64,000 nt of DNA from Haematococcus lacustris. Its lineage: Eukaryota; Chlorophyta; Chlorophyceae; Chlamydomonadales; Haematococcaceae. Below are positions 1 to 64,000 of the stretch, piece after piece. Under the pieces are notes generated by a model that was not told the DNA's origin, did not search any database, and was given only the letters and a program-made list of their open reading frames with translations. The position numbers were made by a program, and so were the translations under genes. The number at the start of each line of letters is the position of its first letter. Within the stretch, counting starts at the first letter, position 1. The stretch is from positions 14,418,280 through 14,482,279 of the forward strand of contig JASKMD010000029.1 of assembly GCA_030144725.1 (NCBI GenBank), given 5' to 3'.

Positions 1-507
1 GGGGTGGGAAGTGACACGCATGTGTGCCACACCAATTGATAAGCTGCATCTCACCCCTGAGCAAGGTAAAACTTTTGTATATTGACAAAGGAAGGGTGAG
101 ATGTCGATTGCCATGAAATGATGACAGTGACAGCTGGAGGTTGATACATCTACCATGCCGGAGCAAGATGGGGCAATAGGCAACATGCAGGTTGCAGCCA
201 GTGTGCAAGCAGTCCAGCAGTCAAGCAGCAAAACAAAAGAATGTAGGCAGGCACGATGGCATTGAAGCCAGCAGACATCGAGGCACTGACTAAACCAGGG
301 AGCAGACAACCAAACCAAGAGGCGTGTGGCAAGAGCAAGGATGGGTGCACATTGATGTCATCCATCCTCTACAACAAAGGAGATGAGACCCTACAGCTGC
401 CACATTCAGCAAGCCGCATGTGCAGACCAGACCCATTCTGCGCACGCCAGGCATGGCCAGTCAAGCCAAGCAGCTGACTTGAGGTGTGTGACAACAGCTT
501 GCCATAC
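1..507. other. No assignable gene; probable 3' side of the kinase gene
   Basis: I see no exon with recognisable similarity here. A plausible splice donor for the kinase gene ends at 508 on the minus strand, so the last coding exon or exons and the 3' UTR of that gene may lie here or left of the window. Short open frames on both strands look like chance frames in GC-rich DNA. Confidence 0.4.
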
Positions 508-3500
508 CTCATTTTCAGTATGCCATCCTCTGATATGCGCGGCACTGTGACTGCAGGGGTGGCAGCAGAGGTGGCAGAAGTGGTCCCCTCAGGGACGGCG
601 CCAGGGGCTCCTGTCGGCCCCACAGCGCTGGCCCCACCCTGGCTCCTGCTGCCCCCTTGGGCCCCTTCCCCAACGAGGGGTGTGCCTTGTGTTGTGGTAG
701 GGGCGGGAGGGGCAGCTGCCATGTGAGGTGGCTCCTTGCCTGGCTCGTACACCTGGAAGCGGCCCTGCGGGGGAAGGACTTGAAGCTTAGGCCGGCTACA
801 GAGCGATGAGGAAGCAGCAGGTCAAGGACAAGAAGTTACGGGGCATGGCAGCAAGGTCACAGTGGAAAGGCGCAACCGCCTCTGTGCACCTGTGTGCTGT
901 GTAGGACCAGCTGGTGTGCAGGGGGCATGACAGGTGAGCACAGCTGTAGCTACTCATGAGTAGATCCATCACAGACCTGCCTGGCTAGGTGCACCCACTA
1001 TGTGCGCTTAAGCTAACAGCCACAACAGGGAAGGCAGCCTCATACATCACGGATGCATGTCGAGTCTTACGGGCCTGCTTGTGAGCCACTGCGGCAGGTG
1101 GGAGACAGCTGCAGTGGGTTGGACTCACACCTGCTGCTTGATCTTTTGTTTGCTGGCTGTGGGAGTTGATAGCGTGGCCAGGCTGGCTAAGGGGCCCGCC
1201 ACACTGCCCTCACGGCTCAACCCTGTGGGGGGGCAGCAGTGGCAGCCACAGAGCAGCAGCAGGGCAGCAGAGGTAGCATCATCAGCAGCAGAGGTAGAAG
1301 CAGCGTCAGCAACAGCAGCAGCGGCAGGTATTCAGGCAGAGGCAGAAGCAAAGCTGAGGTGAGGGTGTGCAGGGGCAGCCACGCAGGGTAGCAGGCATAA
1401 CGCTTTACTGGGAGTGCAGAGGCTCTGCGTGATTTACCACACAACAGCTGCCAACTAGAAGAATGCTTACACATAGAATACATAGGCAAATGATGGTGGG
1501 TTCTGATGTGTAGCAGCCCCACTTGCCACAGGACCCATGCCACTACCCCAAACCCTTCTTTAACACGGTCGAAATATCCCTGGCCTGACAGCTGCTGCAT
1601 GCCCTATGACATATCTTGATGACAGGCCTGCTAGGCATGGCAAAATGCCTTACATCTTTGGTGTAATGGTTGGTGCACAAGGACCCACCCAGAGGGCTGA
1701 CAGCACCCGGCGAGATGGTCAGCGTGTCCAAGGCAGGTGGGGCTCGGCTGGCCTCAACAGTGGCCACCACCAGGGGCTCCAGACTGCCTGAGGTGCCGCC
1801 TGCAAAGGGCGGGCAGGAGTGGCAGCCAATACCAGCCAAGACTGCATTGCACCCGGGAGTGCCAAAGACGTGTTTAAAGAGGCAAGGCTTGCACATGGGG
1901 ATAGATATCTAGGCTGCACTAGAGAGTGGCGCCTCTCGCTGACCAGTGGCAGTACTGTAGTACATCACATGGGAGTGTGCGAAAGAAGTGGTCAGTGGGA
2001 GAGGGCTTGCACAGGGGTTTGGATGCATAGGCTGCGTGCTCAACAGTACTCTACAGTTGAGTAGAGAAGAAACACAGGGTTGGGGTATGGGTGCAGGCAA
2101 GGGCAGTCGGAGCGGCTGCGCCTGACCTGCTTCAGCATGTGGCCTGGGATGAGGCTGCATGTGACTCACTGTCGGACACCACAGAGGTGCCGGGCTGGAG
2201 GCCCTGCGCTGTCGCAGGCCCCAGGCTGGTGTTGATGACATGCTGCTGCCCTTGCAATGAGGCTGCGCAGGCAGGACCCAGCAGGCACAGGCAGCGGGTG
2301 CGGCGCATGCAGTGTGTGAGCAGCAGACTGAGGAGGTATGTACCCTCCCTGATGTGGACCAGGAGTCATGCTATCCCCCACAGCATGATGTACAGTGGAG
2401 ATCGCCAGCAGTGATGACAGTCATACTCTGTCTGCATCAGCTGCCTGCCTGGTGTGCTTGCGGTGACAAGGTGTGAGGGACCTCCAGATCATGTCCCCAG
2501 GCTGTTTCTTTCAATCCTTTCTCCTGGGTATGTGCAGCCCACACCAAGTGCACCAGTACAGCCCTCAAGCCAGATGCCTCACCAAAGGCTGAGGATGTTG
2601 GCGGCAACGTCCCGGACCCAGCAGCCACGGCACCCGCAGACGCAGTGCTGTCTCCGCTGGCTGTAGCAGGCAGGGCGGCAGGCTGCTGGGCTGCCACAAA
2701 AGCAGCTGCCTGGTGGGCCGCCAGACCACTGAGGGTGCCCTCCAGCACCTCCTCGCTCTCCACAATGGTAGGCAGCAGCACCTCCTCGTCTCCCGGCTCC
2801 AGGGCGGCAGCGGCCTTGAGAGAGGCAACGTCAAAGTTCCAGGAGCTGATGCCCTTCTTGTACTCGTCCTGCAGGGGCAGCAGTGGTGGCAGCCACGGGA
2901 GCAGCACCCAGTGCAGGCACATGGCAGAAGGCATGGCAACCATGGCACCAGGGAGCGTGGCGCCACAGGGATGGGGGACAGAAGTGGGAAGGCAAGGATG
3001 CAGGAGCAACATTGGCGTAGAAGCAGCAGCAAGAGCTTAAACTGGGGATGGGGTAAAGTTTGAACCTCAGCTGGTCCGTGGCACTAGAGTTGCACTCTTG
3101 AGACTCCTTTCCTTGAGGCAGGGACCACCACCAGTCCAGGTTTTTGCTTACACCAGTGCAGGTTTTGCTTACATCATCAACACGCAAGAGGCCCAGGAGC
3201 TTGGCCTGAGCCAAAATGACCTTATCTGGCCTGACTTGAACCGTATCAATGTATGCAGGTGCATCAGCCCTTGGTCATACACTGCTGGCAGCGGCTCACA
3301 CCTGAGAGCGCACAAAGTTCTTCTCGTTGTCTGTGGCATTGGTGGCGGCCCGACCCTGCCTGATCTCCTGGACTCGAACTTTGAGAGGGGGCAACCCGGC
3401 CATGAGGTGGCGTGCCAGGAATTCCTCATCACGGGCTTGCTGCACAAAAGCCCAGTTCACACCCACATTGACACGTGCCTGGTTACTGTTAGCTGTTACA

Positions 3501-6198
3501 GGAGGACGAGGCATGCATGATAGTACAATGCGAGGAGGGGAGCAAAGGGAAGCGAGCATTACGAGCATGTTGTGTAGGGACTGGGAGGGCACAATGGGTT
3601 GAGAAGGCTGTACTGCCAACCCCACAGCTGCTCTCGTGGCTGTTGCTACTGCTGAGGCTGTGGCAGCGGCAGCTGCCCGAGGCAAGGCGGATATGCTTAC
3701 CCCCACCTTGTCAATTACCTGCTTTGCTAGGCCCTCACCTTAAAGAACTTGTGCTCCAGCAGCTGGCTGGCTGTGGGTCTGAGGCCTGGGTCCTTTTGCA
3801 GGCAGCGGGTCACCACATCCCGCATGGCCTGCACCCCACACCAGGGTGCAGAGGACAACGGTGATGACAGCCCTTAACAGCCTTACAATCACACAGTTGC
3901 TGGCACACAGCATGCACAGCTGCAACTGACCGCTCTTTTGAGTCGGATGTGGCCAAGCAAAGTCCAACTACACATTTGGCATGAGCTGTTTGGGGCACCC
4001 TTGGCCCCTGTAGCACTAGCTGACACTAGATGGCAATAGCAGTTTGTGAGCAACAAGAATGTTCATGTGGTGTGTATGTGTGGGCGGTTGGAGGCTGGCG
4101 GCTCCAGCTGAGAGGCTGACAGGCAGTAGGCTAGGGAGGCCTGAGCACCTGCTGCACGCCAGGCTCTGACCTTGGAGAAGTGCTTCTTCCCCTGATCATC
4201 CAGGGTGGGCGGCGGGTTCTGTAGGGTCATCAGCAGCACCTTCATGGGCGGGTACTTTGCAAAGGGGGCATGGCCGTGCGCCATCTCCAGCAACGTGATG
4301 CCAAATGACCACAGGTCAGCGCTGCGATCATACCTGCCGGCCAAGCAGGCCACACCAGCAGCCATGATCTCCGCCTAGACCATGAGGGGGCCCAGCCGGA
4401 CACACACTATAGACCTACCCTGGCACCAAAGTGGGAGTTCGCACCTTGTGCCGCCACTGTCAGAGCACATACTGCAGGGACCAAGCTTGATGCCCTGCCT
4501 CGCCCACCTGAGGCGTCTGGCTGATCTGCTCAGCTCCGTGCCATCCCTGCAGCCTGCTTTGCACCCCTTCAACACTCGCCCCACTCGCCCTGCACTGCAA
4601 GGGAGCTCCAGCCTGCATTGCTTGAGCCCTCTCAGACCCTCCCTCTTCCCCCAACCTGCCTAGGCCTACCCAGCTGGACCCCTCCCAACCCTCCCAACCC
4701 CCGGCCCCAGCCCACCCTTGCGTTTGCTCCATGACCTCAGGCGCCATCCAGCAGGGTGTGCCCACAAAGGTCATGCGGGTCGCCTTGTCGTGGCCCCAGC
4801 TGCCAGTACGCTCCATGGATGCAGCTACGCCAAAATCCCCCAGCTGCACGTGCCCGTTGTTGTCTATCAAAATGTTGCCCGCCTGGGAAACACATAGATG
4901 GGGTTAGGGCCTCACAGCTCCTGCTTTCCCTGCACTGTGGCTGCTGCTGCTGCTGCTGCCGCTCCTGGCTGAGCCTGGTACTCCTGCTGCTGCACGCCTG
5001 CTGCAGCTGTTGTCACCGAGCCTGCACCCCAATTGTGCTGCATGGGTGCCGCCCTCACAAGCACAGGAGTGAAAGAACTCAGCCACAACCACACATCCTT
5101 CACCTGCACCCACGCTGAAGGCGACACGCATGCAACCCACTGTGCCACCCAGGAACCCCAACAGATTAGGCAACTCAGCAAGGTCTAGCTGTTTGCACTG
5201 CAGGTTGCACCCTGGGAGCCTCCCTCACAGTAGGTGCTGGGTAGTACTGGTAAGTGCAACTCATTGCATTACAATGGTGCCTTACACACACCTGCACACA
5301 GCCCCTCCATCATCCTTACCTTGATGTCTCGGTGAATGCCCCCTTGCTTGTGCACATACTCAAGGGCCTTGAGCACGCTCCTCATGATGGTGGCTATGAT
5401 CACTTCGTCCAGCCCCTACATGGCGACAGCACCTTGCTAGTGCAAACATGCTGTGACAGGTGACATGCCTATCAGCTGTGTAAACATTGCGCTTTGCCGC
5501 TCAGCTGCTGCACTGCCCACCTCAGGATATCCGTACTTCATTATGTGCAGCACGGAGCCCCCGGACACAAAGGGCATGACCATCCACAAGTCCTGCCCGC
5601 TGACGAAGGAGCAGTACAGGGGTAAGACGTTGGAATGGCTGTAAGCCCGCATGGTTTGCGCCTCATGGATGATTTCATCCTGCCGCACCAAGTATGACAC
5701 ACTGCAGCACGAGTGCAAGCTGCGCTTCTACTTTTGCTGCTACTGCTGTTGCTGGGAATTGAGCTGTGAGGTGGTATGAATACTGCTGCATGTTGCTCCA
5801 TAGCTGTAGCCGCCCACCAGGTCACAATTCAGGCTTTCTAAGTTCATCTTCTTGATGGCCACAATCTCGTTGAGCGGCTTGCACAGGGCACGGTGCACCT
5901 GTGCGCCAGTACACGCATAACGGTCACGGGAGCCCGGCCGTAGGGTATGACTGCGCAATTGCGTACCGTCGCGCTAACTCCGCGACCGCAATCATCCAAT
6001 ATCTCGTACGCGTCTGCACTGACAGGGAAATCCCTGAGGCAGCCGGGCAGCATAGCGAGAGTCAGCGCTACAGTATGATGCCGCAGATGCTGCCTTCTGC
6101 GAGTTCACCTGGCCGCACCTGTATTTGTCGAGCCCATTAAGGTCCTTCGTAGACTTTCTGGAGGCCATCCTGGCTAAGCCCGTGAGAGCGCGCTCCAT
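508..6198 (-). CDS. STE20/GCK-type Ser/Thr kinase (plant BLUS1 / FRAY-OSR1-like), multi-exon, 3' end unresolved
   Basis: Cytosolic STE20-family kinase of the kind that relays stress or light signals to transporters in plants. Exons, joining in phase: 6168(or 6198)-6119, 6033-5967, 5898-5818, 5679-5521, 5415-5320, 4882-4716, 4333-4171, 3828-3739, 3439-3302, 2868-about 2583 and 767-508; others between 2583 and 767 are likely but unassigned. Visible motifs: glycine loop [13 protein letters not shown] lysine, HRDIK catalytic loop, [13 protein letters not shown] activation/APE segment, and subdomain IX-XI ending LEHKFFK. All catalytic residues are present, so it should be active. After the kinase domain come a segment with GLPPL and a [13 protein letters not shown] block typical of plant GCKs, then Pro/Ala-rich tails and GRFQVYEP. 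The start is the Met before SRKSTKDL (6168) or ten codons upstream. The gene lies head-to-head with the RNPS1-like gene. Confidence 0.85.
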
Positions 6199-6573
6199 GA
6201 GCTGAACTACCTATGGTTCATGCTCAACTTCCCGAGCGGGCAGCTCCGACGAGGAGCACAGACCGCCTTAGTTGAGCCGCTTTTGCCCTGTGAACAATGT
6301 TAAAGAACCTAGGCGGCTAGTCTGGGTCTTGAAATGCCCTCATTGAGACGGCATCGCGAGTCCGATCTCGTTCCTGGCTGCAGGGTGCTCTTGTTGCACT
6401 CAGGCAAGCACGAGTCGCAGAATTCTAGGGTCGTTTAACTTTACCGTTGGTCGCATTGCGTGCTGGTGTCTTAGTGTAACGACTGCCACCTTGGCTGGCA
6501 GTACAGTGAAGCACTGGGAAGGTCGTGCCTCTCGTTGTGGGGAACAACTTTATAGGCTGGCGCCAGGGGCCCT
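6199..6573. promoter_or_regulatory. Short intergenic region between two divergent genes (likely shared promoter)
   Basis: About 375 bp separate the start of the minus-strand kinase and the first Met of the plus-strand RNPS1-like protein. Both 5' UTRs and both promoters must lie here if those starts are right. I see no convincing TATA box or other named motif. The bidirectional promoter call is inference from gene layout. Confidence 0.4.
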
Positions 6574-8674
6574 GTGCTAGCGATGGGCAGTCCATCAAAC
6601 AGTGCATCAGACACGTCCTCGTCTGGTGCTTCCGGGTCCTCATCGAGGTACACAGGCTGCGCATGGAATGGCTGGATCGCAGTGAATGCAGTTCTCAACC
6701 CATCGTGGATAATGTGCAGGAGCGGCAGCAGCAGCTCGAGCAGCGGCAGCAGTGGTAGTAGCCGGTCGGCCTCTCCACCTCCCAAGCCAACAGCTGACCC
6801 GCACAAGGCACCGCAACGCAATGGTAACGAGGTCGCTCCAGCCGGCGATCATAAAGAGAAGGTGGGTAAGCTCTGCATGACACCGAAGAGTCCCACCAGG
6901 CCACACGTGAGGATGGTTTTATTAGTCTCTTTTGCTGTTCAAATCTTATCACATACAGAGCCAACCTGAGGAGGCAGGCTTGACCCGCCTGGTGGTAGGG
7001 AACCTAACCCGCAATGTGACAGAGGAGCACTTATCTGAGATCTTCAGCACGTATGGCAAGCTTGCCAAGGTGGAGCTTGCAATTGACAAGACAGTCAACC
7101 TCCCGCGTGGGTTTGCTCATGTTGAATTTGAGAAGCACAGCGATGCTCAGAAAGCGCTGGACCATATGCATGAGGGCCAGCTGGACGGCAATGTCATTAG
7201 GTAAGATCTGGCAGGCCCCTAATCAAGCAGTGTAACAGCATGGAAGTGCTTGGTAGCCCCCCTGGTGTTCTTTGTAAGCAGTGTTAATCAAATGTTTGCA
7301 TGTTGTGTTACAGGGTCAGCTTCATCATCCAGCCTCGACGTCACTCCCCTCCTAGGGTGGCCGTGGTTGCCAAAGGCCTCCCGCCCCCCCCACCACGGCT
7401 GCCTTCCCCCCCACCACGCCCTGGCAGCCGGGACGAGCGCAGCAGCAGGCGACCAGCAGAAGCAGCCCTGCCCCGAGATCAGGCTCGAGACACAGGCGGA
7501 GGCCGGGATGATCGGGGTATGGACCGTGACAGGGTGCGCAGTGAAAGGGAGCGCATGGAACAAGACCGGCCTGACCGGGACAGGTTTGATCGCGAGCGGG
7601 GTGACCGGGACAGAGCTGAAAGGGATCGAAGCGAGAGAGACCGTGACAGGGGTGATAGGGGAGGCCCTGCAGGCGTGCGGGGTGTGGCCAATGACAGGGA
7701 TCGGGATGGCAGGCGGGTGCCGTCACCCCCCCCCAGGCGGTCTATGCCCTCTCCTCGCGGGCAGCGGCTGCCTTCACCACCACGCAGAAGGTCATTGGAA
7801 CGCAGGTGTGCACCTCTCATAGCCATGGTGTTGTCATACCCTAACACAGGGCTGGCAGGATCTTCACTGACTCCAATGAGTGCCGCAGGCGGGCTTAAGT
7901 AACCTTTCGCTGCCATGCTGCCGCATGCTGCAGGCAGCATGTTCCCTGCTGCCAAGCTGGCTTGACTTGTGACCGTGTTGCAGTTGATGACCAATCTCTC
8001 TGTGACTTGTTTGCAGACGCTCTCGTAGCCCGCTGCGCGGCCCGGGCTCTGACCGCAACATGGGGTCACGGCGCCCCAGCCCCCCACCCCGTGGGTCTGC
8101 TCAGGGTGGGGTGGCGCAAGCGGCCATGCGGTCTTCACCACGCAGGGGCGTGCGCAGCTCCCCTCGCCGTTCACCTGGCCGCCGCCGATCGCCTTCCCCT
8201 GCACGGCGGCGCCGTTCCCCTGCACGGTCCCGCACCCCTCCCCGGGTGCGCAACGATCTGTCCAGACAGCTGCCCAGGCAATGTGTGGCTGTGTTTGTGC
8301 TCTAGCCTGCTTGTCTGCCTGGAGGAGGTGCGGTGCAGCGTATGTGGACCATTGTATCGCACACACCAGCAGCCCACACACAGCCCACACAATTGATCGC
8401 ACATGTATTGCCTTGAGTGCTTGTCTGGGTGCCACAGTGCTGACTAGTTATGAATTGATTGCATGGGGTAATCTTGCAGTCCAATGTCCGCATCTCACTT
8501 GTCACACAGGGGGGCCGGTCGCCTGTGCGTAAGCCCGCTCGAGGGCGTAGCTCAAGCAGCAGCGGCACGAGTGGCTCCAGTCGCTCCTCCTCCTCGTCAG
8601 CCTCGTCTGGCAGCTCGCACTCCTCGCAGTCGACCTCGTCCAGCTCGCAGTCGCCGCCACCGAAGAAGCGGTGA
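6574..8674 (+). CDS. RNPS1: RNPS1/SR45-type splicing factor with one RRM and SR/RS tails
   Basis: Nuclear RNA-binding protein of the exon-junction/ASAP complex type that modulates splicing. Five exons join in phase: 6574-6861, 6959-7200, 7314-7805, 8017-8245, 8510-8674. Exon 1 is Ser-rich. Exon 2 carries nearly the whole RRM, with RNP2-like RLVVGNL, the LTRNVTEEHLSEIFSTYGK helix region typical of RNPS1, and RNP1-like GFAHVEFE. Exon 3 finishes the RRM and runs into Pro-rich and RD/RE/RS repeats (DRDR, ERDR). Exons 4-5 are RSPSP-type and end in a poly-Ser stretch with a basic PPPKKR terminus. Layout (S tail, RRM, RS/P tail) matches RNPS1/SR45 rather than a classical SR protein, because there is only one RRM flanked by Ser/Arg regions. 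The start Met is uncertain (6574 or 6586); an additional upstream exon is possible. Confidence 0.88.
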
Positions 8675-9189
8675 CGCACACCTTGGGCATTGGCAGCGGG
8701 CGTGGCGCGCTGTTCAATGGCAGAAACCCTGGCGAGACGCGGTGCAGTACATCGGATTTCTTCAGTGTGCGATGATCCATTGTGCTCAAAAAGATGGGTG
8801 CTTTGTTACCGTTGAACACAGTAAAGGTCGTGATGGAAAAGACTGGCTGCGAGTTCATAATTGCAATGTCAAGAGCGTGCCTATGGTCAACTTGAAAGAC
8901 CGCCCCGGTGGAACTGTTATACTGAGGTCGTGTACTGCTGCTGCTTACATGTCGTTTTGAGTCGCTACGAGATCCATTAAAGAACAGCCGGAAAGCAGGG
9001 CATTGTCCTGAAACAATGATTACTTCCATGCCTGCGTTTTGAGCCCATGTGCAAGTAAGGGTACTCTTGTACCCCCCCAAAGGACCACACCAAACCTAAA
9101 ACAAGGTAGGAAGTAAAGATGGAGAACGAGTTTCTATACTCTGCCGGGTGTGATGTCCGCTGCCAGTACGAGAAGCAGGGCAACCCACA
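8675..9189. other. Intergenic, 3' UTR of RNPS1-like gene and 5' region of LEPA
   Basis: About 515 bp with no supported gene on either strand. It should contain the 3' UTR of the upstream gene and the promoter and leader of LEPA. Nothing repetitive seen. Confidence 0.5.
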
Positions 9190-12100
9190 TTGCCATTTCT
9201 GCCGATGGCTGCAGCGCACCTAGGCCTGCACTCCAGCACTCATACGAGTGCTCGGGCCGTGCAAGCCAGGAACGCAGGGCCGTCACAAGTCTGTCGAGCA
9301 GCCGCTGTAGCTACAGCTGAGGAGCGCATCGACAAAGGAGGACCGGGGGCGCTCTATGGAAATGGAGCTGTGGCCAAGGCAAGTCCGCTTGTCCAGTGTA
9401 GTTCGTAGCTCGAGCATCACCATACCGTATGTTGCCTGCAGGTTCCCATTGCCAACATCAGGAACTTCAGCATCATCGCACACATCGGTGCGCCTGCACC
9501 ACACACCTGATGCTGGCCACAAAAGCTATTCTGTCCGGCCTGTTATGCCAGCAAATGACGTTGTCAGCAACAGAGCAGAGTGGAAAGCAAATGAGCTCCC
9601 CGCTCGGCCCAGCGTGGAAGGACAGCATGCCAGACCATGTGTGTGCATGGGTGTGCAGATCATGGAAAGTCGACTCTTGCAGACCAGCTGCTACTCAAGA
9701 CTGGGACAGTTGCAGCAAGGGACATGGTGGTGCGTGACCTCATTACCAGGCTTACTCGTTACTAGGTTTGCCTGCTTGCTGCTCACCTGCCTGTTTCATG
9801 GCTACCTCCTCACTTGCCTACTTACAGGAGCAATTCATGGACAGCAATGAGATAGAGCGAGAGCGAGGGATCACTATTAAGCTGAACACAGCCAGGATGA
9901 AGTACACAGCCGAGGACGGACAGCTATATGCTCTCAACTTGATTGACACCCCTGGTAGGTTAGGCCCCTCTCCACCTCTGACCCCACTCTAAACACACCC
10001 TGTCGCTTGGTGAGAGCAGGCGAGTGCATGATCCCAACAATGCTGCCAGGCAGTGGATTTCAATGTAGAGCAGTGCATGTGGGATATCGCCACCCACTAG
10101 CATTCTGATCGCCTGAGCGTTGGCAATAGGAGTTATACCACGTGTTGACCCATATTGGTCACGCATGAGATTCGCTGCTTAACAGCCAGTTTTTCAAGAT
10201 GGTGTGCTCAGCCACTAAGTAGCGTGGCACACAGAGCTTCAGCCATGGTCAGTACGTGTGCCACCCTGCACCCTGCACTGACCTGCCTTGTCCTGGTGTG
10301 TGCTGCTGCGCAGGTCACGTTGACTTCAGGTGCGCCGCTGGCCTGTGTTGAGCATGCAGCTGACCAGCTGCAGGATTGAAACTCCAACCAAGTCTCGAGC
10401 ATGCAGGCACTGTCTCAGTCTAAAGCACAGTGCTCCTGTCTCGCTCACTGTCCCTGCCCCCCCACCCCCTGCACCATGCGTTCGAGCTGCTACCGTTGCT
10501 GTGCTGCTGTGCTTTTGGGCTGTCCCTGCTGCCCTTGCTCGCATCCCGTCCCCTTGCTCGCATCCTTTCTGCCCCCCACATACCTGACCTGACATGCAGC
10601 TACGAGGTGTCCCGCTCACTGGCGGCGTGTGAAGGCGCCCTGCTGGTGGTGGACGCCAGTCAAGGGGTTGAGGCACAGACCCTGGCCAACGTGTGGTTGG
10701 CCTTGGAGAGCGACCTGGAGGTCATTCCCATCCTCAACAAGATCGACCTGCCAGGTGCCTGAGCTGCCGGCCTGGAGGCTGGTATTGCTACTAGTGCAGC
10801 TACACCAGGGGCAATGCTGCGTAGCCAGGGCCTGCCAAGCTGCCTTCCTCATCATATGGGCCTCGCTGCCCCTGTCCTCATGTGACATCCACATGCATTC
10901 CACGAGTAATGAAACTCTGCTTTCAAGTGCCAGCCAAACATCAGTCAGGGACAAAGGTGGCAGAGCAAGGTAGTGCTGCTGCAGGCCTGGCCACGTCTTG
11001 CTCAAAGCCTGCTGCACAGCCACCAGCGGCATAGCAGGCTGCTGATCTATATCATTTGCTGCACTGAACCCTAGCACACTGGCCCTGACTGTGGCGGGAT
11101 GCAGGGGCCGAGCCTGAGCGGGTGGTGAAGGAGATTGAGGACATCATTGGCCTGGACTGCAGCAACATCTTGAGAGTGTCAGCAAAGCAAGGGGTGGGCA
11201 TTGAGGTGAGGTCAAGGCTCCCCTCACACCATGGACGCCGTGTCCAGGCCTCTAGCCAGAGCTGCTAGGACTGGTGGCCCACAGCGGCCCTCCACAAGCA
11301 CGCTGAGGCTCTACACTAGGGCTGTACTGACATGAGCCATGCCCTCGTCCCTCTCCTCAAGCACCTTGGCTGGCAAGCTCTGCCTCAGCTCAGTGCAACC
11401 TATGCACTATGTGCAATGAAGGGGGTATGCAGCCCTGGTGCATGCATGCTTGCATGGGCATGTGCAGGAAACACTTGAAGCCATCGTGCAGCGTGTGCCC
11501 GCTCCCACCAATACCATTGGGCAGCCGATGCGCGCCCTCATCTTTGACAGCTACTATGACATCTACCGTGGCGTGGTCTGTCAATTCAAGGTGGTGGATG
11601 GTGCGGTAAGTGTCTGAGGGGCTGTGTACATGAACAAGCAAGGTCTCTTTTAGGTCATGCAAGAGCTGCTGCTGCAGTATAGCATGGGGATCCAGTGCAT
11701 GCAGTGACATCTCCTCAAATCAACCACACGCAGAGCCACAACAGTGCCGGCCTGTGACGTGTCCTTATATGCTGTCTGAGCTGTTCAGGTTTCTCGCGGC
11801 GACACTGTGGTCATGATGAACACCGGCAAGGAGTACACGCTGGACGAGATTGGCGTGCTGGCGCCCGGCAAAGTGCAGGTGATCATTGCCCCTGGCCTCA
11901 ACAGTCCAGCGCAGCTGCTAGTGTGCCAAGATTGCTACAGCGCATGACACCAGCACTCCAGACTCCAGCACAGCGGACACAAGCGCATGCACCATCAAGG
12001 GGCTTAAGGGGTTAGGGTTTGGGGATTTGCTCTGGACCGGCAACCAGATCATGTTCAGTAGGACTGGCTGCTGGTCTCCTCATCTCCTAAATACACAGTA

Positions 12101-15100
12101 ACAGACGAGACTTCAAAGCGCAGTGGAGTTGTGAATGTACTGAGCATGTCCCGATGGTGACGTAGGTGGACACCCTGTTCTGTGGCGAGGTGGGCTACCT
12201 GGCTGCACAGATCAAGAGTGTGAAAGACGCACGAGTGGGTGACACAGTAACACAGAAGAAGAACATGGCTGCAAGCCCCCTGCCAGGCTATCAGGACGTG
12301 CAGCCTATGGTGTACTGCGGGCTGTTTCCTGTGGAGACAGACGACTACCAGGTGGGTGCTTGCATCAGCACCGCATGCAGAGCAAGGACCTGATGGGATT
12401 TGAACCCACACCCATTCAAACCCACTCCTATCACCATCATCCAAGTCCACTGTGGTGCTGAAAACAGCTGCTGTGCACAGCCCCAGCTTGAGTGCAGAGC
12501 AGGTGCAGCTTGCATTGCATGACAGCCGGTGTACCTCACACCGCATGCACCGCGGCTTGCATGCGCTTGCTTGTGGCCGGCCTGGCAGGACCTGCGGGAG
12601 GGGCTGGAGAAGCTGCAGCTGAACGATGCGGCGCTAAAGTTTGAGCCTGAGGTGTCCAGCGCCATGGGGTTTGGCTTCCGCTGCGGCTTCCTGGGGCTCC
12701 TGCACATGGAGATTGTGCAGGTCAGGATGAGGGTGGCGTGTGAGGTGGCTGAGTGGTGGTCCGGGTAGACTGAAGTTGGTGTGCAGGGTGGGCAAGGGCA
12801 ACAGGAGTGGAGTTATGGCAGCTACTTCTCGACAGGTGATAGTGTGCTTGCAGCTTGATCTGCCTTGCATGGGCCTGCTTGTGTGATGCCTAAGTCTTTG
12901 CTCCTGCCCCTTCTAAACCCACTCCGCTTGCTGTTTGCCCTCTTGCCACCTGGTGCCTGTTGTACAAGGAGTTAGTTGGCAGGAGTGATTTGAGCGAGGG
13001 CTTAGTCACAGACACCAGTGTTAGTGTAGCTTGACCTGCCCTGCATGTGTACATTGATGGCAGTGCTTGTGTGGTTGCTCCCCAGCGCCTCCCTGCAGCC
13101 ACTCTCTCACATCTGCCCTCCCAGTCCTTGATGCCTGTGTTGCATGTGCAGGAGCGGCTTGAGCGAGAGTGGAACCTAGCCCTGATCACCACAGCACCCA
13201 CTGTGGTGTACCAATGCATCACAACCGATGGCCGCGAACTATTGATCAACAGCCCGGCCGAGCTGCCAGAGGTGAGGACCGGGGTAGCAGGCAGGGGAAG
13301 GCCAGCAATGTCTGTCAGCCTGTCAGGCCAGCAATGTCTGTCTCGTGCCACCTGCTGTTCACGCCTGCCCTGCCCAGGCCAGCAAGAGGGAGAGCATCAG
13401 TGAGCCATACGTGCGGTTGGAGATGGTGACGCCCACTGAGTATGTTGGCAACCTCATGGAGCTGGCTACCGGGCGGAGAGGTGGGGCACAGCCTGAGGCC
13501 GGCAGGCCACCAACCACCAAGCACACCCAGACCACCCTCGCCCCATGTCTAGACCACCCAGCTATCCGCACCCACCCTGCATCCTGATCTCCTGCCACCT
13601 GCCTTGCCACCTGATGTGCCCTCAGCTTGGCCTGAGTGAGCATTGCTCCATGCCGGCTGCTGCCTGCCTGGCTGCTGTGGGGGCTGGTTGTGGCAGGCGA
13701 GTTCGTTGAAATGAAGTACTTGACTGAGAAGCGTACCACACTGGTGTACAACATCCCCCTTGCTGAAGTGGTGACTGACTACTTTGACATGCTGAAGAGT
13801 CGCACCAAGGGCTATGCCAGCATGGAGTACAAGGTCATTGGCTACAGGTGAGGGGCCAGGGCACTGCTGACTGTGGGTCCTGGCTTGTCTGCGCAGCCTC
13901 TGATGGTCAGATGCAGGAACTGCAGGTGGTGGTGTGGCTGACACCGCTGACAGTGTGTGTGTCAGTGTGTGTGTCAGCAGGTTGCGGGTGCTGCCCCTTG
14001 CCCACCTGCCCCTATGCAAGCAACCAAGCATTGTCACTGAGCATGTCACTGGGCAGGTCAGGCACCCAATGTACACAGTCACTCACACAGTCATAGACAC
14101 AGAGGCACCCAGTCCAGGAGCATAGAATTGCATTCATAGCACATGGTGCCTGGTGCATGGCAGCTTGGGGTGTGCACCAGAGGTCAGTCAGAAGGTGAGG
14201 CAGTTGTGCTGGCCAGCCTGCAGGAAAAATGAGCTGGTGAAGCTGGAGGTGAAGATCAATGGCGAGCCTGGTAAGCAAGCAGGGACCCTGTGTCTGTCTC
14301 ATGGCTTTCCAACAGCTTGCCAGCCAGCTGGTTGGCCTCCGTGTACCAGGTCAGCTGTGGCTTTTAAATGCTGTAGGGGCAGTAAGGTGAGTCCCAGAGG
14401 TGGGCCAAGATAGAGCACAACACATACTAGGCCAGTCAGTTGCAGTGTGACGCACAACGTGACCATCCATGATGCCCGAGTGTCATGCTTTCCTGTCTGC
14501 CTGTCTGCCTGCCTGCCTGCAGCTGAGCCCCTGAGTGTAGTGTGCCACCGTGATGCGGCTTACAAGCTGGGCAAGCAGCTGGTCAGCAAGCTGAAGGAGC
14601 TCATTCCCCGCCAGATGTTCAGGTAGGCTCAGCCACCACCTGACGGTCTCTGCTTGCGTCGGCTAACGCTCTAGCTACAGCACTGCAGGCTGTGCAGTCA
14701 GGCGGCAAGGTGAGGGCGCTCTGACCATTACCTCGCACCATGGGGGGCTAAGTTATGGCAGTGGCTGGCCTTGTTTGGCCATGCCTGGCTGTGGTCGTGG
14801 CTGTGGCTGTGGCTGTGGCAAGAACTACAGCGCCATTCTTTCCACCCATCGTGCGCATCAACCTGCACACATCTTACCTGACCACACATTTCACCTGTGC
14901 CATTGTACAAGCCTAAACAGCCGACCACAACTGCCACTTTTGAGTGTAGCAGTAGGTTGTGTTGGCTGTGTTGGCTGGCTGGTGAGATGGTGTGGTGTGA
15001 TGCTCCTGCTGCCCACCAGGGTCCCTATCCAGGCTTGCATCGGTGTCAAGGTGATTGCTTCAGAGGCCATTGCCCCTTACCGCAAGGACGTGCTGGCCAA

Positions 15101-15637
15101 GTGCTATGGAGGGGACATCAGCCGCAAGAAGAAGCTGCTGCAGAAGCAGGTAAGCAGTGCCGCATGCAGGCTGGGGACGGGGAGGGTGACTGGGAAGGTG
15201 GTACAGGGAAAGGTGGAGCAAAGAGGAGGAGGGGGAAATGGTGGAAGGTGGTGTGGGGTGAGCTGGGTTAGTGTAGGGTTCGGGCTTGAAAGCACCCTCA
15301 CACGTCCCTGGGTCTCCTCACATGTGCAGTCCCCCTTCGATTTACTCCTCATGCTTGATCAGGCCTGTGCCGTGTGGCTGGCTGTGCTGGTTGTTTAGCT
15401 TTGTTGGAGCTTGCAGTGAATGGAAGGCTAGGCAAGGCGGTTGTCAGCCGAGTTGGAATAGCAGGCAAATTAGCAAAGCAGGCCAGCAGCTTGGCCCCAT
15501 GCATACCAGCTAACGGCCGACGTCACATGTCGCAGGCCGACGGGAAGAAGCGAATGAAGTCGCTGGGCAAGGTTGAGATCCCTCAAGAGGCTTTCATGGC
15601 GGTGCTGAAGCTGGACAAGGAATCGTCGGACGAGTGA
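9190..15637 (+). CDS. LEPA: Elongation factor 4 (LepA), plastid-type, 18 exons
   Basis: GTPase that binds stalled ribosomes and back-translocates or rescues them; in plants and algae LepA acts in the chloroplast. Exons joining in phase: 9190-9378, 9442-9487, 9659-9729, 9828-9954, 10314-10329, 10600-10754, 11105-11205, 11468-11605, 11789-11878, 12166-12351, 12589-12720, 13152-13271, 13378-13480, 13697-13847, 14224-14270, 14523-14622, 15020-15149, 15536-15637. The sum is 2004 nt, 667 residues, the usual size for plastid LepA. Motifs: HIDHGKST (G1), ERERGITIK (G2), DTPGHVDF (G3, spanning two introns), NKIDLPG (G4), VSAKQG (G5), then the EF-G-like domains and the LepA C-terminal domain ([30 protein letters not shown]). 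The first about 60 residues are Ala/Ser-rich without the GTPase fold, as expected of a transit peptide. Oddities: intron 1 has a GC donor, and exon 5 is only 16 nt. Confidence 0.95.
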
Positions 15638-16830
15638 GCGAGTCTGGGTCGTGCCTGCCACCCCAAGTGCTTAGATGGCCAAAGGGACCAGGAGCCCACG
15701 CTGGGTGTTGGTGCTTGACCTAGCATGAGTGAGGCCTGAGCGGCTGGAGAACAGCTACGTGTGCCCTACAGTGTGGGCCACCCATTGCCCCAAGCCACAT
15801 TTTGTGGGCGCTGTCATGGCGGCCCTTTGTTGAGTAATGTTTCACGAAGGTGTGGCAACGCTGCAGGATGTCATCACATTGACATACACATGGACCCGTG
15901 AAAGCCCAAGTAGCTTGAAAAGGCCACCGCCATCTCAAACTACATTGCGCAACGGCTCGGAAGAAGCGGGTGCAAGACAGCCCACCCAAGGCTTAGCAGC
16001 AGCCTGCTGGGGCACAGTGATGAGTCCCCACCTATTTGAGCTGTCATCAGCTTACACTTAGTGCATGCAGGCCATGCCAACTCTACACTTTTGCCTATAG
16101 TCTACAGCTGATGACAGGTCAAAGGGGGCTCAGGGGTCGGGCAATAGTGTAGGTGGTAGGCACACATGCACCATGCCCATGTGCATTGGGTATACTCCAC
16201 ACAGCCCCACACCGTTTGAGTGTTCCCGCTATTGATCACTATTGGTCCCTGGTGGTCCGACTCGTTCGGAGGCCCTAGTGAGGGACGAGGGGGTGGTTGC
16301 CGCCCATTGACCTGACTGTTGGTAGGTCAGCCGAGGCCGAGGGCAGTACAGGGGTGTTCTCCTCAGCCGAGAGGTGGGGGTCGGATAGGGACAGGGTGGA
16401 CAGCTGAGGGGAAGCAGGGGAGGTGGGCAGCTGCAGGCTGTGCTGCGGTATTGTGCCCCGGGTCGGCTCGGTCACCGCTTCTCCAACACCGTCTGGGGAG
16501 ATAGGTGGTGGGGGGGGCACATTGTGTACCTGCAGTTCCATAGCAAGGCAGCCACGCAGGCATCTTGCCCCTGGACCCGTGCCAGTACATCATGTGAACG
16601 GAGGGACGGGTACATCAGGCGAGCACAAGTACCTGGTACACCCTACTGGGCACGCCTTACGTGCACAGATAAGTGAACATGTACTGGGTAAGTATGCCTG
16701 TACGACCTACACGCTGGGATGATGTATCAGTGACAATCGACATGGACGAAGATTGCGACAAGGAAGCATATCAATATTTGAACGAGCCACGTGCGTACGG
16801 ACTTGGTAGCGGGTCGTCTTCTGCACGCAT
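15638..16830. other. Gene-free stretch between LEPA and the HR-like gene
   Basis: About 1.2 kb. I find no ORF with recognisable similarity. A G-rich stretch around 16240-16540 contains short open frames on both strands that look like chance frames. It should hold the LEPA 3' UTR and the promoter of the next gene. Confidence 0.45.
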
Positions 16831-18390
16831 ATGGCGCCTGTAGTGCCTTCTTCCGGATCCCCCAGCCCCTGGGGGGGAACCTGGCAACAGACCGTAGCCC
16901 GTTTCATGACGGCGATGACCTTCTTCATTTCAGCTCTGCAGCTATTCCAATCGTTTAACCAGGATACGGGAGGGCCCCTTGTGTCAGCGCTCGGCCCTAA
17001 TGTCGACAGGTTGATGTTACATGCTCAAAGACTGACAGGTCTGACCGTGCCCGGAGTCAAGGTGAGGGTGATTCATGCATCGCACCCCCCTCAAGTCGAG
17101 CTATTCGTGTTTGCAAGTTGCCAACTCAGCCCTGTCCGTGCAGCCCTTCTACCCTCGGCTCTTCCTGGCCCTAGCAACTACCGAGTTTCTGGGCGCATTG
17201 CTGTATGCGTCAGACATCCGCTTCGGAGGCTGGATCCTAGTATGTATATCCAATGAAGCCATGCAGTTACATGGCACTATGGTTGAGGTCACGTCCTGTC
17301 CTGTGCTGTTTGCCATCAGTCAGCCACGTGATGTATCATGACTGTCATGACACACGTCACCTGCTCAAGTCAACCTTCTACTCTGAAGGCCTGCATGGGA
17401 TGATCCATGGGCTGGATGCTGACCATGCAAGATCTGCATGAGAGGGTTCATGTACTGGCTCCTGACGGTATGAGATGTGCCTGTGCAGCTGGGCTCTCTG
17501 GCGATCAGCACACCACTGCGCCACAACTGGTGGGACCACATCCACCACCCGGTGCAGCTGCAAGTGCAGCTCGACCAGTTCATCAAGGTGAGTTAGGAAG
17601 GGGACGGTCATGAGGAAGTGAGACCCAGTCTATCGTGTGGCGCAATGTTCGTCTGGCCTTGTGGTGTCATGGGATAAGTGGCGTGCTGCAATGTGTCGTC
17701 CTCATTGTCGCGGTCTTTTTCACATCATGAGTGTTAACGCCTTAACCAGACAAGTGTTCCAGCCATCCACATGCAGTTGCATGGCTACTAGACTGCCTCA
17801 CATCCACCTCAACCACAATAGGCACACTCACCAAGCCACGTGCCCATGGGCTTCAAGTCAACAAGCAGCAGTGCCTGCAGCTGAGCCGATGTGCAGCCAT
17901 CATGAACCATCATCCTTACACAGCATCTGCAACTTTTGGCATGGCTGCAACACGTATGCTCATAGCCTCCATGTGTGATGGTTCATGCTGGCCTACTCCT
18001 GATGGGCAGTGTGTGGGGCTGGCGGGCGCGCTGTGCTACTTCCTGGCAACCAGCAAAGGAACCCGCCATCGCAACAAGTACGAGGTGTGTGGCCGCAGGC
18101 CCTGGACCCCACCAGCTTCCAGTGCAGCAGCAGAGATGATTGACCATCTGACCACAACTACATTTGTCTTGATCACCACCAACCTCTGTCATCGGGTGCA
18201 ATGCGTTGCTGTCAGGCAACCCTTGCAATGCATGTCTACATGCCAGCCTGCCTGTGGCCTGCCTGTGGCCACTTGTGTGCAGCGGTGGATGGACCAGATG
18301 AAGGCAGACAGGGAAGTCAAAGCAGCCCAGCTGCAGGCTGCAGCCCAGGCTGCTCCCCTCACAGCAGGAGAGAGCAAGAAGGAGTCGTGA
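16831..18390 (+). CDS. HR-like lesion-inducing protein-related (DoxX-like) small membrane protein
   Basis: Five exons join in phase: 16831-17061, 17144-17239, 17489-17587, 18010-18084, 18283-18390, giving 202 residues, close to the about 160 of plant relatives plus an N-terminal leader and basic C-terminal tail. The pattern follows plant HR-like lesion inducers: a first hydrophobic helix (MTFFISALQLFQSF) followed by GGP and an amphipathic stretch, a second helix with TEFLGALLYAS, a third region LGSLAISTPLRHNWWD, a segment that aligns with the conserved QLFVKF region (VQLQVQLDQFIK), and a last helix VGLAGALCYFL. Four membrane segments are visible. The biochemical role of the family is not established; plant members are linked to membrane and cell-death phenotypes. 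The C-terminus is charged, Lys/Glu/Gln-rich and soluble. Confidence 0.75.
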
Positions 18391-18625
18391 CATGCATGGA
18401 GGTCTGCCCGCCAATACGTCTGCTGTCAGCAAGTCTGGACCAACAGCCATGTTGGCATGACAGACAAAGCTCTGCTCTCAGACTCAGGCTGGGAGAGCTA
18501 GTAGGGCTGGTGTACCTGGAGCTCGTATGCCTGGAGCCTGGGCACCTTAAGGCAGCGGCATCCTCAGCGTTCACATTGACGCTGGTTTCTGCCCTGTCCC
18601 TAGCGTGTGACATGGGTTGCCAGAA

Positions 18626-21600
18626 TTAGAACACCCTGTCTGCAGTAGCAAACACCTGCCACACCAGCGCCCCTATGACATATAGTGCTGCAGTCAGCTG
18701 GAATACGGGGCTGAATGACTTCGTGTGCTGCACAATGTAACCGACTGCCGTGACCCCAATGATGCCTGACAGGGAGCCAAAGGTGTTGCACAGCCCGAAC
18801 ATCATGCCGGCATGCTGGGGGGCTATGTCGGACATGTTGGCCACAAAGCCCGCCTGCCCCAGGGATGTTGTGCCCAGCGCCACAGTCAGCAGGCCCACTG
18901 CAACCTGCGCAGCCACAATGCCAGCCAGACCCCTCTGGGCAGCACTCCCAGTAGGCAGGTCATGTGTGTGCGCCCTCCCCAACAAGGCTGGTTGTGAGCC
19001 CAGTGTGTGCCCTGGTGTGTGTGTGAGAGTGTCCAGTGATGCTCATGCAAACAGCTTGCTGTGAGGCTGAGGGTGGCGACCACACGATATGTGTGTGGGA
19101 CACACCAGCCACCTGTCCAGCTGCAGCCTAACCAGCTGTAGCCTAACCAGCTGTAGCCTAACCAGCTGTAGCCTAACCAGCTGTAGCCTAACCAGCTGTA
19201 GCCTAACCAGCTGTAGCCTAACCAGCTGTAGCCTAACCAGCTGTAGCCTAACCAGCTGTAGCCTAACCAGCTGTAGCCTATCCAGCCGCTTAAGCTCTGC
19301 TGTGCCCGAACTCTTGTGCTGCTGCAAGCCACATCACATGCATATCGCTGCATACCACTGCCACACTCCCTAGCAGCAGTGGCAGCTGCACACGTGCAGC
19401 AGGTGGAAGGATTGGAAGGGTGGCTGCGTCCCCCTCTGGCCTCTACCCTCCTGTTGTAAAGCTGCAGGGATGGCGCCATGATGTGAGTGTGATGGTGCGG
19501 CTGATACAGAGTGCCAGGCAGGCTTGGCAAACACTTCAAGGTCTTTCACTGCTGCAGCAGCAGCCAAGACAGCTTCACCTAGTCGCGGCGGCTAAGTGCT
19601 GCAATGAGTGCTGTAATGAGTGCTGCCAGCCCTGCTACGAGCCACAGCCACCAGTAGCAGCCCACCTGAGGCGATAGGCCAGGCTGGGCCAGCAGCAGCA
19701 GCGCAGCGGCCGGCACCAGGAACGCCACCGTCTGCACCCCCTTCCTCACCCGCACCAGCGGCACTCCTCCCGCCACTAGGCTATCTGCCAGCAGGCCTGA
19801 CAGGGAGCTGCCCACTGCCATGACCAGCCAGGGCAGGAAGGCCATGAAGCTGGAGCTGCGCAGGTCAAAGCCCAGAGCCTGCAGGTGGCAAGGCAAACGG
19901 CAAAATGACCCATGCAACATGGGCAGGGCCATGCCATGATTGTAACCTGCACCATTAGAGGTAATTCTACCTGATCGCTGCTGAGCTTCACACCGCCTCA
20001 GTTTGTCAGCTGCCAGGCCGCTGTGGCTTACTGGCTGAGCACATGCTGATGGCACAGGATGTGATGTGCTTGTCAATGATGGCTTGTCAATAACATACAG
20101 CCCCTTTGCTGCAACCTCCAGACACTTCACCAGTCTATTGAGCCCTCCGTCTCTCAGACCAGTACCCTCCTAGTGGTGGTGGCAGCCCTGTACCTCGCGC
20201 CTGCAGACCCCTGGAGGCCACCCTGAGCTCCCAGGGCCTCCAGCATCCAGCAGCCTACCCTGGGCTTTCTCGGCACCTAGGTGGACTGCCCCTGCTGTGT
20301 TTCTGGTGGGAGGGCAGCAGGAGGAGACAACCCCCCCTCCCTTACTGCATTCCCATTAGGAAGGGCGTTGTCTATCTCTCTCTTTCTTTCGTTTCCCTGC
20401 CGTGCCCGCCCAGCCTGCTCAGGAGCGTCCCCAGGAGCCTTCAACCCTAGCTTTCAATAGAGGCAGGTGGCTAGGTCAGGACACCAAGTGCGCGCCCATC
20501 ATGCACTTCCTTAAGGAAAGGAAGCAGCGCCCGCTGGGGCTATGCTGTGCTGGTGGCCAGGCAGCAAGGCCTGCCTAGGTCACAGCAACAAGCACAGCAG
20601 AAGCTCCTAGCATCTTGGATGGCAAGCATGACAGTAGAGACCCTGTCCCTCTGCTGCGGTGCTGGCAGCTAGGGTGCTGGCACAGCCTTCCACAGCCTCA
20701 CACTACTCTCTCAAGCTCCCAGCCCCAGCAACCGCCCAACAACCACCCAGCACCCCAACCAAAATCAGCATTCACCCAAGCATGCCCCCAACTGGTTATG
20801 CAGCTGCCAAGGGTGGCGTGCTGGACTGACTTCTATCCACAGCAACAGCAACGTGGCTGCGGAGCTGTACTCCTTTCCACAATGCGCGTGTGTGTGTGAG
20901 ATGTATGGGGGACCGCTGTGCACTGCCCTCCCTCTTTACCTTCACGAAATAGGTGGGCATCCAGTTCAGGTAAATGAAGTAGCCGAAGTGGTTGATGACA
21001 TTGACGACGATGATGGCCCACGTAGCTGAGTGCGTCAACAGAGAAGCTGGAGTGACCTGCCTCGGGGTGACCATGCTGACCTGGCTGAGCATGCTGCCTC
21101 CCCCCACACCTGGCTCGGCTGCTGCTGGGGCTGGGGCTGGGGCTGGGGTGCTGGCTGGCAGCAGAGGCTTGTTGGGGACCACCGTCATCCACATGAGCAG
21201 CAACGGCGCCCCCATAAAGCCAAAGATGCTGAACAGCCAGCGCCAGCCCCATGTGAGCAGGATGAGGGGGGACAGCACCAGACCCACTAGGTTGCCTGCT
21301 CAGGCAACAGGCCACAGCAGGCAAAGGGGTGGGGTGGGGGCTGAGGATGTGGCAGCATGTGGATGTGGCAGCATGTGCATCGCTGCGAGCAGGGCCTCAA
21401 GAGCAGGGGCAGGGGCAGGGGCAGGGGCAGGGGCAGGGGCAGGGGCAGGGGCAGGGGCAGGGGCAGGGGCAGGGGCAGGGGCAGGGGCAGGGGCAGCATG
21501 CAGTGTGTCCTCCGAAAGGAACCAAGGGGGCCATCAATCCACAGGGTGTGTCCTCCTAACACCACTCATGTGCCTGGCTAGCTACCCCTTCAGTGCAATG

Positions 21601-22551
21601 TTCCCCACGCCATCATCAGCAGCAGCAGCTGCTGCAGCGGAAAGAAGGACAGCAGCAGCAGCAGCAAATCGAAGGGTGGCGGCAGCAGCAGCAGCAGCAT
21701 ATCATCTAATGACAGTTACCTGCCAGCATGGGTGCTGCACACAGATGTGTAGCATTGTGGGTGCAGAACATGCGTTGTGCTGTCTGCCAGTGCTTGCCTG
21801 TGTGGAATCCCGTAAAGCATAGTCCCAATGCCCGGGCTTTCATGTCCTTGGGGATGAAGGAGGCCACCAAGTTGTTCATGGCAGGCAGCGCTACCCCCTC
21901 CCCCAGCCCCTGCGCAGTCAGCTCATGTGCACGCTAGCACGCCGGCAGCAGCAGGGGACAGCCAGGGCAACTGGGGCTACGTACCACACAGCAGCGGGCC
22001 AGCAGCATTGCGGGCAGGGTGAGACCTGCCGCCACCACAGGCGGTGACAGCGCCAGGGGCAGCAGCAGGCTGGCCAGGGAGAACCAGAGCATGCCACCCG
22101 CCAGCACCAGCTTGCCACCTGCAGCCAGACAAGAGCAGCGCAGACGCTTGCATGCATGCATGGGCTGCCTGGAGCTGATAAGAATGGTTCAAGCGGGACA
22201 CTAATCCAGGGGCAAGGGAGGCAGAAGAGCAGGAAGCCAGGGTCCTGTATGTGTATCCAGGGCGGGCACTGACCCTAGGCCGGTGCAAGGCAGGGAGCAG
22301 TGCAGGCTGTGGGCAGGGCTGCAGGAGCCGCTGCTTCCGTCGCTGGGCAGGCCGCTGCTTGCGCTGCTGGGCTGGCGAATGCTGAGCATATGGTACATGG
22401 GTAGGGGGTGAGGTGCCCGACCTGTGAGAGCTGGCTTGTGCCTTGTGTACACAGACCGCACCTGCACTTGACCTAGCTAGGCTAACCCAGCTGCAGCTGA
22501 GCAGCTGCAGGGTGGCAGCCAGTTCACTTTAGGATGGACAGGGTGAGGGTG

Positions 22552-22584
<33 letters not shown>

Positions 22585-23248
22585 GGGTTAGGGTTAGGTG
22601 TGCACATACCCACGCTTGACCAGCCAAGCTGAAGAGCACGCTCATGTGGCCTGACAAGCAGTGGTTGTGGTGCAGGGCATGCAATTGTGACTGTGACGCT
22701 GCCAAGATTGTTGGGTCAGCTCAAGGCTGCAGTCCGCAGCTGCTGCTGGCTGGAGCGCATGTCAGGCCACTCTGGAGCCCTACACATAGCCCTGCTCTGC
22801 ATCCTGTTCATGTCTTGGTGACAGGCAGGTCAGCGCAGCCTTGAAGCCCCTGAGGGTGGGCTGACCCTGGCTTGCTGCCACTGCCCTCCTCCAGTAGGCA
22901 GGGCCTGCCAGCCTGCTGCCTCCTGCTGCCAGCCTACTGCCAGCCTGCTGCCAGCCTGCTGCCAGCCTGCTGCCAGCCTGCTGCCAGCCTGCTCCTTGAC
23001 AGCAGCACATCAGGCAATGGCCATGTAAAGGATACAGGAATGTTGCATGTGGTGAGTCCCAATTGCCTATGAGGCACTGCAGCTTAAGGTTGAGGCCTGG
23101 GTGCACACACAGCACAGCTTGGCTGCAGGCCACCAGGCAGTGGACCACCCACCATACTTGTCAGCCAGGGCGCCCCCAAGCAGCTGTGTGGCCATGTAAC
23201 CCCACAGGAAGGCTGACTGTATGACACCCTGTGCGCAGTTGAGTCCAG

Positions 23249-23316
<68 letters not shown>

Positions 23317-23672
23317 TAGCAGCAGTAGTAGGCTGTACAACTTCCTGTGGCAGGGCCTAGTACACACATTGGACAGTGAAGGCCGGTAGCAGCAGCAGCA
23401 GCAGCAGCAGCAGGAGTTGCAGCAGAGGGGACAGCAGCTGCAGCTACGCACCGGCAGCGGTACCAGCAGCAGCAGCAGCAGCAGCAGAGAAAGGAGTCTG
23501 GCATGTGCCTGGAGTGTGCAGAGATTCGGCATGCCGTGCAGGCGCTGACCTGGTAGCTTTCAGCCCACCCAAACTCTGCTGACATGGGGATGATGGCCAC
23601 GCTGAGGCAGATGCGGTCCATGTTGCACAGCAGCAGCGCCAGGGCCGTGGGCAGCACCACGGTGGCCAGAGC
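18626..23672 (-). CDS. Major facilitator transporter, SLC17/ANTR (plastid anion transporter) type; 5' end not found
   Basis: Exons on the minus strand join in phase: 23672-23550, 23228-23153, 22118-21985, 21909-21798, 21295-20940, 19878-19666, 18904-18626. They give a nearly complete 12-helix MFS core. Family marks: CNMDRICLSVAIIPMS in helix 1; GVIQSAFLWGY and GGALADKYGG (the helix 2-3 loop); GEGVALPAMNNL; WGWRWLFSIFG; YFIYLNWMPTYF in helix 7; NMSDIAPQHAG and GLCNTFGS near the end. These match plant ANTR/NPT4-type transporters, which move phosphate, ascorbate or other organic anions, many in plastid membranes; the substrate cannot be told from sequence. The cytosolic loop is Pro/Ala-rich. The initiation exon and any transit peptide lie upstream of 23672 and were not identified. 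The intron after 21798 has a GC donor. Introns carry several tandem arrays and a telomere-like block. Confidence 0.87.
19121..19281. repeat. 15-bp minisatellite, about 10 copies
   Basis: Unit AACCAGCTGTAGCCT repeated head to tail inside the intron between the last two coding exons of the MFS gene. The array is open in several frames and translates to LGYSW-type or SCSLT repeats; these frames are an artefact of the array. Confidence 0.95.
21403..21496. repeat. GGGGCA hexanucleotide array, about 15 copies
   Basis: Perfect tandem GGGGCA in an MFS-gene intron. The G-rich strand is the plus strand, i.e. the non-coding strand of the transporter gene. Confidence 0.95.
22543..22599. repeat. Interstitial telomere-like repeat
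   Basis: Run of GGGTTAGGG and GGGTTTAGGG units, preceded by GGTGAGGGTGAGGG. It mixes TTAGGG and TTTAGGG forms. It sits in an intron of the transporter gene, flanked by ordinary sequence, so it is not a chromosome end. Confidence 0.8.
22922..22993. repeat. 11-bp minisatellite (CTGCCAGCCTG), about 6 copies
   Basis: Tandem units with one A/G variant, in the same MFS-gene intron as the telomere-like block. Confidence 0.9.
23250..23315. repeat. CAG trinucleotide array, about 21 copies
   Basis: Uninterrupted (CAG)n in the intron between the first two identified transporter exons; two shorter CAG arrays follow at about 23391 and 23465. Confidence 0.95.
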
Positions 23673-24258
23673 CTGGCTGGGGGAGGGGAGGCTGGGAGGC
23701 TGGGCGGGGTCAGTCACCCCAGCATGGCTGTGACACCTCACCGCCCTGCATCACCAAGCACATTTGCACACCACCAATCACCATCAACCACCAACCACCA
23801 CCAGGCTTGGTCGTGCCACAGTCTTGCACTGTACTGCTGATGCAGTCAAACATGGCGGTAATGATGAGGACAGCGTTTACGGCATGGTGGGGTGATTACA
23901 GCCTTCAGACTGGTTTGGCTGGCTAAGTTTGTGGCGGAGAGTTAGGAGAGTGAGGATGAGGATGGTGGTCAAGCCATGTGTGAGGATGAGGGTGACACTA
24001 AAGTGAAGGATGAGAATGAGGGTATACTGAGGGTTGGGGGGACTGAAGACGGAAGCAGAAGAATGTGGCCAATCACTCCAACATGCTGCAGGTCATGCCA
24101 CAGGATCCACTGCTATTTCTGCAACAGGACAGGCGAGGAGGTGTCAGATGACAGGGCTCATGCGCCTCAACATGTGCCTTGCAGCCATGTGCAGCAGGCG
24201 GCAGCCCCTAGCTATGACTGCCTCTTGGCCCCTGGCCACGTCTGGTGCAGCTGCCAGC

Positions 24259-24663
24259 TCAGCTGACCTTGGCCGGCGCTCCCAGGCCGTGGGTCTGTGG
24301 CACCCATGGCTCACGCCCAGACTGCAGCAGGACGCCCGCCTGCCGCTGTGCAAGCGCCAGGATCATGCAAGCGGCTGCCAAACATGAACAGGTTGGTGGG
24401 CGGTGCTCTAGCACTGGGGTCAGCCCCTGGCACTGTGTGCTGCTCAGTACCTGTAGGTACAAGCCTGCGTGAATAGCGTCTGCCGCAAGGTCCCGTTGCC
24501 CCGAGAGCGTGCCCTGCATGGTAGGGAGCTGCAGGGCCATACACGTGAAGCTGACCCCGACCGTTGCGCTAATCTGCTGATGCCGCGAGTAGGAGCCATC
24601 CTGCACCTGTAGCGCGGCAAGCGCCGCATCGCGGATGGTTACTCTCTTAGTAAAGTGTAGCAC
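24259..24663 (-). pseudogene. Fragment resembling a papain-like (herpesvirus C76/OTU-like) protease domain of mobile elements
   Basis: An open frame of 134 codons. It contains GSYSRHQ, then about nine residues, then VGVSFTCMALQ, then about 20 residues and DAIHAGLYLQ. The spacing and residues resemble the cysteine-protease domain seen in some eukaryotic transposons and large viruses, where the Cys in the Q-C-hydrophobic stretch is the nucleophile and D..L..G..LY follows. This is a weak, memory-based resemblance; the usual residue before Cys differs (T). The rest of the frame is not recognised. An overlapping frame (24629-24444) is basic and Ser/Arg-rich and could instead be a transit-peptide exon for the MFS gene. 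Confidence 0.25.
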
Positions 24664-24994
24664 CTCATGCTTTAATGACCTGACTTGACGACCCTAAATA
24701 GCGGCACAAGGCTGTATACCAAGACAAGCTAACTTGACGTGAAGGAATTCACCTAGTAGGTGCAGTATAGGTGTTTACTTTGCGAGTGAAATACTTTGCG
24801 AGTACTTTGCGAGTATAGGTGTTTAGTTTGCGAGATATAATGCAGGAGTCGCGTAGGGTTGTGTAGGAGGTGCGTTTCTCTCTAGCCAACCGCACAGAGA
24901 AAATGACCCCCTTTTACAAATTGGCAGGTTGTGAGCTGACCACTGAAACGTTTCAAATCCACCACAGATTTACAGGTTGAGCTCACTAGGGCCT

Positions 24995-25074
24995 CCATTT
25001 GAGCCGGACCAGTAGTGGCCACTAGCGACCACTAGCGGGAATACTAGGGACCACTAGTGGCCCGACTCAAATGG
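24995..25074. repeat. Short inverted repeat (foldback) of about 80 bp
   Basis: CCATTTGAGCCGG at the left is matched in inverse orientation by CCGACTCAAATGG at the right, with internal ACTAGTGG/CCACTAGT palindromic pieces. It lies in the DNA left of the Fanzor fragments; it could be the edge of a small element. No function assigned. Confidence 0.55.
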
Positions 25075-25240
25075 TGTCATTGGGCTGTGTGAAGTATACC
25101 CAGTGCACATGGACATGGTGCATGAGTGCCTACCGCCTACATCATTGCCTGGCCCATGAGGGCTATTGCGTAGGGTTGGCATGACAAAACATGCACTAAT
25201 GTAAGCTGATAACAGCTCAACAAAGGTGGGGGCACACACA

Positions 25241-25885
25241 CTACTGTGCCCCATCAGGCTGCTGCTGCTGCTGCTGCTGCTGGGCCTTGGGTGGCTTGTC
25301 TCGCAGCCGCTTGTAGCCCAGGCCAGGGTACTCCTTGCCCTTGACTGGCAGAGCTCCCTGCTCTGGCCAGTAGCACAGCTCCAGTGGGCGCCACCTGCTC
25401 TCCCCAATGCACCGCATGTTCAGCGCTGCATTGCAGTCCCTGTCCAGCCACCTACCTGGCTGTGGTGCTGGCTTGGTTTTTGCAGCCTCGGCCTTGCCCT
25501 TGGTGGGCTCAGCTGCCTGCTCAGCCTTAGTGCGCTTACTGCGCTTGGCTGGCGGGGGAGTACTGGGCCCCGGCTCTGAGGCTGCTGCTGGCTGTGTGGC
25601 TGCCTGGCTGCTGCGTGGGGCCTGCGGGGGCTTGTGGGGGGCCACTACCGGGCACCACATCAGGCCCCGCACTGGCTGGTCACGCTGCTGGCTCCAGGCT
25701 GGGCGCAGCAGGCGGAGGTCCACCTGCTTGCTAACCGTGGCAGCAGTCTCACCCTCATGCCAGCAGGCAGAGTGACCGCAACAATAGGAACAATCCACCA
25801 TAATTACAATCCACAGTGGGGCTTCACAATACTCCGAGTAGCTAGTAGTAGACATGGAGGCACACACACCTGATGGGCGGAGCAT
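25241..25885 (-). pseudogene. Fanzor lineage A, C-terminal fragment
   Basis: Open frame of 214 codons that aligns with the last exon of the intact Fanzor at 38087-38872: LRLLRPAWS, VRGLMWC, then a variable linker, then GRWLDRDCNAALNMRCIGES (the RuvC-III Asp and following helix), then RPLELCYW and KGKEYPG.GYK. The RuvC-I and RuvC-II parts are absent, so it cannot be a working nuclease. The linker between the Cys-containing strand and RuvC-III is Ala/Lys-rich with PAKRSKRTK, unlike the Pro-rich linker of the other two lineage-A copies. The frame ends in a Gln tract. Upstream frame (before VDLRL) contains CSYCCGHSAC, probably chance. Confidence 0.8.
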
Positions 25886-26022
25886 AAGTGGGCATTAGGC
25901 ACACTAGCAGTAGCCTTTACATCAACGAGCTCTGTGTTCGATGACAAGTTGCCATTGTCATTGACAACTCTTGCTTATTTTTAGATTAGCATAAGGGCTG
26001 TAGGGATCGAATTTATCCAAGT
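25861..26022 (+). other. Fanzor lineage-B-type right-end sequence
   Basis: GGAGGCACACACACC, GGGCATTAGGCACAC, CAGTAGCCTTTACA and a CTGTGTT-GAT block followed by AAGGGCTGTAGGG occur in the same order as downstream of the 55-58 kb Fanzor (57779-57924). The copy here is diverged with an internal duplication (ATGACAAGTTG / TTGACAACT). It is a relic of an element end. Confidence 0.6.
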
Positions 26023-26723
26023 GGTCTTGATGGTGATGGTGCATGAGTTCCGTACCAGCCGGGTCAGCTCTGCCCGCACCAACGTGGTGGCAGGCCAAGC
26101 AGAGTCCTTCAGGTGAGAGACCTCTGGTGCATTTGCATTGTAGGAGTGGAGTCATTACATAGCTGTATAATGCCATCTCACACACCAACACCGTTTAGAC
26201 TAGACTATGGCTTGACTTGACACCTGGTTTGGCAAGGAAAGATCTTACAAATGTGCACTGATCTATGTCGCCTTGCAGGTGGCTGCGCCCGGTGCGCAGC
26301 ATGGCGACGCAATCCCGGATCCGGGGCCTGATGTGCTCAACGAGCACAGGCATCAGGTTCTACGACCAGGACGTGTCAGCCGCACTGAACATCCGCCGCA
26401 TCGCAGCCGGGCCGGGCCGCCCTCGCGAGCTCAGCAGCTGGCTGGGCCGCCCCGCCATGCCTAACCCAGGCAGGCCAGGCCAGGAGTGGGTGCTCGTGCG
26501 CGACAAGGGCCTGCTGCGCAAGTGGCAGCGGCGGCACCAGCGGCAGCGAATAGCGTCATGCGTATCATGCCATAAGCCAAGCAAACAAGCAATTCAATTG
26601 CCCCTCACACAGGGGATGTGTGTGCGCTACAGTGTGCAGAGGGGTAGGGTAGGGCTCTCGCGACTCGTAGGGTTAGGGGACCTAGGTTAGGGACACACAC
26701 CGGTCTCTCACTCCTGTTGATAG
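26023..26723 (+). pseudogene. Fanzor lineage B remnant (RuvC-II to C-terminus and right end)
   Basis: Left part encodes VHEFRTSRVSS (RuvC-II Glu kept, preceding Asp changed to His) up to 26100, then a GT-AG intron 26101-26278, then WLRPVRSM, RIRGLMCSTS, FYDQDVSAALNIRR (RuvC-III Asp) and a basic end KWQRRHQRQR. The second intron present in the 55-58 kb copy (between IR and FY) is missing here. No stop is met at the family stop position, so the frame runs on to about 26690. The 3' side holds CCCCTCACACAGGGG and ends with GGTCTCTCACTCCTGTTGATAG, found at two other places in the window. The N-terminal two thirds, including RuvC-I, are lost. Confidence 0.85.
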
Positions 26724-26867
26724 TGATAGGGATACAGGACGGCCTGTGTGTGCAACTGTACGTGGCTTGCCTAGGAAATTTTAGGAAATTAAACTACAAC
26801 TGGTACATTCGGGACATTCGACCTACGACGGCTAACACAGTGATGTATCTCGAAAGCCAAACCCTTC

Positions 26868-29258
26868 ATGCTAGCTGTCGTATCTCGTGGCATTCCCCTT
26901 GCGTTCGCTGCAGCTCTAGCGCACGCTTTTATCGATTCCGTTCGTAAAGTAGCGTCGCAGAACCGTCATTTGAGTGTTACCTCCCTTGTGTGCCTTGTAG
27001 CTATCATCGACGCCGTCCTCTCCTGCACAGGTACGCACCTCGCGGTCACGCCCCTCATTCGCCAGTCGCTTCTCTGTTGAATAGCTGCAGAAGGCGCTGC
27101 GCCTTCGCAGTAGTTTGCTAGTTGTACTCACGTTCCATGTCAGTTTATGCCTAACTATGTGTGGGTGCAGGTGTCGCTCTTGCTGGAGGATTTAATGACT
27201 TGCATTTCGGTTCACCCTATGTGTTCGGTGCAGCTGTTGTCTCAAGCTCTGCACTGCTGCTGTACTCAAAGGTGGGGCATTTCACAGCGTCTCTTCAGAT
27301 TTGCCACCAAGTGCTTGCAGCTCGGTGGCTTTATCAGGTAGTGCTAATTGACTTTGCCTGGTAACCATGCGGGTCCCAGGTGTTGTACCAGAAGGCATTG
27401 GCCATCAGCCCATTGAGCTTGTGCGTGCCCTATCTCTCCTTCACACCCAGCTTCCTGGTTCTGACAGCCTTTGTGTTTGTAGGGGAGGTGCCCTCAACAG
27501 CTGGTTTGGCAGGCGTGGTTGTAGTCACCCTGGGTGGCTACCTGCTCAGCAAGCAGGGCAGCAGCAGCAGCAGTACAGGTGCCAGCAACAGCAGCAGCGG
27601 TGACAAGCCAGTGACGCCAGCTAAGGCGGTGTCAGCAGCACACCACACCCCTACCACACACCTGGCTGGAGGGCCAGCGAGCCCTGCAGGCACCTCCCCT
27701 GCAGACAAGGTAGCTGTGGTGGTCACTTGCAGCTCCCCCATCACTACAAGCACGGCCTCACCGCCATGGGCAGTGGCGGGTGACAGCCACCCTCCAGCCC
27801 CTGCACTGTCTGAACACCCTTTGCCTGCTGGCCAGGTGCCGGGTGCGGTCATGTGCCCAGCTGCCCATCCAGTCAGCTGGGCATCAGGCCATGCAGCAGC
27901 TCACTCGCCCGCCAGGGAGCTGGATGCAGCCTGCAGCAGCCCCCGGATTGCAAAAGGGGACAGGCACAGCAGCGGCGGTAGCCAGAGCTTGACCCAGGGC
28001 CACACTTCGCACAAAATCATATCCCGCCTTAATGCCCGGGCCGGCCATGGCCTGCACTCTACTGCGCCTGCTACATCAGTTGACACAGCAGCTGGCCCTG
28101 TCTATAACTCCCTTGGGCCGCAGCCACTCCACACGTCACACAGCAGCAGCAATGCCTGGATCAAGCTGAGAGCCTGTGTGCCGCGGGCGCTGCAGTCTTA
28201 CCTCCCCTGCCCTGCCCCAGCCGGCCTGCTGCACCCCGTGGCCCCCCCTGCATGCCACCCCAGGGGCTCAGGCCGGGCAGGCAGCCGGCTGTTGTTGACA
28301 GTGGGCGCCCAGTGGGAGCCGGGAGCCCTGCTGATGCTGGCAGTGGCCGCCATGTGGTCGGTGACCGCCAGCCTGGACAAGCTGGGTGTCGTGCATGCGC
28401 CCAGTTTGTGGGTGTATGCCGCGCTGCAGCGCCTGGCCATTGGCTCAGCCGCAGCTCTGTACCTGGCTCTGGTGTCCCCGGGCAGCTTCCGTCTGTTGTG
28501 CAGCCGCCATCTGGGGGTGCTGCTGCTGCTAAGCCTAGCAGAACTCCTCGCCGTGGTGCTGTTCTTGGTGAGCGGTGCGGCTGATTTTGCTACCACTCAC
28601 CAGTCCCAACTGTGTGGGCCTCGTGGGGTGCTGAGGGAGGCCAGCTGGTAGAAGAACCCAGGGGCTTGCACATGCATGTCCTGATGGTTTGGGGCAGTTG
28701 CAGCATGCGGCTAGCATCTTATGGTGGGAGGGGAACTGTGGCTTCAGTCAGGATGCCTTGCTCGACCCGTGCCCCCCACCCCTTACCTATACTGCTTTGC
28801 CTCTAGCATCGACTCTCCTCATGTGGGCACCTGAGGGCACTGCATGAGGAGCACATCTGAAGCAGTGTCTAGCCCCATGCTACACATTGCTGTTCTGCTA
28901 GTGGAGGTTGCAGCCTTTATCATGGCATGTTGAATGCATGCCTCCTGCAGCTGTGCCAATGAGTCAAGGTCATGTCATGATGATGGTCATGATGACAATG
29001 ACCACGCTCCCACTTACGTGGTTTGCTCTTTTGCAGGAAGCCATCAAGTTCGTGTTCGTGTCCTATGTGGTAGCCATCAAGCGCGCCAACATACTTATGT
29101 CGCTCATCGTGGGCGGGTGTTGCTTCGGCGAACGGGTGTGGCAACGCCTTCCCGCAGTGCTGATCATGGTGTCCGGCATGCTCCTTATCATCACGGATCC
29201 CAGCCCCAGCTTCCGCGCAAGCTCTGTGCACCAAGCTGTTGGTGATGTTGGTGCCTGA
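26868..29258 (+). CDS. Drug/metabolite transporter superfamily (EamA-type) membrane protein
   Basis: Four exons join in phase: 26868-27030, 27171-27337 (an earlier donor after 27271 is also in phase), 27380-28567, 29037-29258; 579 residues. Pairs of hydrophobic helices typical of EamA repeats are visible: PLAFAAALAHAFIDS, SLVCLVAIIDAVLS, VVSSSALLLYS, then KALAISPLSLCVPYLSFTPSFLVLTAFVFVGEVPS with following GVVVVTLGGYLLS. The second repeat has WEPGALLMLAVAAMWSVTASLDKLGV, LLLLSLAELLAVVLFL, EAIKFVFVSYVVAIKRANILMSLIVGG and LPAVLIMVSGMLLIIT. About 200 Ser/Thr/Pro/His-rich residues separate the two halves, much longer than the usual loop. Substrate unknown. The stop codon lies about 40 bp left of a lineage-A Fanzor insertion, and the last coding codons plus 3' UTR are duplicated at 32776-32925. 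Confidence 0.8.
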
Positions 29259-29330
29259 ATCCCTGAATTGTGGGGACAACACCATGTGATTTATATGTAA
29301 TGGACCTCACTTCCGGCCCACTCCGGTTGC
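29219..29330 (+). repeat. Direct repeat, copy 1 (DMT 3' end plus Fanzor left edge)
   Basis: From CTCTGTGCACCAAGCT to CACTCCGGTTGCCGG. It is matched, with small differences and a roughly 35-bp insertion in the second copy, at 32776-32925. Copy 1 covers the last codons and 3' UTR of the DMT gene and the beginning of the lineage-A Fanzor leader. Confidence 0.85.
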
Positions 29331-29409
29331 CGGCCCTCCGGTTGGACGGCGTCCTGATGCACCCCCCGGCACGGCCACTCCGCTCCGATGGTGTTGCTCA
29401 GTCCCTGTG

Positions 29410-32151
29410 ATGTCCCTGAAAAGGAACCGCAAGCGCGCCGTCTCCCCAGCACCCTCCGCAGCCGGTAAACCGCAAAGCTTGAGGAAAGGCCCCGAAGCTA
29501 ACTGACGACGCGCCGCAGTGTGCCCCACGCGACATTGCGACCTCGTGCATCAAGTCCTGCCGTGCGTGTGTTGTGCTTCCCCGTGTCTGCAGGTGCCAGT
29601 GGCAGCGGGCAGCAAGACCAGGGGCAGGGGCAGGGGCAGGGGCAGGCTGCCAAGGTAGTGATTGGAGAGCGTCGCCAGGTCATCAAGGCTGGCCTGCGTG
29701 GCCTTGTGAAGGCAGCCCTGCTTGATCTTAGCCCAGCCCAAGTCGACGCCATTGTGGCTGAGATTAACAAGCGCATGACCATGGGCAGCAAGCAATGCTG
29801 CCTAACAGCAGTCATGTGCCTCTCCTTGTTGCTTTCCTATTTCCTAGGCCAGCCCAGTCCAGCCCAGCAGCAGCAGCAGCACTTCCCAGCAGTAGGTCCA
29901 GCCCCAGGCCCCCCTCCCCTACCTGACCCAGCCTGCCCTCCCTATGCCCACCCCCGCCTTGCCACACGCAGCTCCCCCCGCACAGCAGCCGCCCCAGCCC
30001 AGCTGCCCCCCCCAGTGCAGCTGGACATCTGGGACCCACAGCTGCTGGCACAGATCAAGAATGCCATGGAGCTGCTTACCAATGCCATGATTGAGCACAT
30101 GATGCGTGGCCCCCCACCACCGCGGCATCAGGCTGCTGCCCGATGAGGTGGCTGTCTTTGAGCAGCCCAGCCGGTGGCCATGCTCAAGCAGCTGGATGAG
30201 GTACATTTGACAGGGGACGGCAACTCCCTCAACGCCAACGCCACCACCATCATCACCAGCATCAAGGAGTTCTACCGGCACCCGGGGCGGTTCATCAACA
30301 AGTGGGGCAAGGCGGTGGGGGTGGTGGAGGGTGGGTTCAGCCGGGAGATGAGACTACAGCCAGCCGGACCCAAAGCACAGGTGGCGCTTGCCGGCCAACA
30401 GCGTGCTGCGGCAACCTGAGTGGAAGGAACAGCACAGGGGGCTGCTGGGAGGGACAGGACTCCATAGGGAAGGGGGGGGCAGGCAGGCTACCTATATAGT
30501 TTAGGGTGCGCTATGTCTTGTTCGTGAACCGTAGCCTAGAGGGCTGGCAGATAGCCCCCCATGCCAAACCCCATGGCAACACCCACCTCCCTCGTACCTG
30601 CCCGCGCCCCTTCACCATGCTCCCCATGGTGGGGGTGCTGGCCAGGCATTTTGGTATCGATGATAGGGTGCTGCATGGGGTGCTGACCGACCTGGGCATG
30701 ACTAACCTGACACAGAAGCAGTTTGTGGCAAACAGCCTGCCCCATTTCATCCAGTTCATCCAGTACAGCCAGCTGCAAAACAGTGGGTGGGACTTTGCGC
30801 GCAGGGTAGAGACAGATGGGGTCAGCGTCAGTGTGCACTTCGTGCGCAACCAGGTAATCAAGGAGCCAGTGGAGCCGCCTTGCATAGGGCGTGAGCTCAC
30901 AGCCACCAGTGACTTCAGCGCAGCCACCCACATCGCTGTTGGGGTGGACCCAGGCGTCACACAGGCCATCAAGGCAGCGCATGCAATGCGGCACCCAGTC
31001 ACAGGTCAGGTGCTCAGGCAGTGGGAGTGGGAGCTGAGCAAGGGGCAGCTGAAGCATGACAGCGGGCTTACCAAAGCCAAGCAGGACACAACCCGTTGGT
31101 CAGCTGCCATCCAGCCACAGCTGCAGCAGCTGGCAGCTGCCACCCCAGCTGGCACCACCCTGGACAGCCTCCAAACCCACATCCTGGCCCTTAAGGCCAC
31201 CTTGGACCCGCTGTGGGAGGAGTACCCCAAGCCACGCTGGCGCCGGCAGCGGTTGGGGCTGCACCATGCCCAAGATCGTGTCATTGAGGCCTTCTGCAAG
31301 AAGGTATGACCCGGACCCGACCCGACCCGACCCGACCCGACCCGACCCGACCCGACCCGACCCGACCCGACCCGACCCGACCCGACCCGACCCGACCCGA
31401 CCCGACCCGACCCGACCCGACCCGACCCGACCCGACCCGACCCGACCCGACCCGACCCGACCCGATCGATGACCGGCCAAGGCCAGCAGACTGGGTACCC
31501 CCAGCAGGCCAGGTCAACCAGCGGTTGTTGCGCCCAGCCTGGAGCCTGCGGCATGCTAAGGATGTGCGGGGCCTGAAGTGGTGCCATGAGGTGCAGCCCA
31601 ACCCCCCTCCCCCTCCCCCAGCTCAGCACCCACCTGCCCAGGACCCCCCTACCCCAGCTCAGCACCAACTTGCCCAGGACCCCCAGGCACCTGCCCAGGA
31701 CCCCCCTGCCCCTCCCCCAGCCCAGGACCCCCCACCCCCTCCTCCAGCCCAGGAGCCACCCCCACCAGCCCAGGACCAGCCCCCTGCCCAGCTCCCATCT
31801 GGCCCAGTGCCACGACCCCAGGCCCCCCCTTGGGGCAGGTGGCTGGACCCGGACACCAACCCCTGCCTCAACTTCCAGTGCATTGGGGAGAGCATGCAGC
31901 GCCCCCTGGATCTGTGCAGCTATGAGGGCCTGATGGCTCTGCCGCCCATTGGCAAGGAGTACCAGCAGGGCTACAAGCGGGTCAATGACCGGCTGCCAAA
32001 GGTCAAGCAGCGGCTGCACCGGGCTGCTGAGTACCGGCGGGGCATTGATGGCCGGGCCCGCAACAATGCTGGTAGTTTACACAGGCTGTTAGCCTTACAA
32101 AGCATTAAGCTATCAGTTTTGATGAGGTGCCCAGTGGTCAAGGGGGATTAG
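29410..32151 (+). pseudogene. Fanzor lineage A gene, inactivated copy
   Basis: Exon 1 (29410-29464) encodes a short basic leader like the nuclear-localisation leader of the intact copy; exon 2 starts at 29593. Frames are open in blocks (29593-30146, 30506-31306, 31466-32151). Against the intact copy I see a frameshift near 30110, another near 30170, loss of about 30 residues near 30400, and loss of the whole RuvC-II segment (everything from VVNGMKW to HLPDD). The RuvC-II part is replaced by a (CCCGA)n array. RuvC-I (VGVDPGVTQ) and RuvC-III (RWLDPDTNPCLNF) are readable, but the second Asp of the DRD is now in DPD and the catalytic Glu is gone. A Pro-rich linker separates VRGLKWC from RuvC-III. 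Not a functional nuclease. Confidence 0.88.
31309..31464. repeat. CCCGA pentanucleotide array, about 31 copies
   Basis: Begins three codons after the CKK that ends exon 2 of the decayed Fanzor, at the intron position, and runs into the remaining third exon. It is the source of long Asp-Pro-Thr-Arg and Gly-Ser-Gly-Arg-Val frames that are not genes. Confidence 0.97.
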
Positions 32152-32290
32152 CCCCAGGAAAGAGTGCCATCGATGTGGGGTTTGTAGTCATCAAGGGTGC
32201 GACTGAGGATGCTACAACTTGTTTGTAGTAGCTGAGTGAGTTTACCCACAGTCCAACATGTTGTTCCTTGTTGAATACGTATTGTTGGGT
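32086..32290 (+). ncRNA. Conserved 3' region of Fanzor A copy 1: candidate guide (omega) RNA / right end
   Basis: Downstream of the ORF, about 200 bp are shared with 37860-38086 (minus strand). Blocks: AGGCTGTTAGCCT, AGTTTTGATGAG, GCCCAGTGGTCA, GGGGATTAGCCCC (hairpin), CATCAAGGGTGCGA, GCTACAACTTGTTTGTAG (hairpin) and CCCACAGTCCAACATGTTG. In TnpB and Fanzor systems the guide RNA scaffold overlaps the 3' end of the gene and the right end. The role here is inferred from position, folding potential and conservation. Confidence 0.55.
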
Positions 32291-33289
32291 CTGTATTCAA
32301 TGAGGCTTTCACTGCTTCCACATCGTTATCAAGTACCTGTCATGCAACTATTTGTATGACAGTAGATATATATGAATGGATACATCTAGGGAGCTTCCGA
32401 GTCCGTGTAACGTTACATCTTAAATTGTTATGCTATGTTGCATGTTACATCCGGTGTACGTACCTTGCCGGTCATGTTACATTATCTTACTAGCTGCTCG
32501 GGAATTGTCTACATATCTGTACCCCTATCCTCTTGTGGAGCCCCTGCACTTCTCCACAGCAGTGAGAGCCCGGTGTACGTCCTTAACCTAGGTGTCGGGA
32601 CTGTGTCCTCAACCTATTCGCTGGAGCCCTACCCTATGCATGACTACCTCGCCAGGCCACATCCATGTTAGACAGAGCTACATTGATTGCCCAGTGCCCC
32701 ATTCTGAACATGGACTTAGTGAACTGAGTGTCTGTGACCTACAGCCTGGTGCCTGTTGCCTGGCATACCTCCCAGCTCTGTGCACCAAGCTTTTGGTGAT
32801 GTAGGACGTGTATGACGTGTTGTGCGTTAGACCGGTTGCCTGAGTCCCTGAATTATGGGGACAACACCATGTAATTTATATGTGATGGACCTCACTTCCG
32901 GCCCACTCCGGTTGCCGGCTCTCGTAAAACTGTAAAACTCGTCAAAACCAGTAAGATTTTACCAGGGGGTCCGCCAATGGCGGGGGTGACCACATGGACT
33001 TGCAGCAGTTCGGAGTATTTGGGTCTCTAGCATGAAGCGAGCATACTACGCCACATTCACCCGCCAGCCCTGGGTGTAGTAGCGCTCAGCATGACAGAGC
33101 CACAAGTTATCGTCCCGTCCAGTCCGTTAGAATAAGCAGCGTTGTGGGACACAAAGACACACTGGACAGCAGGCAGGTGATGCTCTACCGCTCATTGCTA
33201 CAACGGCGCGACAGCGCCTCAAGCGACTCACCCAAAGGATTCTCCCAATCTCAGTCACCCTTCAGCTGCACAATGCAGAGCAGTACCGC
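32291..33289. other. Spacer with duplicated DMT 3' end
   Basis: No supported gene. It includes AT-richer sequence (32290-32780) and a second copy (32776-32925) of the DMT-gene 3' end plus the first about 35 bp of a Fanzor A left edge, then the probable promoter region of the kinase gene that starts at 33290. Confidence 0.6.
32776..32925 (+). repeat. Direct repeat, copy 2 (DMT 3' end plus Fanzor left edge)
   Basis: Matches 29219-29330: CTCTGTGCACCAAGCT, GGTGATGT, CCTGAATT, GGGGACAACACCATGT, TGGACCTCACTTCCGG and CCACTCCGGTTGCCGG in the same order. Together the two copies bracket the Fanzor A copy 1 region. Confidence 0.85.
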
Positions 33290-35386
33290 ATGAGCTTCTT
33301 CAGCAAGCTGTTTAGGGGGAAGTCTGCAGGGCCAGAGCAACTTGGGCCAAACAAATTTTGTCGCACGGCTACCACCATCGTTGACTTGGATGACTCTGAC
33401 GACTCTGATGACAGCGTCAGGTATGCTTCGATGCCAGGCGACATGCATACAGCTCAGGCTAACTCAGGCGTGTTGCTGGCATGTGTGCAGGCCCCTTTCG
33501 GCACCTGTGCCAGGAGCATTCAGACGTGCCGCGTGCGATATGTCAAGACATGGTCGCTCTGACTTGCGACGCTCACAGTCTGCGCGGGTGTCAGGCGCAC
33601 ACAGTGGGCTAGTGTCACCGCCTCAGGAGAGGTGCTGACCTTATGGAAGACCAGTCATAGCAGCAGCCCAGTCTGGCAGTTAGTCACCCCTCTCCATCAC
33701 ATGCTTGCTCCTTCTGTTCCTGTACAGTCGCTCAAGACAATTGCTCAGTGGCGGTACATGACAAGATTTGCATGCTGCATTTGTGCCTCAGGTGCAGCAT
33801 TGCCTCCAGTGAGGGCGCGCCTGATGACCCACTCAACCGAGCAGTCAAAAATGTCAAGCTGTGTCACCGTGGCAAGTGAGTTGACTAGATGGCTCAAAGT
33901 AGGACACTGCCATGACTAGATGGCTCAAAGCAGGACACTGCCATGATGAGAATGTAACCAGATGCCCCCCGTGCTGCCGCAGGAAAGCCACCATCTATGA
34001 AGGGATAGACAGGTGCTCAAAGCGCCCTGTCATTGTCAAGGCATTTACCAAGCAAGGCATGACACAGGGGAAGCATGAGAAGATGATTCGGGAGTCCTCC
34101 ATGTTAAAGGTGGCTAGTGAAGTACCCGGGGTGGTGCGGCTGCTCAATGTGGTAGAAGACACTCAGTCTGAGTACCATATCCTGGAATATGTCCCAGGTA
34201 CGACCCTTGCTTCATCAGGCAGTTGACAACTGCAGCTGTGCTCCTAATCATCCCAGGGCCTTGATACCTAGTGTGGTGAGTGCTATGCCATGCTGCACAG
34301 GCTACACGTTGATTGAGGTGATGGCCAACAATGGTGGTCTCCTGTCGGAGTCAAGATGCGTGCTGGAAGTGGTGCTGCCCCTGCTACGGGTGTTGGCTGG
34401 CTTGCATAGCCTGGGCATTGTACACCGAGACATCAAGCCAGAGCACATCATGTGCAGCCACGGCAACATCAAGCTGGTGGACTTTTGTGAAGCAGCGCAG
34501 AAGAGCTCACAGTGCCTGAACCACAGGGCAGGGCAGCTGGAGTATGAAGCGCCTGAGGTGAGTAGCCAGCAAACTTGGGCAGGAAGGGGTAAAGGTGTCA
34601 GCCTGCCCCTGTGAGCGCTGCCCATCACTTGGCTTCCTTGTCAAAGCCTGGTAGCCTAATGCTCGTAGCACCTTGCTCACTGTTGGATGCAGGTGCTGAG
34701 CAAACCCAAGGCAGAAGACATCTTTCACGAGGTGGGGCGGAGAGGCAGTTACATGATACCATAGGCCATCTAGGGAAAAGTGTTCGATGGGGTTGTACCA
34801 GGAAGTCCTGCTTGCGGCTAGCAAGCATGTACCCATGATAAGCTTGGTTGCCGGCAATCTGTGTGGGGCTGTGCGTGAGCCTTGCTTGAAGTCCGCCATT
34901 GGTGTCCCTGCCCAGGTGCTTTTTAATGGCATGTCAGAGGAGGAGTTACCGCAGTATGATGAGAAAGCAGACATATGGAGCGCAGGGGTGGTCATCTTTG
35001 AGGCCCTCACAGGCCTGCAGCCCTTCCCAACAGAGCAACCCAAGCAGCTGGCAGAGATGCACGCTTTCAAGCTGGGCAGCGTCAGTGGCAAGGGAGCCCT
35101 CCCCAGTTTCATCGTGGACACCAAGCTGTCAGCCAGCGCCCAGGCCTTCCTGAACGCCATGCTGCAGGCAGACCCCGCTCTCCGCTGGTCGGCCGAGCAG
35201 CTGCTGCAGCACCCCTGGGTTGTCAAGTATGCCAGCAGCCAGCATTCCCAGTGGCTGCTCTCCCGCGGGGCTCAGCCACCCCCTTTCCCTGCCAAGCAGC
35301 CAGTCATCCCTGCAGCTGGTCAGGCCCTGCAGGTTCTGGCAAACCCACTGGTCATCTCTGCGCCTGTGCATGTGCCAGTACGCTGA
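33290..35386 (+). CDS. Ser/Thr protein kinase with DFC in place of DFG
   Basis: Five exons join in phase: 33290-33420, 33792-33875, 33983-34197, 34301-34557, 34916-35386; 385 residues. N-terminus is short and basic (SFFSKLFRGK) followed by an acidic DLDDSDDSDDS stretch. Kinase motifs: ATIYEGI (no classical glycine loop), VIVKAF lysine, HILEYVPG hinge, HRDIKPEH catalytic loop (His instead of the usual Asn after PE), VDFCEAA (DFG changed to DFC), YEAPEVL, and DIWSAGVVIFEALTG. Subdomain XI ends in RWSAEQLLQHPWV. It belongs to the broad CAMK-like/plant-type Ser/Thr kinases; I cannot place it more exactly. Loss of the catalytic-loop Asn and the DFG Gly suggests weak or absent activity. The tail is Pro/Val-rich. 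Confidence 0.8.
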
Positions 35387-36304
35387 CCCAGTCAGTATAG
35401 TCCATGCTGCAGATGCAGTAGCAAGCTACCCGGCGCTGGCCTCGCTCGCTGGTTATGCTTGGGATGCTTTCAGGCACATGCTTGCTTTCTTAGGCTGCTG
35501 TGATACCTGCTTGTGTGCTCCCTCCATTATAGTGGAAGGCATTTGTCCATGGTCAGTCACCATGTCAGCAAAGTGACCGGTATGGTAGGGTGGAGGACGG
35601 CCGTGACCCCATCTGTATATTCAACCTACGTTCCCAGCGCATTGGCCACAGCTGCCATGCATCGCATGCACTCCTTGGCATCACATGCTGGACCCAGGTT
35701 AGTGGTTGGTTGTTTTCCTTGTGTACGCAGCACTATGGCGGGCAGTGGTTGAAGGCTTGTGTTTCAGGCTTTTGTGAGGGAGATGTGTGTGGAAAGGAGA
35801 GATGTGATACGGAGCGGAATGCATGGCACAGACATGGTCGACAGAGAATGCCCAGAGCTTACAGCTCGTCAAAGTTTTGGATCGTGCTCAAACTGGGAGG
35901 GCAGGGCAAGGCCATGTGCGTGCTGTATGGGCTGTGCCATTGCTTGGTCGTGTGCGTGGTCGTAGCCTCAGACAAGCATCACTCCATAAATAACTCCATT
36001 GGCTGAGAGCAGCGTGTGTGCTAGCAGCTGTGAGCAGCTGCAAACATCATATGTAACCCTAGACATAAAAAGTGTCCGCGTGCCAACCTTAGTCATATGA
36101 AACATGCCTGTCCTGCTTTCTTCTTGCCTTCTTCTCTCCTGCTTGTTCTTGATACGAAAGAAGAGCCGGTCTGAGCCCAAGCAGGAAGAGCGAGGGCAGC
36201 CCGGCAGCATCAACAAGCGCCAAACAGCTGATATGGGCAAGGGCCCGGCTCGTCCCTCACTAGGTAGGTAGATAGGTGGCTTACACCGCTTAAGCCTTCA
36301 GCCG
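35387..36304. other. Gene-free spacer and probable LINE 3' region
   Basis: No supported coding region. The kinase 3' UTR lies at the left. The 3' UTR of the minus-strand LINE whose coding part stops at 36305 probably occupies the right part; its tail boundary is not visible to me. Confidence 0.4.
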
Positions 36305-37859
36305 TTAGGCTGCTGGGCCGCCTTCCCCCTCTAGGGGTTCGGGACTTTCTGTAACGCACTTTATAGCAAGGTGCACAAACAAAGGCGCACATGGGCTCAA
36401 CATGAAGTCATGCAAGTTCTCATTATTGTTCTGAAAAGTCATGGCAAACTCCGCCTGCTGCCTGATGGAACTCGTGGCAGTGCACTCAAAGATGAAATGC
36501 ATGGCGTCATCCACTACCCCCTCTGTGCATCTAGTGCATGTGCGATCAATGAAAGTAACCCCCTCAACCCGAGCCTTCTCCACCCCCAAAGCGTTGTTGC
36601 CTAACCTGAAGCTAGTCAAGATCGTGCGAACTTATGTAGAGAGCTGTCTGTTTAGCAGGTGTGGTGCCATGTGATTGATGCCAATGCCGTCCCCATGCTT
36701 GAACCATGCAGCATACGAGCATCTCTCCCAATGCACCGTCTCAGGCAGTCTAGGGTCTCCCTCAAACCCAACCCAACGCCCCCCCCACGTCTTGAGCCAC
36801 TTGACTTCCATAGCCTTGGTGCCTAGGATTATGTCCGGGCTCAAGGTGAACTCACCCCCCATCAGCTCTCTGGCGGCAAGCTGGAACTGAGCACTCCAGC
36901 TGGCCTGACACCTCCTGCCTAACTCCACATCTGCCTTGATGACTCTCATTAGCAGGTCGCTGTGGGATAGTTTAGCAGTGTTCCAGAACTGGCATGCAGC
37001 CCTAAGCCAGTAAAGCTGGAGGGGCAGCTGCCCCTACTCATGCAACACCATCAGGCCTGACACTGAGCTACGTACCCTGGCAGCAACCCTGAGAAAGCTG
37101 AGCATGCGTGTTTGCACAGGGTTGGAGAGTTGCACACCATGCCCAAGGAATGCAGTGCCCCATACCTGGCTGCCATACAGCCCCAGTGGGAGCACGAACG
37201 CTCTAATAAGGTGACACATGGCATATGGATCATGCAGGACCCCATACTCTCTGGTACGCTTGCACGCCTGGCGCATGGCGAGGAACATGCCAGCCCTCAT
37301 ATGAGTGGCAGCAAAAGCAGGGGTGGCGCTGGGATTGAAGTGCATGCTTTAGTACTTGAACTCTCTCCCCACAGGCAGGATCTCATGCTTGTAACCAATG
37401 CTAGGTGCTGCAATTTGTGAGTTGCCATTGAAGACCATCACCTTTGACTTGCCCACATTGACTGTAGGGTGTTTCCTGTCCGCAAAACCTTGTAGCTGGC
37501 AGACCAGCCGCTGCAGCCCGTGGGGCGAGGTGCTCACTAGGGTCAGGTCATCAGCATACATGAAGTGGGTGACAGGTGTGCCTTGCACCCTCACAGCATC
37601 AACAGGACCCAGAAACTCCTTACTGATGTCGTGGACATAGAGAGCAAAGAGGAGTGGGCTGCTGGGGCAGCATTGCTTGACACCTTGGTCCGGAGTCACT
37701 GGGGGGGTGCGGTGGGGGCCATCTATCAGCACATAGCCAGCCTTGGCGTAGTCCAACAGCTCTAGTCCCGGAAGAGGCTGTCGCAAGTCATTGTGTTTGT
37801 GTATTCATATATTATTCCTATATGTGTCCATATATTATTCCTATATGTATCATTCCTAT

Positions 37860-38086
37860 ACAGGCCAACAAAACTCATTCAACAAGGAACAACATGTTGG
37901 ACTGTGGGTAATCTCACTTAGCTACTACAAACAAGTTGTAGCAACCTCGATCGCACCCTTGATGAAAACAAACCCCAAGTCGATGGCACGTTCCTGGGGG
38001 CTAATCCCCCCTGACCACTGGGCAACTCATCAAAACTACCAGCTTGAATGCTTGTGAGGCTAACAGCCTGAGCAAACTACTAGGGC
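37860..38086 (-). ncRNA. Conserved 3' region of Fanzor A copy 2: candidate guide (omega) RNA / right end
   Basis: Starts immediately after the stop codon of the intact fanzor. It shares blocks with 32086-32290 in the same order (AGGCTGTTAGCCTCACA, GCCCAGTGGTCA, GGGGGATTAGCCCCC, TCATCAAGGGTGCGA, TACAACTTGTTTGTAGTAGC, CCCACAGTCCAACATGTTG, TTCCTTGTTGAAT). GGGGGATTAGCCCCC and CTACAAACAAGTTGTAG can fold into hairpins. Position directly 3' of the nuclease gene is where TnpB/Fanzor guide RNAs are encoded. Assignment is inferred. Confidence 0.6.
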
Positions 38087-40989
38087 CTACGCATTGTTGC
38101 GGGCCCGACCATCAATGCCCCGCCGGTACTCTGCAGCCCGGTGCAGCCTCTGCCTGACCTTTGGCAACCGGTCATTGACCAGCTTGTAGCGCTGCTGGTA
38201 CTCCTTGCCAACGGGGGGCAGGGCCCTCAGGTCAGTCCAGCTGCACAGCTCCAAGGGGCGCTGCATGCTCTCCCCAATGCGCTGGAAGTTCAGGCAGGGG
38301 TTGGTGTCCCGGTCCAGCCACCTGCCCCATGAAGGGGCCTGGGGTGGTGGCACTGGGCCAGGTGGAGGCTGGGCAGGGGGCTGGTCCTGGGCAGGGGGAG
38401 GTGGAGGTGGTGGCTCCTGGGCTGGGGCAGGGGGGTCCTGAGCAAGGGGGGCTGGGGGAGGGGGAGGGGGAGGGGGGTTGGGCGGCACCTCATGGCACCA
38501 CTTCAGGCCCCGCACACACTTAGCGTGACGCACGCTCCAGGCTGGGCGCAATAGCCGGTGGTTGACCTGGCCTGCTGGGGGTACCCAGTCTGCGGGCCTA
38601 GGGCGGTCATCCGGCAGGTGCAGCTCACATGGCTGGCGGGCATGCACAGACGAGCTTACACGGCTGGTGCGGAACTCATCCACGATCACCAGCCTGTCAG
38701 GCCTGGGCTCCGTGCTGGGCCTGCTGGGCTGCTCCACCACCTTGCGAAACCCCGCCCGCACCGCCCCCGCCTTCCACCCACCCTGGCTGAAGTTGCCCGC
38801 TCCCAGGAACACCGCGACCCCCCTCTCTTGGTGGTAGTGCTGGCGTGACACCCACTTCATCCCATTCACCACCTGCAGGTATAGGGTCAGGTCAGGTCAG
38901 GTCAGGTCAGGTATAAGGTCAGGTCAGGTCAGGTCAGGTCAGGTCAGGTATAAGGTCAGGTCAGGTCAGGTCAGGTATAAGGTCAGGTCAGGTATAAGGT
39001 CAGGTATAAGGTCAGGTCAGGTATAAGGTCAGGCCAGGTCAGACCTTCTTGCAAAAGGCATCAATGACGCCCTCCTGGGCATGGTGCAGCGCCAACCGCT
39101 GCCGGCGCCAGCGTGGCTTGAGGTACTCCTCCCATAGCGGGTCCCAGGTGGCCTTGAGGGCCAGGATGTGGGCATGGAGGGCGTCCAGGGTGGTGCCAGC
39201 TGGGGTGGCAGCTGCCAGCTGCTGCAGCTGTGGCTGGATGGCAGCTGACCAACGGGCTGTGTCCTGTTTGGCTTTGGTAAGCCCGCTGTCATGCTTAAGC
39301 TGCCCCTTGGTCAGCTCCCACTCCCACTGCCTGACCACCTGACCTGTGGCTAGGTCCCGCTGTGCATGCGCAGCCTTTATGGCCTGGGTGACACCGGGGT
39401 CCACCCCCACGGCTATGTGGGTGTCTGGGCTGTAGTCGCTCGTGGCTGTGAGCTCACGCCCTATGAAGGGCAGCTCCACTGGCTCATGGACTGCCTGGCT
39501 GCGCACAAAGTGAACACTAATGCTAACCCCATCCGTCTCCACCCTACGGGCGAAGTCCCACCCACTGTTCTGCAGCTGGCTGTACTGGATGAACCGCTGC
39601 CAGTGGGGCAGGCTGTCAGCCTCAAACCTGGCCCGTGTCAGGGTGTCCTGACCCAGGTCAGCCAGCAGGCCACGCAACACCCTGTCATCGATGACAAAGT
39701 GCCTGGCTCGCACCCCCACCATAGGGAGCATGGTGAAGGGGAGCGGGCAGGTGCGGCGGCGGCGGCTGTTGCCATGGGGTCGGGCATGGGGGGCTATCTG
39801 CCAGGACTCTAGGCAGCGGTTCAGAAACAGGACGTACCGCACCCTGTTCTCTATGGGCAGCCAGCCTGCACCCCCCTTCCCTATCGACTCAACTCCCGCC
39901 TCCCACTCTGCCGGCAGCCCCAACAGCCGCCTGTGCCAGACTACCTCTTCCCGCCACCCCTCCTCCCGTAGCACACTGTTTGGTGGCAAACGCCACTTGT
40001 GCTCCCGGTCTGGCTGGCTGTAGTCAAGCCTACCTAGCACCAGTTTGAGGAAGTGCTTCTTTGCCTCCTTGCTGAACCCCCCCCCCACCACCCCGACTGC
40101 CTTGGCCCACGTGTTGATGAAGCGCTGCGGGTGACGGTAGAACTCTGTGATGCTTGTGATGATTTTGGTGGCGTTGGCATTGAGGGAGTTGCCGTCACCT
40201 TGCAGGTGCACCTGGTCCAGCTCCTGAAGCATGGCAACTGGCCAGGCACTGCTGGGCTGCTCAAACACGGCCACCTCACCGGGCAGCAGCTTGATGCCAC
40301 GGTGGTGGGGGCCACGCATCAGGTGCTCCTGCACACTTGCATTGGTGAGCAGGTCCATGGCAGCCTTGATCTGTGGCAGCAGGCTGGGGTCTTCGATGTC
40401 CAGCTGAACGGGGGGGGGCAGCTGGGCTGGGGGGGCTGCACTGCGGGGTGAGTGGCGTATGGGGAGGCGGGGGTGAGAGTAGGGAGGGCAGGCTGGGTCA
40501 GGTGGGGGAGGGGGGCATGGGGCTGGACCTGCTGCTGGGAAGCCTGGTGTGGGCTGACCTAGGAAGCACTGGAGTAGCATGGTCAGCGACATGACCGCTG
40601 CCAGGCAACATTGCATGCTGCCCATGGTCATGCGCTGGTTGGCATGTGCCACCACTGCGTCGACTTCCTCTGGGCTCAGGTCAGGCTGCGCTGCCTCCAC
40701 AAGGCCGCGAAAGGCTGCCTTGATAACCTGGCGCCGCTCTGCAATTACTACCTTGACAGCCTGCCCCTGCCCCTGGACTTGCTGCCCGCTGCCACTGGCA
40801 CCTGCATTACATGGGACGGCACAGCACACGCGCAGAACTTGATGGGCGAGGGAAGCGGAATGTCGCGTGGACCACACTGCGTCGCGTCGTGAGGGGGGCC
40901 TAGGCTAAGCTCAGTGCTAAGCTCAGTGGCTTACCGGCTGCACTCTGTGCGGGAGAGAAGGGGCGCTTGCGTTTCCTTTTCGGGGGCAT
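38087..40989 (-). CDS. Fanzor (eukaryotic TnpB-like RNA-guided nuclease), lineage A, intact
   Basis: Three exons join in phase: 40989-40935, 40801-39045, 38872-38087; 865 residues. Expected to be a guide-RNA-directed DNA endonuclease acting in the nucleus. The first residues PPKRKRKRP form a clear nuclear-localisation signal on their own exon. A Gln/Ala and Pro-rich region (to about 170) precedes an unassigned helical region that should hold the wedge/REC parts. RuvC-I is VGVDPG (Asp about 486), RuvC-II is VIVDEFRTS (Glu about 670), RuvC-III is RWLDRDTN (Asp about 793), so the D-E-D triad is complete. The zinc-ribbon region is reduced: Cys at about 723 and 730 (CVRGLKWC) but no clear second pair; instead a Pro-rich linker of about 55 residues precedes RuvC-III. 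The stop is followed directly by the conserved 3' region. No frameshift or stop is seen, so it may be functional. Confidence 0.9.
38873..39044. repeat. Pentanucleotide-rich intron of Fanzor A copy 2
   Basis: The second fanzor intron consists almost wholly of AGGTC units interspersed with AGGTATA on the plus strand (TGACC/TATACC on the coding strand). The same intron position in copy 1 is a CCCGA (GACCC) array. Confidence 0.9.
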
Positions 40990-42205
40990 ATCAGGGATTT
41001 AGCAACACCATCCAAGCGTGCTAGGGGGGCATCAGGTCGCCATCTAACCGGAGTGCCGGCAACCGGAGTGGGGCGAAAATGAGATCCATTACACGATCCA
41101 TTACACAATCCATTACACAACCCTATTAACGCATTGATACACAGCCCAGCAAAAACATTATCCCTATCATTCCTATACAGACCCTCCAGGCAGGCAGGCA
41201 AGCAAGGGCTGTGGCAGTTTGACCCCAACCCGCAAGTGCTCCCACAATTGTTGTCGAGGTATGTGGTCATAGGCCTGTTTGAAGTCAATGAAGGCAGTTA
41301 AAAGCGTGCGGTGCTTTGCATCTACGCTGGCCTTTTGAGCGTGGACAAGATGGCGCAGAATGAACATGGGTTGCATGGTGCTGCGTCCCGGGATGAACCC
41401 AAACTGCTCAGCTGGCAGCAATTTGTGTGCCATGCACCAGGCAGTCAGCACGTGCCGCAACACGTTAGCATACAGGCGGTACAACACACTACTCACAGCA
41501 AGCATTCTGTACTTGTTGGGGTCTGTGGGGTCTGTGTCCTTGAAGAGGGGGCTGATTCTAGCTACCTTCCAAGCCGCTGGCATCATGCTTTGAAACCATG
41601 CGGCAAGTAGAGGGAGCAACAAATATGTGGCAACACCCTCCTCAACTGTGCGGGCGTGCTTGATAAAGGGGATTGGGAGCCCATCCAGGCCAGGTGCTGT
41701 GTCAGTGTTGAGCTCACGCAGTTGTGCTTGTACAATGGATGTGATGTTGTCAAGCTGGGGCAGCTCATAGGCAGGTGGATGTGTTGTGACAGGGGCAGGG
41801 GCAGGGACGTGGCAGGCCAAGCAGAGTCCTTCAGGTGAGAGACCTCTGGTGCATTTGCAGAGTAGGAGTGGAGTCATTACATAGCTGTACAATGCCATCT
41901 CACACACTAACACGGTGTGGACTAGACTATGGCGTGACTGGACACCTGGTTTGGCAAGGAAAGATCTTACAAATGTGCACTGATCTATGTCTAAGGAGCG
42001 TCCCGGGCTGTATCATCTTATATGATATAGACTATGTATCATGATAATATCATTATATTTCATTATAAGCCCTGTTTCTGCAGCGCAAGACGCCTGTGGG
42101 GACCCTATGTCCCTCGCGCACTGGTCGTAACCGTGCGCGCTGAGGTTCGGGTGGCAGTTAGGCGGCAGTTGGCGGGCAGTACTGGGTTCTGGCGGGCAGT
42201 GTATC

Positions 42206-42858
42206 GTGCACCGTATCGTGGACTTGGTGTCCCACGCCAAGCAATGGGCAGTGAAGGTGGTGGAGGAAGGTTGTCCAAGACTGGCTATGGGAGTGGTGGC
42301 TGCATTCCAGAGACGTGCTGAGAAACACTACTCCCCGGTTTACTCTGCAGCCTTTGTGTTGGACCCAGCCAACTACAAGAGCCTTGCACCTGGCACCCAC
42401 CCAAGGCCACCCCTCCACGTCTTGACGGCCTCACAGCTGCAGGACGTTACAGCCACGGTGGCGCGCCTAAGCGATTGTGACGAGGAGGATGTGGACTGGG
42501 AGCTGAAGAAGCTGAAGCTGGCTCATTGGCCTGATGCTATGGCGTCAGATGTGAAGAGCATCGTCGCTCAAACCCGCACAGACGAGGATGGCCGCACAGT
42601 GGCGGCATGCGCCGCAACCTGTGGAGCTTTGAGGCGAGAACGTTTGTCCCCTGCTGTTCCGAGGCTGCTGGACGCCTCCTATCCATGCATGTCACCACGG
42701 CCGCAGCAGAGCGAAACTGGTCGTCATGGGGCAACACCTACGATGCTGGACGGGCTCAGCTTGGCATTGAGTCGGCGGAGAAGATGGTTTACATCAAGGC
42801 CAACATCCCCACGTCAAAGGCTCCAGGGCCATCCCTGCTGCTGGCAGAAGGCTTGTAG
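42206..42858 (+). pseudogene. hAT transposase C-terminal remnant
   Basis: First frame has the helical region before the dimerisation domain (KQWAVKVVEEGCPR, YSPVYSAAFVLDP, LHVLTASQLQDV). A frame change near 42610 leads into the hAT dimerisation motif TTAAAERNWSSWG followed by LGIESAEKMVYIKAN, ending at 42858. The catalytic RNase-H part and BED finger are missing, so the element depended on a transposase in trans. Confidence 0.85.
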
Positions 42859-42902
42859 TAGGGTGTGACGGCAGTAGGATGGCTGTGTGTTGCTGCCGCT
42901 AG

Positions 42903-43190
42903 CGTGGGTGTGAGCAGCAGGCTGGCCATGTGTGGCACTGGGCCTAGCAGCCGCCCAGGATTCTTAGTGTGCCATGTGTGGGTGTGAGCAGCAGGCTGGC
43001 CATGTGTGGCACTGGGCCTAGCAGCCGCCCAGGATTCTTAGTGTGCCATGTGTGGGTGTGAGCAGCAGGCTGGCCATGTGTGGCACTGGGCCTAGCAGCC
43101 GCCCAGGACTCTTAGCATGCCGTGTGTGGGTGTGAGCAGCAGGCTGGCCGTGTGTGGCACTGAGCCTAGCACTGAGCCTAGCACGTGTGT
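42903..43190. repeat. 74-bp tandem repeat, almost four copies, in the hAT element
   Basis: TGAGCAGCAGGCTGGCC recurs at 42911, 42985, 43059 and 43133, exactly 74 bp apart; the last copy is the most diverged. Subterminal repeats of this kind can be transposase-binding sites in hAT elements; that role is inference. There are no unique spacers, so it is not a CRISPR array. Confidence 0.92.
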
Positions 43191-43913
43191 ATTGTAATGT
43201 CTCAGGTTGCAACGCCTTGTCACTCCCATTAAGAGCGAATGCAACCCGTTCATGGAGCCTATTCATGAGTTGCGACCTGTTGCTACGAGCGAATTGCAAC
43301 CTGCGAAAATCTTGAGATTCTGCGATTACCAGGAGTCGAACTAGGGTCGCCAAGGTGACTTGGGATGTATCATAACTGTATCATGATAATCATGATATGC
43401 CTAATAGTCCATATACGCGTATCATGAGATATCATGATACATGCCGCTCCCTATCTATGTCACCTTGCAGGTGGCTGCGCCCGGTGCGCAGCATGGCGAC
43501 GCAATCCCGGATCCGGGGCCTGATGTGCTCAACGAGCACAGGCATCAGGTTCTACGACCAGGACGTGTCAGCCGCACTGAACATCCGCCGCATCGCAGCC
43601 GGGCCGGGCCGCCCTCGCGAGCTCAGCAGCTGGCTGGGCCGCCCCGCCATGCCTAACCCAGGCAGGCCAGGCCAGGAGTGGGTGCTCGTGCGCGACAAGG
43701 GCCTGCTGCGGAAGTGGCAGCGGCGGCACCAGCGGCAGCGAATAGTGTCATGCGTATCATGCCATAACTCAAACAAACAAACCATTCGATTGCCCCTCAC
43801 AAAAGGGATTGGTGTGCGCTAGAGTGTGCATAGGGTAGGGTAGGGCTCTAGCGACTCCTAGGGTTAGGGACCTAGGTTAGGGACACACACCGGTCTCTCA
43901 CTCCTGTTGATAG

Positions 43914-44449
43914 TCAGACCCTACCAACTCTGATAAAAGCTTTTGCACAACCATGTCATGGTCATTCCGGCGCCGGGAACTGTGCGATTGGCGTAACACC
44001 GTGCGGCATGCGATGAACGCTTAGTCTGCTATACGCCCGTAATGCCAGGAACCCCGTAAATGAAAAAGGTGCGCCCACCAATCAGCCGGTCGCTCTCACG
44101 ACATCGCGCAGCGCAAGTGCATTGTGAAGGGGCTTCGCAATGACGTGGTGGTCTCCTGACGCTGTAAGGGCAAGTACAGCCGGCGGTACAGATTTCTCCC
44201 GGCTCAATGAACCCGACGTTGTTTCCATTGCGTCAGCGCGCACCTAGTCCTCTTTCTGCGGGGTCAAAGGTCCCAAATGGTCCTTCAGCTCATAACTTCT
44301 TCTCAGCTCGGGGTAAGGACGGACATATGTTGACAGTACAGCTTGCTTTGTTGCTTGTAAGCCCTAGGTTGTGTGGAGCAGAATGACCCGCTCTTGCTGC
44401 CGCTGTCAATGTAGAAAATGCTGATGTTACTAAAAAGTTATTTAAACTC
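43914..44449. other. Gene-free stretch
   Basis: About 535 bp between the Fanzor B right end and the interrupted coiled-coil ORF. I see no coding or repeat signal; it probably holds the promoter of the interrupted gene. Confidence 0.45.
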
Positions 44450-44782
44450 GTGCATAGCTACCCCCCAACACCATGGTTGACTGTTGTTGCAGGAGCCCTC
44501 TTACCCAATCTCAGCCACCACCACCATCGCCACCACCTCCTAGCCTCTCTCCACCTACCCCCCCCTCATCTCACTTCAGCCAGCCACCCTATGGGTGCTC
44601 TCAGCAAACGCGCCAAGGCCAGCAGGGCTAGTGGGGCTCAAGGACAGCTGCAGCAGCAGCTACATGCAGCAACGGCCCAGCAGCAACAAATACTCATGTC
44701 AGCAGCTGCTGCCACACAGGCAGAACTTGAAGAGGCCAGATCCCAGCTTCTCTCATGCCAAGATGTCAACATGCGCACCGCC

Positions 44783-45009
44783 TGTAACAGAGTGCATGGC
44801 TCGGGAGAGGCCCAACCTCTGTTTACACGAAGTGTGACGGTGAAATACCACCGCGGGCCGTAGAGCTAACGAGGACTTGGTGCAAGGGCAACAAGAGACT
44901 ATCCCCGTAAGGAAGCTACGGACGTTGGATCGCGAGGAAGGAGCGACCCAATCACGACTTCACTATTTCCGCGGGCAAGTAGGCCCTTTAGCATTGCCAC
45001 TTTGTGACA
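44783..45009 (+). repeat. 5' LTR of the Gypsy element
   Basis: 227 bp, TG...CA. Contains the promoter and R region by inference. Matches 52154-52380 base for base as far as I can read. Confidence 0.97.
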
Positions 45010-45011
45010 TT

Positions 45012-45032
45012 TGGTTTCCGACCACGTTGAGG
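45012..45032 (+). other. Primer-binding site of the Gypsy element
   Basis: TGGTTTCCGACCACG begins 2 nt after the LTR. TGG pairs with the CCA end of a tRNA. I cannot match it to a tRNA I know. The same 15 nt are used by the short LTR element at 54300-54286 (minus strand). Confidence 0.75.
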
Positions 45033-45265
45033 GGCTTCGGCTCCCCTTCGTTGGCCGTGGCACTTGTCCCGCTTTGTTTTTTTCTTCTTTTCCTCTTTGG
45101 CGGGGCTTACAAGCACCTTAGCCTAAATCGCACCAACCCAAAGGGCGTGCTCGGTTAACCCGCAAAAGGGCACCACCCGCATTCCCGCACTTAGGGCAAT
45201 CCCGTAGGGATCCCGTTGAGGCTCTCCATACGGCCCATAAGTGTTTGCTTTGCGTGCCTTCATAG

Positions 45266-47677
45266 ATGCCCGGATCCAAGAAGCTCGGGAATGGCTTGGC
45301 CGGAAAAAGCCAAGCTTCAAAGGCGCAAAGCGACTCATCTGAGTCTCGCCCACGCCCAGGCCCAGAGTGCCCTGGGGTGGAGCAAGCCGCAAAGGCCATG
45401 GAAGCTCTTCAAACAACAGACCCCAAGAAGCTGGAGGTGGGGGCTCAGGACAACACTGTCTCAAGCCTCACCCAACCACCAGCAGCCGGTGGTTCAGCCA
45501 CTTGCATGGGACCCATTGGTGGAACAGCAAGCGGTGCTATCACAGCACGCCTGCCCCCTTTGGTGTCACCTCACCATCACTCTCGCCCAGCAGCACCAGC
45601 TGGAGCAATTGCAGCCCCTGAACCAACAGTGGGTCAGCTGCAGATGCAGATGGTGAGCCTGCAGTCCAAGCTGCAGACTGAGCAGGTTGCAGTCATAAAA
45701 CTGCGTGCCCGTGTGGCTCAGCTGGAGCCACTTGAGCACACCCGTCTGATGAGGGAGCGCTTCACCAGCGCAACAGCGCAGCTGCAGACTGCGTCTGGTG
45801 ACCTGGTGCGGGTCACAGCCCGGCTGCAGGAGCTACTCTCCCTCCCCTTCCTCACTGCTGAACAGGCTGAGGAGCAGGCGAAAGCCAGCGCAATGCACAC
45901 TTCCCTGCGCCAAGACATCGCCCGGCTCACAGCCGAGGTGAACAGCTGCGCAACAGCAGCAACTGCGACAGGAGCTGCCGAGCTTGATGCCGCAGCGAAC
46001 GAGCTGGCAGCGGCACAGCGCCAGACTCAACTCGAGCGCACCCTGCGCGAGAGAGCTCAGGAAGAGCTGCGCACAGGCAATGCGCACAACCAAGCGCGTT
46101 GCCGTGAGCTGGAGGGGCAAATCGAGTCTTTGAAGCACAACTACAACGTGGTGCAGGGCGACAAAGCCGCGCTGCAGGACAAGCTCAACTCTTTTGAGTC
46201 CCGCCTGCGCAACGCCCGGACTATCCTGAGCCAGTTCCCTGGCGGGGTGGAGGCGATGCTCAACAGGCACCTCCATGAGTTGAGTGCCCCTGAGCAAGCC
46301 CGAGCGCAAAAGGCAAGCCTGCACCGTAACTTCAATGAGAACGTTCTCTTCTCCTTCATGGCCACATCGGAGGCGGCAGGTGCTAATCCTTCTCTGCCAT
46401 CGGCAGCGGGAGCGCCCGGCCCGTCAAACGCTGTCCCGCCACTGCCCCCACCCATCACCGAGGATGAGGAGCTATGGCAAGAGGACGCCTTCACTGCCGA
46501 CGAGCTGGAGGCGGGTCCTGGCCTGTACATGGGCCCAAAGGAGCATGAGGCTGTGCAAGCGTGGTTTGCGACGGGCCCTGCCAACCGGCTAAGGCATTAC
46601 CTTGAGTACGCCGCCAGCATGAAGCTCGGCGACCTAGCCAACCACCACAACTGGGGCCCTTCTGCCTGTGGACTCCACTTCCATGAGTGGGCGCAGTGCG
46701 TCAAACCGCTATTTGCGGAGAAGGTCAGTACCAAGGATGTGGTAGAGCAAACCCCTTCACTTCCCGCTGTCCCACAACAAACACAGGACACACGTCCTTT
46801 GTCCATCAAACCCAAACACCCGCCACCCTTTTCTGGGGCGGACAAACAAATTTGGGAGGACTTCAAATTTCAGTTTGAGTCTTACCTGGACACTTGCCGT
46901 GTGCCTAAGCAAGATTGGCCTGACCATGTCCTGAACATGCTTGAGGGCAAAGCACTCCAAGCATGGCTTGCAGTTGCTCAACCCATGCGAGCATTGGGCA
47001 CCAAACCAACCTGGGAAAATTTGGCCGACACCATGGCAAAGAGTTTTGTCCATATCAACATACCAGTTGAGGCTCGAAAGGCACTCTACTCAATCAAGCA
47101 GCAAACCCGCACCTCTGAGTACTTGCGGCACTTCAGATTATTGCTGGCAAGGGTCACAGAACCTAAACCTGCTGATGCTGACCTGTTGAACTTCTACTAC
47201 ACTGGTCTGAAGCAGACATTGCGTGACCAATGCAAGTTAAACCCTAAGACCGGCAGGTTCTGGGACAACTTTGAGGAGTTGGCTGACTTCACCTTGCAAA
47301 TTGATTTGCACTCCCGGTCAAGTGCAGATGAACCACAACGACCTGTGCACTTGAAGTCTGCGCACACGGCACATCCCTCTAAACTTTCCCACAAACGAAA
47401 GAGCAACCCATCCCCCCACCGCCACATCAACGATTCTGATGCCAACACTGGTTCACAGGATCGCAAGCGCCCTGCAAGCGCACCTCCCAGTGAGGACGGT
47501 GGCTGTGGTGCCCGTGGCGGCGGCCGCGGCGGCCGCACCGGAGGCCGAGGCCGTGCCCGTGGACGTGGAGATTATTCCCGTGAGCACCACCACAACGACC
47601 CGAACAACAACCGTGGAGGCCGTGGTGGCCGCGGTGGCCGCGGCGAGGGACGGGGCGGTCATGATAACCGCACCTGA
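45266..47677 (+). CDS. gag: Gag protein of the Gypsy element
   Basis: 803 codons from the ATG at 45266, ended by TGA at 47675-47677. Forms the virus-like particle and packages the RNA. N-terminal third is Pro/Ser-rich; residues about 120-350 are a long heptad-type coiled coil (LQMQMVSLQSKLQ, ELDAAANELAAAQRQ). A retrotransposon Gag domain follows at about 510-690 (PPFSGADKQIWEDFKFQFESY and ALQAWLAVAQ). The C-terminus is an RGG/RG-rich basic tail instead of a CCHC zinc knuckle; RGG tails can bind RNA, so this probably replaces the knuckle. Same reading frame as pol. Confidence 0.93.
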   Translation: MPGSKKLGNGLAGKSQASKAQSDSSESRPRPGPECPGVEQAAKAMEALQTTDPKKLEVGAQDNTVSSLTQPPAAGGSATCMGPIGGTASGAITARLPPLVSPHHHSRPAAPAGAIAAPEPTVGQLQMQMVSLQSKLQTEQVAVIKLRARVAQLEPLEHTRLMRERFTSATAQLQTASGDLVRVTARLQELLSLPFLTAEQAEEQAKASAMHTSLRQDIARLTAEVNSCATAATATGAAELDAAANELAAAQRQTQLERTLRERAQEELRTGNAHNQARCRELEGQIESLKHNYNVVQGDKAALQDKLNSFESRLRNARTILSQFPGGVEAMLNRHLHELSAPEQARAQKASLHRNFNENVLFSFMATSEAAGANPSLPSAAGAPGPSNAVPPLPPPITEDEELWQEDAFTADELEAGPGLYMGPKEHEAVQAWFATGPANRLRHYLEYAASMKLGDLANHHNWGPSACGLHFHEWAQCVKPLFAEKVSTKDVVEQTPSLPAVPQQTQDTRPLSIKPKHPPPFSGADKQIWEDFKFQFESYLDTCRVPKQDWPDHVLNMLEGKALQAWLAVAQPMRALGTKPTWENLADTMAKSFVHINIPVEARKALYSIKQQTRTSEYLRHFRLLLARVTEPKPADADLLNFYYTGLKQTLRDQCKLNPKTGRFWDNFEELADFTLQIDLHSRSSADEPQRPVHLKSAHTAHPSKLSHKRKSNPSPHRHINDSDANTGSQDRKRPASAPPSEDGGCGARGGGRGGRTGGRGRARGRGDYSREHHHNDPNNNRGGRGGRGGRGEGRGGHDNRT

Positions 47678-50600
47678 CAATCCGGGTCAGCAAGACATCT
47701 GACCGACAAGGTGAGAGCTCCCGTGCATGCAAATCTTGTCAACTTGATTGCTGCCAAAGTGGGTAAACCCTTTGATCTGTTGCATGATGCTCAGACGGAT
47801 GCTCAAACAATCACCTCACAAGCACAGTTCATGTCTTGTCTTGTGCCTGGCAAGCACTTATGGATAGACTGTGCAACTGAACACCTCACTGAGTGCTTGC
47901 AACACTATAAACATAGCAAAGAGGTGTTGCCGACCACTACATCTGCTTGTGTGCTACTACCCAGGATCAAGCGTGGCCATACCTGGCGTGAGTGGAAGCA
48001 GCTTACTGAAGGCTGGCACTTGATACACACTTTTCCTAAAGGCAGCTTAATGCGGACCAACGGTGAAACTCCGTCCTGCGCTGTTCAAGTGTTTAGTGAT
48101 GCGCCTGTCAGTGTTTCCATGTTGTGTGTGACAACTGTGAACAAAACTGCAAGTGCCCCACTGATGACATTTGGTGCCACTGTCAAGTGTAATCCTGTGA
48201 CTGTGCTCATGGATTCGGGCGCGACCCATTGCTTCATAAGCAAGGATGTTGTTGCCAGGCTACAGCTGAGAACCAGTGGTTGTTCTCGCCCCGTCGTACT
48301 AGCCAATGGCAGTCAGGGTGAGACCCAAGGACGGTGCAACATCAAAGTCAAAATGCATGGCCTTGTTAAAGCCTGTACCTGTTTTGTAATCGACATGGCT
48401 TCTCAACAGGATATTATACTTGGTCAAGATTTCATGCTTGCCAACAAAGTGGTGTTGGACTACAAGGAACAAGTTTGTGCAATTGAAGGGCCGTACAATC
48501 GGCGTTGCACACTAACTCCCAGACCACTGGCAGACCAAGCTAATTCCCTTGGCATCTCTTGCATAAGCATGAGTAAAGCCAAACGCGATGTAAGCAAGGG
48601 ACAACACGCGGTCATGGTCTATGTGACTTCAACCATCGTCGAAACAATTGACGAGCGCTTAAACGACCTAAAGGTCAGCGCGCCTGTAAAAAGGTTGATC
48701 AACGAATATCACACAATATTCTCGGAGGAGTTGCGGGGACTCCCACCAACGCGCAAAGTCGCGCATACCATTCCCCTTGAGCCAGGAGCGAAGCCGCCAT
48801 TCCGACCCATGTATCGGATGTCTCCAGCGGAACTGCAAGAGGTCGAAAGACAAATCAAAGAGCTCTTAGCTCATGATCTTATCGAACCTAGCTCCTCACC
48901 TTTTGGTGCACCTGTTTTGTTTGTCACCAAAGCAGATGGCTCTCTACGCATGTGCATTGACTACCGGGCATTGAACAAGGTTACTGTGAAAAACAAATAC
49001 CCTTTGCCACGGATAGATCAATTGCTCGACCGTCTGCATGGTGCTACAGTATTTAGCAGCCTTGATTTGCAGTCTGGCTATCATCAAATCCGCATCCAAC
49101 CAGAGGATGTACCCAAATCGGCTTTCCGCACACCTTATGGACATTACCAGTTCAAAGTGCTAAGCTTCGGCCTCACCAATGCTCCCGCCACGTTCCAGGC
49201 GGTCATGAATGATATATTCCGGGATTACCTCAATGACTTTGTCGTGGTATACCTCGACGATATCCTTGTGTTCAGCAAAAACAAAGCTGAGCACTTGAAG
49301 CATTTGGAAATTGTGTTCCGCATCCTTAAGGAGCATGAACTATATGCCAAGCTGAAAAAGTGCGAGTTTGAGAAGTCTGAGCTTAAGTTCCTCGGACATC
49401 TAGTCGGTGTCAATGGCATTCGTCCTGACCCAGCTAAGATACAGAGCATCAAAGATTGGCCACCACTCAATGATGTTGCCGCTATACGCTCATTTGTCGG
49501 CCTCGCCACCTATTTTAGGATGTTCATCCAAGGTTTTGCCAAGCTGGTGGAACCGCTAACAAACCTCACCAAAAAGGATGTAACGTGGTGCTGGGATGAC
49601 AAATGTGAGGAGGCTTTTCAAGGCGTCAAGCACGCTCTATCAAATGCTCCCGTGTTATCATTGCCAGATTTCAACAAGGAATTCCAGGTGCTCTGTGATG
49701 CATCTGTGACTGGCATAGGCGCGGTGTTAATGCAAGACAAACACCCTATCGCCTACGAAAGCAGGCGCCTGTTGCCAGCTGAAGTTAACTACACAACGGG
49801 TGAGCAGGAGCTCTTGGCAGTCGTCCATGCTCTAAAGACATGGCGATGCTTTTTGGAGGGGGTGAAGTTCAGAGTCATAACAGACCACAACCCATTGGTA
49901 TACCTTCAAACACAGCCTAACCTCTCAAGACGGCAGACCAGATGGTCAGAATTTCTACAGAGATTCAAACAACTCTCATGGGAGTATAAACCCGGCAAGA
50001 TCAATGTGGCCGATCCATTGTCTCGCTATCCACCCGTACGAGTGACGGCGCTTCTAATGGCCGTGACACGTAGCGGCACAGGTAATGCGAAACCAACGCA
50101 ACAACCTATTCCCGCTGAGGTGGTTAAGAAGCCAAAACCCAAGAGGCCTGCAAAGAAGAAGGTTACTTTTGAGGTGACTCACACAGAACTAAGGAATCCC
50201 CAATCCCCGGATGACACATACAATGTGCTCCTAACCATTCAAGAAGGGTACAAACAAGACCCATGGTTTGAGGACGATCACAATACGCAGAACCTGCGGC
50301 TTAGTGATTCAGGCATATGGTACCGCGACAAACAAGTGGTCGTGCCTGACGTCCCAGGGTTGAGAAAGGGTATCCTCTATGAGCTCCATAACGCAACCAC
50401 AAGCGGGCATGGAGGTCTAGAGAAAACATTCCAGGCAGTGGCCTCACACTTCTGGTGGCCAGGGATGCATGCTTTCGTGACAGCATATGTGCGCGGGTGC
50501 CAAGTGTGTCAACGAAACAAGTCAAGCACAAAGAAACCAGCTGGCTTGCTGCAACCCCTTCCCGTGCCTGAATACCCATGGGATAGTGTGAGTATGGACT

Positions 50601-51637
50601 TTGTGGTCAAGCTACCCAAGTCCGAGGCTGGCAATGACTCAATCCTCGTGGTCGTCGATAGGTTGACCAAGATGGTACACCTAATGGCCATGACCGAAAA
50701 GAGTGGAGGAATACAAGTAGCAAAGCTCTTCTTTGACAATGTCTTCAAACTGCATGGCATGCCCAGAACCATCATCTCTGATAGAGATACAAGGTTCCAA
50801 GGGGAGTTCTTCAAAGGACTTATGAAGATCATGCAATCGAAGCAGTGCATGTCAACTGCTTTCCATCCGCAGACCGATGGTCAAACGGAGAGGGTCAACA
50901 AAGTAATGGAAGACATGCTGAGACATTATGTGGGGGCAGAGTTTAATGATTGGGACCAGTTCCTGGCACCCATCGAGTTTGCCATCAACAACTCTTTCCA
51001 CACATCAATACGGACAACGCCATTCCGGTTGAACAGTGGCTTCGAACCCCGTCTCCCTCTCACTCTGGATTTAGAGTCCACGGCAAATGAAAGTGCAAGA
51101 GACTTTACAAAGGTCATCTACTCAAACTTGGAAAAAGCCAAACAGGCTATCCATGCTGCCCGGCACAGGCAGAAGGCGTACTATGACATGAACCATACGG
51201 ACGCTAAGTTCCAAGTGGGTGATCAGGTGCTTCTTAGTACCAAACACCTCAGGTTCAGGAACCCGGGATCTCCTAAGCTGCTACCCTTGTACATTGGCCC
51301 GATGCCTATCACGGCAAAGATCAATGAAGTAGCCTACAGGGTCAAGCTTCCCGATGGGTTCAAGATACATGATGTATTCCATGTGTCTAAGCTCAAGCTC
51401 CACAGAGATGGGCCGGGGATGATCCTACCCCCTCCTCCCCTTGACTTGGGCGACGGTCAGTGGTTCCTGGTCGAGCGCATCCTGAAACATAGGACCGTCA
51501 AGGGTCGAGTTGAATACTTGGTCAGGTGGGCTGGCTATGGCCCCGAACACGACTTATGGGAACCTGCCAAGAACATATCCAAGGATCTCATCAAAGAATA
51601 CAAGGGTACTCTGATCCCGACCCCCGAGATCATCTAG
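47678..51637 (+). CDS. pol: Pol polyprotein of the Gypsy element (PR-RT-RNaseH-INT-chromodomain)
   Basis: The frame is open from the codon after the gag TGA and in the same frame as gag; no ATG lies near the front (GTG at 47711), which favours expression by stop-codon readthrough. Numbering from 47711: protease LMDSGATH at about 167; reverse transcriptase with [10 protein letters not shown] at about 513; RNase H with TDHNPL at about 722; integrase zinc-binding [10 protein letters not shown] ... CQVCQ at about 892-930; DDE core with [14 protein letters not shown] and [19 protein letters not shown]-terminal chromodomain (VERILKHRT ... [17 protein letters not shown]) at about 1253-1296 typical of chromoviruses, which may guide insertion to marked chromatin. 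All catalytic residues I can check are present. Confidence 0.95.
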
Positions 51638-52140
51638 TCCCTCTACTCATCAGGCCAGATGAAGTAGCTGCCGGCACCTCATGGGTGTCGAAGCATCTGT
51701 GTTTGCTCCATGGTGAACATGAGCTTCACATTTGACAAGTGCATGACAAGCTGCGTGGTTGTTGCAAAGCCCCAGTGTTAATTGTCATAGAGCACAGTGC
51801 AGTGACATAAGGACAGGAGTGCAAGCAGGACTATGTGGTCGTCTGTATGTGCGCACCAGACGTGGTGTGAGCAGGACCCTGGTTGCTGTATGTGTGCACC
51901 TCCCAAACAGTGTAAGCAGGGCTATCATGAGCGGAAATGCTCTTAGCCGTCTGTATGTGTGCACTGTCGTCCTTGGTGCGGCGTAACAACTCGGTACCGG
52001 TCCGAACACGCCCAGATCATTCGCGCTGATCACGCAATGGTTCTAATCCTGTGCACCAACACTGCCGGAGCCCTCATGAGACTAGCTACCTTGTGGAATG
52101 GCGCTCCCTTGGTCTTTTATCCCGAGGACGGGTTTTGGCC

Positions 52141-52153
52141 AAGTCGGGGGGAT
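52141..52153 (+). other. Polypurine tract of the Gypsy element
   Basis: AAGTCGGGGGGATTG lies directly before the 3' LTR; the G-run is the likely plus-strand primer. Position is diagnostic; exact ends are not. Confidence 0.7.
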
Positions 52154-52380
52154 TGTAACAGAGTGCATGGCTCGGGAGAGGCCCAACCTCTGTTTACACG
52201 AAGTGTGACGGTGAAATACCACCGCGGGCCGTAGAGCTAACGAGGACTTGGTGCAAGGGCAACAAGAGACTATCCCCGTAAGGAAGCTACGGACGTTGGA
52301 TCGCGAGGAAGGAGCGACCCAATCACGACTTCACTATTTCCGCGGGCAAGTAGGCCCTTTAGCATTGCCACTTTGTGACA
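52154..52380 (+). repeat. 3' LTR of the Gypsy element
   Basis: 227 bp, same sequence as 44783-45009, followed by the CCGCC target copy. Confidence 0.97.
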
Positions 52381-52939
52381 CCGCCACCGACCTGCAAGTG
52401 TGCCAAGAGCAATTGCACCAGTCTCAGCAAGCGCTGCAGCAGTCTGAGAACGAAGTGCTAGCCATGCAAGTGTCTTTGCACCGCAGTGAAGCAGAATCTG
52501 CAGCTGCAAAAGAAGAGCTGGCAGCATGCATGAGTAAGGTCAGAAGCATGGGGATCCAGCTGGCAGCCATGCGGGCCCAGCTAGCAACAGCGAAGAGGGC
52601 CATGCCCAAGGACGTGCGTGACAAAATGTCCTGGCTGCAACGCAATGAGGTGTCACTCTACACCTTGAAGCGCTGGCATGCCATGTGGGGTGCACCGCCA
52701 TGCACACAAGCAGCTGCAAAAGAAGAGCTGGCAGTCCTGCTAGCTGTTAACCATCTATTGTATCCAACCAATGTGATATGCACGTCGTGGCATGCATGAC
52801 ACTAATTGTCGTTAAAGCAAAGGCTCCTGCATGTTTACACATCCTTGGCTGCCCCCGCCTCCACTCCCTCTAACCATGCTAGTACAGGGACGAGGGCAAG
52901 GGTTTTGGCAGTGGCACCTGGGCCATGGCATCTTGGTAG

Positions 52940-53130
52940 TGTAACGTGCCTTTGCACGGCCAGCGTAATCCTCTTAGTGCGGCTAAAGAGCTTTGGGCGA
53001 TGTCTAAGCTCCCGGGAGTCGAACCCGGCCTTGACACCGGTCACCGCACTTTGAGAGTTACACTGGCGCATGGGGGCATTATATGGTTGTCCTTAAATGG
53101 CATATCAGCCAGGCGCATTGCCACGTAACA
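52940..53130 (-). repeat. 3' LTR of the short element (minus orientation)
   Basis: 191 bp. Contains CCCGGGAGTCGAACCCGG at about 53011-53028, which on the minus strand is a tRNA-like T-arm/B-box (GGTTCGACTCC). Confidence 0.95.
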
Positions 53131-54038
53131 TTCCCCCCCACCTGGTCCTCTCTGGACGCAGTTGTCCTCAACTGTAGGATTGTGCCTATAGGTGACTGCC
53201 CCGCCTCGGCAACCCACGATTGTGCCGAGACTCGCGCCTCAACGCTCGGTGTCAAGCCCCACTTCTTGATTGCTGGCAGAGTTACTTTGACATTGCTCTG
53301 TGGCCCATGGCTCGGCAACACTGCAGATGCTATTCGAGACGTACTCACTGGGTCGGGAAACGACCTCGCTAGGGTCACCAAATGCGCTGCTGCGTTGGTG
53401 AACGCGGCCATGGTCGTCATCCGGTCCTGGCCCGGAGCTGCTGCCACCGCTGCTGCTGCTGCTGCTGCAATGCGCTCAGCCAACTCGCCCACATTTGCCT
53501 CACTGGCTGGCTGGCCTGCACTGTTCGGCCCTACATTTTGCTGCGATTGAGCCACGCCTGGTGCCCCAACATGCGGGACAGCCAGTGCTAATTGCGACAC
53601 CAATCGTTGAGAAGCAGGCACATGGGCCGTTGGCAGTGCCACAGAAACAGGGCTCATGGCCGCTGGGATCCCAGAACCAAACGAAAACCCAGCACCTAGC
53701 CCTTGCTCGCTTGCAGCGGCATTGTTGGAAACAGCCTCGGCTACTGGCCTATTGGGAGCAGTCAGAAATGTCGTTCTCAGCTGTGCGAATTGCTGCTGCA
53801 ATTGCTGAGGATTATTCTGCTGGCTTGCAGCCGATTGATCGGTCTGGGTACGCATAGCAGTCTGTTCTGGATCTGGAAGCAAACGGGCACCCAGCAGGAA
53901 ACAGAGCATATTGCGAAACTCTTGCTTTGTGTTGCAGATCAAAAGCTGGCTTTGTTGCTCACGAGTCAAACAGTCTAAGGCTGCGCTAATCTGTTGTGCC
54001 TCACTAGGTGAAAACAACAAGTGATCCATGCTAGGCAA
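53079..54038 (-). CDS. Unknown protein of the short LTR element (319 residues)
   Basis: The only long frame of the internal region, in element orientation, starting about 260 bp inside the 5' LTR and ending within the 3' LTR. N-terminus is helical (MPSMDHLLFSPSEAQQISAA; LTREQQSQLLICNTKQEF), followed by Gln-rich and Ala/Ser/Val-rich stretches with poly-Ala. It has no recognisable motif of Gag, protease or transposase. It may be a highly diverged Gag-like packaging protein, which is common in non-autonomous elements, or a captured fragment. Intact frame and identical LTRs suggest the insertion is recent. Confidence 0.6.
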   Translation of the reverse strand: MPSMDHLLFSPSEAQQISAALDCLTREQQSQLLICNTKQEFRNMLCFLLGARLLPDPEQTAMRTQTDQSAASQQNNPQQLQQQFAQLRTTFLTAPNRPVAEAVSNNAAASEQGLGAGFSFGSGIPAAMSPVSVALPTAHVPASQRLVSQLALAVPHVGAPGVAQSQQNVGPNSAGQPASEANVGELAERIAAAAAAAVAAAPGQDRMTTMAAFTNAAAHLVTLARSFPDPVSTSRIASAVLPSHGPQSNVKVTLPAIKKWGLTPSVEARVSAQSWVAEAGQSPIGTILQLRTTASREDQVGGNVTWQCAWLICHLRTTI

Positions 54039-54285
54039 CAGCGGTGTACTAATCTGGCAGCGCTAGATCACATACCCATTTTAAAAGTCGACTCGTACCA
54101 CCCTCGGAGCTGCTCGCGATACTGCTGCAAGACAAACTCTTGGTCTTCGTTCCACGGAAATTCAACTTTTCCCCGGCAGGTCTCCTGCCAACCTTTCCAA
54201 GCAGATAGTGAGAACAAGCGCGGTTGCTCTCTACAAGCGGTCTCGACTACAACTCCCTCGAACAGACGCGCTTCTGCGCACTCAG

Positions 54286-54300
54286 CGTGGTCGGAAACCA
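54286..54300 (-). other. Primer-binding site of the short LTR element
   Basis: TGGTTTCCGACCACG one nucleotide from the LTR; identical over 15 nt to that of the Gypsy element at 45012. Confidence 0.8.
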
Positions 54301-54301
54301 A

Positions 54302-54492
54302 TGTAACGTGCCTTTGCACGGCCAGCGTAATCCTCTTAGTGCGGCTAAAGAGCTTTGGGCGATGTCTAAGCTCCCGGGAGTCGAACCCGGCCTTGACACC
54401 GGTCACCGCACTTTGAGAGTTACACTGGCGCATGGGGGCATTATATGGTTGTCCTTAAATGGCATATCAGCCAGGCGCATTGCCACGTAACA
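54302..54492 (-). repeat. 5' LTR of the short element (minus orientation)
   Basis: 191 bp, reads identical to 52940-53130. Confidence 0.95.
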
Positions 54493-54497
54493 GGTAG

Positions 54498-55345
54498 AGG
54501 CAGCGCATGCAAGTGGTCAACGTGGATGTGAAAAGTGGTGTTGCCAGGGGGCTTTGCTATGGAGTGTAGAGGCCTTGCCTTGCCATGGGGTGCGAGTCGG
54601 GCCAGGTGGGAAGGCATGGTGGGCTAGGGAGTGCATTTGGTATTAGCACCGTGGACCGAACCACACGTCTCGGTGGTGATGTCCGAAATCGCTTTAGCGA
54701 CAGAACGAAGACTGTGCATCTGCACACATGCTCTAGCTACAACGAATACGGGGCGTAGACAGCGAAACGAGCAGAAAAGGATTGAGTATGAAGGGTCCCG
54801 CGGTCAGTTTGACTATCAGGCCAGATAGTCTACTATAATTAAAGGTGAAGGGTGCACATAGTGTCTTGTTGAACCGCTAGAGCATACAACTACTCCGTCT
54901 TACGCGTGACAGCGCGAGCGACACAAATGACGAGTGAAAGCTAATAGATGCTAAGAAGTATGCAGCTGTCCTAATCGCAGCATAAGTAGTGGTGTGGGTG
55001 CGTTAAAGAGGCATTTCAGCTTCTTAGGTTTCAAACTCGCGATTTCGGCCATCGCAACACAAAGCGCGACCGCACACATACTTGGGTTTGCGTCATCACA
55101 GCATCATTAAGAAGGTCGAGGGTGGAGGAGGCGTGCATGGTGATATCTGCCCACAAAATGTATGCCAGGTTCACGCCCAGGTAGTGCATCATGTACACAT
55201 TCGATAGAGCTTAGGACAGGCATCCCGTGTAGCCAAGCGAGTCCTCTCCCCAATGGTGTGCTTCGATGCTCAATCGGCAACCTGAGCGAGAAATAAACCT
55301 CGTGTAAAGGACACACCCTCTTTTCAAGAGAGTTGGGAGGCTCTG
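54498..55345. other. Gene-free stretch
   Basis: About 850 bp, lower in GC than neighbours, with no supported gene. Some short frames exist; none shows a recognisable motif. Confidence 0.4.
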
Positions 55346-55542
55346 ATTGATAGTGATAGGGATACATTCCGTTCCGTCCTTGGTTGAGCACGTTGGACCG
55401 GCTTTGGATTTGGATTCTGGGGGCTGGGTGGTGGGCACCTGCCAGCCTGGTCAAAGCGGCAGTGCACCTATGTGCGCCGCATGGTGTGCGGGCTGGACGT
55501 CAGCTGGCTGGTGGGGGAGGGGGGGGGTGGGGGAGACTGAAG

Positions 55543-57671
55543 CCATGCAGGCTGAGGTGGCTTTGCAGCGGGGCCTGCTGGGGCTTGAGGAGGGGGAGGA
55601 GGTGGATGATGACTGGGTGGAGGATCCAGCAAACCGGGGCCGGCTGCTGCGCCATGCGGTGCACACCACAAGAGAGATGGAGGCAGCAATGGCAGCCTGG
55701 CAGCTGGATATGGTGCCCTGGCAGCAGGCTGAGCTCACCAACCCCGGGCTGCTGCCTAGGCCCCCCCGCCCCCCCACACCCTACGCCATCACCCCCACCA
55801 GCAAGTGCCAGGCTCGGCATGTCTTCATCGACACACGGGGCCTATACGGCATGATGCGTGACGCCGGCATGCTGGGGTGCTGACAGAGGAGGGGGTCACC
55901 TCCTTGGCGAAGTTCAGGAACGGTGCCCTACCTGACCCAGCGAGGCCGGGCCACTACATAGAAGGGCCCAAAGACAGCCATGTGAGTGATCCTTGCAGTC
56001 AGGTGCCAGCCAGTCCTTGGGTGCTCCGTCAGCTGCCATGTGTGCTGTCAACTGCCGTGTGAGCCTTCAGCCAGCTGCCTTCAGCCAGCTGCCTTCAGCC
56101 AGCTGCCTTCAGCCAGCTGCCTTCAGCCAGCTGCCTACACAGGCTGATGAGGTGCCTTGGTTGTGTTTATGGTGGCCGCAGGTGGCCAACCGATGGGACG
56201 CATTGCTGCCCGACCCTCGCCGCCAAAAGCTCGCCAGCCCCAAGCACAACTTCGCGCAGATCGTGCACACCGACGGAGTCGCCCTCAGCGTGATGTTCCT
56301 GCGGCCCAAGCCTGCCGCTCCACCCGCAGACCCGCCGCGGATGGGCAGGCACATGGGCGCAGTCAACCCGCTGGCCCACCTCGACGCGGAGTGGCTGGGC
56401 GTGGACCCCGGCAAATCAAACATGGCAACAGTGGCGCACGAGGAGCGCAGCGCTGCCGGCACAGTGGTGTCCGTGTGGCAGAGATCTCTAACCGCCGGGC
56501 AGTACTACCGCGACAGCGGCATCACACGGCAAGCCCAGGCAACCAAGAAGTGGCTGGCCCAGGTGAAGCCGCAGCTCAACGCCCTGTCGCACGTCAGCAG
56601 CAAGCCTAGCTCGCTGGCCGCGTACCGGCGGTTCGCCAACACCGTCCTAGCGACGTACGACGCCATGTGGGCCGAGGTCTCCAAGCCTCGCTGGGCCAAT
56701 GCCAAGTTCCGGCTGTACTGTGGCAAGAAGCGCGTGGTGGCAGACTTCTGGTCCAAGGTAAGGCCTATTAGTAGTAGGCCTATAAGCTAGGGAGTAGCCA
56801 ATCAAAGTCAGCTCATGCTCTTGCACCTGGCCAACTGCTGCTGCTGCTGCCCCATGGTGAACCTGACCTTACACATGTGTGCCTTGTGTGTTGTACCATG
56901 TGTGGCTGCAGCTCATCAAGCAGGCCAAGAAGCGGTGGCCAGACCGTCCCCTGGCACTGGCCTATGGGGCTGCTGGCTTCAGTGGCAGCGGCAGCATTGG
57001 CTGCAGGGGTGTCCCGGTCAGCCAGATGCTGAAGGAGGCGCTGAGGCAGTTCCCAGCAGGGCGAGTGGTGATGGTAGATGAGTTCCGCACAAGCCGGGTC
57101 AGCTCAGCCTACAGCCACCCCAGTGAGGCCCTCCCTGGGCAGCCGCCTGAGTCCTTCAGGTGAGAGGGTCAGTGGGGGAGGGTCAGGGTAGTGCTGGGAG
57201 GTGGTGGAGTCAAGTTGGCTGGGTAGGGTCAAGATTGGGAAGGTAAGGAAAAATCTTACAAATGTGCATTGCTGCATGTCTCCATGCAGGTGGCTGCGGC
57301 CAGTGTACAGCGAGACAAAGCGATCCCAAGTCCGGGGCTTGATGTGCTCAACAAGCAACAACATCAGGTAAGCAATGGCCTGACACTGCACATGTGCATG
57401 GCCGCAACATATCCCACATGAAGTGACACATGACATGGGCCATGACTTGACTGCATGCAACTCCCACACCATGTGCAGGTTCTATGACCGGGACGTCTCA
57501 GCCGCGCTGAACATCCGCCGCTGTGCAGTCGGCCCAGGCCCACGCCCCACTGAGCTGTGCTACTGGGATGGCCGCCCAGCCATGCCAAAGCTAGGCCGGC
57601 CAGGCCAGGAATGGGTGTACTTGCGTGACAAGGCCCTGCTGCGTAAGTGGCGGCGCAAGTGGCGGCGATAG
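55543..57671 (+). pseudogene. Fanzor lineage B gene, nearly intact, one frameshift
   Basis: Frame open through 55870, then a one-base deficit in the G run of GCTGGGGTGC near 55872; after it the gene continues without damage. Exons: (N-terminal)-55981, 56182-56757, 56912-57159, 57290-57367, 57479-57671. RuvC-I WLGVDPGKSN, RuvC-II VVMVDEFRTSRVSS, RuvC-III FYDRDVSAALNI are all present, so the D-E-D triad is intact. The zinc-ribbon is reduced to one Cys (VRGLMCSTS). The protein ends in basic KWRRKWRR. It is shorter than lineage A and lacks the N-terminal NLS exon and the Pro-rich linker. The true start is unknown; Met at 55543 is one option. The frameshift may be real inactivation or a sequencing error in a homopolymer. 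Intron 1 holds a 14-bp repeat. Confidence 0.82.
56058..56138. repeat. 14-bp repeat (CCTTCAGCCAGCTG), about 5 copies
   Basis: Tandem array within the first identified intron of the lineage-B Fanzor. Confidence 0.9.
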
Positions 57672-57931
57672 CCAGCTACAGCAAGACAATCCAAGAAAAC
57701 AAGATACCAAACCCCTCACAAAGGGGATGTGTGTGAGTAAGAGCTATAGAGTAGGGTAGAGCTCTTGCTAGTAGTAGCCTGGAGGCACACACACCAGAAG
57801 GCTGAGCTGGAGTGGGCATTAGGCACACCGTCAGTAGCCTTTACAATAATGATCTCGCAGCCTGTGTTTGATTACAACTCATGCTTTATTTTGGTGTTGC
57901 ATGAGGGCTGTAGGGGTTAAAACTTGATAGT
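57672..57931 (+). ncRNA. 3' region of Fanzor B: candidate guide RNA scaffold / right end
   Basis: Directly after the stop: ACCCCTCACAAAGGGGATGT forms a hairpin also present after the 26-kb and 43-kb remnants (with a compensated CCCCT/AGGGG stem in the 26-kb copy). Further on, CTCATGC and GCATGAG form a 7-bp stem with a 16-nt loop inside a block (57863-57924) found again at 59387-59448. The guide-RNA role is inferred from location and conservation only. Confidence 0.5.
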
Positions 57932-57957
57932 GATAGGGCCTGTCGTAATGAAGACAC

Positions 57958-58654
57958 ATGACAATGAGTTACACAGGCTTCGTCAGAGCCAGCTCAGCCG
58001 GCATACTTGGCGCTGCGGGCGCGACCTTGGGGAGAGCTGCGCAACTGCCCGCGCTAGGCAGCACGGCGTCCTCTGCAACCCTAGCTAGCCGTGTGCTGCT
58101 GCTTATCGGCATGGTTGGTGTGTGTTTACGAAGAGCCTTATACTTAGCGTTTGCTTTGCCAGTGATCCAGCCTGTGTGCCAGTGCCTCACATGAATGCTC
58201 TCACACTGCCATACATATCGCATAGCCACAGCCAGCTGCCTAGCATCCCAGGTCTTGGGTCATGACCCCCGTGGGAGTCCCCAGCTCATGGGCATCTCAG
58301 CCCTGGTCCTATCCCGAGGACCCTTTCGCTGCTCTCGCAGTGCAATTTAGCTGGCTCAATTGCATACGTCAGTGCCTTGGCTAACAACACAAGTTCAATG
58401 GCAGTGACGGCAGTTTCTAACACTGCCAACATCCTTGCCGCGTGAGGAACAGCCTTCCAGCAGCGCACATGTTACAGATAATCAACTATGCTATTGCATG
58501 ACTGTTCCTTTCATGCAGGGGCGGCTTGAGCTACTTAGTCTTGGGGGAGGCGATATCGTTGCAATGGTTGGTCGGCGCATCCTGTGTCTCAGCCGGTGTC
58601 GCTCTCATCATTGCATCACGGCAGCCAGCTGCGGCAGATCAAAAGCTGGAGTGA
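57958..58654 (+). CDS. TMEM42-like small EamA-type membrane protein
   Basis: Three exons join in phase: 57958-58113, 58341-58441, 58519-58654; 130 residues. Four hydrophobic segments: SAGILGAAGATLGRAAQL; LASRVLLLIGM; CNLAGSIAYVSALANNTSSM followed by VTAVSNTANILAAGGLSYLVLGE; and ISLQWLVGASCVSAGVALIIAS. The order C-N-x-x-(membrane)-S-S-hydrophobic-T-V-x-N-x-x-N-(GE)-L-x-W-G matches TMEM42/EamA half-size transporters. Function of the family is not established. The Fanzor B right end lies immediately upstream, so the native promoter and leader are displaced or shared. Start may be 57958 or 57964. Confidence 0.75.
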
Positions 58655-58797
58655 GGGGCTTCACTGAGGGTGCTCATCTCTGCGCAAGCACACACTTGCC
58701 ACAATCATGCATGCAATGCCCAACCTCAGGTTGGAGCGACAACCCAGCCTCTCAATGCCTCAATGGAAGCGTTGCAGAGGCACCCTGAGTGAGCACT

Positions 58798-59040
58798 GAA
58801 ATGCCCAAGGCCAGGCAGAGGTTGCACCGGGCTGCATAGTGTTGGTGGAGCAAGGATTCATGGGCCCGCAACCACCCATAGGGCCTAGTAGCTAAGCGGG
58901 TTAAACTAAGCCTCACAGGCATCAAGCTGTGAGATTTTAAAGGGAAGCCCAGTGGTCTAAGGAGGGAACGTGGCACCAGGCATGGTTTTGTAGTCATCAA
59001 GGGTGCACCCAATTACCCACAGGTCAACACCTAGGCCTGT
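58798..59040 (+). pseudogene. Fanzor lineage A 3' relic (C-terminus plus 3' region)
   Basis: Diverged but ordered similarity to the end of the lineage-A gene (TTGCACCGGGCTGC, GGGCCCGCAAC) and to its 3' region (GGGCCTAGTAGC, AGCCTCACA, GCCCAGTGGTC, TTGTAGTCATCAAGGGTGCA, ATTACCCACAG). The GGGATTAGCCC hairpin is degraded here. This third copy helps delimit what is conserved. Confidence 0.7.
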
Positions 59041-59317
59041 CTTGTATGAATGTCTGAACATGACTGTGTGGTGACCCTGTAGTGACCCTGTGTGACCCTG
59101 TGTGCACTGAGCGCCCTCTTGTGTGACGAGCATTGAGCCTTGCATACTGCCATGTGCATGTCATGAGGAGATGACAGGCTTTGCCAGATATGACAGGGTT
59201 GCTGGGGTGCTGTAATATGAGGTTTGTGCTGTTGTGAGCCACCGGTGACCATGGCGTCAAAGCTTACTCTGGTGTGGGTTTGGCCCATAGCATGTGCCAG
59301 ACCGCAAGGCCGTGAGG

Positions 59318-59375
59318 CTTAGCACTTAGGGATCTAGATTAGGGACACACACCGGTCTCTCACTCCTGTTGATAG
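59318..59375 (+). other. Solo Fanzor B right end
   Basis: TTAGGGACACACACCGG and TCTCTCACTCCTGTTGATAG as at 26688-26723 and 43878-43913, here without any coding part. Confidence 0.7.
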
Positions 59376-59386
59376 GCCTGTGTTAC

Positions 59387-59448
59387 TGTGTTTGATTACA
59401 ACTCATGCTTTATTTTGGTGTTGCATGAGGGCTGTAGGGGTTAAAACT
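59387..59448 (+). other. 62-bp solo copy of the Fanzor B terminal hairpin block
   Basis: Same sequence as 57863-57924 (TGTGTTTGATTACAACTC ... GGGGTTAAAACT), flanked here by TGTGTTAC on both sides (59379-59386, 59449-59456). It behaves like a tiny inserted unit. Confidence 0.6.
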
Positions 59449-59514
59449 TGTGTTACAGTGGCATTCCTAGTGAGTTGCAGCAATGGTTTAAGGGCATGGC
59501 TTGGTTTGGTGCCC

Positions 59515-62500
59515 ATGTTGTCGCTACAAGACCTGCTAGCGGATCGACTCTTCCTTGCCGAACTTGCCAAAGAGTTTGAGCTGCTGAAAGCTTCACAAGG
59601 TATGCAGGTCGGTGCAAAAACATCGTTTGATGAGATGTAAGAGCCGAACTGGTCGCTTAAGCATGTCGCTGCGCAGCCGATGTCGACTTTGATTCGTGGA
59701 TTCAAATTCGACTGCGTCAGGCCAAGCCCGCCACAACAGCTGGCACATCAGCTACGTGTGAAAAACACGAGTCACACAAAGAGGCTGCACTGGCGACATC
59801 AGCAGCGGTTGTAGCAGACCCACCGGGTCAGGGAGCAATAGGAGCAGGTGTCAGCAACGCGTGCCGACACAGCCCGGCCACACCTGCACAGGCCACTGCC
59901 ATGAACAACCCTCTGCCACAGGAGCCTGACAGACTGGCGCTGTCTCACACAGCACGGGACAAAACCAGGTGTGGGTGCAGTCCTCCCATGAATCAAGCCC
60001 ACGGACAGAATCGTGAACTGTGTCAGCTCACTAGCTCACCAGCTGCCTCATGACTGACAATCATGGCAGGACTTGGTGTGCATGGGCTAATCTCTGCATC
60101 ACTAAGCTGCAGTTGCTGCCCACCAAGGCATGGTAGTTGGGGAGCTGACTAAGGCAGTAATGAGATACTGGATGGTGTGGCGAGGGGGCTTGGCAGAGGT
60201 GATTTGTGAGGGGTGCATGACTGCCTGCATCACGGCTGTTGTGGTGCACTTGTGAGGCACCGCATGGCACACACCGCTGTGCATCCTGCAGTAACATTGG
60301 CAGCATTGGGCAGCAGGCTAGCCAGGAGTGCTGCAGAGAGCTGACAGCACGCACTTAACAATTGAGCATGCATAATGCAGAATACATGCATGCATGCATG
60401 TTGACACCCTTTTTCTCGTTTGCATCAACCCTTCCTCGCTTGCGTGCTTACTCACCTGCTGACTTGCGTCTCTACTCCATACTCCACCTCACACTGCACT
60501 GACCAGCACCTCCGTCAGCCCTGCTTAGCCTGCCACCAGCATGCGGGCCCTGTGCAGGGTCTCTGGTCCCCACCCACCCCTCTCCGCCTGCCTGATGGTG
60601 CCAGGGGAGGGCGCCGCCCCTTTCACAGCCGCCCGCCCGGCCATGGCCAGCGAGCCTAAATTACCTCAACCACCTGAAGCAGCTGAAGTGAGCCCAAGTG
60701 AGGTTGCCAGAGTGCCTGCCTTGCCCTGGTCGCTGGACACCACAGGCCAGCTGGCGATGGTGTTGGCCTGGACCACATGATGCACAGCCAGGCAGGGGCA
60801 GGGGCAGGGGCAGCAGTGCATGCAGAGGGTGGGGACTGGGAAGACTAGGCGTAGGACTAGGACTGGGTAGGCTGGGTGGGCTGGATGGACTGTTGTGGAC
60901 TGGCTGAGTCACTGGGCAAGGCATGGCCCTCAGCTGCACTGGCACAGCACCGCTACCTCCATCGCTGCCAGTCATCCACAGTTAGGGGTTGAGACGGGCC
61001 TGGCTCCTGGTCAGCGGGCGCTGGGCCAGGTCTAAACCTGCGGTCCAAACCCCCATTTGCCAGCCAGGCCCTTACCAATGTCAGCTGCTGGCCTGCTGCT
61101 GTTGCTGCTGCTGCTGCTGCTGCCAGAAGGTCCACCACACAGATGCGCACCTGAGCTTGATCACATGATCTTCAGATTCCCTACTTGCCTGTGCTCATGG
61201 CTGAGTACAAGCCTCGATGACTATGGCATGCTAGCGTTACATGGTGATAGTGTGATAACGCCCATGGCTAGTTTGATATTTCATGGCAAACGTGTCTCGA
61301 CTCAGGTGCCTACCTGTGTACAGGCACAACCAGGTCATGGCCCAGCCCCTGTTGCCGCCGCCGCCGCTGCGCTGCACGCCGCCCTACGCTCCAGCGCCGC
61401 CGTCCCGCACCTGCAAGCCGCTGCAGAGCGTGAGCGGCGACTGACCCTGAGCACCGCGGTGGCCAAGCAGCAGGTGGCGCTGGCAGTTGACCCGGCAGGC
61501 CTTCCCTCCACATCCTCACAGGTGGTGCTGGCGGTGCAGCAGCAGGTGCTGGAGGCCACTGCTTTGCTGGCGTCGCGACAACAGGAGCTGACACACAGGA
61601 TGGAGCAGCAGCAGGTGGGTGAGAGGCTGGAAGTGATGGGGTAGGATGGGGTCGGGTGGGCTGGGCTGGGCTGGGCTGGGCTGGGCTGGGCTGGGCTGGG
61701 CTGGGCTGGGCTGGGCTGGGCTGGGCTGGGCTGGGCTGGGCTGGGCTGGGCTGGGCTGGGCTGGGCTGGGCTGGGCTGGGCTGGGCTGGGCTGGGCTGGG
61801 CTGGGCTGGGCTGGGCTGGGCTGGGCTGGGCTGGGCTGGGCTGGACTGGGCTGGGCTGGGCTGGGCTGGGCTGGGCTGGGCTGGGGGGGGGGGGGGGGCC
61901 GTGTTGGTGTCAGCGAGGGCCAGGCAAGAGTTAGGGTGTGCATGCGGGGCAGCCCACCCCTACCTGGTGTCATGCGCCTGTCAGTGGTGCGGTTGTGATG
62001 GCAGCTCTGCCCTTCTCTTTGTTCATTCTGTGTCAAACGGCAGCAGGACAGGCGCATCTCACATGGCAAGGGTTTGCACATCCACTTGCACGTTTTCTAC
62101 TTTTTGCTGTATGAACCCGTGAAGCTTGCATGAAAGCATACCTCCTCCTGTGCCCTGCATGCATCCTCAGGCCATGCTGCAAGCCGCCCTCTCCGCTGGT
62201 GCCCCCCCCGCCCCTCCTGCACCATCCAGCTCCACCCCATCCGTCTCTGCTGCCCCTGCTGCCCCTGGCCCCCCCCACCCACCCCCCACCCTGGCTTACC
62301 TGCCCAGCCATGCGGCCAATGCTTGGTTCCTTAACCCTAGACCTCCGCAGCCTACCCCTGCGAACCTCACCGCTGCTGGCAAGGCCAAAGTGTCTGGCAG
62401 GGCCCAACCAAGGTCTGCCCTGCCGCAGCCCGGCCTGCCCGACCCCTGTCCTCAACATAACCGGCGCCAGGAGCGCAAGGAATCCTTCAAGGCCGTGCTC

Positions 62501-62863
62501 AGACAGCTGCTGTCCAGGCCTGCAGCAGCAGCAGCGGCAGCAGGAAGCATGGCTCTAGGCACGTCAACCGCTGCTGGGGCAGCAGCGGCCAGGCCTGGTG
62601 GGCAGGGTGGTTGGGCGGGGCCACGTGGCGGGCAGACTGAGCGGGCGGCTGTGCAGCAGGTGCTGTCGGCCATGGCACAGCTGGCACCTGCAAGGCCACA
62701 TCAACAAGTGCATGGCATGGTATGTGGGGGTGGGGTGGGCTGGGGTGGGCTGGATCAAGAGGCGGCCACCCTGCCTGCCAGCTGCTGTTTCCCCGCTCTG
62801 CCCTGCCTTGCCTTGTCTGTGTTTCCTCCTTGCTTGGACAAGTGCATACAGCTCCGCTTGTGG

Positions 62864-62896
<33 letters not shown>

Positions 62897-64000
62897 GCTG
62901 CTGATGCTTGCACTGTGTGCAATCAAGCATGCTCCCCATGTGAAGCACATGTGCGTACTGTGCCCAGGCAGTCATGCCTCGCCCAGCTCGAGCTGTGGAG
63001 GAGGAGGTGGCGCTGATCATGCATCACGACAGGCAGGCAGCTCTTGCTCAAGCCAGGTGAGCACTGATGAGCCGCAGGCCAGCAGACCACTGATGAGCCT
63101 GGCAGCCAGGTAGGCAGGCCTGGGCCTGGCACGCAGGCCCAAACAGGAGTCCCCTCTGTCCTGACTGCGGGTGTGATGTGTGTGTGATGTGTGTGCGGGT
63201 GTGATGTGTGTGTGATGTGTGTGTGATGTGGCTGGGTGCGGCTGGTGCCCATGCAGGGAGCTTCCCATGCAGCAGCTGGAGCAGCGCATGCAGCAGCTGG
63301 CGGCTTCTGTGGCACAGAGGTTTGACGCCATGCAGCAGCAGCTGAGGCAGCAGCAGCAGGCTGGTGGGCTCGCAGGGACCACTGCGCCCAGCCCACCCCT
63401 CCCCCACCCCCTGGCTGCCCAGCCCTGGCCCCTGGTCCAAGGCCATGCCACCAGTGCATCCCCGGCCCCTTCAAGCCTGGCCACTCAGCTGCAGGCCAGT
63501 CTCCAGCCCCCAAGCACGCGGGCCACCCACCCCCTGCTGGCTGCGAGCCCAGCACCTGCGGCCGAGGGGGAGGCAGGGCTGGGGGAGGCTGAGCTGCAGC
63601 TCATGCTGTCCCGCTTGCAGCAGGCAGAGCAGAAGGAGGAGGAGCTGAGGTGGGGTTGGGGGGTAGGGGGTTGAGGGTTTAGATGGGGGTTGTGTGGTGG
63701 TGGGCGTGCCATGCCTTCCACAGGCTGGGCAGGGAACTGTGGGGCGGGTTGGGGTTGGGGGGGGTCGGGGAAGCCTTGGGTCACGGCAGGTCTTGGTAGG
63801 TCTGTAGGGTAGTGGGCAGGGCAGGCAGGGCTGCAGCAAGGTCGTTGGTGGGGCTCGGTGGCTGGCAGGCTCCCCAGCCATAACACGGAATGGGGGGTAA
63901 TGGTCAGGGACAGGGGCAGGGGCATTGTTAGGGTTCCTCTCACCCTAATGCTGGCCCCAAAGGCACCATAGTCCAGGAGGAGGAGGTGTGAGTGCTCAAC
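59515..64000 (+). CDS. Unrecognised Gln/Ala/Pro-rich coiled-coil protein, 3' end outside the window
   Basis: Likely exons: 59515-59599 ([19 protein letters not shown]), 59677-59968 ([18 protein letters not shown]), 61324-61614, 62171-62719, 62968-63056, 63257-63649; one or more exons between 59968 and 61324 (a candidate around 60535-60780) and after 63649 are missing from this model. Exons from 61324 on join in phase. Amphipathic helices rich in Gln, Leu and Glu ([55 protein letters not shown]) alternate with Pro/Ala/Ser-rich linkers. No catalytic motif is visible. A structural, ciliary or scaffold protein is conceivable, but that is a guess. Note the GGGCT array in the intron after 61614. 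Confidence 0.55.
61654..61886. repeat. GGGCT pentanucleotide array, about 46 copies
   Basis: Near-perfect (one GGACT variant at about 61843), followed by a G-run of about 15. Lies in an intron of the coiled-coil gene. Long Gly-Trp-Ala-Gly-Leu and Ser-Pro-Ala-Gln-Pro frames across it are artefacts. Confidence 0.97.

Follow-up and report, generated by a model that had tools for sequence, protein, structure and literature searches.

The closest described elements are CRe-1, CRe-2 and CRe-3 of Chlamydomonas. They carry multi-exon Fanzor1 genes and show 5' truncation, internal deletions, intact 3' ends and duplications of 7–19 bp; 150, 70 and 35 loci, respectively, have Helitron2 ends, and the C4 zinc finger between the glutamate and RuvC-III of TnpB/Fanzor proteins is called "strictly conserved" (Bao and Jurka 2013, PMC3627910). 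The elements of Haematococcus lacustris likewise sit in a green alga and share the multi-exon Fanzor1 gene, the intact 3' ends, the 5' truncation, the internal deletions and the target duplications, but they number in the thousands by extrapolation and their duplications overlap a terminal TG/TTG. Zinc-finger loss is a feature of the H. lacustris A and B lineages. Another green alga, Auxenochlorella, has a Fanzor element that ranks first in abundance among the repeats of its genome and is left uncharacterised in the report that describes it (PMC12633428). SpuFz1 and GtFz1 (PDB 8gkh, 9ceu, 9cer) are the best structural matches of our weak model and have a similar RuvC core, with the glutamate between the fifth strand and the TNB domain. 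SpuFz1 has a CCCC zinc finger, whereas A and B are without the first cysteine pair of that finger. L031, a Fanzor1 from a viral contig (IMGVR_UViG_3300042867_001586), aligns with A and B through the C-terminal half, including its DPG, DEFRTS and NRDVNGATNI, but is only about 20% identical and keeps the cysteine pair after DEFRTS.

We analyzed one 64-kb stretch of DNA from H. lacustris (Chlamydomonadales), which we call the window. Using tblastn with 10 family proteins as queries (E<=1e-3), we found six Fanzor coding pieces and no further ones in the 64 kb, and we also located sequence from the ends of Fanzor elements.

Coding pieces: 25283-25726 (minus), 26030-26549 (plus), 29652-32070 (plus), 38090-40754 (minus), 43469-43741 (plus), 55442-57635 (plus)
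Element ends: 25841-26005, 26555-26735, 43747-43914, 59329-59375, 59386-59450, 32553-32593 (minus)

The copies lie in both orientations, and the one at 38.1 kb is the only complete gene (865 aa, 3 exons). No tRNA genes were detected, Rfam gave no match at gathering thresholds, and the viral pattern with Lys after TS had no match. The initial annotation had described Fanzor loci of two lineages here. Six of its seven loci are borne out by tblastn as coding; its lineage-A locus at 58.8 kb shrinks to a 90-nt 3'-end match (78%) with no tblastn match, and its lineage-A copy at 25.2 kb belongs elsewhere, as listed below. The solo right ends that it placed at 25.9 and 59.3 kb are real, and its B copy at 41.8 kb is a B1 copy, although split by an insertion. 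It had read RuvC motifs in each coding copy, which holds at 38.1 and 55.5 kb; the 29.4 kb copy is without DEFRTS, no DE[FH]RTS is recognizable at 25.2 kb, and the right part at 43.4 kb has the last exons only. Rather than two lineages, sequence comparison suggests A and A2 plus three B subfamilies as a minimum. A separate "B3" group was dropped, as both B groups compared are B2. Neither the zinc-finger loss nor the target-site duplications figured in that annotation.

37864..41164, minus strand: complete Fanzor1 element of lineage A, lying within the RT domain of a non-LTR retrotransposon
37848..37863 and 41165..41180: target-site duplication copies of the A element, exact 16-bp repeat TATCATTCCTATACAG
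40935..40989, minus strand: A exon 1, MPPKRKRKRPFSPAQSAAG, basic NLS-like start; GT/AG junctions
39045..40801, minus strand: A exon 2, N-terminal part and RuvC-I GVDPG
38873..39044, minus strand: A intron 2, filled by a GGTCA-type pentamer array
38087..38872, minus strand: A exon 3, alternative glutamate VDEFRTSRVSSS, Pro-rich linker, RuvC-III LDRDTNPCLN
29296..32296, plus strand: decayed copy of lineage A without the DEFRTS region, RuvC-III DRD changed to DPD (LDPD for LDRD)
25283..25726, minus strand: C-terminal fragment with its nearest match in a third lineage, A2 (66% to P0102)

The complete A element interrupts an RVT_1 Pfam match, with profile positions 6-92 on one side and 115-193 on the other. 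Its gene model is in-frame over 865 aa and 95.6% identical, full length, to P0002, a database protein of 865 aa. The Fanzor gene is its only gene, and we saw no transposase or reverse transcriptase in it, nor in the B element downstream of its first ~0.8 kb. The decayed copy has a (GACCC)n intron array and an internal stop, and dN/dS between the two A copies is 0.35.

25841..26005, plus strand: solo B2-type 3' end, pieces at 79% and 81%
26030..26735, plus strand: 5'-truncated B1 copy with 3' end, HEFRTS and DQD, without the last B2 intron
32553..32593, minus strand: solo B1-type 3' end, 41 nt, 85%
41809..41991, plus strand: left part of a B1 copy, 95% to 26087-26269
41992..43452: insertion inside this B1 copy, 1.46 kb, 9-bp direct duplication ATCTATGTC
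43453..43914, plus strand: right part of the B1 copy with 3' end, 99% to 26261-26560
55407..57926, plus strand: B2 element truncated on its 5' side; 55407 is where other copies begin to align, and most of them end at 57926
56182..57671, plus strand: B2 C-terminal exons (56182-56757, 56912-57159, 57290-57367, 57479-57671) with RuvC-I GVDPG, VDEFRTSRVSSAY and YDRDVSAALN
55347..55361: B2 target-site duplication, left copy TTGATAGTGATAGGG, 45 bp upstream of the start of element homology
57924..57938: B2 target-site duplication, right copy, overlapping the element's last 3 bases
57791..57926, plus strand: 3' terminal block of B, a candidate both for the guide-RNA scaffold and for the end recognized by a reverse transcriptase
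59329-59375 and 59386-59450, plus strand: solo B1 3' end, then solo B2 3' end, with 8-bp repeat TGTGTTAC

The 3' end of the B1 copy at 26030..26735 is common to 43747-43914. The insertion at 41992..43452 is presumably hAT-like, judged by eye; its ORF (42206-42868) had no Pfam match. At 26.0 kb the B1 copy reads HEFRTS and YDQD instead of DEFRTS and DRD. We rejected decay as the reason for the D-to-H change, because HEFRTS is a B1 subfamily trait, found in nearly all B1 proteins listed (the exceptions are P0195 with D and P0210 with N).

Over 296 aa, A and B share 33% identity (E 6e-38), which together with hundreds of homologues argues that their likeness is not chance. That both are Fanzor1 relatives is supported by motifs and sequence profiles and less firmly by structure. 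DPG at RuvC-I is a Fanzor1 hallmark (Yoon et al. 2023). In P0153 this motif (D342 P343 G344), the alternative RuvC-II glutamate (E519) and D572 and N578 of RuvC-III (RD...N) each reach 90% conservation or more in a set of 66 chosen sequences. In Fanzor1 this glutamate lies six residues ahead of the zinc finger, and the E519 motif is the one preceding the finger in L031-type Fanzors. Alignment of the family profile to L031 with hhalign gave 98.0% and E 1.5e-13 over 334 columns, and BLASTP to L031 gave E 1e-6 and 2e-8. L031 itself lies above the PF07282 cut-off (28.7 vs 26.3 bits). Two of 11 Haematococcus proteins pass it as well (P0065 at 27.5, P0099 at 27.0), both being long gene models without any one stretch that passes alone. 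Below it are P0021 (25.3), P0153 (16.7), P0073 (14.8) and P0161 and P0046 (both 13.1); P0002, P0124, P0077 and P0013 have no PF07282 match, nor did a six-frame scan of the whole genome give one. The three protein searches took the best 120 matches each, so that their view of relatives of A and B outside Haematococcus extends to rank 120.

In a profile search of 177,635 PDB sequences the sole match was the Guillardia Fanzor1, a weak one (E 0.41). The top five Foldseek matches in the PDB were all Fanzors (E 6e-7 to 9e-5), followed by Cas12f at 4e-3, for a weak model with pLDDT 55.6 and TM-scores of 0.21-0.24. Eight of the 66 alignment rows behind this model are L031-type Fanzors and may bias it to a Fanzor fold. 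The A2 model (P0161, pLDDT 45.8) was too poor for Foldseek. Neither search supports a different RuvC/RNase-H transposase family as best match, and the Fanzor identity proposed in the initial annotation is supported.

The 3' ends of B copies are fixed: 36 of the 40 best-scored matches extend to position 2574 or beyond, of 2580. The B element's 3' end reads ...AAAACTTG. Exact duplications of at least 12 bp (12-17 bp) flank 11 of 26 B loci, compared with 2 of 650 mismatched pairs of loci, and all 11 overlap the element's last 2-4 bases (terminal TG/TTG). They are absent from the other 15, two of which have 15-16 bp with one mismatch; L033 has no target duplication. The 5' ends are more varied. 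Of 21 best-scored copies beginning at the window B2 copy's first base, 18 continue 755-883 bp upstream, and 5' truncation is not dominant among the best-scored copies. A reading of 18 of 40 B matches, those with a start inside the element, as truncations was rejected because the examined ones are mostly deletions or interruptions. Eight such loci were fetched: one is a clean truncation, three are internal deletions that have 5' sequence, two are interrupted, one is nearly complete and one (L016) has an inverted 5' piece, which is a possible 5' inversion or could be an older fragment. Truncated forms are the window B2 and B1 copies, the solo ends, L030 and L033. At B 5' ends, short common blocks are joined to differing sequences.

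The 3' block is conserved in 11 aligned copies, including the divergent one at 25.9 kb. Its folding was not clearly better than that of shuffles (z -1.7, -0.6, -1.7 and -0.7), and covariation was not counted because there was too little variation. Up to base 57289 the mean identity to other B copies is 84-93%; it rises to 91-97% over the three segments that follow and to 95-99% past the stop codon. The conserved 3' end could reflect mosaicism instead of constraint. One intron position is common to both lineages (between FCKK and VVNG in A, between FWSK and LIKQ in B). The later B2 introns are both absent from A, and the last one is absent from B1, which is compatible with an RNA step. The copies we examined mostly keep their introns, which would not be expected from a spliced mRNA template and weighs against spread by reverse transcription.

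On balance we favor the reading that A and B are zinc-finger-less Fanzor1 genes whose elements spread by target-primed reverse transcription, through a LINE-type reverse transcriptase that acts in trans. The combination typical of LINE/SINE-type insertion, a fixed 3' end with a target duplication of variable length, is present, although just 11 of 26 loci have duplications of 12 bp or more. The 15 other loci and the long 5' parts of most best-scored copies weigh against this reading. The proteins would be RNA-guided RuvC endonucleases. Insertions would be anchored at the fixed 3' end, in many cases duplicating 12-17 bp of the target, and would leave 5'-truncated, internally deleted and possibly 5'-inverted by-forms. 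The template would be largely unspliced element RNA, and the conserved 3' block would be the end that the reverse transcriptase recognizes. By analogy with known Fanzors, the same block may be the guide-RNA scaffold, with the guide running into flanking DNA; the nuclease would then cut matching DNA, so that the element persists or spreads. With fixed 3' ends and readable duplications in what are probably thousands of copies, Fanzor help to transposons becomes directly testable.

A serious but less probable alternative is that these are non-autonomous Helitron2 transposons that move by one-ended rolling-circle transposition, with truncations, internal deletions and duplications as by-products. 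The similar CRe-1, 2 and 3 were assigned to Helitron2 (PMC3627910). The introns kept in our copies speak for this alternative, and the internal deletions fit it equally well. Chlamydomonas belongs to Chlamydomonadales, the order of Haematococcus as well. However, Helitron insertion alone makes no target duplication, and we found at least 12 bp in 11 of 26 loci, including the long L011 and L024. Moreover, the duplication overlaps the element's end in 11 of 11, and none of the 11 upstream contexts ends in TTTT. The abundant B copies permit a test of the Helitron explanation for algal Fanzor elements.

The Haematococcus branch has lost the C4 finger of the nuclease/TNB region, while its D-E-D active site remains complete. 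The first CxxC pair, next to the catalytic glutamate, has both its cysteines at 0 of 229 motif sites, against 117 of 117 for the comparators (a single one remains at 2 of 229), and between the glutamate and RuvC-III there are 0-4 cysteines in 156 parsed Haematococcus proteins vs 6-9 in 119 comparators. The proteins are nonetheless under selection. The window B2 copy, whose C-terminal exons are open over 364 aa as in 18 of 20 copies, gave dN/dS of 0.24-0.26 against three copies of the other B2 group, and all 13 pairs tried gave 0.06-0.43.

Loss of the finger could signify lost nuclease activity. We regard it as unlikely, whichever way the elements move, that these Fanzor-derived proteins are catalytically inactive or now serve as RNA-guided binders. 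The first CxxC is absent in all lineages seen, B1 has HEFRTS and two copies have DQD, all of which would suit such proteins, but conservation across the 66 sequences is at least 90% for the D of DPG, for the E of EFRT and for the second D of DRD, and binders would not need the triad that persists alongside dN/dS of 0.24-0.26. A large selected branch with the triad kept and the finger gone is a natural experiment on the finger's role. We give very little credence to a version in which Fanzor itself makes a staggered target cut and the element RNA is both guide scaffold and template, with the LINE reverse transcriptase in trans priming via the terminal UUG. If true, it would be natural RNA-guided, nuclease-primed retrotransposition in eukaryotes, via a zinc-finger-less Fanzor.

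The initial annotation had singled out a dense cluster, which we rejected as a special feature after sampling 12 arbitrary 10-kb stretches elsewhere in the genome. Five of the 12 hold Fanzor coding sequence, about one Fanzor piece per 24 kb, which extrapolates to about 13,000 loci (roughly 4,000-30,000); the family probably has thousands of remnants in the genome. Against these 5 loci, the 6 coding loci in the 64-kb window make local enrichment modest at most (Poisson about 0.05, post hoc), and the cluster is mostly genomic background. Several copies in 34 kb might recall a local tandem array of host-domesticated genes, which we scarcely believe given copies in both orientations, an A element nested in another transposon with target duplications, and Fanzor pieces elsewhere at a similar order of density. 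The hoped-for separation of conserved from drifting parts works with the genome-wide copies rather than with those of the window.

On sequence evidence, lineages A and B form a new Fanzor1 variant that is without the zinc finger, retains the catalytic triad and is extremely multiplied. Yoon et al. 2023 (PMC10711439) place the Fanzor1 glutamate six residues ahead of the zinc-finger CxxC, and Bao and Jurka 2013 (PMC3627910) term the C4 finger strictly conserved. As comparators we took 120 relatives of the Fanzor1 encoded on a viral contig (L031) and dropped the three that had no DE[FY]RTS motif. Both cysteines stand beside the motif in all 117 that remained. None of 229 motif sites in 240 Haematococcus proteins has both, and two sites have one. 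Between the motif and RuvC-III, 156 parsed Haematococcus proteins have 0–4 cysteines, versus 6–9 in 119 comparators. Two of 11 Haematococcus proteins scored passed the PF07282 cut-off, both long gene models, and scanning the whole genome with PF07282 gave no match.

Fanzor features of the window
38.1 kb, minus strand: complete A gene; 3 exons with GT/AG introns, 865-aa protein, 0 stops
29.4 kb: decayed A copy without the DEFRTS region; DPD replaces DRD
25.2 kb: fragment of a third lineage, A2
55.4 kb: B2 copy (subfamily of B) that begins within the element; frame break near 55,880
26.0 and 43.4 kb: 3' parts of B1 (another subfamily of B); the 43.4 kb copy is split by another insertion
25.84–26.0, 32.55 and 59.33–59.45 kb: solo B 3' ends

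The initial annotation recognized two Fanzor lineages here. A and B hold up, and the 25.2 kb copy has to be moved to a third. The 38.1 kb A protein is 95.6% identical over its full length to an 865-aa database protein, and in lineage A a long proline-rich linker separates the glutamate motif from RuvC-III. The A element interrupts a decayed non-LTR element within the reverse-transcriptase domain, leaving parts of the Pfam RVT_1 match on either side, and an exact 16-bp repeat is present on both flanks. Despite the decay of the 29.4 kb copy, dN/dS between it and the 38.1 kb copy is 0.35 over 283 codons. One A intron holds a pentamer array of a different kind in each of these copies: (GACCC)n at 31308–31465 and (GGTCA)n-type at 38885–39042. 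An EamA-like host gene (27380–29256, Pfam match under the cut-off) is also present, and after the 29.4 kb copy a flanking duplication at 32776–32923 repeats the gene's tail together with ~45 bp from the start of element A.

Downstream of its frame break, the B2 copy keeps an open C-terminal part, 364 aa long, in which each of the three catalytic motifs is present. This part is open in 18 of 20 copies including the window copy, the exceptions being genomic loci L002 (one stop) and L020 (frame break). The motif reads as B2 in 18 of the 19 genomic copies compared with it; the L020 frame break hides the motif. The genomic B2 copies fall into two groups, and comparing the window copy with three members of the other group gives dN/dS of 0.24–0.26. 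All 13 pairs tried span 0.06 to 0.43, with extremes that rest on few changes. Nearly all B1 proteins among the matches listed read HEFRTS, so the HEFRTS change at 26.0 kb is inherited.

Target duplications in the window measure 15 bp at the B2 copy, 16 bp at the A copy and 8 bp at a 65-bp solo end. The B2 target sequence (55347–55361) recurs exactly at 26717–26731, the 3' junction of the 26.0 kb B1. A DNA search with the B element (2580 positions) gave 4139 candidates; scoring 40 of them yielded 48 matches. Among the 40 main matches, which are biased to long copies, 36 extend to at least element position 2574, 22 begin at query base 1 or 61, and 18 begin inside the element. For 21 of the early-starting matches we examined the upstream DNA, and 18 have 755–883 bp more element there. 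Eight inside-starting loci were fetched: one is a clean 5' truncation (L030), one has an inverted 5' piece (L016), three have internal deletions with 5' sequence kept (L026, L027, L029), two are interrupted (L025, L028) and one is nearly complete (L006). At 11 of 26 loci with a 3' end (30 were fetched), the DNA after that end exactly repeats at least 12 bp of the DNA before the element, versus 2 of 650 mismatched locus pairs. In all 11 the duplication covers the element's last 2–4 bases. Two further loci have 15–16 bp duplications with one mismatch; the truncated B copy at L033, with an exact 3' end, has no target duplication. L008 and L017 repeat the end sequence at the 3' junction. By eye, the L024 copy seems to lie inside an older B-like element's 3' end, about 844 bp upstream of query position 61.

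Taken together, we read the duplications, fixed 3' ends and truncated forms as pointing to target-primed reverse transcription. One intron position is common to A and B, both later B2 introns are absent from A and the last is absent from B1, a pattern expected from an occasional RNA step. However, introns are mostly kept, and the majority of the best copies are not clean truncations. Chlamydomonas elements with similar features were attributed by Bao and Jurka (PMC3627910) to one-ended Helitron transposition. We favor this less for the present elements, as we think their insertion marks would fit reverse transcription better. Under target-primed reverse transcription, the reverse transcriptase would be supplied in trans. 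The Fanzor itself would use a guide RNA and cut DNA as a nuclease.

The host is a chlamydomonadalean green alga; the window is eukaryotic and occupies positions 14418280–14482279 of a contig in a 307.9 Mb assembly. The best 120 of 346 A homologues (E<=1e-3) and the best 120 of 270 B homologues are all named Haematococcus lacustris. Our sample was twelve 10-kb stretches, chosen arbitrarily at round coordinates of contigs with B matches, and five held one Fanzor coding locus each (E<=1e-6 at genome scale); the same stretches reversed gave 0 matches. The cluster had been singled out as dense, and by this measure it is ordinary for the genome, unlike the Fanzor family itself. Four of the sampled loci lie in the first five stretches and one in the next seven. 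Extrapolated genome-wide, the sample would give some 13,000 loci, with a Poisson range from roughly 4,000 to 30,000. Published abundances that we found reach up to hundreds (PMC3627910, PMC10711439), and an Auxenochlorella paper describes Fanzors as sporadic across green algae (PMC12633428). Of the papers listed for Fanzor with Haematococcus, target-primed reverse transcription or retrotransposon copy number, none described such a family in its title or abstract opening.

Transposable elements make up 50.8% of a published H. lacustris assembly (PMC10400597). The window also holds a Gypsy-type chromovirus LTR retrotransposon (44783–52380; gag 45266–47677, pol with chromodomain 47711–51637), whose insertion is recent since its 227-bp LTRs are 100% identical and it has a 5-bp CCGCC duplication. 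A second LTR-like pair (52940–54492; 191 bp, 100% identical, GGTAG flanks) encloses a short internal region and is probably non-autonomous. There is an interstitial (AGGGTT)n tract at 22540–22598 and a long TGGGC pentamer array at 61657–61885.
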